Origin: an uncultured Aquimarina sp.
GTDB lineage: Bacteria; Bacteroidota; Bacteroidia; Flavobacteriales; Flavobacteriaceae
Direction of reading: 5' to 3'
Assembly: GCA_947498595.1 (NCBI GenBank)
Contig: CANMKX010000001.1
Span: forward strand, 124,001-188,000
DNA: 64,000 nucleotides
Each line of letters begins with the position of its first letter. Position 1 is the stretch's first letter. This document shows, piece after piece, positions 1-64,000 of the stretch. The position numbers and the translations under genes were made by a program. Below the pieces are notes generated by a model that saw only the letters and a program-made list of their open reading frames with translations, did not search any database and was not told the DNA's origin.

Positions 1-165
1 ATGTATAAAGGGAATATAGGAAAAGCAGCAGGAATCTTTACACTTTTTGAAGAGGCTATGCCAGCGATAGATATAATACCATCATTTAGCCTTATGTGGT
101 TATATACATACGTTCTTAAAAAAGAAGAAAAAGAACCTAAAATAATTGATATAGACGCTAATTAG
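1..165 (+). CDS. C-terminal part of a hypothetical membrane protein (5' end outside window)
   Basis: The frame is open from the first base and stops at TAG 163-165, giving 54 residues. The ATG at base 1 may be internal, so I treat this as the tail of a gene entering from the left. One hydrophobic stretch (about residues 21-39, containing IDIIPSFSLMWLYTYV) is followed by a lysine/glutamate-rich cytoplasmic-like tail, as in a small membrane protein. It converges on the next gene with only 3 bases between stops. I do not recognise the family. It falls below usual ORF length cut-offs, but its coding character (membrane segment followed by charged tail) is convincing. Confidence 0.55.
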   Translation: MYKGNIGKAAGIFTLFEEAMPAIDIIPSFSLMWLYTYVLKKEEKEPKIIDIDAN

Positions 166-168
166 CGT

Positions 169-681
169 CTATTTTTCTTTAAAAAATCGAGCAAACCCCA
201 ATTTGCGTAACATTTTTTTTTCGAAACTCCAGAAAAATTTAAATTGACCAAAGAGCCAACCAAAAAGTAATAATAAAGCTTGATATACAGGAAATAAAAT
301 TAGAATACGTAAAAACCAATAGAGTAGAGGATTGGTATTACCTTTTGAAAATGAAATAAACTCCATTACAGGATCTGATAATCTAGCTGCACTAGAACCA
401 GTTATTGCAAATACAATAAATATTGTAATTAACTCCCATCGGTAAGTAACTTGCCATTTTGGCTCCAATTTATTAAATATTTTAAGCGTAAGATGGAGTA
501 ACAAATAAGTTAGTACTATTGTTAGAATAGTTATTATTATATAATTATTTGATACGCCAAATTTTGATAAAATAGCTAGGGATAATAAATATGAGGAGAA
601 TAACAAACTTAAGATTCCTATAAACGGAAAGATTAATTGCCAATTATGTGTAATTTGCCAACGAGTTTTAAAACTTTTCAT
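169..681 (-). CDS. DUF6787-like membrane protein with two similar halves
   Basis: A 170-residue membrane protein with about four hydrophobic segments and a basic C-terminus. It appears internally duplicated. Residues about 5-20 (TRWQITHNWQLIFPF) and about 73-88 (PKWQVTYRWELITIF) each introduce a membrane segment. The second half carries the ITGSSAARLSDP stretch that I associate with DUF6787 proteins of Flavobacteriia, which are sometimes mislabelled prolipoprotein diacylglyceryl transferase; no catalytic signature of that enzyme is visible. The start ATG is at 681-679. Function is unknown. Family assignment is from memory of the motif; the repeat is seen directly. Confidence 0.75.
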   Translation of the reverse strand: MKSFKTRWQITHNWQLIFPFIGILSLLFSSYLLSLAILSKFGVSNNYIIITILTIVLTYLLLHLTLKIFNKLEPKWQVTYRWELITIFIVFAITGSSAARLSDPVMEFISFSKGNTNPLLYWFLRILILFPVYQALLLLFGWLFGQFKFFWSFEKKMLRKLGFARFFKEK

Positions 682-771
682 GTGATTATTTTCAGTATAT
701 AAAAATAAACATCTATAACTTTAAAACCTATCTTTTTTCTTCTTATTTAGGATGATTCTATATAAAGTATT

Positions 772-1188
772 TTACCTCAAACGTTGTTTGTATCGCTGCT
801 CAAAATAAACGAAATAATTATATAATAAATAATTTACCTCATAACCATATTTAGTTTGGGGATTGTAGTTAATTCGCTGCTGGTATATACTAGGATTGTA
901 TTGCTGTGGTTGATTAACACGAATATTATAATTAGTTACATAAATACGATTACGAATTTCTAAGTAAGACAATCCATAATATCCTCTAGGTCGTTGACTT
1001 ACCAACCACGATTGAAATCCAGGTTCTATAATGATAATTTCATATTCAAGACTATCATTAGCTATCCTTATAGTATCATTAACTACCTCTTTTGGATTTT
1101 TTATAGAAGAAGAAGTATTCGTGTTTTGCGTAGAAGAACAACTGTAAATCGTTAGCAATAAGATTAGAATTGATATTATATTTTTCAT
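772..1188 (-). CDS. Lipoprotein, DUF6146-like
   Basis: I start the gene at the ATG 1188-1186 (138 residues) rather than the TTG four codons upstream, because this puts the signal peptide at the N-terminus: MKN, hydrophobic core, then lipobox IYSC with the lipidated Cys at residue 17. A Ser/Thr/Asn linker follows, then a domain with EYEIIIIEPGFQSWL and a C-terminal GYEVNYLLYNYFVYFEQRY stretch typical of small Flavobacteriia lipoproteins called DUF6146. The mature protein should be anchored in the inner or outer membrane facing the periplasm. No biochemical role is known. Confidence 0.8.
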   Translation of the reverse strand: MKNIISILILLLTIYSCSSTQNTNTSSSIKNPKEVVNDTIRIANDSLEYEIIIIEPGFQSWLVSQRPRGYYGLSYLEIRNRIYVTNYNIRVNQPQQYNPSIYQQRINYNPQTKYGYEVNYLLYNYFVYFEQRYKQRLR

Positions 1189-1247
1189 AACAGAATGCAA
1201 ATAAATATTAGAATTACAGATTCTAATAATATGAAAGTTTAAGATAC

Positions 1248-1279
1248 AAAAAAGTCAAAGATATATCTTTGACTTTTTT
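1248..1279 (-). terminator. Perfect 32-bp palindrome, terminator of the DUF937 gene
   Basis: The sequence is a perfect inverted repeat centred at 1263/1264 (core GTCAAAGATATATCTTTGAC) with A/T-rich outer arms. On the - strand it follows the stop of the DUF937 gene by 17 bases and ends in a T-rich tract. It lies upstream of the DUF6146-like gene and so separates the two. Confidence 0.8.
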
Positions 1280-1296
1280 TGAAAAAAAATATTTTA

Positions 1297-1941
1297 TTAC
1301 TTACCAAATAAACCTCCTAGAAGACCACCTAATCCACTATTATCACTTTTTTTGTTACCACTTAATAACATACCTGCTACATCGTCTAATACACTTCCGT
1401 CTCCATCTGCATCTAAAAATGATTCAATTAGGGATTGATTTTTTGAACCTGATCCACCACCAAGCATTCCACCTAAGATATTACTTAAGCCATCTGCATT
1501 AGTTACATTGTTTTGTTGTGTTTGCTTGCTCAATAATCCCATGATGATTGGTGCTGCTACTTTTAATATTTGTCCTACAGATCCGGCATCAATTCCAGAT
1601 TTTTGACTTAAAGCATTTTCTACAGAAGATTGTTTATTACCAAGGATATGTCCTAAAATGCCAGCTCCATCATTAGTTACACTATCATCAACACCGCCTT
1701 CAAACAAGCCACCTAAATTGTCAAGAATACTACCGTTATGTTTTCCTCCATTTAATGCCCCTAATAAACCAGCAGCACCATCAGGAGTAGAAGCGTTACG
1801 TTGCATGGCTCCCATTAATACAGGTAATGCCATATTTAATAAGCTCCCAGTTTTTTCTGTAGATTGTCCTGTTTGAGTACTAACACCATTGATAACTTGT
1901 TTCCCTAAATCGCTATTTAATAATTCTAATATTCCTGACAT
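1297..1941 (-). CDS. DUF937 domain protein
   Basis: A 214-residue soluble protein without signal peptide. It begins MSGILELLNSDLGKQVI and contains MALPVLMGAMQRN, which match the start of DUF937 (YidB-like) proteins: short amphipathic helices separated by glycine-rich linkers. A second similar helical unit appears around residues 100-150 (GHILG..., ...AAPIIMGLLSKQ). Glycine, asparagine and serine dominate the C-terminal half (GGMLGGGSGS, GLGGLLGGLFGK). The function of the family is not established. The start ATG at 1941-1939 fits the domain start. Confidence 0.85.
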   Translation of the reverse strand: MSGILELLNSDLGKQVINGVSTQTGQSTEKTGSLLNMALPVLMGAMQRNASTPDGAAGLLGALNGGKHNGSILDNLGGLFEGGVDDSVTNDGAGILGHILGNKQSSVENALSQKSGIDAGSVGQILKVAAPIIMGLLSKQTQQNNVTNADGLSNILGGMLGGGSGSKNQSLIESFLDADGDGSVLDDVAGMLLSGNKKSDNSGLGGLLGGLFGK

Positions 1942-2249
1942 TTTTTTGTTTTTTTAGATTATACTCTAAAAATAAGCTATTCTTTTCTAGATGAATATAA
2001 TTTATAAATGATATTTTCTTAAAAAAAAGACAAAAGGTTAAAATTATCGATTAAAGAACATGTTTTTAATCATAACACGGATAGAAATTATGATGAATAA
2101 AAATTGGATGTTTTCATATATAGATTTAAAATAATCTAGAAACGAAAAATAGAATTGTAGTAATGTTTTATTTTTAATGTATTAAGTTCAGTTTATGACA
2201 AAGTATCCATAAACTGAACTTAATATGGACTATTAATTAAAACTGTGGT
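1942..2249. other. 308-base intergenic region
   Basis: No open frame of credible length on either strand. It holds the serA terminator at 2180-2225 and, near the DUF937 start, a weak promoter-like TATTTTTA on the - strand (1967-1974). I see nothing else. Confidence 0.6.
2180..2225 (-). terminator. Hairpin terminator downstream of serA
   Basis: Arms 2180-2197 and 2208-2225 pair perfectly over 18 bp around a 10-base loop (core arm AAGTTCAGTTTATG). It begins 24 bases after the serA stop on the - strand. The following tract is A/T-rich rather than a clean U-run, as often seen in Bacteroidota. Confidence 0.75.
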
Positions 2250-3200
2250 TTAATTCAATAGTGTAATAATTTGCGATGCTAATTCTAATCCTATTCGGTC
2301 TTGAGCTTCTTTGGTTGCAGCACCGATATGTGGCGATAATGAAATTTTTTGATTCATCAATACTTGAATTGCTGGAGTTGGTTCTTCTTCAAAAGTATCC
2401 AATCCTGCAAAAGCTATTTTATCATCATTAAGAGCGTCTACTAATGCTACTTCATCAATTACACCACCACGTGCTGCATTGATAATTCCAGCTTCACTCT
2501 TCATAAGAGCTAATTCCTTTTTACCAATAACATACTCTTTTTGAGCAGGAACATGTAGTGTAATAAAATCAGCTGTTTTTAATACCTCTTCCTTAGTTAT
2601 TGTTTTAATAGTAAAAGTTGTCTTTTGCCCATCAAAAAAGTCTAAGTCTATAGCAACTTCTTCGATAAATGGATCAAAAGCAACTACTTTCATTCCTATA
2701 CCGATAGCTATTTTTGCTACTGCTTGTCCTATTCTACCAATACCAATTATTCCGAGTGTTTTTCCTCTTAATTCAATTCCACCAGCATATGCTTTTTTAA
2801 GACTTTTAAATTTTGAATCTCCTTCTAATGGCATATTACGGTTAGCATCATATAATGAACGAACTCCACCATATAAATGTGCAAATACTAATTCTGCTAC
2901 AGATCCTGAAGATGCCGCAGGAGTATTGATAACATGCAACCCTTTATCTTTTGCATATTGTACATCAATATTATCCATACCAACACCACCACGTCCAATA
3001 ATTTTTAAACTAGAACATCCGTCAATAATATCAGTACGTACCTTGGTAGCACTACGAACTAATAATACTGTAATTTCATTTTTATTTATATAATCTACAA
3101 GTTGATTCTGAGCAACTGTAGTAGTGCTTACTTCAAATCCTGCATTTTCTAATGCAGTAATTCCACTTTTAGAAATACCGTCGTTTGCTAGTACTTTCAT
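2250..3200 (-). CDS. serA: D-3-phosphoglycerate dehydrogenase (short form, no ACT domain)
   Basis: It oxidises 3-phosphoglycerate to 3-phosphohydroxypyruvate with NAD, the first step of serine synthesis. At 316 residues it has the D-2-hydroxyacid dehydrogenase fold: Rossmann motif GIIGIGRIG at 150-158, Arg244 in AARGG, the Glu273 of the DTFEEEP loop and catalytic His291 in SPHIGAAT. The C-terminal ASB and ACT domains of long SerA proteins are absent, so direct serine feedback through an ACT domain is not expected (inference). It follows serC after 38 bases in the same direction, forming a serC-serA operon. Confidence 0.93.
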   Translation of the reverse strand: MKVLANDGISKSGITALENAGFEVSTTTVAQNQLVDYINKNEITVLLVRSATKVRTDIIDGCSSLKIIGRGGVGMDNIDVQYAKDKGLHVINTPAASSGSVAELVFAHLYGGVRSLYDANRNMPLEGDSKFKSLKKAYAGGIELRGKTLGIIGIGRIGQAVAKIAIGIGMKVVAFDPFIEEVAIDLDFFDGQKTTFTIKTITKEEVLKTADFITLHVPAQKEYVIGKKELALMKSEAGIINAARGGVIDEVALVDALNDDKIAFAGLDTFEEEPTPAIQVLMNQKISLSPHIGAATKEAQDRIGLELASQIITLLN

Positions 3201-3238
3201 TTTGCTATTATTTATAAATCTTATTTATCCTTACTTAA

Positions 3239-4303
3239 TTATGCTTTTCTTTCTAAATCACTCATAACATCAACAAGTACTGCAATTCCTTCTATAGTCA
3301 TTGCATTGTACATACTTGCTCTATATCCTCCTACGCTACGGTGACCGTTTAATCCATTAATCCCATGCTCTTGCCACATAGCATCAAAGGTTTCTTTTAG
3401 GTCTTCGTTTACCAAAGAGAATGTAGCATTCATATGAGAACGATCTTCTGTTGCTGCAAATCCTTTAAACAATGGATTTAAATCTATTTCAGAATATAAC
3501 AATGTTGCTTTTTTCTCGTTAAGTTTCTCTATTGCTGAAATCCCTCCAAGTTTCTTCAACCATCTCAATGTTAACATTGATGTGTATACAGCAAAAGCAG
3601 GAGGTGTATTAAACATACTACTCTTACTTATGTGTACTTGATAATCTAGCATAGATGGAATTTGACGACTTACTTTTCCTAAAATATCTTCTTTAACAAC
3701 TACCAATGTAGTTCCAGCTGGCCCCATGTTTTTTTGTGCTCCTGCATAGATTAAATCAAACTTAGAAAAGTCTAACTGTCTCGAAAAGATATCACTACTC
3801 ATATCGCAAATTAAAGGACTATCTACTTTCGGAAATTCTTTCATTTGTGTTCCAAAAATAGTATTGTTACTTGTACAGTGCAGATAATCTAAGCCTTTAG
3901 GAATTTTGTATCCTTTAGGAATATAATTATAATTTGCATCCTTTGAGGAAGCTACTTCTATCACTTCTCCAAAAGCTGAAGCTTCTTTAATAGCCTTAGC
4001 ACTCCATGTACCTGTATTAAAATAACCAGCTTTATTTTCTAATAAATTATATGCGGTCATCAAAAATTGCATACTAGCTCCACCTTGGAGATATAAAACT
4101 TTGTAACCTTTTCCTTCAAGGTTTAGTAATTCTAATACCAAACTTCTTGCTTCGTCCATAACATCAACAAAATCCTTACTACGATGCGATATCTCAAGAA
4201 TGGATAATCCTGAATCATTAAAATCCAAAATGGATTGTGAAGCTTCTTTAAATACGTCTTGGGGTAAAATACAAGGTCCGGCGCTAAAATTGTGCTTTTT
4301 CAT
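3239..4303 (-). CDS. serC: Phosphoserine aminotransferase
   Basis: A cytosolic PLP enzyme converting 3-phosphohydroxypyruvate and glutamate to phosphoserine (and the analogous step in pyridoxal phosphate synthesis where present). The 354-residue length is typical. The N-terminus reads KKHNFSAGPCILP, the substrate-binding SAGP signature. The PLP-binding lysine is Lys191 in YAGAQKNMGPAG. HRS near residue 40 and NGHRSVGGYRASMYN near the C-terminus complete the active site. First gene of the serC-serA pair; the preceding region carries the terminator of the acyl-CoA reductase gene, so a promoter should lie between 4304 and 4392. Confidence 0.95.
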   Translation of the reverse strand: MKKHNFSAGPCILPQDVFKEASQSILDFNDSGLSILEISHRSKDFVDVMDEARSLVLELLNLEGKGYKVLYLQGGASMQFLMTAYNLLENKAGYFNTGTWSAKAIKEASAFGEVIEVASSKDANYNYIPKGYKIPKGLDYLHCTSNNTIFGTQMKEFPKVDSPLICDMSSDIFSRQLDFSKFDLIYAGAQKNMGPAGTTLVVVKEDILGKVSRQIPSMLDYQVHISKSSMFNTPPAFAVYTSMLTLRWLKKLGGISAIEKLNEKKATLLYSEIDLNPLFKGFAATEDRSHMNATFSLVNEDLKETFDAMWQEHGINGLNGHRSVGGYRASMYNAMTIEGIAVLVDVMSDLERKA

Positions 4304-4392
4304 CAGTAAAAATTTGTAATCTATGGTTTATATTAATTGATCAATATCAGCTATTATTTTTTTATTTTTCTTCTTTAATATTAAAAAAATAA

Positions 4393-4421
4393 CACCTTTG
4401 ATATCATTATATACAAAGGTG
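4393..4421 (-). terminator. Hairpin terminator of the acyl-CoA reductase gene
   Basis: CACCTTTG (4393-4400) pairs with CAAAGGTG (4414-4421) across a 13-base loop. On the - strand it is followed by a TTATTTTTTTAA tract. Confidence 0.6.
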
Positions 4422-4463
4422 CTAATTATCTAATACTTTATAGGTGCTAAAAGCATAATTTAT

Positions 4464-5525
4464 TTAGCCAATTTCTATCAAAAATTTAATAACATCAATA
4501 CCGTCTGCATAATCTGATAATTTAGGGTGCTGTGTTTGACCAAAATTAATACTGTTTTCAATACAACCATTACTAACGATGCATTGGATTTTTTCTTGAT
4601 CTTGATTCAATTTTTCTTGAACTTCTTCAATAGCAGTATATTTTTCATAAAATAAGGATGCTATAGGAGATGCATAGCTTTCGTCTTCTTTTAAAATTAA
4701 AAAACCATTTTCTAATAATTTAAAGCTACTCATTAAATATACAGCCTTATTATAATCATAGTTATTAGCATATTTATCACTGTCAATAATCTTATTATAT
4801 GGATACATTGCTTTAAAAAAGGTATCTATCGTATAATTTTCTGGAATCATTATTTTTGATACACTTCTACATCCTAATCCATAATATCTAAAAATATCTT
4901 GTCCTAGCGCTGTCAACTCCTCAACAGTTTCATCACCTGTAAGTACTGCTATAGAATTTCTGTTTTTACGAATGATATGCGGTTTACTAGAAAAATAATA
5001 CTCAAAATAACGTGCTGTATTATTACTTCCTGTAGCTATTACAGCATCAAAATCTACCAATTTATCTTCGGTAAAAGAGATGGCAGTTTTGAATCTAGGT
5101 TCTATTGCTATCAAATACTCTGCTAATAAAGGGAGTATTTGTTGATCATTAGACGATTGTTTAATTAAAACTTTATGCCCTGTAATTAATACCGAAAGAA
5201 AATCATGAAATCCTACTAAAGGGATATTACCAGCCATGACTATTCCGACTGTTTTAGGAGATATTTGATCTAAATCATATACAGCTAACCAATCAGTAAG
5301 TCTCTCTTTTGTTAAGGCTTTAGCCCATTGTTCCAGAGAAAACAAAACGTTTTCTTCAGTAAACCAACCGTTGTAATGTTTTGCTGTTTTTATTTTATCT
5401 TGCACTGTATCAAAGAAATCTATACTACTTGGAATTGTAGTATCCATCTTATTACCAGTGGTTTTATACTGGTTTAAAAAGCTTCCTAACACAGAAAAAG
5501 CAGCAATTCGGTCATTTAAAATCAT
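4464..5525 (-). CDS. Acyl-CoA reductase, LuxC family
   Basis: A 353-residue member of the LuxC-like acyl-CoA reductases of the aldehyde dehydrogenase superfamily, expected to reduce an acyl-CoA or acyl-enzyme to the aldehyde with NADPH. Visible motifs are VGIVMAGNIPLVGFHD (about 94-109), TGSNNTARYFEYYF (about 165-177) and the putative nucleophile Cys219 in YYGLGCRSVSK. I use ATG 5525-5523; the longer frame to 5579 would start inside the promoter palindrome. No other lux genes are present, so this is not a bioluminescence locus. The placement beside ferredoxin and serCA recurs in Flavobacteriia (from memory). Physiological substrate unknown. Confidence 0.85.
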   Translation of the reverse strand: MILNDRIAAFSVLGSFLNQYKTTGNKMDTTIPSSIDFFDTVQDKIKTAKHYNGWFTEENVLFSLEQWAKALTKERLTDWLAVYDLDQISPKTVGIVMAGNIPLVGFHDFLSVLITGHKVLIKQSSNDQQILPLLAEYLIAIEPRFKTAISFTEDKLVDFDAVIATGSNNTARYFEYYFSSKPHIIRKNRNSIAVLTGDETVEELTALGQDIFRYYGLGCRSVSKIMIPENYTIDTFFKAMYPYNKIIDSDKYANNYDYNKAVYLMSSFKLLENGFLILKEDESYASPIASLFYEKYTAIEEVQEKLNQDQEKIQCIVSNGCIENSINFGQTQHPKLSDYADGIDVIKFLIEIG

Positions 5526-5531
5526 TTCCAA

Positions 5532-5935
<404 letters not shown>

Positions 5936-5960
5936 ACTAGTTAATAAAAGTATATGTTTA

Positions 5961-5992
5961 AAACCTATTCGAGATGAATAGGTTTTTTTTTA
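5961..5992 (+). terminator. Intrinsic terminator of the ferredoxin gene
   Basis: AAACCTATTC (5961-5970) pairs with GAATAGGTTT (5976-5985) around a 5-base loop, followed directly by a T-run to 5991. Confidence 0.9.
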
Positions 5993-5994
5993 TT

Positions 5995-6002
5995 TAGATT
6001 TG
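5995..6002 (+). promoter_or_regulatory. -7 promoter box for the beta-barrel gene
   Basis: TAGATTTG matches the Bacteroidota TAnnTTTG consensus and lies 35 bases before the ATG at 6038, immediately after the ferredoxin terminator. No clear TTTG lies at the expected upstream distance. Confidence 0.5.
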
Positions 6003-6037
6003 CGGATTTTACTACAATTAAAACCGAACCTAATATT

Positions 6038-6643
6038 ATGAAAAAAGTACTTATTGTATTTCTTTTAATTATGTTGCCTACAGTTGGATATACTCAATAT
6101 AGATGGGAATTTTCTGCTGGAATATTAAATTCAAAATTAAATTTTGAAACTGAAACTAACGAAAAAATTAATACCAATGCAGGTGTTGGTTTTCAATTGA
6201 ATGTTGGTTATGAATATCTTTTGGATCAAAGAGCAAAAACGAGTGTTGTCTTTGCAGGAGAGATTTTGCAACGGTCAAGTGATATTACTTCTGGAACTTT
6301 TGCTGGCGAAAATATAAAAACGTTACAATTTGGGTTTAGTCCTAAATTCAGAGTATTATTTGGTAAAGATATTAGAGGGTTCGTTAACGTTGGGCCATCT
6401 TTTAGAATCAATACGAGTGTAAGACTAGGAGGAGAAAGATTAGAAGCTAATGATTTTGAACAAGTAATCGTTGGTGGTGTTTATGGAGGAGGGGTATCTA
6501 TTGCTGCTGGTGAAATGTTTGATTTTATAGCCGAAGTTGGTGTAATGAATGATTTTGTAAGTACAGTTACAGCTAGTAATTCAAGTAAGTTTTTCGATAT
6601 TTATGCAAGAATAGGCTTACGTTTTAGAGTATACGATAGATAA
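6038..6643 (+). CDS. Outer-membrane beta-barrel protein (PorT/OMP_b-brl type)
   Basis: 201 residues: a signal peptide (MKKVLIVFLLIMLPTVGYTQ, cleavage after TQ or nearby) followed by alternating hydrophobic/polar beta strands such as WEFSAGILNSKLNF and GFQLNVGYEYLL. It ends DIYARIGLRFRVYDR, close to the aromatic C-terminal strand expected of an inserted barrel. Size suggests an eight-stranded barrel. No catalytic motif. Monocistronic, with its own -7 box and a downstream bidirectional hairpin. Precise role unknown. Confidence 0.75.
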   Translation: MKKVLIVFLLIMLPTVGYTQYRWEFSAGILNSKLNFETETNEKINTNAGVGFQLNVGYEYLLDQRAKTSVVFAGEILQRSSDITSGTFAGENIKTLQFGFSPKFRVLFGKDIRGFVNVGPSFRINTSVRLGGERLEANDFEQVIVGGVYGGGVSIAAGEMFDFIAEVGVMNDFVSTVTASNSSKFFDIYARIGLRFRVYDR

Positions 6644-6656
6644 TCTATATAATATA

Positions 6657-6700
6657 AATTCTGATAGTATTTATTATAATTTATAAACGCTATCAGAATT
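6657..6700. terminator. Bidirectional hairpin between convergent genes
   Basis: AATTCTGATAG (6657-6667) pairs perfectly with CTATCAGAATT (6690-6700) across a 22-base A/T-rich loop that can extend the stem. It sits between the + strand barrel gene and the - strand DUF885 gene. Confidence 0.7.
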
Positions 6701-6721
6701 CATACTTTAAATATTTATACT

Positions 6722-8524
6722 TTATTTATTGGCAGAAATCCATGTATCGATTTTATTTTCTAACAAAGCCAAAGGAATACATCCTGTTTCTAATATTTCA
6801 TTATGAAAAGCTTTAATATCAAATTTATCACCCAATGCTTTTTTCGCTTTTTTGCGTAATTCAATTATTTTAAGTTGACCTATTTTATAAGACAAAGCTT
6901 GACCGGGATTAGCCATATAACGTTCTATTTCTGAAGTAATACCAGCTTCACTTTCAGCTTCATTATCTAAAGAATATTGTATAGCTTGTTCACGTGTCCA
7001 GTTTTTTGCATGCATTCCAGTATCTACAACCAATCTAATGGCTCTATGCATCTCTGCGCCAAGCATTCCAAAGTACTGATAAGGATCTGTATATAAACCT
7101 AATTCTTTACCAAGAGATTCTGTATATAAAGCCCAACCTTCACCATAAGCACTATACCATAATGTTTTTCTAAACTCTGGTAGCTCATTACTTTCTTGAG
7201 TTAATGAAATTTGAAAGTGATGTCCTGGGATAGCCTCATGTAAAAATAAAGATTCATCAGAATATACATTGTATTTACTAGCATCAGGAATCGGAGTATA
7301 GAAAATACCTGGACGTGTTCCATCTAATGAACCTGGATTGTATTCGGCACTAGCAGATGCTTCTCTAAAAGCTTCTGTACGGCGAACTTCAAATGGAGTT
7401 TTTGGTTTTAAATCAAATAGTTTTTCTATTTGAGGCTTCATTTTTTCATGTATAGCATTGAAATTATCAATAATTTGTTTAGGCTCAGTAAATGGCATTA
7501 AGTCTTTGTTATTTCGGACATGATTAAAGAATGATTTTAAATCTCCTTTATAACCAACTTGTTCTTTTACTTTTTCCATTTCTGCAGAAATACGAGCAAC
7601 TTCATCTAGACCTAATTGATGTATTTGATCAGCAGTTAATGTTGTAGTAGTATAGTTTTTAATAGCATGATCATAATATGATTTTCCATTAGGAATAGCA
7701 GCTATTCCTGTTGAAAATCTTCCAGATTCAAGGTATGTTGTATTCATATAATCATATAAATTACGATATGCTGGAATTACTTTTTCTTGTAATGCTTTGG
7801 TGAAACCTGATGTAATTAATTTCTTTTCTTCATCCGTAAATGATGCAGGTATTTTTTTTATTGGAGAATAAAATAGATGTTTTTCTAGATCATCTATAGT
7901 TAAAGCTTTTAGTTGAGGTAGTACTTTAACGATTAAAGATTTAGGTAACACATAACCTTCTTTAACACCTTCTTCCATTTTACTTTTTGCAGAAGCTAAC
8001 CAATTTACATAACCATCAAGACGTTTTAACCAATTATTATAATCAGAAACTGTATTAAATGGTTGTGCGCTAGATCCACTAGCTAATTGTCCCATAACAA
8101 GATTGATTGACCACATTTGATCAATAGGGAACAAATCTTGTCTAAAACTCAATCGTTCTAAATTGATATCACAATCCCATTTTAAGACAGCTTTGCTCAT
8201 TTTTTGACTTTCAGTTAAGTCAATGTCATTATATTGAGCTAATTGTTTTTTATAATCAGTATAATAAGATTTGATTTCGTTAGCATAAGCATCAGAAAGA
8301 ATATTAGGGAATTGATCATTAAAGCGATTGTCACCAGCAAATGTTGCATTTACAGGATTTAGTTTTAAACCATCTTGATAATAGTTTTTTAAAAATTGAT
8401 CGAATGATAATTGATTAACTGGAGCTTCAATTTCTGTAGCATTGGATTTTTTTTCCTGTTTATTTTCTTTACAAGAAAGAACTAGGGTAGAAGCGATAAG
8501 CGCTATTACAATAGATTTTTTCAC
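6722..8524 (-). CDS. DUF885 family zinc-metallohydrolase lipoprotein
   Basis: A 600-residue DUF885 protein, a family of predicted HExxxxH-type metallopeptidase-like enzymes. The N-terminus is a lipoprotein signal, with lipobox LVLSC and Cys18, then a charged linker. The metal motif is LHEAIPGHH at 428-436 (His429, Glu430, His435/436), with a downstream glutamate-rich helix (NEAESEAGITSEIERY) likely supplying the third ligand. The start codon is GTG (8524-8522); no in-frame ATG gives the signal peptide. Expected to be membrane-anchored, facing the periplasm or surface. Substrate unknown. Transcribed alone from the -7 box at 8559-8566. Confidence 0.9.
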   Translation of the reverse strand: MKKSIVIALIASTLVLSCKENKQEKKSNATEIEAPVNQLSFDQFLKNYYQDGLKLNPVNATFAGDNRFNDQFPNILSDAYANEIKSYYTDYKKQLAQYNDIDLTESQKMSKAVLKWDCDINLERLSFRQDLFPIDQMWSINLVMGQLASGSSAQPFNTVSDYNNWLKRLDGYVNWLASAKSKMEEGVKEGYVLPKSLIVKVLPQLKALTIDDLEKHLFYSPIKKIPASFTDEEKKLITSGFTKALQEKVIPAYRNLYDYMNTTYLESGRFSTGIAAIPNGKSYYDHAIKNYTTTTLTADQIHQLGLDEVARISAEMEKVKEQVGYKGDLKSFFNHVRNNKDLMPFTEPKQIIDNFNAIHEKMKPQIEKLFDLKPKTPFEVRRTEAFREASASAEYNPGSLDGTRPGIFYTPIPDASKYNVYSDESLFLHEAIPGHHFQISLTQESNELPEFRKTLWYSAYGEGWALYTESLGKELGLYTDPYQYFGMLGAEMHRAIRLVVDTGMHAKNWTREQAIQYSLDNEAESEAGITSEIERYMANPGQALSYKIGQLKIIELRKKAKKALGDKFDIKAFHNEILETGCIPLALLENKIDTWISANK

Positions 8525-8558
8525 GGATATAGGTATTTAATTACTAAAAAGCGTTCGC

Positions 8559-8566
8559 TAAATATA
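8559..8566 (-). promoter_or_regulatory. -7 promoter box of the DUF885 gene
   Basis: On the - strand the sequence reads CCTATATTTAGC, containing TATATTTA. The same CCTATATTTAG string precedes the AhpD-like gene (15170-15177). It lies 35 bases before the GTG start. Confidence 0.45.
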
Positions 8567-8647
8567 GGTTTAAATAATAAGAATTAATAGAATGATTTTA
8601 AGATGTTTTTTTGATCAAATCTATTTTTTTACTATATACATATAAAG

Positions 8648-8655
8648 TATCTTTG
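8648..8655 (+). promoter_or_regulatory. -7 promoter box of ychF
   Basis: TATCTTTG is a perfect TAnnTTTG match. It implies a leader of roughly 60 bases before the ATG at 8717. The same octamer occurs on the - strand ahead of deoC. Confidence 0.55.
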
Positions 8656-8716
8656 CAACTTCAAAATATGAAATAAGTAGTTAAACTTATTTCAGATATC
8701 ACAATATTTTTTGATT

Positions 8717-9811
8717 ATGAAAGCAGGAATCGTAGGATTACCTAACGTAGGAAAATCCACCCTTTTTAATTGTTTATCTAATGCCAAAGCGCAGAGTGCT
8801 AATTTTCCATTTTGTACAATAGAGCCTAATATAGGTGTGGTAAACGTGCCAGATCCAAGAATAAAAAAATTGGAAGAGCTTGTAAACCCAGAACGTGTAT
8901 TACCTGCAACAGTAGAGATTGTTGATATAGCAGGATTGGTAAAAGGAGCAAGTAAAGGAGAAGGTTTAGGAAACCAGTTTTTAGGAAATATTCGTGAAAC
9001 GGATGCCATTATTCATGTATTGCGTTGTTTTGATAATGATAATGTTGTACACGTAGATGGTTCGGTAGATCCAATAAGAGATAAAGAAACAATTGATATT
9101 GAATTACAATTAAAAGATCTCGAAGCTGTAGATAAGAAATTAGAAAAAGTAAAGAGAGCTGCCAAAACGGGTAATAAAGAAGCAATCAAAGAGCAGGAAA
9201 TATTACTAAAATTAAAAGAAGGTTTAGAAGCAGGAATTTCTGTACGTGCAATCGAAATCTCTGAAGATGATCGAGAAGCTTTTGTACAGCCATTACAGTT
9301 TATTACAGATAAACCAGTATTATATGTATGTAATGTTGATGAGGATGCTGCTGTAAATGGAAATTCATATGTAGATCTAGTTAAAGAAAACGTAGCTAGT
9401 GAAAATGCAGAAGTAATTGTATTAGCTGTTGGTACCGAAGCTGATATTACAGAGTTAGATGATTATGAGGAGCGTCAGATGTTTTTACAGGATATGGGAT
9501 TAGAAGAACCAGGTTCATCTGTACTAATACGTGCTGCGTATAAATTATTAAATCAACAAACTTATTTTACAGCAGGAGTAAAAGAGGTAAGAGCTTGGAC
9601 GATTCCTATTGGGGCTACAGCTCCACAAGCAGCAGGTGTAATCCATACAGATTTTGAAAAAGGATTTATTAGAGCTGAAGTAATTAAGTATGATGATTAT
9701 GTTTCTTATGGAAGTGAAGCAAAGGTAAAAGAAGCAGGTAAATTAAGCGTTGAAGGTAAAGCATACGTTGTTAGTGATGGTGATGTAATGCATTTCTTGT
9801 TTAATGTGTAA
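8717..9811 (+). CDS. ychF: Ribosome-binding ATPase YchF
   Basis: A 364-residue Obg-family P-loop protein that hydrolyses ATP and binds ribosomes; known from E. coli as a redox-sensitive negative regulator of oxidative-stress responses. P-loop GLPNVGKST at residues 7-15. The switch region reads [20 protein letters not shown]. The usual NKxD guanine-specificity motif is replaced by CNVDE, the reason this family prefers ATP. A C-terminal TGS domain contains [18 protein letters not shown] use ATG 8717 rather than the TTG two codons upstream because [12 protein letters not shown] is the family start. Confidence 0.96.
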
Positions 9812-9863
9812 ACTTCTATATTTAATTACTGGTTCTACTAAAAATATCTTTTAAAGTATACCA

Positions 9864-10475
9864 TTAATAATGACGAATAGTTCTAAAAGTAAGATTAACT
9901 CTTGGTTTTAGAACTTTTTTTGTTGGAGGTAAGCGGTGTAGCCAATGTGTTTGTGTTTCATTTTTCATAACTAATAGACTACCATGTTCAAGAATCACCG
10001 AGACAGTTTCTTTTGAGGCCTTGTGCTTAAATGAAAATTTACGCTGAGCACCTAGACTAATAGAGGCAATAGCTCCATTCTTTTTTAAGTCTTTTTCTCC
10101 ATCACTATGCCAAGCCATACCTTCGGACCCATCATGATAGAGATTTAAAAGGCATGAATTATAAGTTTCCCCAGTTTTTTTCTCAATAGTTTTTTTTAAT
10201 AGTAATAGCTCTTTTGTCCAAGGAAGTGCAGATTTTGTTGTTTTTGAATAGGTATATTTAAAAGGTTTATCTCCATACCAAGCTACTTTTCTTTTCGTCT
10301 TGATAAGATTGCCAAAAATAATAGCTTCGTCTTGTTTCCATTCTATAGTTGATAAAAAGCTATCTAAAAAATGATTAGCTTCAGATAAAGAAAGTACTAA
10401 ACCATAGTATAGTACAGTACCATCTTTATGAAGCAAATTTCTTGGAGAATTACTATCGGGATTAAATAAATCCAT
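9864..10475 (-). CDS. AlkB-type Fe(II)/2-oxoglutarate dioxygenase
   Basis: A 203-residue protein expected to remove alkyl lesions from DNA or RNA by oxidative dealkylation. The iron triad is His123 and Asp125 (AWHSDGE) and His180 (HWLHRLPP). The 2-oxoglutarate arginines Arg192 and Arg198 sit in PRVNLTFRTI. NLYHDGSEGM is also conserved in the ALKBH2/3-like branch, which it resembles more than E. coli AlkB. It follows the upstream lipoprotein gene by 7 bases, so it is probably its operon partner. Its last 15 codons contain the terminator of the convergent ychF gene. Confidence 0.92.
   Translation of the reverse strand: MDLFNPDSNSPRNLLHKDGTVLYYGLVLSLSEANHFLDSFLSTIEWKQDEAIIFGNLIKTKRKVAWYGDKPFKYTYSKTTKSALPWTKELLLLKKTIEKKTGETYNSCLLNLYHDGSEGMAWHSDGEKDLKKNGAIASISLGAQRKFSFKHKASKETVSVILEHGSLLVMKNETQTHWLHRLPPTKKVLKPRVNLTFRTIRHY
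9879..9921 (+). terminator. ychF terminator embedded in the AlkB-type coding region
   Basis: AGTTCTAAAA (9879-9888) and TTTTAGAACT (9906-9915) form a perfect 10-bp stem with a 17-base loop, followed by T-run to 9921 on the + strand. It lies 67 bases after the ychF stop, inside codons for the conserved VLKPRVNLTFRT end of the opposite gene. Confidence 0.7.
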
Positions 10476-10482
10476 AATTAAT

Positions 10483-11670
10483 TTAATGAAAACGATATGT
10501 AGTTATAATTCCTTTTAATTTATTTTTTAGATCCTCTCCAGAATCATATACCATTTGTTCGTTACTAGGAAAAGGAACTGCTTGTAAGCCTAAAAAACGA
10601 ACAAGTTTGCTATCCAATGCTCTTTTATCTCCGTTATGATTTGCATAAATATGTTCAAAAACATATTCGCTGGCTAAAGGAAATGTATCTAATAATTGAT
10701 TGGTACGTAGGTTTGTATATGTAATGTTACCAACTACATTAACAGCTTTAGATTGAATGAATTCATAATATTCGCAATAGACTTTTTTAGTTTTATCAAC
10801 TTTAATCTTTTTCCCATCTTTGTCTTTTACAACGTCACCATTTTCATCCAATAGATATTCCCATCCATCTTTGATAACTTTTTCTTTTTCAAGTTGACGC
10901 TCTCTTACACGTTCAGGTGAGATATTGATTTCTCTAAGCTCAACATTCATTTTGTAATCGTATGTTGTTTTAGAAAAAGGTTTACTGTGGTATACAGTCC
11001 AAAGATCGTTAAGACCATAAGTACCAAAATTTAGCAAATCACTTTCTAATCGCTTAGGAATGATCATTTCAGTTTGATTTTCCATGTGTACAATGACAAA
11101 ATCAGTTCCCTTATGATGAGCTTCATCGATAAGATTAGATACATTTTTATAATTAGGGTTTATTTTATTTAAATAAATCAAATCATCGTAAGCAGTTCTG
11201 TAATCTGTTTTATTAGTAGCGTTATTTAATAAGTTTTTTGCATTTTGATATAGATAATCAGCTAATTTATTTTTAGTACTTAATATTTTAGAGTTATAGT
11301 TTTCTATTTTAAAATTAGCATTACGTCCTTCCTCAATTAAAAATAAAGGTAATAATGGTTTGATTCTCTCTTGACGTTGCTTTAATTTTAGATAACCATC
11401 ATAGATACGTTCTAGATTAGCTGGATTGCCATCATTTTCTAGATATGTAATAGATTCTATATCTCTAGCAAGTACTTTTTCATAAGCCTGTTCAAGCATG
11501 CTAATATATGGTTGCTTTCCTTTTTTAGTTTTATTGGTTTTTAATTTATTAAGAGCAATATTGATAGCTTGATCATAATTACCAGTGTTCAAAGCTTTTT
11601 CAGTTTGTTTGACACTACTACAAGAAAATAGAAAAAAGATATTAAAAACTAAGAGTATTTGTTTTTTCAT
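10483..11670 (-). CDS. Hypothetical lipoprotein with TPR-like helices
   Basis: 395 residues. The signal peptide ends in lipobox FLFSC with Cys17. Residues about 20-60 (TEKALNTGNYDQAINIALNKLKTNK) resemble a tetratricopeptide helix pair, followed by a helical region to about 190 and a mixed alpha/beta C-terminal half with DENGDVVKDKDGKK, which may be a turn-rich loop. No catalytic motif is visible and I do not recognise a named family. It lies 7 bases upstream of the AlkB-type gene, an odd pairing of an envelope protein and a repair enzyme. Gene reality is secure; function unknown. Confidence 0.8.
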   Translation of the reverse strand: MKKQILLVFNIFFLFSCSSVKQTEKALNTGNYDQAINIALNKLKTNKTKKGKQPYISMLEQAYEKVLARDIESITYLENDGNPANLERIYDGYLKLKQRQERIKPLLPLFLIEEGRNANFKIENYNSKILSTKNKLADYLYQNAKNLLNNATNKTDYRTAYDDLIYLNKINPNYKNVSNLIDEAHHKGTDFVIVHMENQTEMIIPKRLESDLLNFGTYGLNDLWTVYHSKPFSKTTYDYKMNVELREINISPERVRERQLEKEKVIKDGWEYLLDENGDVVKDKDGKKIKVDKTKKVYCEYYEFIQSKAVNVVGNITYTNLRTNQLLDTFPLASEYVFEHIYANHNGDKRALDSKLVRFLGLQAVPFPSNEQMVYDSGEDLKNKLKGIITTYRFH

Positions 11671-11750
11671 GAGGATGTGATTTGTTTATCTAGTATTAGG
11701 GCTAAAAAAATTTAATTAAGATTTTCAAATACGATGCCAAAATTAAATAA

Positions 11751-11782
11751 AAAAACCTTGAACATAAGAGAACAAGGTTTTT
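11751..11782 (-). terminator. Intrinsic terminator of the fumarylacetoacetase gene
   Basis: AAAAACCTTG (11751-11760) pairs with CAAGGTTTTT (11773-11782) around a 12-base loop. On the - strand the stem runs into a TTTTTTTATTT tract, and it begins 22 bases after the stop at 11805. Confidence 0.85.
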
Positions 11783-11804
11783 AAATCTGTATATTTAAGA
11801 TTAT

Positions 11805-13085
11805 TTATTTTTTAAAGACAGGTAATAATTTGGTAGTTACTTCACCAAAACCTATACGTACACCATCTTTTTCGCAATGACCACGCATAATTACAGTATC
11901 ATTATCTTCAATAAATTTACGATCTCCACCTTCTTCTAATCGAATAGGTCTTTCTCCTCTCCAAGATAATTCTAACATAGAACCGTAAGAATCTGGTGTT
12001 GGACCAGAAATAGTACCGCTTCCCATCATATCTCCAGAATTTACAGGACAACCATTAATGGTATGATGTGTTAATTGTTGAGCCATGTTCCAGTACATAT
12101 GTTTGAAGTTAGATTTAGAAACTGTTGTTTCTGCCTTACCTTCTGGTTTAATACTAACCTCTAAATTAATATCAAAACTTTTTTCACCTTCATATTGTAG
12201 ATAAGGCATAACAGGTTTAAGAGGTTTTGGACTAGCAGTTCTATATGGTTCAAGAGCATCTAATGTAACAATCCAACAAGAAATGGAAGAAGCAAAGTTT
12301 TTTGCTAAAAATGGACCAAGAGGTACATATTCCCATTTTTGAATATCACGAGCACTCCAATCATTGAATAAAACTAATCCAAAAATATAATCTTCAGCTT
12401 CTTCAATAGGAATAGGTTCTCCTATATGGTTTGCGTCAGTAGTTATAAAAGCCATTTCTAATTCAAAATCAACCAATCTAGAAGGGCCAAAAATAGGCTC
12501 AGTAGCTCCATTTGGTAATTTTTGTCCTTGTGGTCGATGTACAGGTATTCCTGAAGGTATGATAGAACTACTACGTCCATGATATGCTACAGGTATATGT
12601 AGCCAATTTGGAAGTAAAGCATTATCAGGATCTCTAAACATTGTTCCTACATTAGTAGCATGTTCAATACTACTGTAAAAATCAGTGTAATCACCTACTT
12701 GGACAGGTAATTGCATTTCAATTTCATCAAGTGAAAATAAAACGACTTTACGGTGTTCTTCATTATCACGTAAACTGGCATTATTACTATCAAAGATATC
12801 AGCAATTTTATTACGAACTAACCTCCATGTTTTTTTTCCGTCAGAAATAAAATCATTTAATGAGTCTTGTAAAAAAATATCATCAGTAAGTGGGATATCG
12901 TTAAAATATCCTAATTGATGTAATGCACCTAAATCGATAGCAGTATCTCCAATACGAGTCCCTATCGTAATAATATCGTCTCTGGTAAGAAAAACTCCAA
13001 AAGGGATATTTTGTATAGGAAAATCTGTTTGAGCAGAAGTCTCTATCCAGGTTTTTCTATTTGGATTATTTGCTGTTATTGGCAT
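11805..13085 (-). CDS. fahA: Fumarylacetoacetase
   Basis: It hydrolyses 4-fumarylacetoacetate to fumarate and acetoacetate, the last step of tyrosine/homogentisate degradation. Full length at 426 residues from ATG 13085 (MPITANNPNRKTWIE). The upstream extension of the open frame crosses the promoter. Recognisable are the N-terminal SH3-like domain, then the catalytic beta-roll with HIPVAYHGRSSSI, FELEMAFIT, DWSARDIQKWEYVPLGPFLAKNF and MGSGTISGPT, which carry the metal and catalytic residues of the family. It stands alone and diverges from glyA, separated by 114 bases with a -7 box for each. Confidence 0.95.
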   Translation of the reverse strand: MPITANNPNRKTWIETSAQTDFPIQNIPFGVFLTRDDIITIGTRIGDTAIDLGALHQLGYFNDIPLTDDIFLQDSLNDFISDGKKTWRLVRNKIADIFDSNNASLRDNEEHRKVVLFSLDEIEMQLPVQVGDYTDFYSSIEHATNVGTMFRDPDNALLPNWLHIPVAYHGRSSSIIPSGIPVHRPQGQKLPNGATEPIFGPSRLVDFELEMAFITTDANHIGEPIPIEEAEDYIFGLVLFNDWSARDIQKWEYVPLGPFLAKNFASSISCWIVTLDALEPYRTASPKPLKPVMPYLQYEGEKSFDINLEVSIKPEGKAETTVSKSNFKHMYWNMAQQLTHHTINGCPVNSGDMMGSGTISGPTPDSYGSMLELSWRGERPIRLEEGGDRKFIEDNDTVIMRGHCEKDGVRIGFGEVTTKLLPVFKK

Positions 13086-13124
13086 TGCAATGTTTTTAAT
13101 AAGTTGTTGGTAAAATATTCCTAC

Positions 13125-13132
13125 CAAATATA
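13125..13132 (-). promoter_or_regulatory. -7 promoter box of fahA
   Basis: Reads TATATTTG on the - strand, a full TAnnTTTG match 39 bases before the chosen ATG. A start here rules out the longer reading frame to 13142 and supports the start at 13085. Confidence 0.55.
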
Positions 13133-13164
13133 TAATTTTCATCTCATTTAATGAATGTATTTCC

Positions 13165-13172
13165 TATTTTTG
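13165..13172 (+). promoter_or_regulatory. -7 promoter box of glyA
   Basis: TATTTTTG is a perfect TAnnTTTG match 27 bases before the ATG at 13200. Transcription starting just downstream excludes the open frame extension back to 13155. Confidence 0.55.
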
Positions 13173-13199
13173 AATTATTATTACATAAATAGAAAAAAA

Positions 13200-14474
13200 A
13201 TGCAACGCGACGAACTAATATTTGATTTAATTCAAGAAGAAAAAGAACGCCAAATAAATGGATTAGAGCTTATCGCTTCAGAAAACTTTGTAAGTGAACA
13301 AGTGATGGAAGCTGCGGGGTCTGTACTTACTAATAAGTATGCCGAGGGATACCCAGGAAAACGTTATTACGGAGGGTGTTATGTCGTAGATGAGGTAGAA
13401 CAAATAGCTATAGATAGAGCCAAAGAACTTTTTGGTGCAGCATATGCGAATGTACAACCACATTCTGGTTCTCAGGCAAATACGGCTGTATTTGCAGCAT
13501 GCTTAAAGCCAGGAGACAAGATACTTGGATTTGATCTTTCTCATGGAGGGCATTTAACACATGGATCACCAGTTAACTTTTCGGGTAAATTATACAACCC
13601 TGTTTTTTACGGTGTTGAAGAAGAAACTGGGCAGTTGAATTATGATAAAATTCAAGAAAAAGCAACAGAAGAGCAACCAAAAATGATTATAGCAGGTGCT
13701 TCTGCTTATTCTCGAGATATCGATTATAAAAGATTTAGAGAGATAGCAGATAGTGTAGGAGCTATATTAATGGCGGATATTGCGCATCCAGCAGGTTTAA
13801 TAGCTAAAGGATTAATTTCAGATCCAATTCCACATTGTCATGTAGTAACAACGACAACACATAAGACTTTAAGAGGTCCACGTGGAGGATTGATCATGAT
13901 GGGGAAAGATTTTGAAAATCCAATGGGAATTAAATTAAAGAATGGAAATTTAAGAAAAATGTCTTCATTGTTTGATAGTGCTGTATTCCCAGGGAATCAA
14001 GGAGGACCTTTAGAGCATATTATTGCAGCTAAAGCAATTGCTTTTGGAGAAGCTTTATCAGATGAGTTTTTAACTTATATGATTCAGGTAAAAAGAAATG
14101 CAGCTGTAATGGCAGAAGCTTTTGTAAATAAAGGATATAAAGTGATTTCTAATGGAACGGATAATCATATGATGTTGATTGATTTACGTAATAAAGAAGT
14201 AACAGGTAAACAAGCTGAAGAAGCTTTGGGTGTAGCTGATATTACTGTAAATAAAAACATGGTACCTTTTGATGATAAATCACCTTTTGTTACTTCAGGA
14301 ATTCGTATCGGTGTATCTGCAGTTACAACAAGAGGATTAAAAGAGGATGAGATGCTTACTATAGTAGATTTAGTTGATCGCGTTATTGCTAATGTAGAAA
14401 ACGAAGATGCTTTAAAAGAAATTGCAAAAGAAGTTAATGAAATGATGTCTGAAAAACCACTTTTTGTAGCTTAA
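13200..14474 (+). CDS. glyA: Serine hydroxymethyltransferase
   Basis: A PLP enzyme interconverting serine and glycine with tetrahydrofolate, the main source of one-carbon units. 424 residues from [18 protein letters not shown]. Signatures include LIASENFVS, the [11 protein letters not shown] loop, and the PLP lysine Lys222 in [14 protein letters not shown], with [14 protein letters not shown] near the C-terminus. Together with serC and serA nearby, serine/glycine metabolism is well represented, though the genes are in separate transcription units. Confidence 0.96.
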
Positions 14475-14497
14475 TGAAAAGAAGCTTTTCAGAAAAT

Positions 14498-14539
14498 TAA
14501 TAATCCGATCATCTTAATTTTAAGATGATCGGATTATTA
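14498..14539. terminator. Bidirectional 19-bp-stem terminator
   Basis: Arms 14498-14516 and 14521-14539 pair perfectly (core AATCCGATCATCTTA) around a 4-base loop. A short T-run follows on the + strand (14541-14545) and an ATTTTC tract on the - strand. It lies between the convergent glyA and AhpD-like genes and ends 5 bases from the stop of the latter. Confidence 0.88.
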
Positions 14540-14543
14540 GTTT

Positions 14544-15149
14544 TTAAGAATGACTCCAGTTTTCAGCTTCATCACTATTATTAGGGGATAACCCTAAAAT
14601 ATCTCCATCGGTATTCACACCTAAACCTACAACCGTACGATTTACGTAATTAAAATAGCTAACGACTTGGTTAATTTCAAGAATTTCACCGTCGCTAAAA
14701 CCTTTTTCTTGTAGTAAAAGGATATGATCTTTAGTGATTTTGTGGTGTGATAATGTGAGTAACTTGGCGTAATGCAAGCCTTCCAGTAATCTTCCATCAA
14801 AGACATTTTCAAAATTATCACGTTCAATACAATTTAGAAATTGATCAAAACGACGATCATCGTTAAGCAATCGCTTTAAACCTGCTGCATGATGTTTGAT
14901 ACAATATGGGCATTGATTTAAGGAGCTAACATAGGTTCCTAACGTCTCTAAATACCATTTTGGCAATGTATTATTAGAATTATGTAATACGTTCTTATAT
15001 AGTCCCATATGACCAATTAGACTATGTGGTCTTAAACTATGTATCGATAATACATTATCTATATTATTATTAGGACCTTTAACACGATCATATATTTTCT
15101 TTAATTGTCCTGTAGCATCTTCATATGCTATTTCTTTAATCCAGCTCAT
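14544..15149 (-). CDS. AhpD-like / carboxymuconolactone decarboxylase family protein
   Basis: A 201-residue helical protein of the AhpD superfamily, resembling 'uncharacterised peroxidase-related' proteins. The redox pair is Cys80 and Cys83 in QCPYCIKHHAAGL with His87 in the proton-relay position expected of AhpD. It begins MSWIKEIAYEDATGQLKKIYD, a common start of this subfamily. Likely an intracellular thiol peroxidase or disulfide reductase (inference). Monocistronic; -7 box at 15170-15177. Confidence 0.87.
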   Translation of the reverse strand: MSWIKEIAYEDATGQLKKIYDRVKGPNNNIDNVLSIHSLRPHSLIGHMGLYKNVLHNSNNTLPKWYLETLGTYVSSLNQCPYCIKHHAAGLKRLLNDDRRFDQFLNCIERDNFENVFDGRLLEGLHYAKLLTLSHHKITKDHILLLQEKGFSDGEILEINQVVSYFNYVNRTVVGLGVNTDGDILGLSPNNSDEAENWSHS

Positions 15150-15169
15150 TTTTTATTTTTTCTAATGTC

Positions 15170-15177
15170 TAAATATA
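15170..15177 (-). promoter_or_regulatory. -7 promoter box of the AhpD-like gene
   Basis: The - strand reads CCTATATTTAGA, with TATATTTA 21 bases before the ATG. The surrounding string is identical to that before the DUF885 gene. Confidence 0.42.
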
Positions 15178-15310
15178 GGAAGATCTAATTGTTTTGAAAA
15201 GGAATCAATATAAATCATACATAGAGAGTTTTAAAACAATTATTAAAAGTATTGATAATAAAAAAGCAATGCTTAAACATTAAGTTTTAATACTTCAATA
15301 CAACAAAAAA

Positions 15311-15339
15311 CAAGGAAAATACATAATGTAAATTCCTTG
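15311..15339 (-). terminator. Hairpin terminator of the first Alg5-like gene
   Basis: CAAGGAA (15311-15317) pairs with TTCCTTG (15333-15339), and an inner TACAT/ATGTA extends the stem. The - strand continues into TTTTTTGTTG. It is 28 bases after the stop of the glycosyltransferase. Confidence 0.8.
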
Positions 15340-15366
15340 CTTTTGATTTTGGGGCAAAAAAGATGT

Positions 15367-16185
15367 TTATGCGATAGCATTTGTAGGTAAACTGTAGATT
15401 TGTGTTACAATTTCTTCAGATTGTGTTGCGGTACTTATATTATAGTTGGCTAAAATATTGTATTGTAACCATATGGTTAATAATCTGTAAGGGATTTGAA
15501 TAGAATCTTTAAATCCTAATTTTGAATCGTCAACGTGAATCCATCTCTTTAGAGGTTGTTCTAAAATTCTTTTCATGATATTTTTCTTACCAAAATGCTT
15601 TTTCATTCTTAAAAACATTTCGATATCAAATAACCATCTGCTAAAGAATTTATTTTTAAAAATAATTGGAACTAAACTTGCTTTATATACTTTAGCACCA
15701 CATTGTGTATCTTGAATAGGAAGTTTTAGTATAAAAAGAACAAGCATATTTATGATTTTGGATATAACACTTCTAATACCATCTTTTTCAATGTTTTTTG
15801 AAGCTTCCTTAGCTCTAGAACCAAAAACCATATTTAAATTTTCATTGTTCGATAAGGTGTTAGATAACTCTTCAAAATCATTAAAATCGGTTGATAAATC
15901 TGCATCTATAAAACCTATATAATCAATAGATCCTTTGTTATATAAATATTTAGAACCTGTTCTTACAGCGGCAGCTTTACCACTGTTTTGTTGTATATCA
16001 ATAACACTTATTTTATAAGGGTTTTGTCTTTGCATATTTTTTAAAACATCAATAGTCTTGTCGCTACTACCGTCATTAACAAAACATAAATGATACTTAT
16101 TTGTGGATTGAATAAAGTTTATAAATGCATTAACATTTAATCTTTTTTCTTCATTGTAGCACGGTATAATTATTCCAACTCTCAT
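15367..16185 (-). CDS. Alg5/DPM-like polyprenyl-phosphate glycosyltransferase, copy 1
   Basis: A 272-residue GT2 enzyme without transmembrane helices. Motifs: IPCYNEEKRL at the N-terminus, VNDGSSD (36-42), GKAAAVRTG (69-77) and the nucleotide/metal DADLS at 94-98. QDTQCGAKVYK and RWLFDIEMFLRMK are characteristic of dolichyl-phosphate beta-glucosyltransferase (Alg5)-like proteins. Expected to make a polyprenyl-phosphate-linked hexose on the cytoplasmic face of the inner membrane. Paralogues lie at 25473-26282 and 30709-31491. Its C-terminus IYSLPTNAIA resembles the IYSLKTN end of copy 2. It diverges from the GT-C operon at 16366. Confidence 0.88.
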   Translation of the reverse strand: MRVGIIIPCYNEEKRLNVNAFINFIQSTNKYHLCFVNDGSSDKTIDVLKNMQRQNPYKISVIDIQQNSGKAAAVRTGSKYLYNKGSIDYIGFIDADLSTDFNDFEELSNTLSNNENLNMVFGSRAKEASKNIEKDGIRSVISKIINMLVLFILKLPIQDTQCGAKVYKASLVPIIFKNKFFSRWLFDIEMFLRMKKHFGKKNIMKRILEQPLKRWIHVDDSKLGFKDSIQIPYRLLTIWLQYNILANYNISTATQSEEIVTQIYSLPTNAIA

Positions 16186-16209
16186 ATCCCCTTATTTTTA
16201 AATTATACT

Positions 16210-16217
16210 CAAATGTA
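16210..16217 (-). promoter_or_regulatory. -7 promoter box of Alg5-like copy 1
   Basis: TACATTTG on the - strand is a perfect TAnnTTTG match, 24 bases before the ATG at 16185. Confidence 0.5.
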
Positions 16218-16299
16218 ATCCTGTAATGAGCTTAAAATGAATGAAAATCGATCGGTAAAGTCTTTGTGTCGACGAATGGAATTGATCTGTGGATTTTGA

Positions 16300-16332
16300 T
16301 TTGTTAAATCTAAATGCTTTGTTGTATATTTA
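16300..16332 (+). promoter_or_regulatory. Promoter of the GT-C / Ig / GH5 operon
   Basis: TTTG (16300-16303) is followed after 21 bases by TATATTTA (16325-16332). This matches the -33/-7 architecture of Bacteroidota housekeeping sigma, and the ATG follows 33 bases later. Confidence 0.5.
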
Positions 16333-16365
16333 AGTAATCAAAGCAATCATCTACGACAGATCTTT

Positions 16366-19300
16366 ATGGGTAATAAAGCTAATAAATACATAATCAGTGC
16401 ATTATTAATAGGAGTAGCTTTCCATGGAACTAGTATTTTTTACACTTTAGAATATACTTATGATGCATTAATTCACTTGTTTTTTGGAAATCATTATGCC
16501 GAAAATTGGTTCGAGCCTTGGAGTTATAGTTGGTATACCGGATTTACTGTAATGGGATATCCGCCATTAGTGCATCAAACCATAGGTATGCTATCACATA
16601 TTGGGGGATTAAAATTTGGATTGTTTACAGTTGCTATTATTGGAATTATATTATTTATTACTGGAGTCTATAGATTTTCACTACTAATGACTTCAAGTAG
16701 AAAAGCTGCTGGATATGCCGCATTATTAGCTGTTTTTTCATCTTCGTTTGTAGAAACATTACATGTATTTGGACAATTACCAAGCATTGTAGGAGTTTCA
16801 ATTTTAATGCATAGCTTACCTGAAATCTATCAGTGGTTAAAGACAGGACGTATTCGTTTTTTAATAACATCTTTATCATTATTATCTGTAACGGTATGCT
16901 CTCACCATGTGACTCCAATCTTTGGGATGGTGTTTTTTATTTTTCCTTTGATAGGAATGGTATTGATGGATGCTTCAAGAGAGCAAGTTAAAACAATGAA
17001 AGAAGTTACTTTTAGAATATTCTTAAATACTTTTTTTAAGCATTTCTGGCGTATTGTCAAATTTGGATTTGGATCTTTATGTTTAATTATCGTTTGTATT
17101 CTTCCTTATTGGATTAATACCAAAAATAATCCAATAACTCAAGTTCCTATTCCACATGGTTCGAGAGATAATTTTTTAGAAGTTACTTCTTCAGGATTGG
17201 TGTTTTTTCTTATACCATGGGGAGTATTATTATTCTTTTTACCATATATCTATTATAGATATTATAGTAAAAGATATTTATTTTTTGGCTTATCGATGAG
17301 TCTATTATTTATTTTGGGTACTGGAGGTACTACACCAATCCCAAAGATGGTTTTAGGAGATAATGCATTTAATATACTTACTCTAGATAGATTTACTCTT
17401 TGGGGATCTATAATATCATTACCTCTTTTCGGTGAATTTTCGTATCGTTTTGTAGAAGGAGATATGAAAAAATTAATTCAAAAAAAATATGGAGCTGTTT
17501 ATCATAGGATAATTGGAGGGTTACTTGTTTGTTTTTATGTGCTAATGGGAATTTTTACCATGAGTTTGGGATATTTTAGACCGCTTCAACCTCAAAAAAT
17601 AAAAATGCTACCAATTGTTAATTTTTTAAATCAAGATCAACATGATAAATGGCGTTTTTTAACATTAGGTTTTGGAGATCAAATGGCTTGGTTATCAGCA
17701 CAAACAAAGGCAATGACTGTAGACGGAAATTATCATTCTGCAAGACGACTACCAGAACTTACAACGAGAGCTATTGAGCGATTAGAAAACTCGAAATTTA
17801 GAGGAGTAGAAGGAATTGGATCTCTTCAGCAATTTTTAACAGTACCAGAAAAATATAATTTGAAATATATATTTTCGAATGATAAATTTTATGATCCTAT
17901 TTTATATTTCTGCGGTTGGCAACGCTTACCACAATTAGAAAACGGAATTATGGTATGGGAAAAATTAAATGTACCTCCATTATCAACTATTTTACCTTAT
18001 GAAGATGTCCCTATGTTTCAGAAATTAATGTGGGGAATTATACCATTATCAACTGTATTGATAGCTTTTATATTGAATATACAAATGATGTGGTTTCGTA
18101 CCTTAAAGGTCAAGGTGATAAATGAGCCTGAATATAGAAAGTTTAAAAATGATTACAGTAAGTTTTCTATCAAACTATTACATATTCAGCATATATGGAT
18201 AGGAATTGTATTGCTAATTATGTGTTATGGCGCTTATATATTTTATATCAAAAATCATACACAACTTACGTCAGAAAATGTGTTAAAAGCTTATTATGAT
18301 GCTTTAGACTTTAAGGAGTTTGAGAGAGCACATTCTTATATAGACCCAGAAGAAGAAGTTACGATATCTCAATACATGTTAGAAATAGCAGTATCAGATG
18401 GATTGCTAAGTTCTTATGCAAAAATGAATGCTATAGAAACTGATATCACAATTAAAACTGATAGCACGGCAAAGGCAATAGTTAAGACGAATTGGGTGAC
18501 CCCATTAGAAAAAATAGAAAAAATATTTCATCACGAATTAATTAAAAGAGATGGAGTTTGGTATATAAAACCCACAAGTTTTGATTTAGATATTCCTCCA
18601 GATCAATTTTTTTCTAATAATGTAACTAAGTTTTATAATCATGGTAGAAGAAGAGTTACTACAGAGCAGACACATCATGAAGATGTTTTGAAACAACCAG
18701 TTTTAGAAATTTTACATGCAAAATTAATCCATTATCATCATCGATATGCAATTGTAGGAGAATTACAAAATGTAGATAATACACCGGCTGATGTTGTTCT
18801 TAAGGGAGTTTTATACAATGAGGAGAGTAAGGAACTAGCAAATCATAATGCGAAGTATCATATAAAACATAAATTAATGCCCAGAGAAATTACAAGTTTT
18901 AGAATAAATTTTGAAGGAATAGCTTGGAGTAAATCAGATCAAGTAATTCCAGAGGTATTTAATCCAGATGAATTTACACCGCTAGAGTTTTTAGAGCAAC
19001 CAGCGACTTTTGTATTACAAGGAGCAGGAAATGTAGCAACGTCTGACCTATATAAAGGAGTAACGATTCATGATATAGAAATCATTAATAAAACAATAAA
19101 AGGAGTCATATTTAATACAGGTTTTCAAGAATCTACTATTCCACAATTATTGATTTCGTTTTATGATGAAAATAAAGAGTTAATATGGGTTGACCATCAA
19201 TTCTTGAAAGAAGGGGCAAGACCACAACGAAAACAGTTTTTTGAATATGATCTCAAACGGATGCCTGTAATTACAGTGTTGAATGATGACATTAGTAATA

Positions 19301-19455
19301 GTTTTGTTAATGGATTGCCTAACATTGATATTGCTAGAGAAATTGTGCCTGACAGAAAATACCAACATCCATATGAGCAATTACAAAAGGTAAATGGAGA
19401 CGGATTTAGTTATATCAAAATAGAAATCAATAACTATATAGGAAACCCTAAATGA
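16366..19455 (+). CDS. Large GT-C-like membrane protein (PTPS-related family) with extracytoplasmic domains
   Basis: 1029 residues. The N-terminal ~590 residues hold about ten or more membrane helices. The first loop carries DALIHLFFGNHYAENWFEP and YTGFTVMGYPPLVHQ, a signature I link to the '6-pyruvoyl-tetrahydropterin synthase-related' membrane family, which belongs to the GT-C fold; despite its name it is unrelated to pterin synthesis. Further helices lie near 560 and 615. Residues about 645-745 look like an NTF2-like domain (SENVLKAYYDALDFKEFERA ... RDGVWYIKP). The remainder is beta-rich and probably periplasmic. I infer a polyprenyl-phosphosugar-dependent transferase or polymer-handling protein. 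It overlaps the next gene by 4 bases (ATGA). Confidence 0.75.
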   Translation: MGNKANKYIISALLIGVAFHGTSIFYTLEYTYDALIHLFFGNHYAENWFEPWSYSWYTGFTVMGYPPLVHQTIGMLSHIGGLKFGLFTVAIIGIILFITGVYRFSLLMTSSRKAAGYAALLAVFSSSFVETLHVFGQLPSIVGVSILMHSLPEIYQWLKTGRIRFLITSLSLLSVTVCSHHVTPIFGMVFFIFPLIGMVLMDASREQVKTMKEVTFRIFLNTFFKHFWRIVKFGFGSLCLIIVCILPYWINTKNNPITQVPIPHGSRDNFLEVTSSGLVFFLIPWGVLLFFLPYIYYRYYSKRYLFFGLSMSLLFILGTGGTTPIPKMVLGDNAFNILTLDRFTLWGSIISLPLFGEFSYRFVEGDMKKLIQKKYGAVYHRIIGGLLVCFYVLMGIFTMSLGYFRPLQPQKIKMLPIVNFLNQDQHDKWRFLTLGFGDQMAWLSAQTKAMTVDGNYHSARRLPELTTRAIERLENSKFRGVEGIGSLQQFLTVPEKYNLKYIFSNDKFYDPILYFCGWQRLPQLENGIMVWEKLNVPPLSTILPYEDVPMFQKLMWGIIPLSTVLIAFILNIQMMWFRTLKVKVINEPEYRKFKNDYSKFSIKLLHIQHIWIGIVLLIMCYGAYIFYIKNHTQLTSENVLKAYYDALDFKEFERAHSYIDPEEEVTISQYMLEIAVSDGLLSSYAKMNAIETDITIKTDSTAKAIVKTNWVTPLEKIEKIFHHELIKRDGVWYIKPTSFDLDIPPDQFFSNNVTKFYNHGRRRVTTEQTHHEDVLKQPVLEILHAKLIHYHHRYAIVGELQNVDNTPADVVLKGVLYNEESKELANHNAKYHIKHKLMPREITSFRINFEGIAWSKSDQVIPEVFNPDEFTPLEFLEQPATFVLQGAGNVATSDLYKGVTIHDIEIINKTIKGVIFNTGFQESTIPQLLISFYDENKELIWVDHQFLKEGARPQRKQFFEYDLKRMPVITVLNDDISNSFVNGLPNIDIAREIVPDRKYQHPYEQLQKVNGDGFSYIKIEINNYIGNPK

Positions 19456-20684
19456 TTTATAAAAAGAGTATATATGTTATATGGCTAGCCCTATTCTTGA
19501 TAATAGGGGTAACCTATGCAACTTATAACTCAAATATAATAGAAGAAAAAATTACATTAATTACAAAAGAAAGAGTATTTAATGCTGGGGAAGATGTATC
19601 GTTGAAATTTAAGATAACAGCTCATGGTGAAACATTCCTTTTAATAGATGGATCGTATGGTATCACTATTGTACAAGCAACAAGAATAGATGATCATCTA
19701 ATATTTAATTTTCCTAAACATTTTATAGAACACAAGGGTGAAATAAGTTGGGAGTTAAGAATCAATAATCAATTTAAACAAAAGGGAAAGATTAAGATTA
19801 TTGCTAATGCAAAAACAAAGACATTGATAGAATCTTATTTTGGCCCACCTAGTATTATAGCAGGAGGTAGGGATTATGCAATGATGGTTACTATCCCCAC
19901 AGACAGTTATGATAATCCAGTAAAAGATCATACTCCCGTAGATATTAAACATCAATTTTTAAAAATTATAGATGAAGATCATTTAGATACAGATTATTTG
20001 ATTGCTTGGAAGAATATTTTTTCGTACACAAAATCAGGTAGAATACTTGTATCTACAGAATGCAACGAAACAGATTCTAAAGAGTTTACGACAATTGTTT
20101 ATGCAGATAATGCTGTTGATTTTACAATTGAAGCATTTAGGAAACATGAATTTGCTGATGGTAATCAAGTAACTTCGATTATGACTTCAATCATTAGAGA
20201 TCAATATGGAAATATAGTAACTGATGGAACTTATGTAGAATTTATTATAAGAAATAAAGAGAACAATGTTTTAAAAGCTGCTGGAACAACAATCCGTGGA
20301 GTTGCAGAAGCAAAAATGCTACATCCTGATCATGAAGAAGAGTGGAAAATTATTGCATATGTTACTGGGATGGCAAAGAGTAATGAATTGTTTTTAAAAT
20401 ATGCTCCCATAAAAACAGATTATGCTATAGAAATAACAGATAATAAAAGAACAATTACGGTAGGTCCATTAAAAAGTTTCATGAAACAAATAATACCTAA
20501 TGGTGCAGTTGTAACATTATATATCTATCAAAAAAATAAACTCGTAGATTATAAAGTAAGAACTTCTTTTAAAGGAAAAGTTAGTTTTGAATTAATAGAA
20601 GATTTCTATCCCGACGGAAATTATACACTAGAAATAGAAGCATTAGGTGTAAAAAAGCGAATTGAAAAATTGGAGTTATGGTAA
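19452..20684 (+). CDS. Membrane-anchored protein with Ig-like beta domains, unknown function
   Basis: 410 residues. One N-terminal hydrophobic helix (about 6-24, YVIWLALFLIIGVTYA) without a lipobox suggests a signal anchor. The rest is beta-strand-rich, with repeats resembling bacterial Ig/invasin-type modules: GEDVSLKFKITAHGE near 45, GGRDYAMMVTIPTDSYDNPVKD near 140, and GNQVTSIMTSIIRDQYGNIVTDGT near 235 (the RDQYGNxVTDG pattern is typical of Big_1-like domains). It has no catalytic motif. Start and stop overlap both neighbours (4 and 7 bases), so the three proteins are probably made in fixed proportion and may form one periplasmic complex (inference). Confidence 0.75.
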   Translation: MIYKKSIYVIWLALFLIIGVTYATYNSNIIEEKITLITKERVFNAGEDVSLKFKITAHGETFLLIDGSYGITIVQATRIDDHLIFNFPKHFIEHKGEISWELRINNQFKQKGKIKIIANAKTKTLIESYFGPPSIIAGGRDYAMMVTIPTDSYDNPVKDHTPVDIKHQFLKIIDEDHLDTDYLIAWKNIFSYTKSGRILVSTECNETDSKEFTTIVYADNAVDFTIEAFRKHEFADGNQVTSIMTSIIRDQYGNIVTDGTYVEFIIRNKENNVLKAAGTTIRGVAEAKMLHPDHEEEWKIIAYVTGMAKSNELFLKYAPIKTDYAIEITDNKRTITVGPLKSFMKQIIPNGAVVTLYIYQKNKLVDYKVRTSFKGKVSFELIEDFYPDGNYTLEIEALGVKKRIEKLELW

Positions 20685-22231
20685 AAAAGATGAATAAAAA
20701 TATATATAGAATAATTCTTATAGGATCATTTATAGGTATTAATGTCTTGATACTATTATCAATTAGCAGCGTTTTATCATATTTCAAAACAGGAGCAGAT
20801 CGTACAGCAATGCTACATCTTGATCTCGAAAATAAAGATGTATATCTACCAAAAGTGAAATGGAGATCAGTAGACAATCCTGGTAGACCTATGGAGGTTA
20901 AAACACAATATGAAATACAACAAGATTATTTGGATGCATGGTATGTAAGAAATGTAGCTTATAAAACCAATGACTCTTTTGGTTTGCAAGACTTTTATAC
21001 AGATAATGCAAGGAAAAAAGTTTTAAAATATATTAATGATAATGCTACTAAAGATATCACAATAGAAAACACCACATTATCACATAATCCAGAATTAGAT
21101 TTTTACAGTGCAGACGGACAATTAATTGTTTTTACAGATTATCAAGTAGAACAATTTAGAAGAATATATAAAGGAAAAGAAGTAGCTTTTGAAACTTTAG
21201 ATACAGCTAACTATAAAGTTTTAATGTTACTTGAAGATGGTTTTTGGAGAATAAGGCATATGATAAAAGAACCCGTTATAAAAATTTCGGACACCATTTT
21301 TGCAAACAAGTTTGCTAGTATACAAGAAAATAAAATTTTTATTAATAATGAACCATTTCAAATAAAAGGAATTAATTACTATCCTCAAGAGACACCATGG
21401 GATATGTTTGGAGATCAATTTGATATAGATAGAATAGCATCTGATTTTGATATTATTAAGGAAGCAAAACTTAATACGATTAGAATTTTTGTTCAATATG
21501 AAGATTTTGGAAAAGCTGAAGTTATACCAGAAAAATTAGAAAAATTGAGATTAGTTCTTGATACGGCACAGACTAAAAATTTAAAAGTCGTTGTAACATT
21601 ATTTGATTTTTATGGAGATTATTCCATTTTGGATTGGACATTAACGCATCGTCATGTAGAAAAGATAGTAACGACTTTTAAAGAACATCCATCAATTTTG
21701 GCATGGGATGTAAAAAATGAACCAGATTTAGATTTTGAAGCTAGAGGCAAAGAAAGCGTGATTGCGTGGTTACGAATGATTATAGTACAATTAAAAAAAT
21801 ATGATTCAAATCATTTAGTCACCATCGGGTGGTCGAATACCAAAGCTGCCGAATTATTACAAGATAAAATAGATTTAGTTTCGTTTCATTATTATTTAGA
21901 GTTAGATCAATTTGATACTGCATATACTATTCTTTCAAAAAAAACAGAGAAACCATTAATTTTACAAGAATTTGGAGTGTCTTCTAATTTTGGAATATTA
22001 AATCCATTTGGAACTTCAGAGAAAACACAAGCAAATTACTATAGAACCATGCAAACCAAAATGTCTATTCATGAACTTAACTATATGAGTTGGACATTGT
22101 ATGATTTTAACAATATCCCAACAAGTGTAGTTGGTAGCCTTCCTTGGAGAAAGAATAAACAGAAACATTTTGGATTTATTGATCAAAAAGGAAATAAAAA
22201 ACCAGCATTTAAGTTTATCACGAAGCAGTAA
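20678..22231 (+). CDS. Membrane-anchored GH5-like glycoside hydrolase with NTF2-like domain
   Basis: 517 residues. An N-terminal anchor (about 9-33) is followed by an NTF2-like domain at about 75-198 (QQDYLDAWYVRN ... LLEDGFWRIRHM). The catalytic (beta/alpha)8 domain (about 215-517) has the pattern of cellulase/mannanase family 5: GINYYP, FHYY (His404), acid/base Glu348 in WDVKNEPD and nucleophile Glu431 in ILQEFGVSS. It should cleave a beta-glucan/mannan-like chain at the outer face of the inner membrane. Such hydrolases often edit nascent exopolysaccharide (family knowledge). ATG 20678 overlaps the upstream gene; ATG 20690 is an alternative. It ends convergently, overlapping the next gene by 14 bases. 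Confidence 0.82.
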   Translation: MVKKMNKNIYRIILIGSFIGINVLILLSISSVLSYFKTGADRTAMLHLDLENKDVYLPKVKWRSVDNPGRPMEVKTQYEIQQDYLDAWYVRNVAYKTNDSFGLQDFYTDNARKKVLKYINDNATKDITIENTTLSHNPELDFYSADGQLIVFTDYQVEQFRRIYKGKEVAFETLDTANYKVLMLLEDGFWRIRHMIKEPVIKISDTIFANKFASIQENKIFINNEPFQIKGINYYPQETPWDMFGDQFDIDRIASDFDIIKEAKLNTIRIFVQYEDFGKAEVIPEKLEKLRLVLDTAQTKNLKVVVTLFDFYGDYSILDWTLTHRHVEKIVTTFKEHPSILAWDVKNEPDLDFEARGKESVIAWLRMIIVQLKKYDSNHLVTIGWSNTKAAELLQDKIDLVSFHYYLELDQFDTAYTILSKKTEKPLILQEFGVSSNFGILNPFGTSEKTQANYYRTMQTKMSIHELNYMSWTLYDFNNIPTSVVGSLPWRKNKQKHFGFIDQKGNKKPAFKFITKQ

Positions 22232-23438
22232 TTTCTTGTATTGATTTATTGACGTTAATTTCTTTTCTATTCATTAATTTGTAGAATTGCTGAAGGTATA
22301 AATCTGTGATATGACTCATAGGAAGTGCTGTTGCAGCTTTATAATTAGCACGACCTAATTCAACCCTATAAGCATCGTCCATTATGATTTTTTCTATGGC
22401 AAAAGCAAGACTATCTACGCTTGTAGGGATAAAGAATTCGCCTCGATAACCTTCATCTTTTATTAATAATTCTAGATCTCCTAGGTTGGGCATTACAACA
22501 GCTTTTCCGTAACTACCAGCTTGATGTAGTACACCAGAACTACCAGTAGTTGAGGTATATGGAAATACAACCATAGCACTCTCTTCAAATAAAGAAGGAA
22601 CATCTTTTTCGTCTACATAACCAGTAAATGTAATTTGAGGAACATCAATATAGTTCTCTTTAACGGCAGCTAAATATCCTTTTACATTTGGGTTGTCAGT
22701 TCCTGCAATAACAATTTCAATATTTTGATTTGTCCAAGTACGAACTTTTTGTATTGCTTCAATTAATATTTCAACTTTTTTATAGGTACCAAATTTACCA
22801 AATGTCATTACTTTAAGAGAACCTTTAGGGATTGAATATGAAGGCTCTTTAGGAATTTCAAAAGTTCCATGGGGGATTAGAACTACATTATTAGCATTGT
22901 ATTTGTTCTTTAAGATAGTGACGTATTTATCCATTGTAACCGCAACAATATCTGTAGACAAAATAATTTTGGTTAAGCTCGTACCAATGAAGTTATATAG
23001 TTTTTGAGCTAATTTATTTTCTGTAAAACCTGCTTTTTTGAGATCTACTTGCTCTAAGATATTATGTAATAAAACTATGGAAGGTATTTTTTTTAACTTA
23101 CATAATAAAGGAGTTAATAAACCCAAAGCAGCAGGAATTTTTTTATCACCAAATTTCATGAATTGTAAATTAAAAAGTATCGCATCAGGGCGAGTTTGTT
23201 TTACAACTTTAAGTATACTAAAAACATTACTATAGCTATTAAATTTCCAGCAAGATTTGATCGTTACTTTACATCCTTTTTCTTCAAAATCTATTACAGC
23301 TACATCTGATGCGATATCAGTTAAAAGTATAATTTCGGTAATATCATCCTTTTGTCTAAAGTTTTTTACTAAATGAAAAGCGTATTCATTTAATGTCACT
23401 TTACTAGGTGGGTATGAAGTTACGATAGCTAATTTCAT
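22218..23438 (-). CDS. Glycosyltransferase family 4
   Basis: 406 residues in the GT-B fold. The N-terminal Rossmann domain starts MKLAIVTSYPPSKVTLNEYAF. The C-terminal donor-binding domain has SLKVMTFGKFGTYKKVEILIEAI, ITFTGYVDEKDVPSLFEES and PYTSTTGSSGVLHQAGSYGKAVV, which correspond to the usual GT4 nucleotide-sugar site, although the classical EX7E is replaced by a serine/glycine-rich version. Cytoplasmic or peripheral at the inner membrane. It is the last gene of a STAS-STAS-flippase-GT4 run on the - strand (43 bases from the flippase gene). Confidence 0.85.
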   Translation of the reverse strand: MKLAIVTSYPPSKVTLNEYAFHLVKNFRQKDDITEIILLTDIASDVAVIDFEEKGCKVTIKSCWKFNSYSNVFSILKVVKQTRPDAILFNLQFMKFGDKKIPAALGLLTPLLCKLKKIPSIVLLHNILEQVDLKKAGFTENKLAQKLYNFIGTSLTKIILSTDIVAVTMDKYVTILKNKYNANNVVLIPHGTFEIPKEPSYSIPKGSLKVMTFGKFGTYKKVEILIEAIQKVRTWTNQNIEIVIAGTDNPNVKGYLAAVKENYIDVPQITFTGYVDEKDVPSLFEESAMVVFPYTSTTGSSGVLHQAGSYGKAVVMPNLGDLELLIKDEGYRGEFFIPTSVDSLAFAIEKIIMDDAYRVELGRANYKAATALPMSHITDLYLQQFYKLMNRKEINVNKSIQEITAS

Positions 23439-23481
23439 AGATTTTTAATTTAAAGATTTAAATATTTAGTTTGTTAATATT

Positions 23482-24756
23482 TTAATTATCAGTAGATAAT
23501 GTGTCTGTAATCTTGATGTTTTTCGATTTACTAAAAAATAATATTTGAGCTATTAAAAGTATTGCCATTGCAATGATTTGCATTACGACAACTTGTTCTA
23601 GGCTTTGATGAAAAACTGCAACTAGAGCAATTTGTAAGATTCCTAATAGACCTGATAGTATAACTGGAACGTATCGATCTAATGATAAAAAATAATAAGC
23701 GAATATATTTGAGATAGCAAACAACGAAGTCGCTATAGCGTATTTCCATAACAAAGGAGCAATGTATATAAACTGATCTCCAAACATGATGTTAATAATC
23801 AATTCTGGAAATAAATAGCAACCTACAACTATAACAGTAGATAGTATTGTAATATATAATACATATTTTATTAATATAGAAGTATGTTCTTCTCCGTCTT
23901 TGTGTTTTTGAACAACTTTAGGGAGTAACAACATGACAAACATCCATGCGACAAAATAAACAACGCGACCAATAAGAGCTAATGAAGCATAAAGACCAGC
24001 ATTATAAGAATCAAAATAGTGTTTAACCATAAGGATATCACTATTATTAATCAAAATCTGAGTTAGTTCATAAAAAGCAGTTAAAACAAAAAATGTAACT
24101 ACTTTTTTATGATCGCCAGAAGATAAATTCTTTTTAATTTTAAAAGATATGTTTTCTGACCGAAAAGGAATCAAACCAAAAATAAACGAGATTGAAATCC
24201 CTATTGCAATAACTATAGAAGATTGTATATTTAATAAATAAATAAATAATAGCGTAAAGACTAATCGGCTTAGCATTTCACTTTGATAAGTAACAGCAAG
24301 ACTATCAAACTTCTTATTTCCTTGAAAAATACCTCTATTAACGCTCATTAAAAAATAAATAGGAACGCCTATTCCAAAAATAATAAACATATAATTAGAT
24401 TGTGTATTAAATAGCATTTGTAATTCTGGAGCAAAAGCAATAATTGCAATGCCGATAAAAACACCAATAATAGTGGCATATTTATAAATGATATTAATAA
24501 AAGTTTTAAAAACATCATTAGTAAATAATACAGAAAACTTTGCAGTTGCTAATTGAAAGGTCATGGCAGCAAAAGACAACACCAACAAAAATGTAATCAA
24601 TACAGCAGCATCTGCAAATTGTTCTGGACCAAGAATTCTCCCTAAAATTAAATTATAAAGATAATTTCCTGCATTGACAAGAATCACACTAATCATAAAC
24701 TTTTGTTCAGGAGTAAGTGTCTTTATAATCGTATTGGTTATATTAGTAATAATCAT
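23482..24756 (-). CDS. Wzx/MATE-type polysaccharide flippase
   Basis: 424 residues with about twelve predicted membrane helices and no soluble domain. It matches the polysaccharide biosynthesis/oligosaccharide flippase families: an early YNLILGRILGPEQFADAAVL segment and KVVQKHKDGEEHTSIL in the central cytoplasmic loop. It is expected to translocate lipid-linked oligosaccharide across the inner membrane. Its start overlaps the upstream STAS gene by 14 bases, suggesting translational coupling of exporter and STAS protein. No Wzy-type polymerase is recognisable in the window. Confidence 0.83.
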   Translation of the reverse strand: MIITNITNTIIKTLTPEQKFMISVILVNAGNYLYNLILGRILGPEQFADAAVLITFLLVLSFAAMTFQLATAKFSVLFTNDVFKTFINIIYKYATIIGVFIGIAIIAFAPELQMLFNTQSNYMFIIFGIGVPIYFLMSVNRGIFQGNKKFDSLAVTYQSEMLSRLVFTLLFIYLLNIQSSIVIAIGISISFIFGLIPFRSENISFKIKKNLSSGDHKKVVTFFVLTAFYELTQILINNSDILMVKHYFDSYNAGLYASLALIGRVVYFVAWMFVMLLLPKVVQKHKDGEEHTSILIKYVLYITILSTVIVVGCYLFPELIINIMFGDQFIYIAPLLWKYAIATSLFAISNIFAYYFLSLDRYVPVILSGLLGILQIALVAVFHQSLEQVVVMQIIAMAILLIAQILFFSKSKNIKITDTLSTDN

Positions 24757-25048
24757 TTTTGAAGATATAATTCATTTGACTTTCGACGAACATGGTTTTA
24801 ATATTTTGATTCTTTTTACCAAGAACAAAAAGAATCTTACTTCTTCTTTTGGCTTTAGAATATATTTCTAACAAGACGCAAAGTGCTGAATTATCAATTT
24901 TTGTAACCTTTGAAAGACACATGATAACCTCTTCATAATGATCTAATAGGTAATTAAATTTTTCTCTGACAATAGAGGAGTTTTTAACAGTAAAATCTCC
25001 TTCTATTTCATAAGTTCCCATTTTATTGTTTATTTGTAAAGTGCTCAT
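24743..25048 (-). CDS. Single-domain STAS protein A
   Basis: 101 residues forming one STAS domain, as in anti-sigma-factor antagonists. The phosphorylatable serine position is Ser54 in KIDNSALCVLLEIYSKAK, so the switch residue is kept. It is clearly paralogous to the next upstream protein, including the C-terminal MNYIFKNDYY compared with MNFILRNDFV. There is no anti-sigma kinase or phosphatase in the window. Stand-alone STAS proteins inside exopolysaccharide loci, such as SypA of Vibrio fischeri, act as phosphorylation-controlled switches; a similar role here is inference. Confidence 0.85.
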   Translation of the reverse strand: MSTLQINNKMGTYEIEGDFTVKNSSIVREKFNYLLDHYEEVIMCLSKVTKIDNSALCVLLEIYSKAKRRSKILFVLGKKNQNIKTMFVESQMNYIFKNDYY

Positions 25049-25066
25049 AAGTATAGAATTTAAAGA

Positions 25067-25369
25067 TTAAACAAAATCGTTTCTTAAAATGAAATTCATT
25101 TTAGTGTGATTAAAAACCTGTTGAATATTTTTATTTTCTTTACCGATGATAGATAGTATTTTATTTTTTTTCATTGCCTTTCTATACAATAGAGCTAAGG
25201 TATTAACACCAGATACATCAATCTTTTTGACTTTTTCGATTGATATGATTAAAGAATCTGATTGCTCTATTAAGCATTCAAAATAATTTTGCAATGATTT
25301 TACATTTTCAAATATTAATTTTCCATTAATTTCGAAAATCCCTTGATTATTAGTAATTTTTAAAGCCAT
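25067..25369 (-). CDS. Single-domain STAS protein B
   Basis: 100 residues from ATG 25369 (MALKITNNQGIFEINGK). The open frame extends 11 codons further, but that would lie at or before the predicted transcription start (box at 25400-25407). The switch serine is Ser53 in KIDVSGVNTLALLYRKAM. The gap to STAS A is 18 bases, so the pair is co-transcribed and most likely arose by tandem duplication. A glycine follows the serine here, as in SpoIIAA-type antagonists, while STAS A has alanine; the two may answer to different kinases. Confidence 0.83.
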   Translation of the reverse strand: MALKITNNQGIFEINGKLIFENVKSLQNYFECLIEQSDSLIISIEKVKKIDVSGVNTLALLYRKAMKKNKILSIIGKENKNIQQVFNHTKMNFILRNDFV

Positions 25370-25399
25370 GATATTTTTTTTTTTAGAATTGTTATATTG

Positions 25400-25407
25400 C
25401 AAATATC
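25400..25407 (-). promoter_or_regulatory. Probable -7 box for the STAS-flippase-GT4 operon
   Basis: GATATTTG on the - strand differs from TAnnTTTG at one base and is followed by GCAAT, exactly as in the hisS promoter (40557-40564). It determines the choice of the STAS B start. Confidence 0.42.
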
Positions 25408-25472
25408 AATTTAGAATCATGGGTTTACGTTTAAAACTCGACGAGTGGGGGACAAGTTAGGACGAATAGTAA

Positions 25473-26282
25473 TTATTGTATCATAAAGTAATTTGTTTTA
25501 AGTGAATAAATAGACGACGCACTTTTTTTACGATTTCTGAACCTGAAATAAGCGATCCAAATCATGAATAAGTTTAAAGGAATTAATAAAGAATCCTTTA
25601 AAGATATTTTTGAACCTTCTACTTCAATCCAGTTTTCTAATGGTTCTTCTTTAATTGATTGTACCAATTGCTTTTTTCCTAAATGATGTTTTAATCGTAA
25701 GAAAATCTCAACGTCAAATAACCATTTACTTAAAAAACTTTTGTTGTACACTTCAGGAACAATTTCTCTTTTAAAGACCTTAGCTCCACATTGAGTATCT
25801 TGAATTGGCAATCCCAAAATAAATCTAATGAAGAAACTAACTATAGATGAAAACGCTTTTCTGAAATAATTACGTTTAATATTATTAGATGTTTCTCCCT
25901 TTCTTGATCCAAATATCATAGATAAATTTTCATTATGATTTAGTTTTGTCACTAAAGCATCAAGGTCTTTCAACGATGTAGATAAATCAGCATCAATAAA
26001 AGCTACATTATCTATATATTGTAATGTGTTAAAATATTGAGCACCTGTTCTTACAGCTGCGGCTTTTCCCTTATTAGTTTCAAGATGAATAGCTTTAATC
26101 TTTAATGGATTAAATTTCTGTAAACGATTTAATAACGTTTTTGTATCATCATTACTTCCATCATTGACAAAACATAGATAATATGAATTATCTTCACTTA
26201 TAAACGATTTAAATTTTTCAACAGGAAGTCTTTTATATTCATTATAACAAGGAATAATTATACCAGTAATTTTTTTTCTCAT
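25473..26282 (-). CDS. Alg5-like polyprenyl-phosphate glycosyltransferase, copy 2
   Basis: 269 residues, GT2. PCYNEYKRLP (11-20), NDGSND (40-45), GKAAAVRTG (72-80), DADLS (97-101), FGSRKGE and QDTQCGAKVFKREIVPE align residue for residue with copy 1 at 15367. SKWLFDVEIFLRLKHH is the Alg5-like acceptor-side segment. No transmembrane helix. Expected product: a polyprenyl-phosphate hexose. It lies in the same direction as the STAS operon, 70-103 bases upstream, and is probably a separate unit. Confidence 0.87.
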   Translation of the reverse strand: MRKKITGIIIPCYNEYKRLPVEKFKSFISEDNSYYLCFVNDGSNDDTKTLLNRLQKFNPLKIKAIHLETNKGKAAAVRTGAQYFNTLQYIDNVAFIDADLSTSLKDLDALVTKLNHNENLSMIFGSRKGETSNNIKRNYFRKAFSSIVSFFIRFILGLPIQDTQCGAKVFKREIVPEVYNKSFLSKWLFDVEIFLRLKHHLGKKQLVQSIKEEPLENWIEVEGSKISLKDSLLIPLNLFMIWIAYFRFRNRKKSASSIYSLKTNYFMIQ

Positions 26283-26707
26283 AAGTAGGTTTTTATGTAA
26301 ATGTTCAATTTGGTAAATGGGTAAAAGGATGTTTTTTGTTTTTTTTCATTTTTATAGTTAAACAATCGTTTTTATGTATAATCACGTTTTTTAGACTTGG
26401 GGAATAAAAAATGTTTTATACTAGAAATAAAAGATCTTAATATCTGTGTTTCAGTTAGTTGTAAATTTAGAATGGTTTTTTGAATTTGCTCAATGGTTAA
26501 TCCGTAAACTTTATAAGGATTAAATGCTTAATAAGGTTAATCAACGATTATATGAACCTATCTATGTTTTTTTAACATAATTTAATATATTTTTAGTAGG
26601 ATTATTACTACAAAAATAATAATTCAATAAAACTGTAAAATATTAGAATACAATAGATTAGATTTAGTAACTTAATAAACGGTAATCACGATCAAAAAAA
26701 TCATCAG
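26283..26707. other. 425-base divergent intergenic region
   Basis: It separates the - strand Alg5-like copy 2 from the + strand TPR/barrel gene. No credible open frame. It contains two copies of GGTTAATC (26495-26502 and 26535-26542) and a weak hairpin TTAATCC/GGATTAA (26497-26503 with 26517-26523). TAGATTTA at 26659-26666 is a possible -7 box for the + strand gene. The length suggests regulatory content beyond two minimal promoters, but no known operator is recognisable. Confidence 0.45.
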
Positions 26708-28810
26708 ATGACTCAAAAACAATTATGGTTTTCACTTCTTTCCTTATTATACTTCATTGGATTTTCTCAGGATATGAAAGAAGGTTTTAATTACTTAGAA
26801 ACTGGGAAATATCAAGAAGCATCGCTATTTTTTGAAAAAATTCTGACAACATACCCATCTAATAAAACAGCTAAATTATGTTATGGTAGGGCAGTAGGTT
26901 TAAATGGTAATGCATTAAGAGCAATAAGTATTTTTGAAGAATTGAAAAAAGAATATCCTAATGATTATGAGATTAAATTAAATTATGCAGAGTCATTGTT
27001 ATGGAATAAAGAGTTTAAGAAGGCCGAAGGTTTCTATAAACAGCTAGTTAATGAAGATAAAAGTAGTTTTCCTGCGGTTTTAGGGTATGCAAATACGTTA
27101 TCTAATCTTAAAAAATATGAAGAAGCATTACTACGTGTTAATGAAGCATTATTGATCATTCCTGCAAATCCAAATGCATTAATTTCAAGAAAGTATATAC
27201 GATTAGGATATGCTTCAAAACTGGCACAAAAGCGTGAATACGATTTAGCCGATCAAATGTTAGATAAAAACCTTAAAGATTTCCCTAGAGATAAAGATAC
27301 ATTGCTTAATAAAATTAATATTTATATGGCTATTAATAAATTTGAAGAAGCTAAATCTTTATATAAACAATTAGGAGTTAAGAAGAGTGATAGTATATTA
27401 TCCTTGAATGGATTAGCACTAATAGCTCATAAAATGCACAAAGAAAAGAAAGCTCTAAAGATTGCTGAAGGAGCTTTGATTGCGGTTAAACCATATGAAA
27501 AAGATAGTTTATTAACCTTAAATGTAAAAGAACGGTATATTCAAGCTTTGATATGGAATGGCAAATATGTGAAAGCTAGAGAAGAAATTAATGAATTGTA
27601 TAAAAAATATCCAAATCATTCTAAGGTATTGGCTATGGAATCTGGTTTAGGTATGTACACTAGTAATTTTGATAAAAGTATAGAAAATTATCAAAAAATA
27701 CTTGCAAACGATTCTACATCGTTTGATGGTAACCTAGGGATTGCAAATGCATATAGAGCTGTAAATGATCCTTATGCTAGTTTAACATATGCATATAAGA
27801 CATTACGTTTTTATCCAGAGCAACGAGATGCTCAAAAATTAATTAAAACATTAAATCTACAATACAGTCCTTTTGTAGAACATAAAACATCATATACGAT
27901 AGATAATGGAGATAACGAAGCTTGGAGTTTTTTATTAAAAACAGAAATTCCTTTTTCTACAAAATTAACATTTACAGGTAAGTACATATATAGGACAACT
28001 AGAAATAAGAAACCAGAAAATGATCATAAAGCAACTTCAAATAATTTTACTTTAGGAGGAAATTATAAGTTGACAAAAAATATATCTATTGTTGGAGAAT
28101 TAGGAGTTTTGAAGGCTAATAGTTCAACAAATGATTACTCGCAATTACTAACAAGTATTTTTATAAAAGCAAAACCTTTTAAATTACAAAACCTGGAAAT
28201 AGGGTATAGTAAAGAATTACAGGATTTTAATGCAGAACTGGTTGATAGAAAAATTGTAATGAATAATTATATTATAAATTATAATCTAAATACAAACTTT
28301 AATTTAGGTTGGTATACGCAATATATATATACAACTCAATCTGATGAAAATAAAAGGAATTTACTTTTTACATCCTTATATTATAAAATTTTAAGAAGAC
28401 CGAGTACAAAAATTGGATTCAATTATCAATACATCAGTTTTGATAATCAAGTTCCAGAAATTTATTTTAGCCCATCTAGGTTTAATGTAGTCGAAATATT
28501 TGCAGATTTAATTAAGAACTCATCAGAAAAAGAAGCTTACTGGTTTTATAGAGCCAACGCAGCAGCAGGTTATCAATTTATTGAGAATGAAGAAAAATCG
28601 ACAACATTTAGAATTGAAGGAGAATTAGGATATCAGTTCTCAGACAGATTAAGAGCTAGTCTTTATGGAAAACATAGTAATATAGCATCAGCTACAGCAG
28701 CAGGATTTAAATTTACAGAAGTTGGATTTAAATTAAAATGGTATCTCACTAGTAAGCCTCTATTCTATAAGAAAATCGAAAAAATAGAAACAAAGATTTT
28801 AAAAAAATAA
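26708..28810 (+). CDS. TPR protein with C-terminal YaiO-type outer-membrane beta-barrel
   Basis: 700 residues. A signal peptide (to about GFSQ, residue 20) is followed by roughly ten tetratricopeptide-like repeats to about residue 380 (GKYQEASLFFEKILTTYPSN, FKKAEGFYKQLVNEDKSSFP, FDKSIENYQKILANDSTSFDG). After about 395, alternating strands (FTGKYIYRTTR, FTLGGNYKLTKNISIVGELG, FNLGWYTQYIYTT) form a barrel like YaiO/PgaA-type polymer export proteins. A TPR-plus-barrel layout fits secretion of a polysaccharide across the outer membrane, as with PgaA or BcsC (family knowledge); that it exports this locus's glycan is inference. The AraC-type regulator follows after 67 bases. Confidence 0.78.
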   Translation: MTQKQLWFSLLSLLYFIGFSQDMKEGFNYLETGKYQEASLFFEKILTTYPSNKTAKLCYGRAVGLNGNALRAISIFEELKKEYPNDYEIKLNYAESLLWNKEFKKAEGFYKQLVNEDKSSFPAVLGYANTLSNLKKYEEALLRVNEALLIIPANPNALISRKYIRLGYASKLAQKREYDLADQMLDKNLKDFPRDKDTLLNKINIYMAINKFEEAKSLYKQLGVKKSDSILSLNGLALIAHKMHKEKKALKIAEGALIAVKPYEKDSLLTLNVKERYIQALIWNGKYVKAREEINELYKKYPNHSKVLAMESGLGMYTSNFDKSIENYQKILANDSTSFDGNLGIANAYRAVNDPYASLTYAYKTLRFYPEQRDAQKLIKTLNLQYSPFVEHKTSYTIDNGDNEAWSFLLKTEIPFSTKLTFTGKYIYRTTRNKKPENDHKATSNNFTLGGNYKLTKNISIVGELGVLKANSSTNDYSQLLTSIFIKAKPFKLQNLEIGYSKELQDFNAELVDRKIVMNNYIINYNLNTNFNLGWYTQYIYTTQSDENKRNLLFTSLYYKILRRPSTKIGFNYQYISFDNQVPEIYFSPSRFNVVEIFADLIKNSSEKEAYWFYRANAAAGYQFIENEEKSTTFRIEGELGYQFSDRLRASLYGKHSNIASATAAGFKFTEVGFKLKWYLTSKPLFYKKIEKIETKILKK

Positions 28811-28877
28811 AGAAATTATTAAATTTTCAGTACAATAAAACCGTAGTTTTTCGCGATTATGATAGAATTAGTTTTAT

Positions 28878-29900
28878 ATGTTACAGACAATACAGATAGT
28901 AGCTTTGTTACAAGGAGCTTTTCTTATATTTATATTACAAAAAAAAAGAGAAAATTATAATCCTCCCAATTATTGGTTATTATTAGGTAGTATTATATCA
29001 GTTATTCTATATACATTAGGAGATGATGATTATAATCTATTTGCTGATAATACAGATTGGTTTTTCTTTCACGAATGTTTAGTAATTACATTTCTTTTTT
29101 TGTTTGTGAAATACTATCAAACAGGCAAACAAGAATTTTCTAAAAAAGATTATTTATTTTTCATTCCATATATATTAACAGTAGGAGTTGAAATTTTTGA
29201 GTCAGTAATGAATCTTAAAGGAAATTTATCTTACGAAATTATAGAGTTTGCAGTAGAGTCTATATTTATAGGGTATATCTCAATTGCAATTTATGATATC
29301 ATAAGAAATAATAAAGATAAATGGTTGTTGTTTTTTCTAATTCCATTAGGATTGATTTTTTTATTGGATAAAATCATTTCGATGATTGATGTGAAAAATA
29401 ATGGGGCGCCTTCAATTTTTGAGAGTTATGGACTTATACTATTATTTACATTTTTATTCTATTATGTTGTTTATAAACTTTTAGAATCACCAAAAGAAAT
29501 TTTACCAAAATTAAAATGTGCGAAATATAAAACGTCAAATCTCAAAAAAGAAGATATAGAAAAACATAAAAATCGATTAATAAAATTAATGAGTGATGAT
29601 AAAATGTTTTTAAATAAAACACTTTCTGTTATTGAGGTTGCAAAAAAGTTAAATATTCCAAGACAGCATGTTTCAGAAATTCTTAATATTCACATGCAAG
29701 TAAATTTTCAAGATTTTATAAATAGCTATCGGATAGAAAAATTTATAGAATATTTACAAAAAGATGAATATAAAAATTATACAATATTAGCGATTGCATT
29801 AGAAGTAGGATTTAGTTCAAAAACATCATTCAATACTACATTCAAAAAAGTAAAAGGAATAACCCCAACACAATTTAAAAAGAAATTTATTCTAATGTAA
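28878..29900 (+). CDS. AraC-type regulator with N-terminal membrane sensor
   Basis: 340 residues. Residues about 1-205 carry seven or so hydrophobic helices (LQTIQIVALLQGAFLIFIL, FLFFVKYY-like, LLFFLIPLGLIFLLDKII). Residues about 240-340 form an AraC helix-turn-helix domain: LSVIEVAKKLNIPRQHVSEILN, NFQDFINSYRIEKFIEYL and IALEVGFSSKTSFNTTFKKVKGITPTQF. It is therefore a membrane-embedded DNA-binding protein, probably sensing a membrane or envelope signal. It follows the TPR/barrel gene and ends at a strong terminator, so it is the likely local regulator of the glycan locus (inference). Confidence 0.85.
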   Translation: MLQTIQIVALLQGAFLIFILQKKRENYNPPNYWLLLGSIISVILYTLGDDDYNLFADNTDWFFFHECLVITFLFLFVKYYQTGKQEFSKKDYLFFIPYILTVGVEIFESVMNLKGNLSYEIIEFAVESIFIGYISIAIYDIIRNNKDKWLLFFLIPLGLIFLLDKIISMIDVKNNGAPSIFESYGLILLFTFLFYYVVYKLLESPKEILPKLKCAKYKTSNLKKEDIEKHKNRLIKLMSDDKMFLNKTLSVIEVAKKLNIPRQHVSEILNIHMQVNFQDFINSYRIEKFIEYLQKDEYKNYTILAIALEVGFSSKTSFNTTFKKVKGITPTQFKKKFILM

Positions 29901-29930
29901 TTTTTAAAATAAATATCAAATAAAAGGTTC

Positions 29931-29964
29931 AAACGTTCAGAATACGCATTCTGAACGTTTTTTT
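29931..29964 (+). terminator. Intrinsic terminator after the AraC-type gene
   Basis: AAACGTTCAGAAT (29931-29943) pairs with ATTCTGAACGTTT (29948-29960) around loop ACGC, followed by a T-run to 29964. Part of it recurs at 30049-30072. Confidence 0.88.
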
Positions 29965-30048
29965 ATTTGATAAAAAATAAATAAGAATGATTCTAAATAA
30001 CTGACTGTTATAGTTTTATTTATTTGATGAGGATTTTATTAGAAATAG

Positions 30049-30072
30049 AGGTTCAAAATACGTATTCTGAAC
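30049..30072 (+). repeat. Second copy of the GTTCAnAATACGnATTCTGAAC palindrome
   Basis: The 22-mer at 30051-30072 matches the one at 29935-29956 in 20 of 22 positions and is itself palindromic with one mismatch. The flanking AGGTTCAA is also shared: this copy equals the first with an 8-base segment removed. There is no T-run after it, so it is not an obvious terminator. It ends 12 bases before the -33 element of the promoter at 30085-30112. Confidence 0.6.
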
Positions 30073-30084
30073 TTATTTAAAACT

Positions 30085-30112
30085 TTTGGTACCTAAAACT
30101 GCTTTAGTTTTG
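30085..30112 (+). promoter_or_regulatory. Promoter of the 139-residue membrane protein gene
   Basis: TTTG (30085-30088), 16-base spacer, then TAGTTTTG (30105-30112), a perfect TAnnTTTG box. The ATG follows 44 bases later. The palindrome at 30051-30072 lies just upstream, in a typical activator position. Confidence 0.52.
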
Positions 30113-30156
30113 AGCTACACAAGTTCAATACAAACTCAAAAGAATAGTATGTTTTA

Positions 30157-30576
30157 ATGAAAAGTATAGATTTATATATAGCAAGAGTTTTGGTCATTAC
30201 TGGAATACTAATAGGTGTCAAAAGTTGGTGGCAAACATTAACGCATATTGGAGATGAAACCTATATGTTAATCCCAGAATTTACAAAAGGAAAGTACCAT
30301 GCGTGGTATCATGCTTTCAGAGAAGCCATAGGAGATATCATAGCAATGCTTGTTTTTATAATGCTATTTTTTGGAAATCCTAAATGGAGAACTTCCAATA
30401 CTTGGAAAATAGCTTTGGTTCTAATGATAGGATATTATGCACCTTTTTGGATTGGTACTCCTTTTATACCAGAGTTAGCAGCTCCACATCTTACTGCAGA
30501 ATTGGTTCACTTAGGAATGGCTATTCCTCCCATAACAGGATTATTTATAGCTAAAAAACACTTTAAAATAATATAA
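30157..30576 (+). CDS. Hypothetical four-helix membrane protein
   Basis: 139 residues with about four membrane helices (residues about 8-24, 62-76, 88-106, 115-133). Polar residues between helices 1 and 2 include SWWQTLTHIGDE and KYHAWYHAFREAIGD; the clustered His/Trp/Asp could bind a ligand or metal, but I do not recognise the family. It has its own promoter and is followed by a long structured hairpin rather than a simple terminator. It stands between the AraC-type regulator and the glycosyltransferase pair, so it may belong to the regulator's target set (inference). Confidence 0.7.
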   Translation: MKSIDLYIARVLVITGILIGVKSWWQTLTHIGDETYMLIPEFTKGKYHAWYHAFREAIGDIIAMLVFIMLFFGNPKWRTSNTWKIALVLMIGYYAPFWIGTPFIPELAAPHLTAELVHLGMAIPPITGLFIAKKHFKII

Positions 30577-30586
30577 AATAACCTTT

Positions 30587-30659
30587 AACTACATCGATTA
30601 TAACACTTTTATAGAACTCGAGGGATGACGATTCTTACATAAAAGATATCGATGTAGTT
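30587..30659 (+). terminator. 73-base multi-stem hairpin, possible terminator or structured RNA
   Basis: Outer stem AACTACATCGAT (30587-30598) with ATCGATGTAGTT (30648-30659), 12 bp perfect. Middle stem CTTTTAT (30606-30612) with ATAAAAG (30639-30645). Inner stem AGAA-TCG (30613-30616, 30618-30620) with CGA-TTCT (30629-30635), leaving loop AGGGATGA. A short TTTTA follows. It begins 10 bases after the upstream stop. It could simply terminate that gene, but the three stacked stems are more elaborate than the other terminators here. Confidence 0.5.
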
Positions 30660-30708
30660 TTACTAATATATACTCTTATAAAGCATAGCTACACTAAATT
30701 AATATTAT

Positions 30709-31491
30709 ATGATTACTACCCTAAAGTTATGCATTGTCATACCATGTTATAATGAAACTAATCGTTTAAAAATGATAGAGTACAGGAGGTTTCTTAGAAA
30801 TAATGAAGAAGTTTTAATATGTTTTGTAGATGATGGTTCTACAGATCAAACAGCAATAATGCTGCAACAACTACAACAATTGTTTATAAATAAGGTTGTA
30901 GTGAAAATTTTAAAAAAAAATCAAGGAAAAGCAGCAGCTGTGAGAGAAGGTATGCAGTTTTGTTATCAAAATTATGAATATGATAATATCGCTTTTTTAG
31001 ATGCAGATTTATCTACATCATTAAGTGAATGTTTACTACTACATAGGCGAATCAATGCAAGTGTACGATTCGTTTTTGGATCAAGAATAGCAAAAATTGA
31101 TACACGAATAGATCGTAAAACATATCGTTTTATAATAGGTCGAGTCATAGCTACTTTAATATCCAAACAGTTAGGGTTGAGCGTATATGATACCCAATGC
31201 GGATGTAAAGTAATGGATAAGAAATTAGCTAGCTATATTTTTAGAGAACGTTTTATATCTAAATGGCTTTTTGATGTAGAGATATTTCACAGATTACTAC
31301 TTAAATACGGTAAAAATAAAGTATGCAAATTCTCAAAAGAAGTGCCTTTAAAATCATGGATTGATACAGATGGATCCAAAGTCGAATTATGGTATGTATT
31401 TAAATTATGGATTGATTTAATTAATATCAAAAAACGATATAAAAATGAATATGGAGAAATAAAAGAAGTACGTAATGAAATGGCATTATAA
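30709..31491 (+). CDS. Alg5-like polyprenyl-phosphate glycosyltransferase, copy 3
   Basis: 260 residues, GT2. IPCYNETNRL (11-20), DDGSTD (41-46), NQGKAAAVREG (71-81), LDADLS (97-102) and YDTQCGCKVMDKKLA are the family motifs. SKWLFDVEIFHRLLLKYGKNK is the Alg5-like segment. It is more diverged than copies 1 and 2 are from each other. Its 3' end overlaps the ArnT-like gene by 17 bases. The coupling implies that its polyprenyl-phosphosugar product is the donor used by that GT-C enzyme, as in ArnC-ArnT or GtrB-Gtr pairs (inference from family knowledge). Confidence 0.87.
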   Translation: MITTLKLCIVIPCYNETNRLKMIEYRRFLRNNEEVLICFVDDGSTDQTAIMLQQLQQLFINKVVVKILKKNQGKAAAVREGMQFCYQNYEYDNIAFLDADLSTSLSECLLLHRRINASVRFVFGSRIAKIDTRIDRKTYRFIIGRVIATLISKQLGLSVYDTQCGCKVMDKKLASYIFRERFISKWLFDVEIFHRLLLKYGKNKVCKFSKEVPLKSWIDTDGSKVELWYVFKLWIDLINIKKRYKNEYGEIKEVRNEMAL

Positions 31492-32875
31492 AGAAATATC
31501 AATAGTTACATTATTAGTCATTTTCTTATTAATATTCAGAGGATACCTTAATTATGCAATTCCTTTGATGGATAAAACTGAAGCAAGATATGCCGAAATT
31601 GCTAGGATAATGTATGAAACAAACGATTGGATAACATTGCAGATTGATTATGGAGTTTCGTTTTGGGCTAAACCACCATTGTCTACTTGGTTAACAGCGA
31701 TTAGTTTTAAATTATTAGGAGTTCATGAGTTTTCGAGCAGGTTACCATATTTAATGATAAGTATAGGAATTGTATTAATGATTGGTAAATATGCAAAAAG
31801 AGAAGGGTTACCATTTTTACTCCCAGGTTTTATTATACTAACGATACCAGAATTCTTAATTCATGTAGGAGTAGTTTCTACAGATGTCTCTTTAACATTT
31901 AGTGTGGTTTTAGTTATGGTATCCTATTGGGAAACAATGCGACAAGATAGAAAGAATAATCTATGGAGTTTTCTGTTTTTTATAGGGATAGGCTTAGGAA
32001 TGTTATCAAAAGGACCTATAATTATAGTTTTAACATTACCACCTATTATATTATGGCTATTTATAACAAAAAAACTAAAAGAAGTATGGAGTAAATTTCC
32101 AATAGTTTTAGGGAGTTTTATAGTAGGGATAATTGCAATACCTTGGTTTTATATAGCAGAAATAAAAACACCTGGTTTTTTTGATTATTTTATTATAGGA
32201 GAGCATTTTAAACGATTTATAGATAGTGAATGGAAAGGTGATAAATATGGGTTTCCTAAATCTCAACCATTAGGGATGGTATGGTTTTTTCTTTTAGTCT
32301 TTGCCATACCGTGGATACAAATTTTAATAATAAAATTATGGAACAAACGAAAAGAAATTATAATTAATGAGTGGAAATTGTTTTTATTGTTATGGCTTAT
32401 ATGGACTCCTGTATTTTTTACTATTTCAAAAAGTTTAATACATCCATATATAATGCCAGTAATGGTTCCTATTGCACTATTAATAATTTCATTTTGGAAA
32501 GAATTTAAAAAGAGAAAAAACCTTTTAATAGGAGGAATGATATTTCCTATGATTGCTTTTCTATTTTATATAATAATATCTCAAACCCCACAATTAGAAT
32601 ATTATATTAACTCAGACAAATACCTCATTAAAAATAATAGACAAAACGATGGTGATATTTTTCATTGGGAAAAGAAAAGTTATTCAGGGCAATTTTACAC
32701 AAAAGGAAAATTAAGAATCTTAAACGATTTAAATTCAGAAAATAACAAACTTCTTGTTTCAAAATCATTAATTATTATACCGCATAGAGAATATCAAAAA
32801 TTGACAACAGAAGAGAAAAGAAAATTAAGATTAAAATCTAAAAATCATAAAAAAGGAATATACTTATATCAGTAA
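31475..32875 (+). CDS. ArnT-like GT-C glycosyltransferase (GT39/PMT family)
   Basis: 466 residues with about eleven to twelve membrane helices. The first large periplasmic loop has the acidic pair and motif LMDKTEARYAEIARIMYET followed by FWAKPPLSTWL, diagnostic of the PMT/ArnT superfamily, where the Asp/Glu residues take part in catalysis. It should transfer a sugar from a polyprenyl phosphate onto a periplasmic lipid, protein or glycan. The usual large C-terminal domain is short (about residues 370-466, soluble, lysine-rich). It overlaps its presumed donor-synthesising partner. Confidence 0.88.
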   Translation: MKWHYKEISIVTLLVIFLLIFRGYLNYAIPLMDKTEARYAEIARIMYETNDWITLQIDYGVSFWAKPPLSTWLTAISFKLLGVHEFSSRLPYLMISIGIVLMIGKYAKREGLPFLLPGFIILTIPEFLIHVGVVSTDVSLTFSVVLVMVSYWETMRQDRKNNLWSFLFFIGIGLGMLSKGPIIIVLTLPPIILWLFITKKLKEVWSKFPIVLGSFIVGIIAIPWFYIAEIKTPGFFDYFIIGEHFKRFIDSEWKGDKYGFPKSQPLGMVWFFLLVFAIPWIQILIIKLWNKRKEIIINEWKLFLLLWLIWTPVFFTISKSLIHPYIMPVMVPIALLIISFWKEFKKRKNLLIGGMIFPMIAFLFYIIISQTPQLEYYINSDKYLIKNNRQNDGDIFHWEKKSYSGQFYTKGKLRILNDLNSENNKLLVSKSLIIIPHREYQKLTTEEKRKLRLKSKNHKKGIYLYQ

Positions 32876-32879
32876 TTAA

Positions 32880-32920
32880 TAAGAGCTCATATAGAATACA
32901 AAATTTTATAAGAGCTCTTA
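32880..32920 (+). terminator. Weak hairpin after the ArnT-like gene
   Basis: TAAGAGCT (32880-32887) pairs with AGCTCTTA (32913-32920) across a 25-base loop; no long T-run follows. It starts 5 bases after the stop. Confidence 0.4.
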
Positions 32921-33048
32921 CTTGTTATTGCAAGATAACTAAACATAATTTACTCTTGAGAATAATTACGATTAGTTTTTCTATAAAATTATTTCAAATA
33001 AAAAGATGTGAAATAAAGTAAAAGAAACTGAAATATCATTAAATTACG

Positions 33049-33085
33049 AACTTGTTTAATTAAGAAAACAATCAAAAAACAAGTT
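33049..33085 (+). promoter_or_regulatory. 5' leader hairpin before the beta-helix gene
   Basis: AACTTGTTT (33049-33057) pairs with AAACAAGTT (33077-33085) around a 19-base loop. The 3' arm ends 6 bases before the ATG at 33092, in the region a ribosome would occupy. It might modulate translation; a chance inverted repeat in A/T-rich DNA is possible. Confidence 0.35.
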
Positions 33086-33091
33086 TTAAAA

Positions 33092-35257
33092 ATGAAAAAA
33101 AAACTAATAATTTTAGTAATGTTAATTTCTACTTTTGCTTTTGGACAAACATCAGCAGAATGTGTAATTGATGGAGGTATCCAAGCAGACATAGATCCTC
33201 AAAACCCTAATGTAAACCGTGTTTTAAGTGATGCAATAGCATTGCTTAATGGAGAAGGAACAATTACGATTAAAGGCGAAGTCACAATCGTTAATGATTT
33301 TAGCATACCAAAAGGAATCGTACTTAACTTCTATAATGGAGGTAAACTAAAAATGAATAATGCCATTACATTAAATATAGCAGGAACGATTATAGCTGAA
33401 CCTTACCAAATATTTGAAACTGTAATGCCAACAACTACAATAGCATTAGCGAACCTAGAAGTATATCCAGAATGGTTTGGTGCTGTTGTTAATGATGGAA
33501 TTGATGACTCAAATAGTATAAGTCAAGCAATATCTAGTATAGCTACTACAACTGTTGGAAATATCTTTTTTTTGAATGGAGTTTATGATATACATGAAAC
33601 TATAGCACTCCCTAGTAATAGTAGATTGATAGGGAATGGTGAAACTACACTAAGATCTCATAGAAATATAGAAGACTTGGAGGTCTTAGTTAGTGTTAAT
33701 GCTGATGGTACTGAAACGTATGAAACAAGATCAACTTTTTATCCAACAACAATCTTTAAGAATAAAGATGCAAATAATGAAAATATAATAATTTCAGGAT
33801 TCAAATTTGATGGTAATTGGAGAAACGATACGGGGCAATTACGATCATACGGGTTAAAAGATAATAGCTCGAATTATATAGCTAATTTATTGAGGTTTGA
33901 TAATGTAACTAACCTAAAATTTAAAGATGTTGATATCTTTAATTACTCTAGTAATTATAATGATTTGGATGGACAGTATGAAGCTATGACTATAGAACAT
34001 AGTAAAAATATTTATGTAGAAAACATGCGTTTATATGATTCAAGAATAGAAGGAGTTCGTTTTTATGAATCAGAAAATATAATTGTTGATAGATTTTATT
34101 CTTTTAATGATTATATATGGACTCCTTTACATTTCTGGTACTGCACAAATGTAACTCTCAAAAATTCGATAATTGATGAAATAAATAATGATGATCCAGA
34201 CGATATAGCTGGAATTCCTTTGGGAAGTACGATAAATTTTACAGTTAAAAATTCGATTATTAAGAATTGTAAAATATATGGAGGTTCTGGAATAGATATA
34301 GGAAATGAAGAAGATAAAAATTTTGAAATAGCTAACATAACAATAAAAGATAACCACTTAGAAAGAGTAAGACACGGTGTGTATTCTGAAAATAGTAATG
34401 ACGAAATTAAAGGGTTAGTCATTAGTAATAACACAATCATGTTACATGGAAGAGTAATAAACAATAATAATGAAGGTATAAATAGTACAGGTGTAAAACT
34501 ATTTAAAGCCAAAGATATTATGATTTTAAATAATCGGATAAGCGCGCTGGATGATAAAAGAGCTTCTATAGGTATAAGATTTGATTATAGTGTGCATAAT
34601 TTATTAATTCAGAACAACGTTATTGAAGATGTTGATAATGGAGTATATTCAAGAGTCTTAAGCTCAGGGAATATAGTAGATCATATAAAAATAATAGGTA
34701 ATACGATTAAAACAATACCACTTAACGGTCGTAGTACATATAGAAATAATTATAGTACTGGTGTCTTTTTTGTTAAAACAGGTGGTAGTACTGAAGCAAA
34801 TGGTTTCTCTAATTGGACTATAAAAGACAATTATTTTGATAATGAAGGTAGTTGGGTTTATAATTATGATAATCCACCAGTGATTCAAGAAAATTTCAAC
34901 ATTATTAATAACGTTTTTAAATCAGGTGTAAATGGATGTAATAGAGGTATAGATTTAAATAATATAACAGATTTAACTATTAGTGCTAATAAACTGCAAA
35001 ACTCATATTCAAATAAAATAGTTAGTAATACAAATGTAATAATGCACCATAATATATTGAAATATGTAGGGTATAATCCCGATAATTCTGGACTAGGTTT
35101 TAGAATTCAAAAGAATGAGGGGATCGGAAGTTTTAAGTATAATATAATGTATAATAATCTAGATTGGAGAGGAGTATTGTTTAATTTAAATAGTTTGGAA
35201 GATAATTTCAAAAATGATTTCTTTGGACTAGTAGACGAATATAATTACTCTAAATAA
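33092..35257 (+). CDS. Secreted right-handed beta-helix protein (pectate-lyase-like superfamily)
   Basis: 721 residues with an N-terminal signal peptide (MKKKLIILVMLISTFAFGQ). Residues about 30-110 form a head region seen in phage tailspike-like and pectate_lyase_3-like proteins (AIALLNGEGTITIKGEVTI, GIVLNFYNGGKLKM). From about 155 to 690 there are many short rungs of a parallel beta-helix, such as NIIISGFKFDGNW, NIYVENMRLYDSRIEGVRFYES, ITIKDNHLERVRHGVYSENS and LLIQNNVIEDVDNGVYS. The family includes lyases, hydrolases and epimerases acting on polysaccharides, but no catalytic residues can be assigned. It has no T9SS tail (it ends VDEYNYSK), unlike its convergent neighbour. Confidence 0.82.
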   Translation: MKKKLIILVMLISTFAFGQTSAECVIDGGIQADIDPQNPNVNRVLSDAIALLNGEGTITIKGEVTIVNDFSIPKGIVLNFYNGGKLKMNNAITLNIAGTIIAEPYQIFETVMPTTTIALANLEVYPEWFGAVVNDGIDDSNSISQAISSIATTTVGNIFFLNGVYDIHETIALPSNSRLIGNGETTLRSHRNIEDLEVLVSVNADGTETYETRSTFYPTTIFKNKDANNENIIISGFKFDGNWRNDTGQLRSYGLKDNSSNYIANLLRFDNVTNLKFKDVDIFNYSSNYNDLDGQYEAMTIEHSKNIYVENMRLYDSRIEGVRFYESENIIVDRFYSFNDYIWTPLHFWYCTNVTLKNSIIDEINNDDPDDIAGIPLGSTINFTVKNSIIKNCKIYGGSGIDIGNEEDKNFEIANITIKDNHLERVRHGVYSENSNDEIKGLVISNNTIMLHGRVINNNNEGINSTGVKLFKAKDIMILNNRISALDDKRASIGIRFDYSVHNLLIQNNVIEDVDNGVYSRVLSSGNIVDHIKIIGNTIKTIPLNGRSTYRNNYSTGVFFVKTGGSTEANGFSNWTIKDNYFDNEGSWVYNYDNPPVIQENFNIINNVFKSGVNGCNRGIDLNNITDLTISANKLQNSYSNKIVSNTNVIMHHNILKYVGYNPDNSGLGFRIQKNEGIGSFKYNIMYNNLDWRGVLFNLNSLEDNFKNDFFGLVDEYNYSK

Positions 35258-35297
35258 TAGTTTATTAGAAATTAGGAGAAAAACATATAGAATATAT

Positions 35298-35341
35298 AAA
35301 TAATAAGTCATTTAAAACATGTTTTAAATGACTTATTATTT
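35298..35341. terminator. 44-bp perfect palindrome, bidirectional terminator
   Basis: The sequence is fully self-complementary about 35319/35320 (left arm AAATAATAAGTCATTTAAAAC then A). A T-run continues to 35344 on the + strand. It lies between the convergent beta-helix and polysaccharide-lyase-like genes, 6 bases from the stop of the latter. Confidence 0.85.
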
Positions 35342-35347
35342 TTTGCT

Positions 35348-37186
35348 TTAGTGCTTAATTATTTTATTGTATATAAAAGTATTTTGACCTTCAATAGAGA
35401 GAAAATAAAAACCATTAGTAAGAAAACTTAAATCGATACTGTCAGTTTTCTTACTAATTTCTGAAGAAAAAACAGTAGTACCTTTTAAATTTAAAATCTT
35501 TAGAGTAGCTATAGCATCATGAATTATTGGTAACTTAAGTTTATTTTTAAATGGATTAGGGTATATAAAAGATGTTTTTCCTTCAGACACTTTACTTCCA
35601 ATAGTTGAAGAAACAAAATTAAAAGTGCAAGCTTCTCCATAATCAGTATCTAGTTCTCTAACTTGTACTTCATACGAGCCAGTTGAAAAATAAGGATCAA
35701 CGGGAATAGTAATACTGTTAAAATCACTGTCAATCCATTTATAGTCGTTAGCACTATTTTTAAATCTAAATCGATATTTTGACGTGTTTGAAAAACCATA
35801 ACATGTTAATGTATTCCCATTGCTTAGTGATAACATATTACAGTCATCAGTTGATATTTTAGTATACCTAGGCATTCTCATATAACAAGTGTTACCATAA
35901 TCAAAACTAAAATTATCCCCTCTTGATTTTACTTTTACAGCATATCGTTTGTTAGGAATAAGTAAAGGGTTATTTCTAAGATCTATGACAGGAGAAGAAC
36001 TCTCAATTTGATATTCTTGTAAATCATCAGAAGTAAAATGAAAAGTATAATTAGTTGCGTTGACAATAGGTGTACAAGAAATATGCATGTCTTCTATTTT
36101 TAATGTTTTTTCACAGTAGTCCGGAGTTAATTGTGTAAATGTAGGAATCGAAAGAGGGTAATTTTCTGTGATACTAAAATTATCAATATAAACAGAAGTA
36201 GTTGAAGTTAAAAATTGTCTATAATGACCAAGTTTAATTCCATATTCTACAGGTATAGGAACATCATCATTAGTCATAACTAAGTTTTCTGAAAATAGCT
36301 TAGAAGCATCTACTGAAGTATCAAAATTTATAGAAGCATCATATGTAAAATCATTATATCGGTATCCAGTAATGACAACAGGATTACCATTAACCCATAT
36401 TTGGAAATAGCCATTGGATTGATGTGAAGATCGTATTTTCATAATTATAGTATTCCATTTACCTTTTTCAATACCATCTTTAATAAGCATTCTTTTACGA
36501 TTTGATGTAAAATCATAATTAGTGATTGATTGATGAACTCTATCTTTATATATAGAAGGAGGATCGACGTAAAAATGTAAATTACGTTTAAGATCATCAG
36601 TAGCTGCATTTGGCTTATATAGATAATCTAAAGCAGCTATTGTATTGGCTGTTATATTATATTTATTACCATTCGTATCTCTTCCTTGTGGTTTCAGTTG
36701 AAATAATCGGTGATATGACCCTGGTACATTTTGTTCAATAAATTCATTGTCATTTGGAATATAAATATCCCATTTATAATATAATTTTTGGGCAGCTGGG
36801 GCTCTAAAAACAATTTCGGATCTTGTCCTACTATCAGGATCTCCTCCCATTTTTGGAATATCATTATCATGAACTGTTAGCTTTAAAGAATTATCGTTTC
36901 TTGTTTGATGATCAGAAGATAAATCCCAACTGTATCTTTTTGCTTCATCAACTATTTGTAGATAACACTGTTGAATTTGATTTGTGGATGCAACTTCACC
37001 AGACTCAATACAGTATGTTTCTTGTTGGTCAACTCCAGTCGGTAAATTTTGAGTAGCAACTTCCATACCTATATTTTGTATGTCAAAATAGAAATTATCA
37101 TTTTCAAAATCTTGATAATAAGGTATCGTTATTTGAGCATTTAATTGAAAGATGAAGAATAATAGTAAATAACTTAATTTTTTCAT
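35348..37186 (-). CDS. Polysaccharide-lyase-like protein with T9SS sorting domain
   Basis: 612 residues. Signal peptide to about NAQ (residue 18). Residues about 60-345 resemble the heparin-lyase-I-like beta-jelly-roll 'polysaccharide lyase' family: SLKLTVHDNDIP, RTRSEI, YYKWDIYIP, GSYHRLFQLKPQG, WNTIIMKIRSSHQSNGYFQIWVNG, IKLGHYRQF. Residues about 360-530 hold two small beta modules. Residues about 540-612 are a type-A T9SS C-terminal sorting domain (FIYPNPFKNKLKLP ... LKGTTVFSS ... SFLTNGFYFLSIEG ... KIIKH). It is therefore exported and probably surface-attached. The substrate is unknown; it may cut or release the locus's own polymer (inference). Confidence 0.83.
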   Translation of the reverse strand: MKKLSYLLLFFIFQLNAQITIPYYQDFENDNFYFDIQNIGMEVATQNLPTGVDQQETYCIESGEVASTNQIQQCYLQIVDEAKRYSWDLSSDHQTRNDNSLKLTVHDNDIPKMGGDPDSRTRSEIVFRAPAAQKLYYKWDIYIPNDNEFIEQNVPGSYHRLFQLKPQGRDTNGNKYNITANTIAALDYLYKPNAATDDLKRNLHFYVDPPSIYKDRVHQSITNYDFTSNRKRMLIKDGIEKGKWNTIIMKIRSSHQSNGYFQIWVNGNPVVITGYRYNDFTYDASINFDTSVDASKLFSENLVMTNDDVPIPVEYGIKLGHYRQFLTSTTSVYIDNFSITENYPLSIPTFTQLTPDYCEKTLKIEDMHISCTPIVNATNYTFHFTSDDLQEYQIESSSPVIDLRNNPLLIPNKRYAVKVKSRGDNFSFDYGNTCYMRMPRYTKISTDDCNMLSLSNGNTLTCYGFSNTSKYRFRFKNSANDYKWIDSDFNSITIPVDPYFSTGSYEVQVRELDTDYGEACTFNFVSSTIGSKVSEGKTSFIYPNPFKNKLKLPIIHDAIATLKILNLKGTTVFSSEISKKTDSIDLSFLTNGFYFLSIEGQNTFIYNKIIKH

Positions 37187-37220
37187 ATTGATGAATTTAT
37201 ATAGTACATTATACAGTGAT

Positions 37221-37250
37221 TAAATATATTTCGCCTTTGTGAATATCAAA
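37221..37250 (-). promoter_or_regulatory. Promoter of the polysaccharide-lyase-like gene
   Basis: On the - strand TTTG (37250-37247), an 18-base spacer and TATATTTA (37228-37221), about 35 bases before the ATG. Same architecture as the promoters at 16300-16332 and 63263-63293. Confidence 0.48.
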
Positions 37251-37292
37251 AACCATTTGTTGTACAGTAATTGGTAATTGTATATCCTGATG

Positions 37293-38153
37293 TTATAAAA
37301 TAGAAAAACACTCCTTTTCGTTTTTAGGAATAGATTGATGTAAAAGAGTAAGAGTTGTATCATAACGATAGCAGGAAGTAGTTTGTAACAGATTTATGTC
37401 ATTAGTATGGTTCTCTAGATCTTTATAATCATTCGTAACTACAATATAAGGTAACCTAGAAACTCTTGTTGAAAAACGAGTAGGAGTACGTTCAATAACA
37501 GACATTTGATTTTCCGTTGTTCCAGAAAGTAATATCAAGCAATCAGAAATAATAGAAGTTTCTTCTAGTTTTATTTTAGCTGCCTCATAAGTACTACATG
37601 TAGCTAATACTTCCCTAAGTAAAAAAGAAATTGGCATTGTTATTTGTGGAGAATCATTACTTAAAACTGCATTAAGTGTAAGCGAAAAAGAGGTGAGTCT
37701 CATTCCAGATAAAGCACTTATAAAACCTGGCCAACCTACAGTTTTATAAATGACTTTGTTATTTTTTGTAAAATTAAAAATGCAAGAATGTTTACTAAGT
37801 AAATCATTAACAGTATGCCAATCTAAATTTCTTGCATGCAACATTTGAGTATTATTGTAGACAGCAAATGCAGTACAACCAAAATAAAATTTAAGTATGT
37901 CGTAATATAAATTAGCGATTAGTATCTCATCAGCAGTAAATGAACATATAGAAGAGATGTAAGTTATTTCCTCTAAATATTCTTTAGGTATAATATGATT
38001 TATATGAGCTAATACATGCTCAAAGATAAATTCTTCACCCTTAAAATCATTCAGATAACAATTGAATAAATTATTAATAGCGATTGTATGATCTTTTAAA
38101 AATTCCCAACGTTTATCTGGTGGTAAATCCAAATTTACAGTATATGTTTTCAT
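37293..38153 (-). CDS. Ntn-hydrolase of the acid ceramidase / NAAA-like family
   Basis: 286 residues. The diagnostic stretch is FGCTAFAVYNNTQMLHARNLDW: Cys93, Arg108 and Asp111 align with the catalytic Cys, Arg and Asp of N-acylethanolamine acid amidase and acid ceramidase (C-T-x(13)-R-N-L-D). In those enzymes the polypeptide self-cleaves before the Cys to expose it as N-terminal nucleophile, so an inactive 92-residue N-terminal part would be removed here (inference). SALSGMRLTSFSLTLNAV and CLILLSGTTENQMSVIERTP are further family segments. There is no signal peptide. Likely substrate is a linear amide, for example an N-acyl amine or amino lipid. Confidence 0.78.
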   Translation of the reverse strand: MKTYTVNLDLPPDKRWEFLKDHTIAINNLFNCYLNDFKGEEFIFEHVLAHINHIIPKEYLEEITYISSICSFTADEILIANLYYDILKFYFGCTAFAVYNNTQMLHARNLDWHTVNDLLSKHSCIFNFTKNNKVIYKTVGWPGFISALSGMRLTSFSLTLNAVLSNDSPQITMPISFLLREVLATCSTYEAAKIKLEETSIISDCLILLSGTTENQMSVIERTPTRFSTRVSRLPYIVVTNDYKDLENHTNDINLLQTTSCYRYDTTLTLLHQSIPKNEKECFSIL

Positions 38154-38254
38154 ACTAAAGTTTATAAGTTGCTTTTAGAATATTCTTATTTTAAGAAATA
38201 CACAAATATGTATCCCTTAGTATTTTACTAGAATAATTGTAGGAATAAAAAATA

Positions 38255-38896
38255 TTATTTGATAATATTGATCCCAGAAGAAGTCCCAATTCTAGTTACT
38301 CCTAAATCAATATAAGATAGTGCCATTTCTTTGGTTTTAATACCACCAGAAGCTTTAATTGAAATTAAATTTCCGACGGTTTTTTTCATGAGTTTGATAT
38401 CATCAAGAGTAGCTCCAGAAGCACCAAATCCAGTAGAGGTTTTTATGTAATCAGCACCCGCTTCAATAGATAATAAACAAGCTTTTTCTATTTCAAATGG
38501 AGTAAGATAACAATTCTCAAATATGACTTTTAAAATAGCAGAACCAATACTTTTTTTAACAGAAGAAATATCATTTAAAACTTGATCAAAATCACCTGCT
38601 TTTAAAGCCCCAATATTAAGAACCATATCAATTTCATCTGCACCATTATTAATAGCATTTTTTGCTTCGAAAACTTTAGAAGCAGTAGTATTTGCACCTA
38701 ATGGAAACCCTATAACTGTAGCTATCTTAATAGAAGTATTCAATAATATTTTTTTAGCTAAAGAGACATGATAATCATGAATACAAATAGCATAAAATTG
38801 ATTTGAAATAGCTTGATCACATAAGCGTTTAATATCAGAAGGAGTAGCAATAGCGTTTAAATTAGTATGATCTATATACTGAGCGATGGATTTCAT
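38255..38896 (-). CDS. deoC: Deoxyribose-phosphate aldolase
   Basis: It cleaves 2-deoxyribose-5-phosphate to glyceraldehyde-3-phosphate and acetaldehyde. 213 residues, class I aldolase TIM barrel. Schiff-base Lys152 in YIKTSTGFGASGAT, Lys181 in SIKASGGIKT and Asp90 in NGADEIDMVLNIG form the known catalytic set. Monocistronic, with a perfect TATCTTTG box at 38931-38938. Confidence 0.95.
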   Translation of the reverse strand: MKSIAQYIDHTNLNAIATPSDIKRLCDQAISNQFYAICIHDYHVSLAKKILLNTSIKIATVIGFPLGANTTASKVFEAKNAINNGADEIDMVLNIGALKAGDFDQVLNDISSVKKSIGSAILKVIFENCYLTPFEIEKACLLSIEAGADYIKTSTGFGASGATLDDIKLMKKTVGNLISIKASGGIKTKEMALSYIDLGVTRIGTSSGINIIK

Positions 38897-38930
38897 ATAA
38901 GAATATGATTAATGAATGTATTATAGCCAT

Positions 38931-38938
38931 CAAAGATA
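38931..38938 (-). promoter_or_regulatory. -7 promoter box of deoC
   Basis: TATCTTTG on the - strand, a perfect TAnnTTTG match 34 bases before the ATG. The region where its -33 would lie coincides with the terminator hairpin of the preceding unit. Confidence 0.5.
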
Positions 38939-38953
38939 CTGTATTATGAAAAC

Positions 38954-38997
38954 AAAACTGCTTCAGTTACGATGTTATTCATTACTGAAGCAGTTTT
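38954..38997 (-). terminator. 14-bp-stem terminator of the permease/small-ORF unit
   Basis: AAAACTGCTTCAGT (38954-38967) pairs perfectly with ACTGAAGCAGTTTT (38984-38997) around a 16-base loop. On the - strand it is followed by TTTTGTTTTC. It begins 19 bases after the stop of the 56-codon ORF. Confidence 0.85.
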
Positions 38998-39016
38998 TTG
39001 TATTACGATAAGACCT

Positions 39017-39187
39017 TTATTGCTTTTTTAAAAATAAACGATCGAAGTCTTTATCTTTCATAATTTCAATCTCTTGATTAGTTTTTCCCTCAAGTTTATG
39101 CAAATAACCTTCAAAAATATGACTTAAGTATAATGGAACATTGTTTTTTGAGTTATGCGAATTATTACTATAATAATAAGAACACAT
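39017..39187 (-). CDS. Small ORF, 56 residues, downstream of the permease gene
   Basis: ATG 39187-39185, stop 39019-39017. The product starts MCSYYYSNNSHNSKN, contains an amphipathic stretch (VPLYLSHIFEGYLHKLEG) and ends in a charged KDKDFDRLFLKKQ. It starts 11 bases after the permease stop and ends 19 bases before the terminator hairpin. That placement, with a sensible amphipathic/charged composition, argues for a real gene. I recognise no family. It is too short for common ORF thresholds. Confidence 0.5.
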   Translation of the reverse strand: MCSYYYSNNSHNSKNNVPLYLSHIFEGYLHKLEGKTNQEIEIMKDKDFDRLFLKKQ

Positions 39188-39198
39188 ACTATATTAAA

Positions 39199-40434
39199 TT
39201 ACTCATATCTCAAGGATTCTATAGGATCTTGTTTAGCAGCTTTTAGTGCAGGATAGCTTCCTGCTATGATCGTAACAAGTATGGTAATTGCTGTTGCCCA
39301 AATAATTGCTTCCCATGGCATGGTGAAAACAAAACTAGCAGCTGCACCTACAATTCCACCAAATAATATACCTAACAATATCCCTACTACACCGCCTATT
39401 TGTCCAATAATTAATGTTTCCATAAAAAATTGCATTGCTATTGTATTGCGTTTTGCACCTAGCGATTTGCGTACACCAATTTCTCTTGTTCTTTCAGTAA
39501 CTGATACAAGCATAATATTCATTAAAGCTATAGAAGAACCAAAAATGGTGATGATACTAATGATCCAAGCAGCAAAATACAAGTATTGAGTAATATTAGC
39601 AATACGATTTAGTAAATCATCGCTACGTTCTATCCCAAAGTTATCTTCTTCTATAGGATTAAGACCTCTAATGTTTCTGAAAGTAATAATAGCTTGATCT
39701 TGTGCTCCTTCCATGTATTCTTTGTCATCTACTTTAACACTGATATTGTAATTGATATTTGGTAATGTAAATATTGAACGAGCAACTTGTAATGGAATCA
39801 TAACTCGTAAATCTTGATTATTCCCAAATGTAGAACCTTTACTTTCTAAAACACCTATTACTTTAAATTTGCCACCTCTAATACTAATAACTTTATCAAT
39901 GGGATTGGTGTTTTTGAAAATACCATTTGCAAAATCAGAACCTACGATACATACACGTGTGTTATTTTGAATATCAAAAAAAGTAAAATTACGTCCTTTA
40001 TCTATTTTAATACCAGAGTTATCTAGATAATTTTCATTAACTCCTAAGACTCTTACTTCTGGATCTGTTTTTTTACTTTCAAATTTAACTTCAGCTCTGC
40101 TAGTACCAGTAAAAGCAATAGATGTCTTGGCCAAAGGATATTGGAAACGATCTTTAAATTCTTTTGCATTGCGATAACTTATAGCCGGATTAATTTTTTC
40201 TCGTTGACCTCGACGAACTGTTCTGAATTTGTATCGTTGAAGCGAAAAAGTGTTGGATCCCATGGACGCAAAATCACCAGAGATAGTGTTTTCCAAACCT
40301 CCTACAGCAGTTAAAATACCAACGAGAGCTGCAATTCCTATTGCAATAATAAATACAGTAAGAGATGTACGTAACACTTGGCCACGAATAGAATCGAAGG
40401 CAATACGAACATTTTCACGGAAAAGAGAAAACAT
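39199..40434 (-). CDS. MacB/FtsX-type ABC transporter permease
   Basis: 411 residues in the classic layout: cytoplasmic start, one membrane helix (about 20-45, SLTVFIIAIGIAALVGILTAVGG), a periplasmic MacB-PCD domain to about 270, then three C-terminal helices with the FtsX signature VTERTREIGVRKSLGAKRNTI between them. It ends AAKQDPIESLRYE, the usual permease tail. These permeases work with a separate ATPase and often a membrane-fusion protein for lipoprotein or peptide transport; none is adjacent, so its partner must be elsewhere. A near-consensus -7 box (TCACTTTG, - strand, 40475-40468) precedes it. Confidence 0.9.
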   Translation of the reverse strand: MFSLFRENVRIAFDSIRGQVLRTSLTVFIIAIGIAALVGILTAVGGLENTISGDFASMGSNTFSLQRYKFRTVRRGQREKINPAISYRNAKEFKDRFQYPLAKTSIAFTGTSRAEVKFESKKTDPEVRVLGVNENYLDNSGIKIDKGRNFTFFDIQNNTRVCIVGSDFANGIFKNTNPIDKVISIRGGKFKVIGVLESKGSTFGNNQDLRVMIPLQVARSIFTLPNINYNISVKVDDKEYMEGAQDQAIITFRNIRGLNPIEEDNFGIERSDDLLNRIANITQYLYFAAWIISIITIFGSSIALMNIMLVSVTERTREIGVRKSLGAKRNTIAMQFFMETLIIGQIGGVVGILLGILFGGIVGAAASFVFTMPWEAIIWATAITILVTIIAGSYPALKAAKQDPIESLRYE

Positions 40435-40556
40435 AGTAAGTTGATTTTGGTTTCAAGTATATGACTACAAAGTGATGTAAAAGTTACTTATTATTTTTTT
40501 TTTTTCGCAGTAAAATAAAAATCATTCTCTAATACGATGTTTTAAACCCTTTTTTC

Positions 40557-40564
40557 GATATTTG
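40557..40564 (+). promoter_or_regulatory. Probable -7 box of hisS
   Basis: GATATTTG, one mismatch to TAnnTTTG, followed by GCAAT as in the STAS operon promoter; 17 bases before the ATG, giving a very short leader. Confidence 0.42.
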
Positions 40565-40581
40565 CAATCTTAATAAAAGAT

Positions 40582-41952
40582 ATGGCACAAAAACCGAAAA
40601 TCCCTCAAGGAACACGAGATTTTTCACCTGTTGAGGTGGCTAAACGCTCGTACATTATGAACACCATTAGACAACAATTTCAATTGTTTGGTTTTCATCC
40701 TATAGAGACACCAAGTTTTGAGAATAGCGATACCTTATTAGGTAAATATGGAGAAGAAGGAGACCGTCTAATCTTTAAGATTCTTAATAGTGGTGATAAG
40801 GTAAAAAAAGCAGATTTAAAAGCTCTTGAAGAAGGGAATTTAGCAAAATTCTCAAACTCTTTATCTGAGAAAGCATTACGATACGATCTTACAGTACCTT
40901 TTGCTAGATATGTTGTGCAACATCAAAATGAAATTGAATTTCCGTTTAAAAGATACCAAATACAACCTGTATGGAGAGCAGATCGACCTCAAAAAGGACG
41001 TTTTAGAGAATTTTATCAATGTGATGCTGATGTTGTTGGTAGTAATTCTTTATGGCAAGAAGTAGGATTTGTTCAATTATATGATACTGTTTTTACAAAG
41101 CTTAACCTAGAAGGGGTTACGATTAAAATGAATAATCGTAAAATTTTATCTGGAATAGCAGAAGTGATTGGAGCGAGTGATAAATTAATTGATTTTACTG
41201 TTGCATTAGATAAGCTTGATAAAATTGGAGAAGAAGGAGTTAAAAAAGAAATGCTTTCTAAAGGAATCTCAGAAGAGGCATTATTAAAAGTACAACCATT
41301 ATTTAACTTTACAGGAACTGCTACAGAAAAGATTACTCAATTAAGAGAATTATTAGCAAACTCTGAAGAAGGGTTAAAAGGAGTAAATGAATTGCAATTT
41401 ATTCTAGAAGCTATTGATGCTATGCCTTTAAGTACAGCAAAACTTGATCTGGATGTAACACTAGCTAGAGGGTTGAACTACTATACTGGAGCTATTTTTG
41501 AAGTTGCTGCTCCAGAAAATGTAAAAATGGGATCCATAGGAGGAGGTGGTCGTTATGATGATCTTACGGGAGTTTTTGGATTAAAAAATATGAGTGGAGT
41601 TGGTATTTCATTTGGTTTGGATAGAATTTATTTAGTACTAGAAGAATTAAATTTATTTCCAGCGACAGTAACACAGGATACAAAAGCTTTATTTATCAAT
41701 TTTGGAGATAAAGAAGGATTGTATTGTATGAAAGCAATTCAGAAATTGAGAGCTCAAAATATTATTTCTGAATTATATCCAGATGCATCAAAGATGAAGA
41801 AACAAATGGGACATGCCAATAAACGAAATATTCCATATGTTATTCTTGCTGGGACATCAGAAATAGAAAATGAGACTTTTACACTTAAAAATATGACTGA
41901 AGGAACTCAACAAGAAGTTAACTTTGATCAATTGGTTGATATATTGAAATAA
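40582..41952 (+). CDS. hisS: Histidine--tRNA ligase
   Basis: A class II aminoacyl-tRNA synthetase charging tRNA-His. 456 residues, normal for Bacteroidota. It begins with PQGTRDFSPVEV. LRYDLTVPFARYV, RPQKGRFREFYQCDADVVG (motif 2), LARGLNYYTGAIFE and GGGRYDDL (histidine signatures) and GVGISFGLDRIYLVLE (motif 3) are all present. A C-terminal anticodon-binding domain occupies about 360-456. Monocistronic with a strong terminator. Confidence 0.97.
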   Translation: MAQKPKIPQGTRDFSPVEVAKRSYIMNTIRQQFQLFGFHPIETPSFENSDTLLGKYGEEGDRLIFKILNSGDKVKKADLKALEEGNLAKFSNSLSEKALRYDLTVPFARYVVQHQNEIEFPFKRYQIQPVWRADRPQKGRFREFYQCDADVVGSNSLWQEVGFVQLYDTVFTKLNLEGVTIKMNNRKILSGIAEVIGASDKLIDFTVALDKLDKIGEEGVKKEMLSKGISEEALLKVQPLFNFTGTATEKITQLRELLANSEEGLKGVNELQFILEAIDAMPLSTAKLDLDVTLARGLNYYTGAIFEVAAPENVKMGSIGGGGRYDDLTGVFGLKNMSGVGISFGLDRIYLVLEELNLFPATVTQDTKALFINFGDKEGLYCMKAIQKLRAQNIISELYPDASKMKKQMGHANKRNIPYVILAGTSEIENETFTLKNMTEGTQQEVNFDQLVDILK

Positions 41953-41976
41953 TCAATAAGTATAAAGAACGAGTAT

Positions 41977-42008
41977 AAAACCTTCTCATTGATTTGAGAA
42001 GGTTTTTT
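41977..42008 (+). terminator. Intrinsic terminator of hisS
   Basis: AAAACCTTCTCA (41977-41988) pairs with TGAGAAGGTTTT (41995-42006) around a 6-base loop, then T-run to 42009. Confidence 0.9.
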
Positions 42009-42040
42009 TGAATAAATAATCGAAAGTAAATCAAGGTTTT

Positions 42041-42772
42041 ATGAAGACTAATAATGAGATAATACATTCTGTAGAATTAAATGAATTGCAATCTACATTA
42101 GAGTTGTTAGATGTAGAATTGACGAGATTGAGTAATAAATTAGCAGATTTTGAAAATACACTTCGATATCATTTAGAGGATGAGATAATTCTAACACAAG
42201 AATTGACGATTCTATATAAAAATCAAAAACAAGCAAAAAAAGAAAAACGGAAAGAACAAAAACGTAGAGGGAAGAATTATAAAGAATCAACAGAGGTTAT
42301 TTCAATAAAGAAAAATCAAACTATAGATGAAAAAAATGACGCTGTAGAAAAAGAAAAAAAGAAGCTCTATAGAGAAACAATGTTGCAAATACATCCAGAT
42401 AAGTTTTCTATTAAAAGCGAACAGATGGACATTGCGACACAAATAACAACGAATCTAATAACTATATACAAAACAGGGAGTTTAGAAGAACTCCAAGAAT
42501 ATTGTCTTGCTATTATAGAGAAAAACGAAATACCTGTTAAATATAAAGAAACAACACTAACTATTGATGCTGCTAGTAAAGAGAAATCTCTAAAAAAACG
42601 AATAAAGAAAAAAGAGGAGGAAATAGAGAAGATCAAAAATAAGCATTTATATAAAGTTTTGATGACATATAAAAATCCTTTAACCTTTGTGGATGAACTG
42701 AAAGCATATTACAAGGATAGAATTGCAAAATTGAAAAAAAGAACACGTTATAAATACGATAGTTTTCTATAA
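42041..42772 (+). CDS. Coiled-coil protein with J-domain-like HPD motif
   Basis: 243 very charged residues. A coiled coil at about 10-75 (NELQSTLELLDVELTRLSNKL) runs into a basic stretch (KQAKKEKRKEQKRRGK). At about 105-160 the segment KKLYRETMLQIHPDKF holds His-Pro-Asp at 118-120, the motif by which J-domain proteins stimulate DnaK/Hsp70. A second coiled coil follows (KSLKKRIKKKEEEIEKIKN), ending in a basic tail. A full J domain is not certain because helix I is poorly defined. Likely cytoplasmic. No obvious link to neighbours; it follows hisS by 88 bases after the terminator. Confidence 0.65.
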   Translation: MKTNNEIIHSVELNELQSTLELLDVELTRLSNKLADFENTLRYHLEDEIILTQELTILYKNQKQAKKEKRKEQKRRGKNYKESTEVISIKKNQTIDEKNDAVEKEKKKLYRETMLQIHPDKFSIKSEQMDIATQITTNLITIYKTGSLEELQEYCLAIIEKNEIPVKYKETTLTIDAASKEKSLKKRIKKKEEEIEKIKNKHLYKVLMTYKNPLTFVDELKAYYKDRIAKLKKRTRYKYDSFL

Positions 42773-42843
42773 AAAAGAATGAATTAATTGAAACTTTGTT
42801 TACATTTAGGATGTAATAATCTTTAAAGAGATGTGATCGATAA

Positions 42844-43830
42844 ATGATTAAAAATCTTATAAAAATAATATTTAATATAACAATAGTCATTTTTGTTACG
42901 ATCTTATTATTCGAATTGTCTTATCGCTATTATATCATTGATTTTTATAAAGATTCTTGGATAGCACTAAATAAAAATCAAAATTTTGATAAAAAAAATG
43001 CAGACGTTTTAGTTTTCGGAGATTCCTTTTCAGCAGCTAATAGTAGTTATGTTTCTTTATTACAAAACCACTATCCAAATAAAACTATTTTAAACGCTTC
43101 TGTATCAGGTATAGGTATAAATGAACATCGCATTTTTGCAAAAAATAGAATGCAAAAAAACACTCCTAAAACAATCATATATCAGGTTTATGTAGGAAAT
43201 GACTTGTTGGATGTTTCTCATTTGACAAATTGGAAAAATTTATCTTTTATACGCAATGCATACTGGACTATATCTGATTACCTAGTATCTGTAGCATATA
43301 TAAACAGAAAACTTTCTTTTTTAAAACAACCCCACAAAGATTCAGATGAACGTATAAAAATAGAAGGTGAATTTGATCACAGAAATTATACTTTAAGGCA
43401 GAAAACTCTTTTTAAAGCAGATCCCAGATATTTAGAAAAAACGGTAACACTCACAGAAGATTTTTTAGAGAAATATGAGCAGTGGAAAGATAAAATGGAG
43501 TTATTTTTGGATGAAATACCTTCAAATAGTTCTGTAAAAATAGTTTTTATACCTCATTGTATACAATTGAATTCATATTACCAATCAAATATGAGAATGA
43601 TAGGAGCAAATATGAATACTTTAGATAATCTAAAAAATGAAGAGTATATATTTTATAAGAAAACTAAAGAAGACTTTAAAAGATATAAAAACGTTACGGT
43701 TTTAAATCCATTACCATTTTTAAAACAAAAAGATACCATAACGAAAAGACTCTATTATGCAAATGATCCACACTTTAATACCGATGGACATAAAGCACTC
43801 TTTGAATTTTTAAACGATAAAATTTTTTAA
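42844..43830 (+). CDS. Membrane-anchored SGNH-type hydrolase/acyltransferase-like protein
   Basis: 328 residues with one N-terminal helix (about 8-25), the rest presumably periplasmic. SGNH block I is VFGDSFSAANSSY (Asp60, Ser61), block III is VGNDLLDVS, and the catalytic Asp308 and His310 lie in NDPHFNTDGHKAL. This set suits an O-acetyl/acyl esterase or AlgX/AlgJ-like acetyltransferase acting on glycans (inference). It starts the + strand operon: the carbamoyltransferase follows after 3 bases. A possible -7 box TACATTTA is at 42801-42808. Confidence 0.8.
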   Translation: MIKNLIKIIFNITIVIFVTILLFELSYRYYIIDFYKDSWIALNKNQNFDKKNADVLVFGDSFSAANSSYVSLLQNHYPNKTILNASVSGIGINEHRIFAKNRMQKNTPKTIIYQVYVGNDLLDVSHLTNWKNLSFIRNAYWTISDYLVSVAYINRKLSFLKQPHKDSDERIKIEGEFDHRNYTLRQKTLFKADPRYLEKTVTLTEDFLEKYEQWKDKMELFLDEIPSNSSVKIVFIPHCIQLNSYYQSNMRMIGANMNTLDNLKNEEYIFYKKTKEDFKRYKNVTVLNPLPFLKQKDTITKRLYYANDPHFNTDGHKALFEFLNDKIF

Positions 43831-43833
43831 ATT

Positions 43834-45582
43834 ATGTATGTGCTAGGAATCTCAGCTTTTTATCATGACTCAGCTGCATGTTTATTAAAAAATGGTAAGA
43901 TTGTGGCTGCTGCACAAGAAGAACGCTTTACAAGAGTAAAACACGATTTATCTTTTCCGATACAAGCAATTACATTTTGTTTAGCCGAAGAAGAAATAGA
44001 AATAGTCAATGTTGGCTTAATCGTTTTTTATGAAAAACCGTTTTTAAAGTTCGAACGAATAATTACGACATTTCAACATCAAACACCCTATACATTTAAT
44101 GTTTTTAGAAAAACAATTTCTTCATGGATTAAACATAAGTTATGGATTCCTAATCAGATAAAAAAAGAATTATCATACGAAGGCAAAATCATTTTTTCAG
44201 AACATCATGAGTCACATGCAGCAGGAGCTTTTTTTACCTCTCCTTTTAAGAAAAGTACGATATTAACTATAGATGGAGTAGGAGAACATGCCTGTACTAC
44301 TATAGGGATAGGAGATAAGAATACATTAAAAATTATAAAAGAGCAGCATTATCCACATTCTATAGGGTTATTATATTCTGCATTTACAATGTACTGTGGT
44401 TTTAAAGTGAATTCGGGAGAGTATAAACTTATGGGATTAGCACCCTATGGAAACCCAATCTATAAAGATGTTATATTAAAACATATCGTATCATATACTG
44501 AGGAAGGAGTATTAAAACTTAATCTAAAATATTTTTCTTTTGAAAAAGGAATTTATATGATTAATAAAAGTTTTGGTGAAGTTTTAGGAAAAAAAGCAAG
44601 AGTTCCTGAAAGCGAAATGAATCAATTTTATTGCGACATAGCAAGTTCCATACAAGCAATAACAGAAGATATAATTATCAAGTTAGCTATTTATGCAAAG
44701 AAAATAACTGGCTTAGATACATTATGCTTATCAGGAGGAGTCGCTCTGAATTGTAAAGCCAATGGAGAATTATTAAAGCAAAATATATACAAAGAGGTAT
44801 GGGTACAACCGGCCTCAGGTGATGCAGGAGGAGCTGTAGGAGCTGCTTATGTAGGATGGTATCATTATTTAAAAAATGAAAGAGTATATTTAAAAGACGC
44901 TTTAGTGGATCAAATATATTTAGGAGTTAGTTATACAGATGTTGCGATAGAAAAAATACTAAGAGAATACAATATCAATTACACTCGGTTAGATGACGAA
45001 AGATTAAGCGATGTAGTTGCAAATGCTCTTGAAGAAAAACAAATAGTAGGATGGTTTCAAGGTAAAATGGAGTTTGGCCCTAGGGCTTTAGGACATAGGA
45101 GTATATTAGCAAGTCCATTATTTGAAGATATGAAACAACATGTGAATCTTAGTATTAAAAAAAGAGAAGGTTTTAGACCTTTTGCTCCAATAATTTTAGA
45201 AGAAAGAGTTAAAGAATGGTTTTTAGTAGACAGAATATCTAAATATATGCTGTTTACGTTTGAAAGTGAATTGAAGACGAAAATTCCGTCGTGTATTCAT
45301 GAAGATCGTACAGCTAGAGTACAAACCTTGGATAAAGAAGATAATGTAAGATTGCATAAGGTTATAACAAAATTTGAAAAAAAGACAGCTTGCCCTGTTC
45401 TAATTAATACGTCGTTTAATGTAAGAGGAGAACCGATAGTAGCTTCACCAGTTGATGCATTGCAATGCTTTTATCAAACAGATATGGATGTATTAGTATT
45501 AGAAAATTACATTATAAAAAAAGAAGAAAAAGTACTACCACATAAAGATTTAATTCAAAATAAAAATCATGAATTGGATTAA
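43834..45582 (+). CDS. Carbamoyltransferase, NodU/CmcH/TobZ family
   Basis: 582 residues. The N-terminal Kae1-like ATPase-fold domain begins VLGISAFYHDSAACLL and has HHESHAAGAFF, whose histidines bind metal, and LSGGVALNCKANGEL. The C-terminal YrdC-like domain includes FQGKMEFGPRALGHRSILA and NTSFNVRGEPIVASP. The family transfers a carbamoyl group from carbamoyl phosphate, through carbamoyl-adenylate, to a hydroxyl of a sugar or natural product (NodU on Nod factor, TobZ on tobramycin). Full length with no missing motif. Its 3' end overlaps the SxtJ-like gene by 14 bases. Confidence 0.93.
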   Translation: MYVLGISAFYHDSAACLLKNGKIVAAAQEERFTRVKHDLSFPIQAITFCLAEEEIEIVNVGLIVFYEKPFLKFERIITTFQHQTPYTFNVFRKTISSWIKHKLWIPNQIKKELSYEGKIIFSEHHESHAAGAFFTSPFKKSTILTIDGVGEHACTTIGIGDKNTLKIIKEQHYPHSIGLLYSAFTMYCGFKVNSGEYKLMGLAPYGNPIYKDVILKHIVSYTEEGVLKLNLKYFSFEKGIYMINKSFGEVLGKKARVPESEMNQFYCDIASSIQAITEDIIIKLAIYAKKITGLDTLCLSGGVALNCKANGELLKQNIYKEVWVQPASGDAGGAVGAAYVGWYHYLKNERVYLKDALVDQIYLGVSYTDVAIEKILREYNINYTRLDDERLSDVVANALEEKQIVGWFQGKMEFGPRALGHRSILASPLFEDMKQHVNLSIKKREGFRPFAPIILEERVKEWFLVDRISKYMLFTFESELKTKIPSCIHEDRTARVQTLDKEDNVRLHKVITKFEKKTACPVLINTSFNVRGEPIVASPVDALQCFYQTDMDVLVLENYIIKKEEKVLPHKDLIQNKNHELD

Positions 45583-45976
45583 AGAGACATTTAATAAGAT
45601 ACTGCAAAATAGTATTAAAGCGATAAAACAGAAACAATTTGGATATTTAGTTTCAGGGATTTTATTGTGCTTTTTAGGACTAAGTATTTATAATAACGGA
45701 TTTGTTTGGGATATCAAACAGATAGTACTAAGTACGATTATTTTATTCAATTTAGGGATAACGATGATATGCCCTAAAATATTTTTCCCGATATTGTTTA
45801 TATGGTTTGTTATAGGAGAATTATTAGGACAAATAAGCTCTTTTATAATTTTAGCAATACTTTATTATTTGGTTTTCTCTCCTATTACCATTATAATGAG
45901 AGTGTTTAATAAGAAAACAATTTATAAAGCAGAGTGGATAGATAAAAAGGAAATTATAGATTATGAAACCCCTTAA
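45569..45976 (+). CDS. SxtJ-like membrane protein
   Basis: 135 residues with about three membrane helices (about 25-42, 47-65, 70-100) and a charged C-terminus (NKKTIYKAEWIDKKEIIDYETP). The pattern fits the SxtJ family, small membrane proteins repeatedly encoded next to NodU-type carbamoyltransferases, first named in saxitoxin clusters (family knowledge). It is presumed to assist or anchor the carbamoyltransferase, but no activity is proven. Confidence 0.75.
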   Translation: MNWIKETFNKILQNSIKAIKQKQFGYLVSGILLCFLGLSIYNNGFVWDIKQIVLSTIILFNLGITMICPKIFFPILFIWFVIGELLGQISSFIILAILYYLVFSPITIIMRVFNKKTIYKAEWIDKKEIIDYETP

Positions 45977-45993
45977 ATATTAAATAGTATAAT

Positions 45994-46152
45994 ATGAATA
46001 AATCTCAAATATTTATAGCTTTTATAAAGTTTTTGATGAAACGAAAAAAATATTGGTTGATACCTATAATTATTGTTTTACTTCTTTTAGGAACTATCGT
46101 TGTATTTACAGAAAACTCAGTAATTTCTCCTTTTGTATATTCTCTTTTTTAA
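45994..46152 (+). CDS. Small DUF5989-like membrane protein
   Basis: 52 residues, ATG 45994, TAA 46150-46152: MNKSQIFIAFIKFLMKRKKYW, then one membrane helix (LIPIIIVLLLLGTIVVF) and a short tail SVISPFVYSLF. The RKKYWLIPIII ... PFVYSLF pattern is what I recall for DUF5989, the tiny partner of SxtJ-like proteins. It starts 17 bases after that gene, completing a carbamoyltransferase-SxtJ-DUF5989 module. It is too short for usual ORF cut-offs. Its stop codon shares bases with the stop of the convergent methyltransferase gene. Confidence 0.8.
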   Translation: MNKSQIFIAFIKFLMKRKKYWLIPIIIVLLLLGTIVVFTENSVISPFVYSLF

Positions 46153-46808
46153 TTGATTGAAAAAATAAAATTCTTTTCTTTTGCAACCACTTTTTCAAAA
46201 ATACAATCTAACGTTAAACCACGCTTGGCTGCAATTTTTTTGATATGTATAATATCACAATCTTGAGATAAGATCATGAACACGTTATTTTGATGAATAT
46301 GATTTGGTAATTGGTGAAATAATTTTTGAAAGTATTCAAAGTTGGTTCCGCAAAACCAAGCTTGTTCTTTATCATTTTGAGGATCGCGAGGATAATAAGG
46401 AGGGTTTATAATAATATAGTCAAATCGTTTTTGATGAAATTTTTCAAAAAGATCAGAATATACAGTATTTATGGATACATTATTGTTTTTACTAGCTTCT
46501 TTAAGAGCTTTTAATGCTATAGTATTTATATCAGAAGCAGTTACTATTGCACCTTTAGAAGCAGCCAAAAGAGAAATAATCCCAGAACCACAACCAAGCT
46601 CTAAAAAAGAGGTTTTTTTTAAGTTAAGAGGCTCTAAATATTCTAATAAGATTTTTGTACTTATAGTAAATTTAGGTGAAAATACTTCAGGATGTATTAA
46701 CACTTTTAGATGCTTATAATGATAGGGTCTAGGTTTTGAATGATATAAATCATAACCTAATTTTAAAAATGGATGAATGAGCTTTTTTATGAAAGAGCGT
46801 ATGATCAT
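46149..46808 (-). CDS. SAM-dependent methyltransferase with NPPY motif
   Basis: 219 residues. SAM motif I is FLELGCGSGIISLL (68-81), acidic loop ASDINTIALKAL, and NPPYYP at 135-140 marks the HemK/RsmC-type group, which methylates planar nitrogens (adenine, guanine, glutamine) or related acceptors. A basic N-terminal region (about 1-35) precedes the fold. It is the last gene of the ten-gene - strand operon, 3 bases after the radical SAM gene. A modification target within the cluster is likely but unproven; a housekeeping nucleic-acid role is possible. Confidence 0.83.
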   Translation of the reverse strand: MIIRSFIKKLIHPFLKLGYDLYHSKPRPYHYKHLKVLIHPEVFSPKFTISTKILLEYLEPLNLKKTSFLELGCGSGIISLLAASKGAIVTASDINTIALKALKEASKNNNVSINTVYSDLFEKFHQKRFDYIIINPPYYPRDPQNDKEQAWFCGTNFEYFQKLFHQLPNHIHQNNVFMILSQDCDIIHIKKIAAKRGLTLDCIFEKVVAKEKNFIFSIN

Positions 46809-46811
46809 ATG

Positions 46812-48335
46812 TTATTCAGAATAAAAACCCTCTATTTCAGGTTGACGATACTTCCATATTTTATGTAAGGCTTTAATTTCATAGGGAAATTGATAAAAAC
46901 CATATTTAAAACGATAACCAGAAACCAATTTTAGAAGTTTCTTTTTATAGCCTTTAATTCTAAAATCTGATGCAGTAGGATAATAACCATTAAGTACTGT
47001 TTCAAAGTTTTTGATTGTATCAATCATTTTAGGAGTTAACCAAGGCGTTAAAGGATTTTTACGCAAATCAAAATTTTCCCAGCTAGGAGCAATCCATTCT
47101 TCTAATGTTTGTGGAAAAGAAAAGCCAACGTCGATAATTTGTTGATATAATTCAGATCCTTCTGTAGGTACCGGACTGTAGAGGTAAATTATGATTTCAG
47201 CATTAGGATTAATTTTTTTAATTTTTTTTATAAAATTAATATCCCAAAGAATTTGTTCATACACTTTAGCTGCTGTTTTTCCAGGGAGGCCTAAGACAAA
47301 AGAGAGTTCAGGAATAATGCCAACATTTTTCATACGTAATACAAATTCTTCGATCATTTTCCCAGTTTGTGTACCACCTTTATTCATTTGTTTCAACACT
47401 TCATCATTTCCAGTTTCGGCACCCAAAAAAATCATAGTACATCCTGCCTGTTGCATTAAACGTAATTCTTCATCACTATATTTATTAATAGTGTCTATAC
47501 GTCCTTCTCCCCACCATTTGATATTATCATTTTTAATGAGGTTAGCAAACTCTAAAACACGTTTTTTAGAAGTAAAGAAGTTATTATCATGAAATTCGAT
47601 AGCATCTATTCCATACGAGTTTTTAAAAAAAACAACATCTTTATAGATAGAAGCAGCAGACCTACCTTTCCATCGAGCATTATAAATAGGAACAACTGCA
47701 CAAAACGAACACGTGAAAGGGCATCCCATACTAGAATGATATGCCAATGTTTTTTTACCCATAAAAGTCTTTGCTAAATAATTATCTAATGGATAAAAAG
47801 AATTTAAGTGCTCATAAGGTAATCGAGGTAAAGTATCTTGATCTAATAAAGCTTCTTTTGTAGTTTGTACGATAGTTCCTTTTTCATTTTTAAAAATAAG
47901 ATTACGTATCAGTATTAATTGGTCGTATTGCTGTTTTTCTAAAGCATTTATTAATTTAGGAAATGTTTGATCTCCAGGACCATTTACAATGTAATCTACA
48001 TAACCAGAATCCAAAGAAACTTTATACTGATTAGAAGCAAAGTATCCACCCCAAATGGTGATAGTATGAGGAAACTTTTCTTTTATTTGTTTTGTAAATG
48101 GAATGGCTTGTTTTAGTTGAGGACCAGGCATTACAGTAGAACAAAAGTATTTATATTCACCGGTTTCAAAATATGATGAAATAGTCTGTAAAGGATCATC
48201 TTCGAGATTACCATCTACAAAGACATAATCATGAAGACCGTGTATTGCGGCACCTACCTGTAAAATAGAATTAGGAATTCTATGTTTAGCAGTGGCACTA
48301 CGAGGATTGAAAATGAGAATTTTATTTGTATTCAT
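46812..48335 (-). CDS. B12-binding-type radical SAM protein A
   Basis: 507 residues. An N-terminal cobalamin-binding-like Rossmann domain (about 1-140; TITIWGGYFASNQ, VDYIVNGPGDQTFPKL) without the DxHxxG histidine motif is followed by the radical SAM core with Cys205, Cys209 and Cys212 (GCPFTCSFC). CTMIFLGAETGNDEVLKQMNKG and IPELSFVLGLPGKTA are BchE-like segments. Such enzymes perform C-methylation, cyclisation or other radical chemistry (family knowledge). Less similar to the pair at 58718 and 60878 than those are to each other. It lies 2 bases downstream of the SPASM protein. Confidence 0.87.
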   Translation of the reverse strand: MNTNKILIFNPRSATAKHRIPNSILQVGAAIHGLHDYVFVDGNLEDDPLQTISSYFETGEYKYFCSTVMPGPQLKQAIPFTKQIKEKFPHTITIWGGYFASNQYKVSLDSGYVDYIVNGPGDQTFPKLINALEKQQYDQLILIRNLIFKNEKGTIVQTTKEALLDQDTLPRLPYEHLNSFYPLDNYLAKTFMGKKTLAYHSSMGCPFTCSFCAVVPIYNARWKGRSAASIYKDVVFFKNSYGIDAIEFHDNNFFTSKKRVLEFANLIKNDNIKWWGEGRIDTINKYSDEELRLMQQAGCTMIFLGAETGNDEVLKQMNKGGTQTGKMIEEFVLRMKNVGIIPELSFVLGLPGKTAAKVYEQILWDINFIKKIKKINPNAEIIIYLYSPVPTEGSELYQQIIDVGFSFPQTLEEWIAPSWENFDLRKNPLTPWLTPKMIDTIKNFETVLNGYYPTASDFRIKGYKKKLLKLVSGYRFKYGFYQFPYEIKALHKIWKYRQPEIEGFYSE

Positions 48336-48337
48336 AA

Positions 48338-49420
48338 TTAAAAAGCACTACAACATCTACTACAAGCAGGTAATAGACCACCGTTTGACATTAAATCAGA
48401 TCTAAATTTTTTTAGAATATCAGCATTCCATATTTGTTTTAAAGATTGCTGGTGAATATTTCCTAAAGTAAGATTATAACATCTACCATGAGCAGGTATG
48501 ACACTACCATCAGATTTTATCATGATATTGGTAAAAACATCATTACACATTCTACCTAGAACTTGTTCAGGTTGTTTGTAAAACTGAAGTAATTTCTTTT
48601 TAGAAGGTACTTCAGGAGAAAAATGAATAGGAAATGGATAGTTATTGTTTTTGATATCTTGAATTTCATCCCATAACGCATCAACATTCATATTATCTAT
48701 ATTAATTTCATCAACATTTGATGCAGTTGCAGGATATGTATGCAACCAAGATTTATTATGCATATCAGCAATATGTTGAGGAGTAAAATTGGGATGCATA
48801 AAACCAATTTGTCCCAAAGGAAAATCTTTAAAGAAATCTAAAAACGTTTTTAGATAGCCAATATTCCATTCTGTTATAACACAAAATATAGAAATAGAAG
48901 CCTTGGGATTAATGCTTAGTAACTCATTAATTCCTTCTACTGCTTTTTGAAAAGATTTTTTATGACCACGAATTTCGTTATGAATATCTTGAGGACCATC
49001 AAGTGAAATAAATAAATCACTTACGTTATTTTGAGCAAGTATTTTTGCTTTTTGTTTTAATGTAAGTGCATTTGTAGTGATAGCAGTATTAATGTTTTTT
49101 TGATGAGCATATGCTAATGATTTTTCTAGATGAGGGTAGACTAATGGCTCGGTAAATGCATAACCTAATTTTGTATTAGGATAATAAGTAGCCATTTGAT
49201 CAATAATTCTTTTAATCAAATCAAGAGGCATATTGATAGGATGAGTCCCAACTAAATTCTGAGCAAAATTTGATTCTAAATTTTTAGTACCAACATCGCA
49301 CATTTTACAATGTAAATTACAAACATTGTTAACTCCTAATATGATCCATTCTGGAGAAAAAACATATTGTTTAGGAAAGTATCTTTTGTTGATGTTTTTT
49401 AAAGTTGAAGGGACATTCAT
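48338..49420 (-). CDS. Radical SAM/SPASM protein
   Basis: 360 residues. The CxxxCxxC cluster is Cys34, Cys38 and Cys41 in NNVCNLHCKMCDVG. LGYAFTEPLVYPHLEK and DLFISLDGPQDIHNEIRGH are core strands. The C-terminal region holds several further cysteines (GRMCNDVFTNIMIKSDG, HGRCYNLTLGNI, LPACSRCC) expected to bind auxiliary Fe-S clusters as a SPASM/twitch domain. SPASM enzymes usually modify peptides, but related ones act on sugars or aminoglycosides. No precursor peptide gene is visible nearby, so a glycan or small-molecule substrate is favoured (inference). Confidence 0.87.
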   Translation of the reverse strand: MNVPSTLKNINKRYFPKQYVFSPEWIILGVNNVCNLHCKMCDVGTKNLESNFAQNLVGTHPINMPLDLIKRIIDQMATYYPNTKLGYAFTEPLVYPHLEKSLAYAHQKNINTAITTNALTLKQKAKILAQNNVSDLFISLDGPQDIHNEIRGHKKSFQKAVEGINELLSINPKASISIFCVITEWNIGYLKTFLDFFKDFPLGQIGFMHPNFTPQHIADMHNKSWLHTYPATASNVDEINIDNMNVDALWDEIQDIKNNNYPFPIHFSPEVPSKKKLLQFYKQPEQVLGRMCNDVFTNIMIKSDGSVIPAHGRCYNLTLGNIHQQSLKQIWNADILKKFRSDLMSNGGLLPACSRCCSAF

Positions 49421-49421
49421 A

Positions 49422-50303
49422 TTAAGATACTTTTAATTTTAAAAAAATAGCTTTTATATACCATTTATTAAAAAAGGTATTGTTATTTAGAATAGAATTT
49501 AAGTGTTGAATTCCTTTCTTATTATCATTAATTGATAAATAGTAATTAGCTGTTTTGAAATTTAAAAAATTTGTAGCTAATAAATACCATTTGGTTTCAA
49601 TTTTTTTTGATTTAAATAAGTTTTCAAAAGTTTTTATAGCATCTAGAGAATGAATTATATCAAAGTTCTTAGTTAAATTACTACCATGTCTTCTCATAAG
49701 AGTAAGAGGTTTGTTGAGATAGTAAAATTTATGATTTAAAGCTGCTTTTATAATAAAATCATGCTGACCTTCCATAATACTTTCATCAAAAAAACCGATT
49801 TCTTTTATTAAAGAAGATCTTATAGAAAAGATTGGAAAAGCTAAAATTTCACCTAATATTAATTCTTTGAGAATGTTTTTATAAAAATCTTGCTTTAATG
49901 TATAGTATGGAGAAGAAAGATTCTCAAGAGTTGAAAAATGTTTTAAATTATGGAACATAAACATTGCATCAGGATATTTTTTAAAAATGTTATAAGTATA
50001 ATAAAGTTTATCTTCAAGCCAAATATCATCTGAATCTAAGATAGAAATGATTTCACCTGTAGCATTTTTTAAACCAATATTTCTTAACTTACTTGGTATG
50101 CCTAACTTTTGACTTTTTATATAACGGATTTGCTCTGGAGCTTTATTTATATATGTAGCAACTACTTCATTAGTATTATCAGTTGATCCATCATCGATTA
50201 TAATTAATTCATAATTTTGATATGTTTGATCTAGTACACTTTGAATAGTTTGACCAATTAAATGAGCTCTATTATAGGTAATGGTAATAATACTAATTTT
50301 CAT
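49422..50303 (-). CDS. Glycosyltransferase family 2
   Basis: 293 residues. GT-A fold: ISIITITYNRAHLIGQTIQSVLDQTYQNYELIIIDDGSTDNT at the N-terminus (UDP-sugar site), DSDDIW around 93-98 (DxD metal motif) and EGQHDFIIKAAL as acceptor/catalytic segment. No membrane helix. It probably adds a sugar to a lipid-linked intermediate on the cytoplasmic face. Its start overlaps the ABC transporter gene by 11 bases. Confidence 0.9.
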   Translation of the reverse strand: MKISIITITYNRAHLIGQTIQSVLDQTYQNYELIIIDDGSTDNTNEVVATYINKAPEQIRYIKSQKLGIPSKLRNIGLKNATGEIISILDSDDIWLEDKLYYTYNIFKKYPDAMFMFHNLKHFSTLENLSSPYYTLKQDFYKNILKELILGEILAFPIFSIRSSLIKEIGFFDESIMEGQHDFIIKAALNHKFYYLNKPLTLMRRHGSNLTKNFDIIHSLDAIKTFENLFKSKKIETKWYLLATNFLNFKTANYYLSINDNKKGIQHLNSILNNNTFFNKWYIKAIFLKLKVS

Positions 50304-51981
50304 AATAGTTTAAATTGATGATAGAATTGTATAAATTTTCATTTTCATGAATATGATGAGATATAGAAATGATCGTTGTATTATGTTGTAAAGAGAATTT
50401 TTTTAAGAAGATTAAAACTTTCTTTTCAGTACCTTTATCAAGATTACTTGTAGCTTCATCTAATATTAAAATTTTTGGAGCATTCATTAGAGCACGGGCA
50501 ATGCATAATCGTTGTAATTGACCACCAGATAGCGTATTTCCTTCAATACCAATATAACTATCTATTTTATTAGGTAATTTATTAATAGCAATGTCTAAAT
50601 CCAGTGCTTTAAGAATAGAATCAAGTTTATTTTTTTTATATATATTATTTGATAAGAGAATATTATCTAAAATGCTTCCTTCGTATATAAAAGGCTTCTG
50701 AGTTAAATATGTTATTAAATTAAAATAACTATATTTATTAGAATCATTTATTAAAGTATTATCAAGGTAAATTTCTCCAGAAGACGTCGAAATTAATTTA
50801 GCTATAATATTAAGTAAAGTTGTTTTTCCTATTCCAGACTTCCCTATAATACCAATATAATCTCCTTTTTGTATGGTTAAACTAAAGTCTTTAAAAAGAT
50901 AATGAGGTTGTTCATATGCGAATGATATATTTTTTATTTGAATAGAAGACTCAAATGTAAGTGAAGAAGTATTAGAGATTGGATTTGATATAGAAGAAAG
51001 TTTCTTTTCTAATAAATCTAGTGCATATAAATGCGAATTAAAATTAGCGATGCTAATATTCAATTTGTTAATAGAAGGTATGGCTTTAAATAAAAGAGCG
51101 GTAAATAATGACAAGAAAGGGATGAGATCTATTTGAGAGGGAATTAACTGCAAATACATATATATACCGCAAAGAATAATAATCATAATGATTTCAGTTT
51201 GCTTATTAGTGTTTATCCTTATAGCATGTAGTATTGCATAATTTGAATTCAATTGTTGATTCGATTTCTTGAAATTATTTAAAAAAGTATTTTGAAGGTT
51301 AGAAGATTTTATTGATAAATATCCGTTTATAAGGTTAGTAAGGTTATTAATATTAGAATCATAGTCTTGAATTCTATTTTTGTTGATTTTTTTTAAAACC
51401 ACATAATTATAACGTTTAAATATCAAAATAGTAACGGCTAATAATATAATGATGATTATCGAAGAAATTGGATAATAAAACAAACTTAAAGCTAAGATAA
51501 CTAAAAGTAATAGAGATTCAGAAAATATAGAGTTTATAGAAAGTAAAATATTACTAACAAAATCATTACTAACAAAAATAATATCTTTTATTATAGATGA
51601 TTTTTTTTGCTTTTTAAATGTATCATAGTTTCCTAAAATATAATATTGAGCTAATAGCATTGAAAATTCAGAACTTAAATTGAATGCAACTTTAGCTTGT
51701 TTTTTATTAAGTAATATTGCTAATTGATTCTTACCTAAGAAAAAAAATAAAATTGATAATGCTAAAAGAGATTTATATTGAGGTGTTATTTTAAGATAAT
51801 AAAAATCAATAAGATGATTAGGATCTAGGAACGAGATAAGCAAAGGAATTAAAAGGAAAATAGAAAAAATATCTAGAATTAATAAAACAATAGATGATAC
51901 AAGAAATAAAATGGATGTTTTTTTATAGGCCTTAGGAATTAATAATAGAGCTCTTTTAAATTGCAGGTAAAAGGAAATCAT
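50293..51981 (-). CDS. ABC exporter/flippase (PglK/MsbA type)
   Basis: 562 residues fused as membrane plus ATPase half-transporter. About six helices lie in residues 20-300. The nucleotide-binding domain has Walker A GKSGIGKT (380-387), signature LSGGQ (483-487) and Walker B ILILDE (503-508). It should dimerise and flip a lipid-linked oligosaccharide or export a lipid/glycolipid. PglK is the best-known functional analogue (family knowledge). It provides the only export step recognisable in this operon. Confidence 0.88.
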   Translation of the reverse strand: MISFYLQFKRALLLIPKAYKKTSILFLVSSIVLLILDIFSIFLLIPLLISFLDPNHLIDFYYLKITPQYKSLLALSILFFFLGKNQLAILLNKKQAKVAFNLSSEFSMLLAQYYILGNYDTFKKQKKSSIIKDIIFVSNDFVSNILLSINSIFSESLLLLVILALSLFYYPISSIIIIILLAVTILIFKRYNYVVLKKINKNRIQDYDSNINNLTNLINGYLSIKSSNLQNTFLNNFKKSNQQLNSNYAILHAIRINTNKQTEIIMIIILCGIYMYLQLIPSQIDLIPFLSLFTALLFKAIPSINKLNISIANFNSHLYALDLLEKKLSSISNPISNTSSLTFESSIQIKNISFAYEQPHYLFKDFSLTIQKGDYIGIIGKSGIGKTTLLNIIAKLISTSSGEIYLDNTLINDSNKYSYFNLITYLTQKPFIYEGSILDNILLSNNIYKKNKLDSILKALDLDIAINKLPNKIDSYIGIEGNTLSGGQLQRLCIARALMNAPKILILDEATSNLDKGTEKKVLIFLKKFSLQHNTTIISISHHIHENENLYNSIINLNYYEN

Positions 51982-51986
51982 ATTAA

Positions 51987-53060
51987 TTAGTCTTTTGTTT
52001 TAGAGGAATCAAATGAGCTGTTATATAATTTTTTATAAGCATATATACATTCGTTTTTAGTATAAAGCAATATACGTTTTTTCTCTATTGTCTGTGTTAA
52101 AAGAACTTTGCAAGCTTGTATAATTTCTGATTCAGAAGAACAAACACTCCATTTTGAGATACTTTGCGCAATTCCAACAGGAAGAGAAACTATCTGCATT
52201 CCAGAATATAAAGCTTCAATAAAAACAAAACCAAAAGATTCATAAGAACTAGTATGTAAAAAAATACGAGATTGAGCCATTTTATGCAGTACCTGATCAC
52301 GAGATAATTTACCTAATAATTGTATGTTATTCTGTAGATGATGCTTTATAATTGATTTCTCGAGTACTTTTCTTTCTATACCATCTCCTATAAGTTCAAC
52401 TTTCAAATTAGGATACGATGAAACCAATTTTGATATAACCTCAATAAATAAAGTATAATTTTTAATTTTATTTAAAGAACCTACTCCTAAGATATCAATT
52501 GTTTTTTGTTGTAAAGGAGGGAAATTTGAAGTTTCGATCCCCCAAGGAACGACTTGAGAAGTTAGAGAATGATATTCTGTTAATGTTTTATGATGTTTTT
52601 TAGATAAAGTAATAATAGTTGTATCAGAATGCTTTAAATGCTTAGTATATCTATTATTTAAATATGCATCTTGTCCCATAACGGTAACAATGTGATGCTT
52701 TTTTATTTTGGCTGCAAAATAATTACCAATTAAAGAGCATTCGCCTATCCAAAAACTGTGAATTAAATGGATTGGATTTTGTTTATGAATTTTTTTAAGC
52801 ACTTGATATGCCTTATTCCAAATCCATAGCTTTTTATAACGCTTATTTTTTCCATTAAGAGGAATAACTTCAATACCATTCCATGTATATGGTTCTGTTG
52901 AAAAAGGATATTGAAACGGAATAAGGGTCATTTTGGATAATGGTATAGCTTTTCTTAAATTTTTTAAGAAAAGCTGCAAGGCTGGAATGGTAGTAGAATC
53001 TTCTTTTGTAGAAGGGAAACCAGGAGTTAAAAAAACGATATGTTGATTGTGTTGTTGCAA
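51987..53060 (-). CDS. Glycosyltransferase family 4
   Basis: 357 residues, GT-B fold. It starts with QHIVFLTPGFPSTKEDSTTIPAL. IDILGVGSLNKIKNYTLFIEVI opens the donor domain, and the EX7E motif is in YESFGFVFIEALYSGMQIVSLP. A basic acceptor loop (IPLNGKNKRYKKLWIWNKAY) is compatible with membrane association. It lies 5 bases upstream of the flippase and 7 after the GNAT gene. Donor and acceptor unknown. Confidence 0.88.
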   Translation of the reverse strand: MQQHNQHIVFLTPGFPSTKEDSTTIPALQLFLKNLRKAIPLSKMTLIPFQYPFSTEPYTWNGIEVIPLNGKNKRYKKLWIWNKAYQVLKKIHKQNPIHLIHSFWIGECSLIGNYFAAKIKKHHIVTVMGQDAYLNNRYTKHLKHSDTTIITLSKKHHKTLTEYHSLTSQVVPWGIETSNFPPLQQKTIDILGVGSLNKIKNYTLFIEVISKLVSSYPNLKVELIGDGIERKVLEKSIIKHHLQNNIQLLGKLSRDQVLHKMAQSRIFLHTSSYESFGFVFIEALYSGMQIVSLPVGIAQSISKWSVCSSESEIIQACKVLLTQTIEKKRILLYTKNECIYAYKKLYNSSFDSSKTKD

Positions 53061-53067
53061 AAAAAAA

Positions 53068-53994
53068 TTAATAAGTATCTAGATTTGAGTAATTAAATCT
53101 AAAATTATCTATTAGTACAGTTGTGTCAAACAATAAATACCCAACTAGCCATGATGCTTTTGCGGTGATGTGCGTGTTTAATTGTTCAGACATTAAAGTA
53201 TCTGGATGTACTTGAAATAAAATCTCATTAATACCAAGTATAAAAGCTTTTCTCTTAATTTTTTTTAAAGCTTTAAATAGAGTTGAAGCAGATGGGGCTT
53301 TAAAGATACCAACATGCATAATTGCTTCAATTTTGATCCAAAAAATACAATTATCGATTTTAATAAAAAAATGATTAGTCATTTTGTTTTTGTAAGTAAT
53401 AAATTCTGTATCAAATTTTTGATGAAATAAAGCTGTATCCGAAATATTTAATTGAGACAACCCTTCTGTGGATATTTTTTTTGAGTAAAAAAGAGAATAA
53501 AATGAATTATATCCAATTTTATTTAAAACCTTAGCCAAAGGAACTGTTTTTATAAAAAGATGATACCTATGCAGATTTACATATTCTTTCCAGTCTAGTT
53601 TCTTGGTACTATAATAAGTGTTTTCGCTATGAAAAGCATACACAAATTTTATAGCATGACTTTTCATGATTTCGTATGCTATCAAAGCAAGATTATAATG
53701 CAGGCCTTGACCTTGATATTCTTTCAAAGTAAAAGAATCACAAGCATGAGCAACATAAAAAGATTCTTTTTTTGAAGTGAATTTTTGCGGAATAGCACCA
53801 TAAAAAGCGACAGGTTTTTCTTTATAGAAAGCGATGCTACAAATATATTCAACACCCAGATAAGAAGTGTTATACTTGTTTTTTAAATACTCTATAGAAA
53901 CTTTTTTTTGAAAAACTTTCCAAAAAAGATCCTTAACAGCAGGTAAATCTTGTACTTCTAATTTTCTAAGGGTATAAATCTCTTTATATAGCAT
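53068..53994 (-). CDS. GNAT-type N-acyltransferase
   Basis: 308 residues. The GNAT core occupies the first ~150 residues: LRKLEVQDLPAVKDLFWKVF, AFYGAIPQKF, SFTLKEYQGQGLHYNLAL (acetyl-CoA pyrophosphate loop Q-x-x-G-x-G) and FVYAFHSENTYY. The second half is an additional alpha/beta region, perhaps a second degenerate acyltransferase fold. Its position next to the polysaccharide deacetylase suggests that a sugar N-acetyl group is removed and replaced by another acyl group (inference). Confidence 0.78.
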   Translation of the reverse strand: MLYKEIYTLRKLEVQDLPAVKDLFWKVFQKKVSIEYLKNKYNTSYLGVEYICSIAFYKEKPVAFYGAIPQKFTSKKESFYVAHACDSFTLKEYQGQGLHYNLALIAYEIMKSHAIKFVYAFHSENTYYSTKKLDWKEYVNLHRYHLFIKTVPLAKVLNKIGYNSFYSLFYSKKISTEGLSQLNISDTALFHQKFDTEFITYKNKMTNHFFIKIDNCIFWIKIEAIMHVGIFKAPSASTLFKALKKIKRKAFILGINEILFQVHPDTLMSEQLNTHITAKASWLVGYLLFDTTVLIDNFRFNYSNLDTY

Positions 53995-53997
53995 AAA

Positions 53998-54981
53998 TTA
54001 AAAATAAGAACCTTTTAGTAAACAAACAAGTTGGTATTCTAACGAAATATACGGATTGATAACAAAACGACTTTTTAAAGAATAATCCTTTTCATCCTTT
54101 TGATTCATATAATCAACTAAAAGAATTTTATTAAAGTCATTCTTTTTACAGAAATCGATAAGTTCTTGATTGTAATAGCCAAAAGGAAAAGCAAATTCGT
54201 CTATAGTAATATTACAATATGTTTCGAGTAAAGATTTACTGGACATGATTTCTAAAATAGCTTTATTTATTTTGATTGAAGATAAATTAACGTGCGTATG
54301 TGCATGAGAACCAATAGTAAAAAGTGGATTGTTTGCAATTTCCTTAATACAATGAGGAGGCATTAATTCCCAATAGTCAGTTAAAGTATTCTTGATCTGA
54401 GACCAATCTTTTTCAAAAAGACTAAAAATAGGTTGAATCTCAGTAAATGATAGTTTTTTACAGTAATTTTTTAAGGATATTCCGTTATATACAAATTCTT
54501 TTTTTTTGTTTTTTATATATAAATTACCATGAAATACTATTTCTTTTTTAGTAGTATAAAAGGAAACTAAATCAATAAAATCAGTCCATAGAAATGAATA
54601 TTTATCATGTATAGTTGTGATATAAAACGATGCGGGTACGTTATATTTTTTTAAAACAGGAATTGCATATTTATAATTGTTTAGATAGCCGTCATCAAAT
54701 GTTATAGCGATATTTAAGGTGTCTTTTTTAAATTTTTTTAGATAAAAATCTTCTAAAGAGATTACATTAAAATGTTTGGTTATATAAGTAATTAACGCTT
54801 CGAAATAATCTAGAGAAACAAATCGACTATTGTAACGTGTTTCTCCTTTTAAATCGATTCCGTGAAAAACTAAAACCTGCTCACCATATCGATTTCTTAG
54901 AAGGTGTTTTTTAAACCCTAAACGAAGCAGCGTTGTTTTGATAAGAAGCGTAATTTTATATTTAAGTTTAATTCGAAGCAT
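53998..54981 (-). CDS. Polysaccharide deacetylase (NodB-like, CE4)
   Basis: 327 residues. NodB motif 1 is NIAITFDDGYLNN (Asp-Asp), motif 2 is TIGSHAHTHVNL, the metal-binding H-x3-H, and FAFPFGYYNQEL is motif 3. LVFHGIDLKGETRYNSRFVSL precedes the fold. It should hydrolyse N-acetyl groups from amino sugars with a divalent metal. There is no signal peptide, only a basic N-terminus, so it probably acts in the cytoplasm on a lipid-linked or soluble intermediate rather than on secreted polymer. It lies 3 bases upstream of the GNAT gene. Confidence 0.88.
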   Translation of the reverse strand: MLRIKLKYKITLLIKTTLLRLGFKKHLLRNRYGEQVLVFHGIDLKGETRYNSRFVSLDYFEALITYITKHFNVISLEDFYLKKFKKDTLNIAITFDDGYLNNYKYAIPVLKKYNVPASFYITTIHDKYSFLWTDFIDLVSFYTTKKEIVFHGNLYIKNKKKEFVYNGISLKNYCKKLSFTEIQPIFSLFEKDWSQIKNTLTDYWELMPPHCIKEIANNPLFTIGSHAHTHVNLSSIKINKAILEIMSSKSLLETYCNITIDEFAFPFGYYNQELIDFCKKNDFNKILLVDYMNQKDEKDYSLKSRFVINPYISLEYQLVCLLKGSYF

Positions 54982-54986
54982 ATTTT

Positions 54987-56414
54987 CTATTTAGGACCTT
55001 GAATTTTGAGTAGTAACCAACCTTCAGAGGTTTTAAATAATGTTTTAAGTTTATACTCAGCTTGTATATGATTCCAATTGATCATTGGATTCTTGTTTTG
55101 CCATTGTTCTTCGAATTTTGATGGATTGAATAAAATTAAATCACCAGTATTAAAATGAGTATAAATGTTTAAATACATATTATGATATTCAAATAGTAAT
55201 TCTCTGACTTGTAGCGCAATATCGACATCAAAACTGTAAAGAACGTTATTTTGATAAGGATTCATTAGAATTATAATTTCTTTTTCAAAAGAAACCCTTT
55301 GAAATAATGGTTTTAATGAAATGTAGTTTAAGCATAATTGAATGAGAAAACATCCTGTAAGTAATAAATATCGATATCGAATTATAAGAGATATTGACAT
55401 TATCCTTAAAAATGCGGGATATAAAACAATCATAATTAAAGGAAACGATAACAATAAAAAACGCTTATTTTGAAATGGTATTCCTCCTAAAAATACCGCA
55501 TAGCATAAGATGGAGATATATAGTAAGCGTAACCATTTATTTTTTAAATCATTTTTCTTTAAAAAGAACAAAAATAATACCCCTATGAACAAATAAATGG
55601 GGTGAAAAAAATTAAAGAATATATATATGAAATTTATAAATGCGGTACGTTGATAACCGTCAGGAGTAACAAACTCATTACTAAAAATGTTTTTTAAATT
55701 CCAATCGACTAACCAACTATGTTGTAAGAAACCAGAAGGATTATTGCTTTTAATAAATAAATGAGGACTAATTAAAAGTAATGAAAAAAGAATGATCGGA
55801 ATTAAATGAATTATATGAGAACGATGTTTATACAATGTAAGCAATATTATAATAAACAAAGGAAATAATAATATCCCCGTTGCATATCTAGTCATTACAG
55901 CAGCAATAGCAAAACTTGAAGTAAAGTATAAGCACTTTATTTTTTTATTCTTAAGATAGCAAATCCCATGAAAAAAGGAGATTAAAAAAAAACAAGCACT
56001 AAGCATATCGCTCATAATACTTGTTCCAATTTTAATTACATAAGGAGAAAAGATAAAGAATAATATGATATAATAATAAGAATATTGGTCACTTTGATAT
56101 AAGAAATGTATTGTTTTTTTGAGATAGACTGCAATAATAGCTATCATAGAGATGCTTAATAATTGTAAAACTAGAATTTCATGACCAGTAATAAAACTAA
56201 TTATACTACCGATTAAGGGATAATATAAAGGCCAAAAATAATCACCTGGATACATTCCTTCATGATAAAAAGTCAACAATGCTCTAGTATATCTTAGATA
56301 TTCATAAGAGTCTTGACCATAAAGACCATCAAATCCGAAACTTCTGAATATGATAATAAAAAAGAAGGGGAAAAGGATAAAAATAAAATCAGATTGAAGT
56401 ATTTTTTTTATCAT
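54987..56414 (-). CDS. GT39-like GT-C membrane glycosyltransferase
   Basis: 475 residues with about ten membrane helices. The first periplasmic loop reads FGFDGLYGQDSYEYLRYTRAL, with the acidic Asp-x-Tyr-Glu signature of GT-C/PMT-type enzymes, then GDYFWPLYYPLIGS. A soluble region of about 95 residues ends the protein (IILMNPYQNNVLYSFDVDIALQVREL...). It would use a polyprenyl-phosphosugar; no Alg5-like enzyme lies inside this operon, so donors might come from the enzymes encoded in the 15-32 kb locus (inference). Confidence 0.8.
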   Translation of the reverse strand: MIKKILQSDFIFILFPFFFIIIFRSFGFDGLYGQDSYEYLRYTRALLTFYHEGMYPGDYFWPLYYPLIGSIISFITGHEILVLQLLSISMIAIIAVYLKKTIHFLYQSDQYSYYYIILFFIFSPYVIKIGTSIMSDMLSACFFLISFFHGICYLKNKKIKCLYFTSSFAIAAVMTRYATGILLFPLFIIILLTLYKHRSHIIHLIPIILFSLLLISPHLFIKSNNPSGFLQHSWLVDWNLKNIFSNEFVTPDGYQRTAFINFIYIFFNFFHPIYLFIGVLFLFFLKKNDLKNKWLRLLYISILCYAVFLGGIPFQNKRFLLLSFPLIMIVLYPAFLRIMSISLIIRYRYLLLTGCFLIQLCLNYISLKPLFQRVSFEKEIIILMNPYQNNVLYSFDVDIALQVRELLFEYHNMYLNIYTHFNTGDLILFNPSKFEEQWQNKNPMINWNHIQAEYKLKTLFKTSEGWLLLKIQGPK

Positions 56415-56497
56415 TAAAATTGATATTTAATAGAATTAAAACTAATTATTCTTGAAAATAATAAATTTTTAGGAGTATGAACTAAATCTATTAATCT

Positions 56498-57604
56498 TTA
56501 GTTAGTAATAGATTTATAAGTAGGATTAACAAGTAGAGTGCTTACGTGTTCAGCACCTAATTCATTGAAATGCATTCCGTCATAAAAATTAATAAAGCTT
56601 TTATCGATTGTACCCTCAAGATCGAATAACGTTATATTATTATTTTGATGAAGCAATTTTAACTGATGATTATATAGTGACATAGAATTTTTTAAAATGG
56701 TAGGAGAAAAATAAGATTGGCCTTTTTGAGAATAAGACCCATTCGCTCCTAACCATAAAGATTGCTGCTCTGAAACTGTCATGTTATCTTTCCATAAATA
56801 AGGCTGTGTTAAAAAGAGTGTTTTTATTTGTCGTTTTTTACACAGGTGTTGTAATTGAAGAGCATTTTTTTTAAATAAATCTACAGAATTGATAATAGAA
56901 ATAGGAGTAGTTATTAAATTTGGAGTTGTTAAGCGATATTGTCTAAAGGTATCAATGTTTTGATTACTATAAACTAATGAGCGTTGTTTTTGGGGATAGA
57001 ATAGAGATGTTTTTTTAGATAATAGTTGAGTAGATCTAAATCGAGAAAGAGATAGTTTTTTGGAATTAGGAAAGTAAGCAAAAGTAGTTGAAAGAATATT
57101 ATTCTCGCTTGGTATTATAATATTTGGATAATATTTTAAAGCATGTAACATATCATTAATTCCTATTAAAAAAATAACTAAATCTATTTTAGGAAACTGC
57201 TCTATTTGATATTCTAATTGTGCTATATGATGATAACTATTTAAACCACTTTTACCAAGATTACCTACCCATATTTTTTGACCAGTTTTTGAAGCTAATT
57301 TTTTTTGAAGTAAGAAGGGCCAAGTTTCATCTTCGTTGAGATAAAAACATTCTGTGGTACTTCCTCCTATAGTAAGAATATGATAAGTCGCATCAGCATC
57401 ATAGGAAGAACCTCTATATCCATTACTATTCACGATAAACTGAGTAGTATCACTAATACCTTTAAAACTTGTAGAGTCAACATTAAAGGTATAAATAGTA
57501 TTAGGCCTAAAAAGAGCAAAAGGCATAGAAAATAAAGAAAGCGTGATCTCTAAGATAAATGAAGAAATCAAAGCTATTAATAATATTTGACGAAAAAGCT
57601 TCAT
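56498..57604 (-). CDS. SGNH/GDSL-type hydrolase with N-terminal anchor
   Basis: 368 residues. One N-terminal helix (about 6-28) is followed by an SGNH domain: block I LTIGGSTTECF (Ser82), block II NLGKSGLNSYH, block III FLIGINDML, and block V FYDGMHFNELGAEH (Asp342, His345). Likely an extracytoplasmic carbohydrate O-acylesterase or acyltransferase. It is not close in sequence to the SGNH protein at 42844. It is the first gene of the ten-gene operon, 83 bases before the next gene. Confidence 0.85.
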   Translation of the reverse strand: MKLFRQILLIALISSFILEITLSLFSMPFALFRPNTIYTFNVDSTSFKGISDTTQFIVNSNGYRGSSYDADATYHILTIGGSTTECFYLNEDETWPFLLQKKLASKTGQKIWVGNLGKSGLNSYHHIAQLEYQIEQFPKIDLVIFLIGINDMLHALKYYPNIIIPSENNILSTTFAYFPNSKKLSLSRFRSTQLLSKKTSLFYPQKQRSLVYSNQNIDTFRQYRLTTPNLITTPISIINSVDLFKKNALQLQHLCKKRQIKTLFLTQPYLWKDNMTVSEQQSLWLGANGSYSQKGQSYFSPTILKNSMSLYNHQLKLLHQNNNITLFDLEGTIDKSFINFYDGMHFNELGAEHVSTLLVNPTYKSITN

Positions 57605-57956
57605 GATAGTTTAGTAATTAAATGTATGTAGTTGATCTATATAAATATTTTGTTTTGAGTCATGCCCTTCAAAATAAAATATGAAAGAAATAGATAAAGT
57701 AAGAAACTGTATTAAGGCTTATTTTTTATAGACACACTTAAACATATAATTAAGTAAGAGCTTTGATAATTTAAAAAAGCTTCTTTTAATAGATTTTTAT
57801 ATTGATAGAAGAATACTGTTTGTGATAATATATTTTTACTTAATGTATTCATATGTAAACGTAATATATTTAAGTTTCCAATAGAAAAGAAAATGATTGA
57901 TATGTTCTTCAGAAAACAGGAACTATCATAAATAAATCTCTTTTATTATTATGATA
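57605..57956. other. 352-base intergenic region between the two - strand operons
   Basis: No credible gene: the longest frames are about 20 codons. It holds the promoter at 57642-57673 and one weak hairpin (AGCTTT 57759-57764 with AAAGCT 57776-57781) that may terminate the upstream operon ending at 57957. Confidence 0.5.
57642..57673 (-). promoter_or_regulatory. Probable promoter of the ten-gene operon
   Basis: On the - strand TTTG (57673-57670), 20-base spacer, AATATTTA (57649-57642), 38 bases before the ATG at 57604. One mismatch to TAnnTTTA. Confidence 0.38.
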
Positions 57957-58721
57957 TCAATTGTCTCTTGTATAGCATAACCACATAAAAGGGCTATCTT
58001 TTTTACTCAATAATTTATTGATAATACTTTTTGTAGGTTTATATAAAATTTTAAAATCTTTTATATTTTCAAAAGAATGATGAAAATAGTGAGAAGCCAT
58101 TTCAGGAAATCCTAGTTGCGTATAATAATCAAGTGTACGTCGTTTGGCTGATACAATTTGTCCTTTATTGTAAAATGGGCTATCAATAATATGAATTTCA
58201 CCATGAGGTTTTAAAAAAGATTTAAGAGTAGTAATTAATAAATCAAGATCAGAAAAATATTGAATACAGCCATTAAGAGTAATACAATCAAATTGTTTTT
58301 TAAAAGTATTAATTTTAAAAATATCTCCATAAGCAAATATGAGATTTTGCTGACTGAATATTTCGGTAGCTTGGTAAAGTTCATCAACATTGACATCGAG
58401 TCCTATAATTTGATGTTGAGGAGAAATAGTAGCTAATAAATTTGAAAACCAACCATTGCCACAACCAATATCTAGGATGTTTAATGGAGTTTTTTTACGA
58501 TTTAAATATTCAGTAAATCGTGTGGTAGATTTTTGTCGCAATTCCCATTCAGATACATGAGGAGAAAAAGTATCTAAGTAAGGTAATGATTGTATTTGTT
58601 TAGCAGAAAGAATGCGTTGTTCTTTTGTCCGCACAGCTATATATAAATCTGAAAAGTTAGACTGAATCTCGGTTAGAAAATGAACCTTGTTTTTGGTATA
58701 TAAACTATTTAATGGTATCAA
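57957..58721 (-). CDS. Class I SAM methyltransferase, couplet 1
   Basis: 254 residues. SAM motif I is NILDIGCGNGWFSNLL (81-96), followed by IIGLDVNVDELYQA and FDCITLNGCIQYFSDL (post-motif segments of the small-molecule methyltransferase type). An N-terminal helical region of about 75 residues precedes the fold. It overlaps the upstream radical SAM gene by 4 bases, forming a translationally coupled pair. Substrate unknown; last gene of the five-gene operon. Confidence 0.87.
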   Translation of the reverse strand: MIPLNSLYTKNKVHFLTEIQSNFSDLYIAVRTKEQRILSAKQIQSLPYLDTFSPHVSEWELRQKSTTRFTEYLNRKKTPLNILDIGCGNGWFSNLLATISPQHQIIGLDVNVDELYQATEIFSQQNLIFAYGDIFKINTFKKQFDCITLNGCIQYFSDLDLLITTLKSFLKPHGEIHIIDSPFYNKGQIVSAKRRTLDYYTQLGFPEMASHYFHHSFENIKDFKILYKPTKSIINKLLSKKDSPFMWLCYTRDN

Positions 58722-60106
58722 TACTTATAGAATTTCATTCCAGTATTTGCTAGAATAGATTTAGTTTTTAGTTTAAAAGAAAGCCAAGAATTCTTTCGTT
58801 GACCTTTGATGATTTCTTTATGGAAATTTACTTCATTTACAATGCGTTTTACGGCATAAGTATAGAATTTACGATTATAAGTTCGTTTAAAATCGATATC
58901 ACGATCAGTAGAAGTTTCCCAATTAGGCTCTATAGTAATTTGATCTTGTATTTCATTATACAAAGAAGTACCTTTTATAGGATAAGCTACTGTAATAGTG
59001 AAATGAGTTGGGTTTGCTGCTTTGAGATAAGTGATTGTATTTTTGATATCTTTTTCGTCTTCTCCAGGATAACCAACCATAATAAAAGTCCCCGTTTCTA
59101 TACCCAAAGCATTAGTTTTTTGAATAGCTTCTTTTACGGTATCAACATTAACTCGTCTATCCATAGCGTCAATGATTTTTTGAGAGCCACTTTCTGCACC
59201 AATCCAAATTCTAAAACATCCAATTTCTTTGAGAAGTTGTAAAACTTCATCATTTAATCGTTCAGCTCTCGTAATACATTCAAAAGGAATTATAGCATTT
59301 TGACTAAGAACTTCTTTATGAAAATTTTTAAGCCATTTATGACTCACTGTGAAAACATCATCAACAAACCATATACTATCAGGTTGGTAAGTTTGTTTAA
59401 GCATTAATAATTCTGAAGCAACAAGATGAGCAGGTCTCCTTCTATAACTTTGTCCATAAACGGCAGTACTACACCATTTACATGTATAAGGACAACCGCG
59501 TTGTGTGCTAACAGTCATAGAACTTTTTCCGTGATATGTTTTCCAAGTATTTAAATATTTATCAATAGGAACAGCAGCTCTATTAGGTAAAGGAAGTGAT
59601 GCTAAATCTTTAATTTTTGATCTAGGAGGAGTTTTTATTACCTTTTTACCTTCAATAAAAGAGATTCCGTTGATGAGATGGAAAGAAGTCTGTTGTATAA
59701 TAGCAAGATATAATTCATAAATAGTCTGTTCTCCTTCACCTATTACTAAAAAATCAGCACCAGAATTTAAGTAATTAGAGGTGTTATAAGTTACGTCAGG
59801 ACCTCCCAAAACAATTTTAGGAAAACCATAACGAGTTTCTGATTTTAAAACCTTCATTAATTTGATGACATTTATCTTAGTCATCAAATTAGTATATATA
59901 GCAACGACCTTAGGTTGTTTTTCTTGAATATAAATGAGTTGTTCTTCAAAGCTATAAAAAGTAGAATCATATAAAGAGTTATCGATCTGATGTTGTTTTA
60001 AATAAGCAGAAATATATAATAGACCCAATGGAACATAAGGCCTCATAATAGATTGTTCCTTTTGATCTTCGTAAAGATAATAGGCATGGGTTAAAAGTAT
60101 ACTCAT
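58718..60106 (-). CDS. B12-binding-type radical SAM protein B
   Basis: 462 residues. The N-terminal cobalamin-like domain (VPLGLLYISAYLKQ, KIVLGGPDVTYNTSNYLNSGADFLVIGEGEQTI) lacks the DxHxxG histidine. The radical SAM cluster is Cys205, Cys209 and Cys212 in RGCPYTCKWC. CFRIWIGAESGSQKIIDAMDRR and GTFIMVGYPGEDEKD are BchE-like. It is a close paralogue of the protein at 60878 (RGCPYxCxWCxxxxYG, IWFVDDVF/FWMCDDIF, GAESGSQxIxDAMD). It overlaps methyltransferases on both sides by 4 bases each. Possible chemistry is C-methylation, ring closure or desaturation. Confidence 0.88.
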   Translation of the reverse strand: MSILLTHAYYLYEDQKEQSIMRPYVPLGLLYISAYLKQHQIDNSLYDSTFYSFEEQLIYIQEKQPKVVAIYTNLMTKINVIKLMKVLKSETRYGFPKIVLGGPDVTYNTSNYLNSGADFLVIGEGEQTIYELYLAIIQQTSFHLINGISFIEGKKVIKTPPRSKIKDLASLPLPNRAAVPIDKYLNTWKTYHGKSSMTVSTQRGCPYTCKWCSTAVYGQSYRRRPAHLVASELLMLKQTYQPDSIWFVDDVFTVSHKWLKNFHKEVLSQNAIIPFECITRAERLNDEVLQLLKEIGCFRIWIGAESGSQKIIDAMDRRVNVDTVKEAIQKTNALGIETGTFIMVGYPGEDEKDIKNTITYLKAANPTHFTITVAYPIKGTSLYNEIQDQITIEPNWETSTDRDIDFKRTYNRKFYTYAVKRIVNEVNFHKEIIKGQRKNSWLSFKLKTKSILANTGMKFYKY

Positions 60107-60885
60107 TTCTTTTGTAATTCGATTAAAAAGTGATCAGCATATTTTGCTAAACTTGGATTTTTTAAGTATTGATCTAAGTTTTTGAATATAGTTAAAAGCG
60201 GTTTTGATGCAATAAAAGAAGATTCTAAATAGGAGGGAGGAATAAATAAACCTATAGGCCTGATTTGATTTACGACATAATATTTTTTAGCAAAAGAACA
60301 AATATCCACAGGATTATAATACCATGTAGGAACTTGAATGCCGTCAACATTTGCTAATACAGCTTGAGTCGTATTTCTACGAGTTGCTTTTTGAAAATCT
60401 CTTTTAATAGAAAAATAAAAACGTTCCCACAAGCAATACTTAGGCATAATGATAAAAATTAATTTTCCGTTAGGAGTTAATAATTCAGTAGTTGTATCAA
60501 TAAAAGCTTTAAATTGAGATGAATTAAGACAATTTAATCCTCCAAAATTTGAAAATATTAAATCAAATTTAGTAGAGAAAGAATGTATTGAAAGTTGATT
60601 GATATCTAAAGTTTTAAACAATAATTCTTTAGGATGCTTTTTAGTATTGGCTATAGCAATCATTTTTTCTGAAATATCTGTAGCTATAATTTTGTGCCCT
60701 TTTTGAGCGAATTTTATAGCATCTTCACCAGTCCCACAGTTAAGCTCAAGTATAGAAAATTGTTGTGATGGGGTAAATATTGAATGTAAATAAGAATAAA
60801 CTAATTCACGTTGAGCTTTACCAATTCTTGAGTTCGTAAAAACATCGTCATAGTGTGTCGCTGCGGTATCAAAATCATTAAACAT
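60103..60885 (-). CDS. Class I SAM methyltransferase, couplet 2
   Basis: 260 residues. Motif I is ILELNCGTGEDAIKFA (45-60), an unusual Asn instead of Gly in the usual GCGTG context, then IIATDISEKMIAIA and FDLIFSNFGGLNCL. The N-terminus (FDTAATHYDDVFTNS) is of UbiE/small-molecule type. The C-terminal part (VPTWYYNPVDICSFAKKYYVV) is typical of cap-region methyltransferases. It overlaps radical SAM protein B by 4 bases and C by 8. Only remotely similar to the couplet 1 methyltransferase, so the couplets did not arise by a recent simple duplication of both genes. Confidence 0.87.
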   Translation of the reverse strand: MFNDFDTAATHYDDVFTNSRIGKAQRELVYSYLHSIFTPSQQFSILELNCGTGEDAIKFAQKGHKIIATDISEKMIAIANTKKHPKELLFKTLDINQLSIHSFSTKFDLIFSNFGGLNCLNSSQFKAFIDTTTELLTPNGKLIFIIMPKYCLWERFYFSIKRDFQKATRRNTTQAVLANVDGIQVPTWYYNPVDICSFAKKYYVVNQIRPIGLFIPPSYLESSFIASKPLLTIFKNLDQYLKNPSLAKYADHFLIELQKK

Positions 60886-62347
60886 TTGTATGCTCCATAT
60901 TTTTAAGTTGGATATTATCTATAAATGCAGAAGGAATATAATACCCTAATAATAATATAGATCTTAATTCACTTTTATCAATTGATGAAGGATGTTTAAA
61001 TAGTTTTTTTAAATTTTGTAAAGCTTGACTTTTACGATACTCTTTATGAACATAGCGATGTAACTTTTTATAAAAACTAGAATTAAAACTGCCTTTAAAA
61101 AGCATTGCAAGGTCATCAGAATCTGTCCAGTTAGCTTTCAGTTTTAAGTCGTCTTTTACTTTTTCATAAAATTTTGTGCCAGGTAGCGGATAAGAAACAG
61201 ATATACCAATATTATCAGGAACTAATTCCTTGATCATTTGTATTGTTTTTACGATATCTTCTTTCGTCTCATTTAAATAACCAAACTGTATAAAAAAGGC
61301 AACATTTATATTTTTCTCTTTTAATAATTTTGTAGCATCATAAATTTGAGCAACAGAAGTTCCTTTATCCATAGCATCAAGAATGGTTTGAGAACCACTT
61401 TCGGCACCGACCCAAACTTCTTCTAAACCACTTTCTGCAAGTGCATCAATAGTATCTTCCTTTAATAATAAATCAACACGACTTTGGATATAGTACGAAA
61501 TATCTAAAGATCTTTTTTTGAGCTCTACATTAAACTCTTGAACCCAATTAGGTTTTAAACCAAAAATATCATCGCACATCCAGAAACGATGAACATTAAA
61601 AGTAGTTGCTAAATATTGGATATGATCAGCAATATATGCAGGAGAATGTGAGTTGTATCGATTCCCGTAAATAGGCTTGGCACACCAATTACATTTATAT
61701 GGACAACCTCTAGTTGTTGCGAGATTGAGTGTGAAAGGATGTTTACCTTGTTTCCAAATAGATTTGTAAGCATCAATGTCAACTAAGTCCCAAGCTGGTA
61801 AAGGCAATTGATCGAGGTCATGTAAAACTGGCCGCTTAGGAGTTTTAACAATAGCATTGTTTTTTTTGTATACGATTCCAGAAATGAGAGAAATATCATC
61901 AGAGACAGATAGGGTATCTACTAAAGTTTTGAGTGTGATTTCTCCTTCTCCTTGAATAATTATATCTGCACCAGCATCTAAGTATTTTTCATAATGATCA
62001 GTAGCATCAGAACTAGATACTATAATATGACAATTTTGTTTTTTCGCTATTTTAATCATTTCAAAAGCAGCTTCTCTCATGGCTGTTAAGCACATTTTTG
62101 TGAGATAATTAAAACCATCATCATAAAGAACAAAAAAACGAGGTGTCTGTTGTTCTAATAGCGGTTGGATCAAAAAAGGGTCTTCTATAAGATTGGTATC
62201 AAAAACATCAACTGTATAACCAGCCTCTCTCAAAAATGAAGTAGCATACAGGGTTCCTAGAGGAGGATATGGAGTTTTATTCTTCCATTGTTTTGGGTCA
62301 AAAGAATAATAGTATGAATGTGAAAAAAGAACATCTACAGCAGTCAT
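60878..62347 (-). CDS. B12-binding-type radical SAM protein C
   Basis: 489 residues. N-terminal domain with YPPLGTLYATSFLREAGY and GADIIIQGEGEITLK, again without a cobalamin-ligating DxHxxG. Cluster cysteines are Cys215, Cys219 and Cys222 in RGCPYKCNWC. LEEVWVGAESGSQTILDAMDKG and NVAFFIQFGYLNETKED are core strands. A C-terminal helical tail (about 410-489) resembles that of protein B. It lies 8 bases downstream of the nucleotidyltransferase gene and couples to the methyltransferase by an 8-base overlap. Confidence 0.88.
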   Translation of the reverse strand: MTAVDVLFSHSYYYSFDPKQWKNKTPYPPLGTLYATSFLREAGYTVDVFDTNLIEDPFLIQPLLEQQTPRFFVLYDDGFNYLTKMCLTAMREAAFEMIKIAKKQNCHIIVSSSDATDHYEKYLDAGADIIIQGEGEITLKTLVDTLSVSDDISLISGIVYKKNNAIVKTPKRPVLHDLDQLPLPAWDLVDIDAYKSIWKQGKHPFTLNLATTRGCPYKCNWCAKPIYGNRYNSHSPAYIADHIQYLATTFNVHRFWMCDDIFGLKPNWVQEFNVELKKRSLDISYYIQSRVDLLLKEDTIDALAESGLEEVWVGAESGSQTILDAMDKGTSVAQIYDATKLLKEKNINVAFFIQFGYLNETKEDIVKTIQMIKELVPDNIGISVSYPLPGTKFYEKVKDDLKLKANWTDSDDLAMLFKGSFNSSFYKKLHRYVHKEYRKSQALQNLKKLFKHPSSIDKSELRSILLLGYYIPSAFIDNIQLKNMEHTNV

Positions 62348-62355
62348 ATAATAAT

Positions 62356-63237
62356 TTAATTTATTTTCATTAAAACTTCATCATGCTTTTCATTAAGCAT
62401 ATCAATTACTTTTTTTTGATAATTTTGTGGATGATGTTTCGATATATTTTTGGTAGACTTCATAGCTACTTTAAAATTAGTAGAATCTAAGTGACTAAAT
62501 TTCCATTTCCATTTTTTGAAAGTCAAATTTAAAAATAATTGATCAAGATAGTTTCCAAATCTATTTTTTAAAAGTATTTCGATGCCTTTTATAATTAGAG
62601 GTTTTTTTATAAGATTAGTATTGCTGATATCAGCAATTTTTTTGTTGGTGTAAAAATCATTAATCCATTTATTTTGATGATAAAATTCCTGAAACATTTT
62701 TTTACCATACATAGGAATTAAAGTGACAACCTCTGTCGCAGTAAATTGATTTTTCTCTTGAATTTCAAGAGTAGTTTCACTTACAAAATAATTAACACAG
62801 AAATATTTTTTAGAATTAAATAAAAAAAGTTTTTTATATAAGATTAAAAAAGTTCTAGCAAGCCATAAACGATTTGATGAGGTAATTAAAAAAAAATCAA
62901 TATCACCATCATCATCATAATAACCTTTGGATAATGATCCAGAAATACCTACACCAGTTATGTAAGGGAATTTAGAAATAAACTTAGAAACCTTTTCTGC
63001 TTTATAAAAGATATCTTTAGCCATTTGATTTCCTTTTAATCTTCGATTGATATAAGAAGATTCGTTTTCACATAAATAAAAGTCATCAATTTTAAAGATA
63101 ATACCATCATTAAGATATTCATCAAGAAATAGAATAGTTTCTTCTATAGATAAAGCATTAGAATATTCAAAAATCTCATCGATTCGAAGAGGATATTTAA
63201 ATATTGAAAAATACAAAAGTGTTTTTAATGGATTCAA
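62356..63237 (-). CDS. Nucleotidyltransferase-fold protein
   Basis: 293 residues. The polymerase-beta-type motif is GVGISGSLSKGYYDDDGDIDFFLIT (split here for length: Gly100-Ser101, Asp112, Asp114), so a nucleotidyl- or phospho-transfer role is possible. A winged-helix-like region occupies residues 1-60 (YFSIFKYPLRIDEIFEYS). The start is TTG (63237-63235): no in-frame ATG precedes it before the TAG at 63264-63262, and the promoter at 63263-63293 places the transcript start about 20 bases upstream. First gene of the five-gene operon. It could adenylylate or activate an acceptor (inference). Confidence 0.78.
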   Translation of the reverse strand: MNPLKTLLYFSIFKYPLRIDEIFEYSNALSIEETILFLDEYLNDGIIFKIDDFYLCENESSYINRRLKGNQMAKDIFYKAEKVSKFISKFPYITGVGISGSLSKGYYDDDGDIDFFLITSSNRLWLARTFLILYKKLFLFNSKKYFCVNYFVSETTLEIQEKNQFTATEVVTLIPMYGKKMFQEFYHQNKWINDFYTNKKIADISNTNLIKKPLIIKGIEILLKNRFGNYLDQLFLNLTFKKWKWKFSHLDSTNFKVAMKSTKNISKHHPQNYQKKVIDMLNEKHDEVLMKIN

Positions 63238-63262
63238 ATAGAATATGTTTGTGTTGTCTTTC

Positions 63263-63293
63263 TAAATATACTTAAATAGAGTTATATAACAAA
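63263..63293 (-). promoter_or_regulatory. Promoter of the radical SAM-methyltransferase operon
   Basis: On the - strand TTTG (63293-63290), 19-base spacer, TATATTTA (63270-63263). Best -33/-7 match in the window. It supports the TTG start of the nucleotidyltransferase gene. Confidence 0.52.
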
Positions 63294-63344
63294 AATATGA
63301 TAGGAAAAAAATCAAAAAAGAAAGACTAAAATCACATAAAAAAT

Positions 63345-63378
63345 AAAGCTTCTATCTTAAATAAAGAATAGAAGCTTT
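63345..63378 (-). terminator. Intrinsic terminator of the PH-domain gene
   Basis: AAAGCTTCTAT (63345-63355) pairs with ATAGAAGCTTT (63368-63378) around a 12-base loop; the - strand continues TATTTTTTATG. It starts 21 bases after the stop at 63400. Confidence 0.85.
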
Positions 63379-63399
63379 TTAGGTGTATAAAAATAAGTT

Positions 63400-63777
63400 T
63401 TACATGACTTTTTCAGCAAGAAAACGTTGTACTTCATATACATCAATACTTTTATTGAATTTTTTACTTACAGTTGGTTGATCCTCACTAGAAATCCATA
63501 TTTTCAATTCGGCATCAAGATCAAACGTACCCGCTGTTTCCAAAGAAAACCTAGAAATGTTTTTATAAGGCATTGACTTGTATTCGGCTTTGCTACCTGT
63601 TATGCCTTGTATATCAACAAGTATCAAGCGTTTGTTGGTAAACATAAAAACATCTCTAAATAATTTGAAACCTAGTTCAATTTGTTCGTTTTTGGCTAAT
63701 AAACGCTCATATTTTTGATGTAGTTGTTCTGGAGAAACCTCGCTTGCATTACCCAAAATACTATTAAATAAACCCAT
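63400..63777 (-). CDS. Bacterial PH-domain protein (bPH family)
   Basis: 125 residues with no signal peptide. It begins MGLFNSILGNASEVSPEQL, then the PH-like beta-barrel: EQIELGFKLFRDVFMFTNKRLILVD, then a loop with GSKAEYKSMPYKNISRF, typical of the stand-alone bacterial PH domain, ending in a C-terminal helix (DVYEVQRFLAEKVM). Function of these proteins is not well defined; some form oligomeric rings. Monocistronic with its own terminator. Confidence 0.88.
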   Translation of the reverse strand: MGLFNSILGNASEVSPEQLHQKYERLLAKNEQIELGFKLFRDVFMFTNKRLILVDIQGITGSKAEYKSMPYKNISRFSLETAGTFDLDAELKIWISSEDQPTVSKKFNKSIDVYEVQRFLAEKVM

Positions 63778-63838
63778 AGATATAATTTTTAATTGATATA
63801 TCTATAAGACTATTTTTAACAAAAAAGTTACAAAAGAT

Positions 63839-64000
63839 TTATTTACGAATCCTCATGAGCCCAATGATCGCAATAATAGTAATCGCAGTCAAAATTAGCC
63901 CATTTGTAATATTGCCATAGATATAATAACCTGTTGCAAATAAAGCACAATAAACTAATAGAATACCTAAAAGCATAGATGCTAAATCTATTGTGAATTT
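63839..64000 (-). CDS. C-terminal part of a small membrane protein (5' end outside window)
   Basis: The frame is open from base 64000 down to the TAA at 63841-63839, giving 53 residues: KFTIDLASMLLGILLVYC and a second hydrophobic helix NGLILTAITIIAIIGLM, ending MRIRK. Two membrane helices with a basic end. Family not recognised. The gene continues off the right edge. Confidence 0.6.
   Translation of the reverse strand, partial: KFTIDLASMLLGILLVYCALFATGYYIYGNITNGLILTAITIIAIIGLMRIRK

Follow-up and report, generated by a model that had tools for sequence, protein, structure and literature searches.

What does a flavobacterium make with a locus that joins a carbamoyltransferase module to four radical SAM proteins, methyltransferases, glycosyltransferases and a flippase, and is such a locus one pathway or an assembly of parts? 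We addressed this question for a cluster in the window, a stretch of 64,000 nucleotides from an uncultured Aquimarina sp., which probably represents one version of a modular surface-glycan locus of flavobacteria, with a mechanism that we infer from its genes and their relatives. Surface-glycan loci are mostly identified by their Wzx/Wzy or ABC exporters and by known genes for sugar nucleotides, whereas here the constant part appears to be a unit of radical SAM and nucleotidyltransferase genes that is conserved from genus to genus, while the glycosyltransferases, the flippase and the decorations around it vary. If this is true, the locus would stand for a kind of glycan locus left unnamed by family models, and two enzyme families would gain a hypothesis open to assay.

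Gene content and layout

The cluster comprises 18 open reading frames of at least 90 aa, three on the + strand (42844-45976) and 15 on the - strand (63237-46149). A 52-aa frame at 45994-46152 encodes a DUF5989 protein, and with it the total equals the nineteen genes that the sequence-only reading had counted at 42844..63237, all of them present as open frames:

42844..43830, + strand, SGNH1, membrane-anchored SGNH/AlgX-like protein, first gene of the carbamoyl cassette (PF19040 21.8, ALGX 20.5, both below cut-off)
43834..45582, + strand, NodU/TobZ-type O-carbamoyltransferase (Carbam_trans_N 284.4, Carbam_trans_C 227.3 bits)
45569..45976, + strand, SxtJ family membrane protein (PF19588 24.8, cut-off 24.4)
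45994..46152, + strand, DUF5989 small membrane protein, last gene of the cassette (PF19451 70.7 bits, cut-off 27)
46149..46808, - strand, MT1, small-domain methyltransferase, partner of B12a (PF05175 69.9 bits)
46812..48335, - strand, B12a, radical SAM protein (PF04055 55.1; weak B12-binding match, 22.7, cut-off 32.1)
48338..49420, - strand, radical SAM/SPASM protein (PF04055 64.1, PF13186 40.8 bits)
49422..50303, - strand, GT2 glycosyltransferase (PF00535 112.5 bits)
50293..51981, - strand, ABC half-transporter, PglK-like flippase (PF00005 105.1 bits)
51987..53060, - strand, GT4 glycosyltransferase (PF00534 81 bits)
53068..53994, - strand, GNAT acyltransferase, partner of the deacetylase (PF13527 29.6 bits)
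53998..54981, - strand, PDA, NodB-fold polysaccharide deacetylase (PF01522 67 bits)
54987..56414, - strand, GTC, GT-C type membrane glycosyltransferase (PMT_2 24.7, just under the cut-off of 26.1)
56498..57604, - strand, SGNH2, SGNH/GDSL protein (PF13472 41.7 bits)
57957..58721, - strand, MT2, class I methyltransferase (PF13847 62.5 bits)
58718..60106, - strand, B12b, B12-binding radical SAM protein, core (PF04055 79.9, PF02310 44.1 bits)
60103..60885, - strand, MT3, class I methyltransferase, core (PF13649 55 bits)
60878..62347, - strand, B12c, radical SAM protein, core (PF04055 70.9; B12-binding 26.0, cut-off 32.1)
62356..63237, - strand, NT, winged helix and nucleotidyltransferase domain, core (Pfam 19.4, cut-off 21)

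Most of the families named from the sequence alone were recovered above the Pfam cut-offs, namely the four Radical_SAM domains (cut-off 29.5 for B12a, B12b and B12c), SPASM, the three methyltransferases, GT2, GT4, ABC_tran, GNAT and Polysacc_deac_1, as well as Carbam_trans N and C and SxtJ of the carbamoyl module. Other assignments were softened: SGNH2 (Lipase_GDSL_2) passes and every match of SGNH1, the second supposed SGNH protein, falls below cut-off; the GT-C membrane transferase and the nucleotidyltransferase are weaker than had been suggested; and, among the three radical SAM proteins called B12-type, B12b exceeds the B12-binding cut-off and B12a and B12c do not. Among the NCBIfam matches listed for the 19 proteins, none reaches its cut-off. 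The absence of PKS, NRPS and precursor peptide genes was borne out, since the Pfam matches of the cluster proteins hold no such domains, and a PKS, NRPS or peptide pathway was rejected on the same ground. The division into three operons had been inferred from the sequence; the - strand run has a single larger gap (57605-57956, with no frame of at least 90 aa), and a simple scan of the - strand between 44500 and 64000 found no terminator-like sites.

The core and its exchangeable surroundings

Gene neighbourhoods in other genomes indicate that NT-B12c-MT3-B12b is the constant part of a modular locus, NT being a predicted ANT-like nucleotidyltransferase. NT and B12c occur in exactly the same genomes, both among 110 relatives (20 genomes) and in 395 genomes of the phylum (27 genomes, the two genes lying within 5 kb of each other, and NT being split by a contig end in G393), where B12c was searched with a cut at E 1e-90, to which any absence of the pair is relative; two draws of 395 genomes were taken as one set because their number and handles agree. 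Matches to B12c fetched 100 loci, and removing loci whose NT protein was identical left 92 distinct ones. In 91 of these NT adjoins B12c, 88 contain MT3 and 82 contain B12b, and the order of the core is fixed across genera. Frames of the fetched DNA were called with a crude script (longest, largely non-overlapping), which hid B12c in one locus (L186), and the family counts cover frames of 100 aa and more. In plasmids, B12c gave zero matches at E 1e-40. The genome searches scored part of the candidates of the first look, so that absence means not found at that level, and counts in one gene-order comparison with other genomes refer to an identity of at least 35%; 418 related stretches pass just E 1e-3, where paralogues are possible, and 80 were kept.

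Around this core, the gene set of the window appears to be one assortment rather than a fixed set, in which blocks of glycosyltransferases and modifying enzymes can be exchanged. B12a, the SPASM protein, the NodU-type gene and the PDA-GNAT pair are gained and lost between loci. Among the 18 Aquimarina genomes that carry the core, B12a is found in 13, the carbamoyltransferase lies within the locus in 10, and all four radical SAM genes with the carbamoyltransferase occur in four (G000, G024, G033 and G042). The operons thus co-occur in related genomes as modules and not as one unit, and the earlier view of one pathway defined by this exact set was not supported. GTC is present in 27 and GT87 in 30 of the 92 distinct loci, never together, and MT2 accompanies GTC in 24 of its 27 loci. 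All 19 distinct loci that bear MT1 also have B12a. GNAT directly follows PDA in eight of 14 distinct PDA loci; five more stretches stop at PDA, and L077 has only a reverse frame of 130 aa after it. PDA passed the broader Polysacc_deac_1 model and lies below the cut-off of the NodB chitooligosaccharide deacetylase model TIGR04243 (24.7 against 240). Some relatives add APS kinase and sulfotransferases to the core locus.

Such a strongly modular composition, together with a genome position of the window locus that differs from that in most Aquimarina carriers, could suggest that unrelated surface-decoration genes came together by accident and share no product. We consider this very improbable, given the fixed core order, the mutual exclusion of the GTC and GT87 blocks and of the flippases (see below), and the facing carbamoyl cassette, which in each of the 10 Aquimarina loci with one lies past the operon's far end; the cluster is more than chance, since corresponding genes recur in matching order in other genomes. 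A 950-aa gene, which we take to be carB-like from reading its sequence rather than from a family search, flanks the locus in 11 of the 18 Aquimarina carriers. A functional tie to this gene was rejected, as it flanks loci with and without the carbamoyltransferase and lies on contig C17 in this genome, so that we read it as a matter of position. An empty site between carB-like and YceI-like genes in this genome was likewise dropped, because the nearest matches are on different contigs (C17 and C2).

Regarding the chemistry of the core, AprD4, a sugar deoxygenation enzyme, is the best solved relative of B12b and (as 6fd2) the sole one found for B12a, and that of B12c is an unnamed radical SAM protein (9ccb). 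We rejected naming these proteins methylases by family, since AprD4 tops the solved relatives of B12a and B12b. Among the NCBIfam matches listed for the radical SAM proteins, none passes for any of the four (the lists give the best 25 of 64, 41 and 37 matches for three of them, and none of the 25 listed for the SPASM protein reaches its cut-off), and for the named families (BchE, HpnJ, PhpK, ladderane and others) the best listed score is 162.8 against 481.35 (BchE, for B12c). HpnJ and the ladderane-lipid family are nevertheless, with BchE and PhpK, among the nearest models of B12b and B12c, and NT-B12c can occur with no glycosyltransferase genes nearby, both of which would suit a membrane glycolipid or natural product in which the radical SAM proteins modify a lipid part and the sugars are decoration. 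We find this reading improbable: the scores of those models are all far under cut-off, the solved relatives of B12a and B12b point to a sugar enzyme and that of B12c is unnamed, and the Pfam matches include no acyl carrier, PKS or lipid synthase domain.

For NT alone, the closest known system is that of the ANT(4')/LinB small-molecule nucleotidyltransferases, and a solved-structure search with its profile gave nothing better than E 0.069. In some distant genomes NT-B12c stands without recognisable glycan genes: Pfam assigned none of the neighbours tested in L193 (six) and L195 (four) to glycan assembly, BLAST found no further cluster relative in L194 and L196, and L197 holds just a B12b-like gene at its far end (labels in distant loci are best BLAST hits, some below 30% identity). 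The core is therefore not strictly tied to glycans. A tentative proposal, which we regard as possible but doubtful, is that NT and B12c form an obligate two-gene unit of Bacteroidota with a new reaction, in which the ANT-like NT would nucleotidylate a sugar or sugar-like substrate and the dedicated radical SAM protein would remodel it; this activated block, with no described counterpart, would be the constant residue of a class of flavobacterial surface glycans that are otherwise interchangeable, and would serve another product where the glycan cassette is absent.

The flippase and the proposed oligosaccharide

Each locus, as far as read, holds at most one flippase gene, either a PglK-like ABC transporter or a Wzx-like protein. 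The former is found in 32 of the 92 distinct loci and the latter in 39, none has both and 21 have neither (Fisher p 5.9e-11 for exclusivity); for 72 of them the sequence covered extends about 10 kb or less to each side, so that a more distant flippase would be missed. Counted without a shuffled control, the flippase type switches at least 21 times on the B12c tree, a quick one in which 30 of its 89 inner branches are drawn open. The Wzx-like label refers to a family (c13) of which two of 26 members match Polysacc_synt, with a weak profile match (probability 8.9, E 0.0037) and nothing better than E 0.069 in the solved-structure search.

The ABC protein of the window recalls the Campylobacter Pgl pathway, in which a lipid-linked oligosaccharide is assembled in the cytoplasm and flipped by one ABC half-transporter. 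It aligns with PglK (5c73) in one stretch, over residues 9-544 of 562; larger multidrug-type ABC exporters score higher in the list of solved structures, in two stretches. PglK (NF050066) is also its best NCBIfam model, although at 185.5 against 1000 bits the cut-off of the equivalog is not reached. Unlike Pgl, the cluster has no oligosaccharyltransferase match, and we know of no Pgl counterpart of the radical SAM core or of the carbamoyl cassette.

The product of the operon is most likely a lipid-linked oligosaccharide, methylated, carbamoylated and N-acyl-exchanged, which a flippase moves across the inner membrane; product, anchor and core chemistry are deduced from gene content. In the cytoplasm, the core would make or activate an unusual residue common to these glycans, which NT, as a nucleotidyltransferase of small-molecule type, would nucleotidylate, B12c and B12b would alter at a carbon (by methylation, deoxygenation or epimerisation) and MT3 would methylate. 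GT2 and GT4 would lengthen the oligosaccharide on a lipid carrier, and B12a-MT1, MT2 and the SPASM protein may introduce further modifications. The PglK-like transporter would flip the lipid-linked oligosaccharide. On one side of the membrane or the other, PDA could strip an N-acetyl group and GNAT put on another acyl group. GTC would use a lipid-phosphate donor to attach a sugar, and the carbamoyltransferase, together with its membrane partners, would add carbamoyl from carbamoyl phosphate.

A flippase of PglK type with no polymerase gene, a GT-C membrane protein (below cut-off) and the heavily methylated protein glycans known from flavobacteria would also fit an oligosaccharide for the general O-glycosylation of secreted proteins. 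This explanation is unlikely, because no oligosaccharyltransferase family appears among the Pfam and listed NCBIfam matches of the cluster proteins, and the locus is patchy in the genus (18 Aquimarina genomes carry it and many of those listed do not), which a general system would not be.

The locus also shares features with Wzx/Wzy O-antigen and capsule loci, which have a variable middle beside a constant part and one flippase per locus, as seen here with the PglK-like ABC protein and in relatives with the Wzx-like one. Among relatives, G068 has the core next to Wzz and Wzy_C, and L188 has it next to an initiating sugar transferase (Bac_transf) and a Polysacc_synt flippase. In contrast, the Pfam matches of the window cluster include no Wzy, Wzz or initiating sugar-phosphate transferase, and a typical Wzy O-antigen locus was rejected, since the only Wzy_C and only Bac_transf matches of this genome are on another contig (C20). 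The sugar product proposed from sequence was accordingly retained in part: a flipped product bearing carbamoyl, methyl and exchanged N-acyl groups agrees with the gene content, with the exchange of flippases between loci and with the loci G068 and L188, and the term polymer lacked support for this cluster, no Wzy or Wzz domain having been found in its proteins. The cluster showed no polymerase gene, which makes a long polymer less likely than a defined oligosaccharide or glycolipid.

The statement that no pathway with such a set was known as described is in line with our searches of an open-licence library, in which no description of this gene set came up. The part seen of a study on Pseudomonas LPS core clusters describes a deacetylase, a GNAT and a carbamoyltransferase (WapO) close together, resembling the window in joining these three activities within one sugar-chain cluster; that deacetylase is PIG-L, in contrast to the NodB-fold one here, and radical SAM genes, present in the window cluster, are not named in that part (PMC8005017).

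The carbamoyl cassette

Both Carbam_trans domains exceed their cut-offs, which places the carbamoyltransferase in the NodU/TobZ O-carbamoyltransferase superfamily, and its solved relatives are O-carbamoyltransferases (NovN, as 9s2t; GdmN; and TobZ); it lies below the cut-off of the NodU nodulation equivalog NF041651 (160.2 against 1000 bits). SxtJ and DUF5989, both above cut-off, accompany it, and SGNH1 adjoins it in nine of the 10 Aquimarina loci that have one (the exception being G013). The 110 relatives contain 13 DUF5989 matches over the cut-off. Of these, 12 (each at least 69 bits) have a NodU match no more than about 1 kb away; the thirteenth is weak (G006, 28.5 bits) and not near one. 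These neighbourhoods indicate that SGNH1-carbamoyltransferase-SxtJ-DUF5989 is a portable, presumably carbamoylating cassette with kin outside Aquimarina, and SxtJ and DUF5989 would, if this view of the locus is right, be tied to membrane-side glycan carbamoylation. Such kin are found on the plasmid pT173d of Ensifer canadensis, which differs from the window in its gene order, its alphaproteobacterial host, a carbamoyltransferase identity of 47.5% and a stretch with no annotated radical SAM gene, and resembles it in a row of GDSL-type, hypothetical, DUF5989 and carbamoyltransferase genes beside a GT4 glycosyltransferase gene, with an oligosaccharide flippase gene further along.

Gene content of the locus

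The locus (positions 42844-63237 of the window, on contig C1 of a 4.9 Mb genome) consists of two facing groups of genes:

42844-63237, both strands: whole locus
Plus strand: carbamoyl cassette, namely SGNH1, carbamoyltransferase, SxtJ and a DUF5989 protein (52 aa)
63237 to 46149, minus strand, facing the cassette: run of fifteen genes, in the order NT (putatively ANT-like nucleotidyltransferase), B12c (radical SAM), MT3 (class I methyltransferase), B12b (radical SAM), MT2 (methyltransferase), SGNH2, GTC (GT-C type membrane glycosyltransferase), PDA (NodB-fold deacetylase), GNAT, GT4, ABC (PglK-like half-transporter), GT2, SPASM (radical SAM/SPASM), B12a (radical SAM) and MT1 (methyltransferase)

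This gene list, proposed in the sequence-only reading, was borne out by ORF listing and Pfam searches. The "B12-type" label given there to three radical SAM proteins holds for B12b, which exceeds the Pfam cut-off for B12-binding, whereas B12a and B12c fall below it; the GT-C label is weaker than was first suggested, the protein being only just under its Pfam cut-off. Among the matches listed (best 25) in a search of the 19 locus proteins against NCBIfam, none reached its cut-off.

The NT-B12c core

B12c was found in 20 of 110 related genomes, 18 of these being Aquimarina (own genome included), and these 20, with no others, also yielded NT. Across the phylum, B12c was detected in 27 of 395 sampled genomes (E 1e-90 or better), and the NT profile retrieved the same 27 genomes and no other (E 1e-15 or better); the two genes lie less than 5 kb apart throughout this set, with NT split by a contig end in one genome (G393). 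Scanning GTDB genomes turned up 418 related stretches, the best 80 of which all belong to Flavobacteriaceae or Flavobacteriales (Kordia, Winogradskyella, Flavobacterium, Dokdonia, Lacinutrix, Aquimarina and others).

We compared 92 distinct loci (100 fetched by B12c matches, minus those with identical NT; 72 of the 92 read to at most about 10 kb on each side). NT adjoins B12c in 91 of them; 88 contain MT3 and 82 contain B12b, and 73 keep the strict order NT-B12c-MT3-B12b. By best BLAST match, MT3-like genes occur in 21 of 26 distant loci, B12a-like genes in 13 and B12b-like genes in 5; therefore, NT and B12c form the deepest unit. In five loci of distant phylum members (L193, L194, L195, L196 and L197) the pair stands without neighbours recognisable by BLAST as glycan genes, although L197 has a B12b-like gene at the far end of its stretch. 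Pfam searches on some of the neighbours in L193 and L195 showed these not to be glycan genes, which suggests that the NT-B12c pair makes a precursor that serves more than one purpose.

Exchangeable modules around the core

Carbamoyltransferases with at least 59% identity occur in 10 of the 110 relatives, all of them carriers of the core, and each lies past the operon's far end and faces it; distant carbamoyltransferases (50% identity or less) are located in core-less genomes or elsewhere in carriers. DUF5989 exceeded the cut-off 13 times in the 110 genomes. Twelve of these matches are strong and lie no more than about 1 kb from a carbamoyltransferase match, two of the twelve being in core-less genomes (G034 and G055); the thirteenth, in G006, is weak (28.5 bits) and lies away from any such match. 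On an Ensifer canadensis plasmid, a row of GDSL, hypothetical, DUF5989 and carbamoyltransferase genes adjoins a GT4, with an oligosaccharide flippase further on. From these relatives and this plasmid, the cassette is therefore portable and found with glycan genes. The solved relatives of the carbamoyltransferase are O-carbamoyltransferases, and SxtJ and the DUF5989 protein may anchor the enzyme to the membrane.

In a solved-structure search, the ABC protein aligned with PglK in one stretch (residues 9-544 of 562), and multidrug-type exporters outscored PglK via two stretches; its best NCBIfam model is PglK, below cut-off. Other loci have, instead of it, a membrane protein about 390 aa long. 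Of the protein families concerned, c59 has a Polysacc_synt match over the cut-off in the one member tested, and the larger c13 has such a match in 2 of 26 members, its profile matching Wzx proteins weakly, though over nearly the whole length. Among the 92 distinct loci, 32 have the ABC type, 39 the Wzx-like type, 21 neither and none both (Fisher p 5.9e-11); the 18 Aquimarina loci divide into 13 ABC and 5 Wzx-like. The flippase type changes at least 21 times on the B12c tree. Such swapping of one flippase kind for another next to the same core is expected for a flipped, lipid-linked sugar chain.

The loci also vary in the genes that separate the core from the far end. The GTC (27 loci) and GT87 (30 loci) blocks are mutually exclusive, occurring together in 0 of 92 loci (p 3.5e-6). 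MT2 accompanies GTC in 24 of its 27 loci, and GT87 is in all 30 cases accompanied by a lipoprotein-like protein. Family c10 (e.g. L084:13614-14729; lipoprotein-like, about 380 aa, 37 loci before duplicate removal) co-occurs with GT87 in 30 of the 33 distinct loci having it; the members tested have no Pfam match. GNAT directly follows PDA in 8 of 14 loci; the stretch ends at PDA in five others, and only a 130-aa reverse frame follows it in L077.

APS kinase and sulfotransferases are present in some Aquimarina loci (Pfam-checked for both in G013 and for the sulfotransferase in G025), the APS kinase lying beside sulfotransferase genes in L055:18528-19965 and L040:18997-20261, so the glycans of these loci may be sulfated. 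All 6 distinct loci with APS kinase also have the carbamoyltransferase.

Proposed working and genomic setting

We consider it rather likely that the locus works by way of a flipped lipid-linked oligosaccharide, which would contain a residue made by the core. The gene content, the linkage of the core, the exclusivity and the modularity are shown by the comparison, whereas the glycan nature of the product, the identity of the core-made residue, the sequence of steps and the final anchor are putative. Two main observations count against this proposal: no initiating transferase and no polymerase were found in the cluster, and NT-B12c also stands among non-glycan genes (L193 and L195). The higher scores of multidrug-type exporters than of PglK in the solved-structure search lower its likelihood slightly. 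The single Bac_transf and the single Wzy_C of the genome are both on another contig (C20, 46529-56825), about 9 kb apart, and probably belong to an ordinary Wzy-type locus distinct from this one.

In G068, which belongs to a different lineage of Flavobacteriales, the genes for Wzz and Wzy_C (L046:13670-15976) lie immediately upstream of an MT2-like gene and the core NT-B12c-MT3-B12b, and the arrangement in G085 looks similar by reading.

Neither this gene set nor the NT-B12c unit was found described in our searches of a library of openly licensed papers; surface-glycan loci are already known, and the radical core is, as far as we found, apparently undescribed.

The B12c proteins of the window and of G047 branch apart from those of the other Aquimarina in a quick tree, in which fifteen of the latter make up a supported clade of their own. 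A carB-like gene on one side and a YceI-like gene on the other (named by reading) flank 11 of the 18 Aquimarina loci within the stretch read; in the window's genome, their nearest matches are on contigs C17 and C2. The window locus has most likely been exchanged or relocated.

Elsewhere in the window, we noticed a second glycan-looking region (15367-35257), with three GT2 paralogues that read as DPM-like, a Polysacc_synt_3 flippase, PMT, Glyco_hydro_2_C and beta-helix proteins; two large proteins (16366-20684) matched no Pfam family at E 1e-4. A polysaccharide lyase (PF14099, 35348-37186) carries a Por_Secre_tail and is thus a probable substrate of the type IX secretion system, and 37293-38153 encodes a penicillin-acylase-like protein that matches AAT and NAAA-beta weakly.
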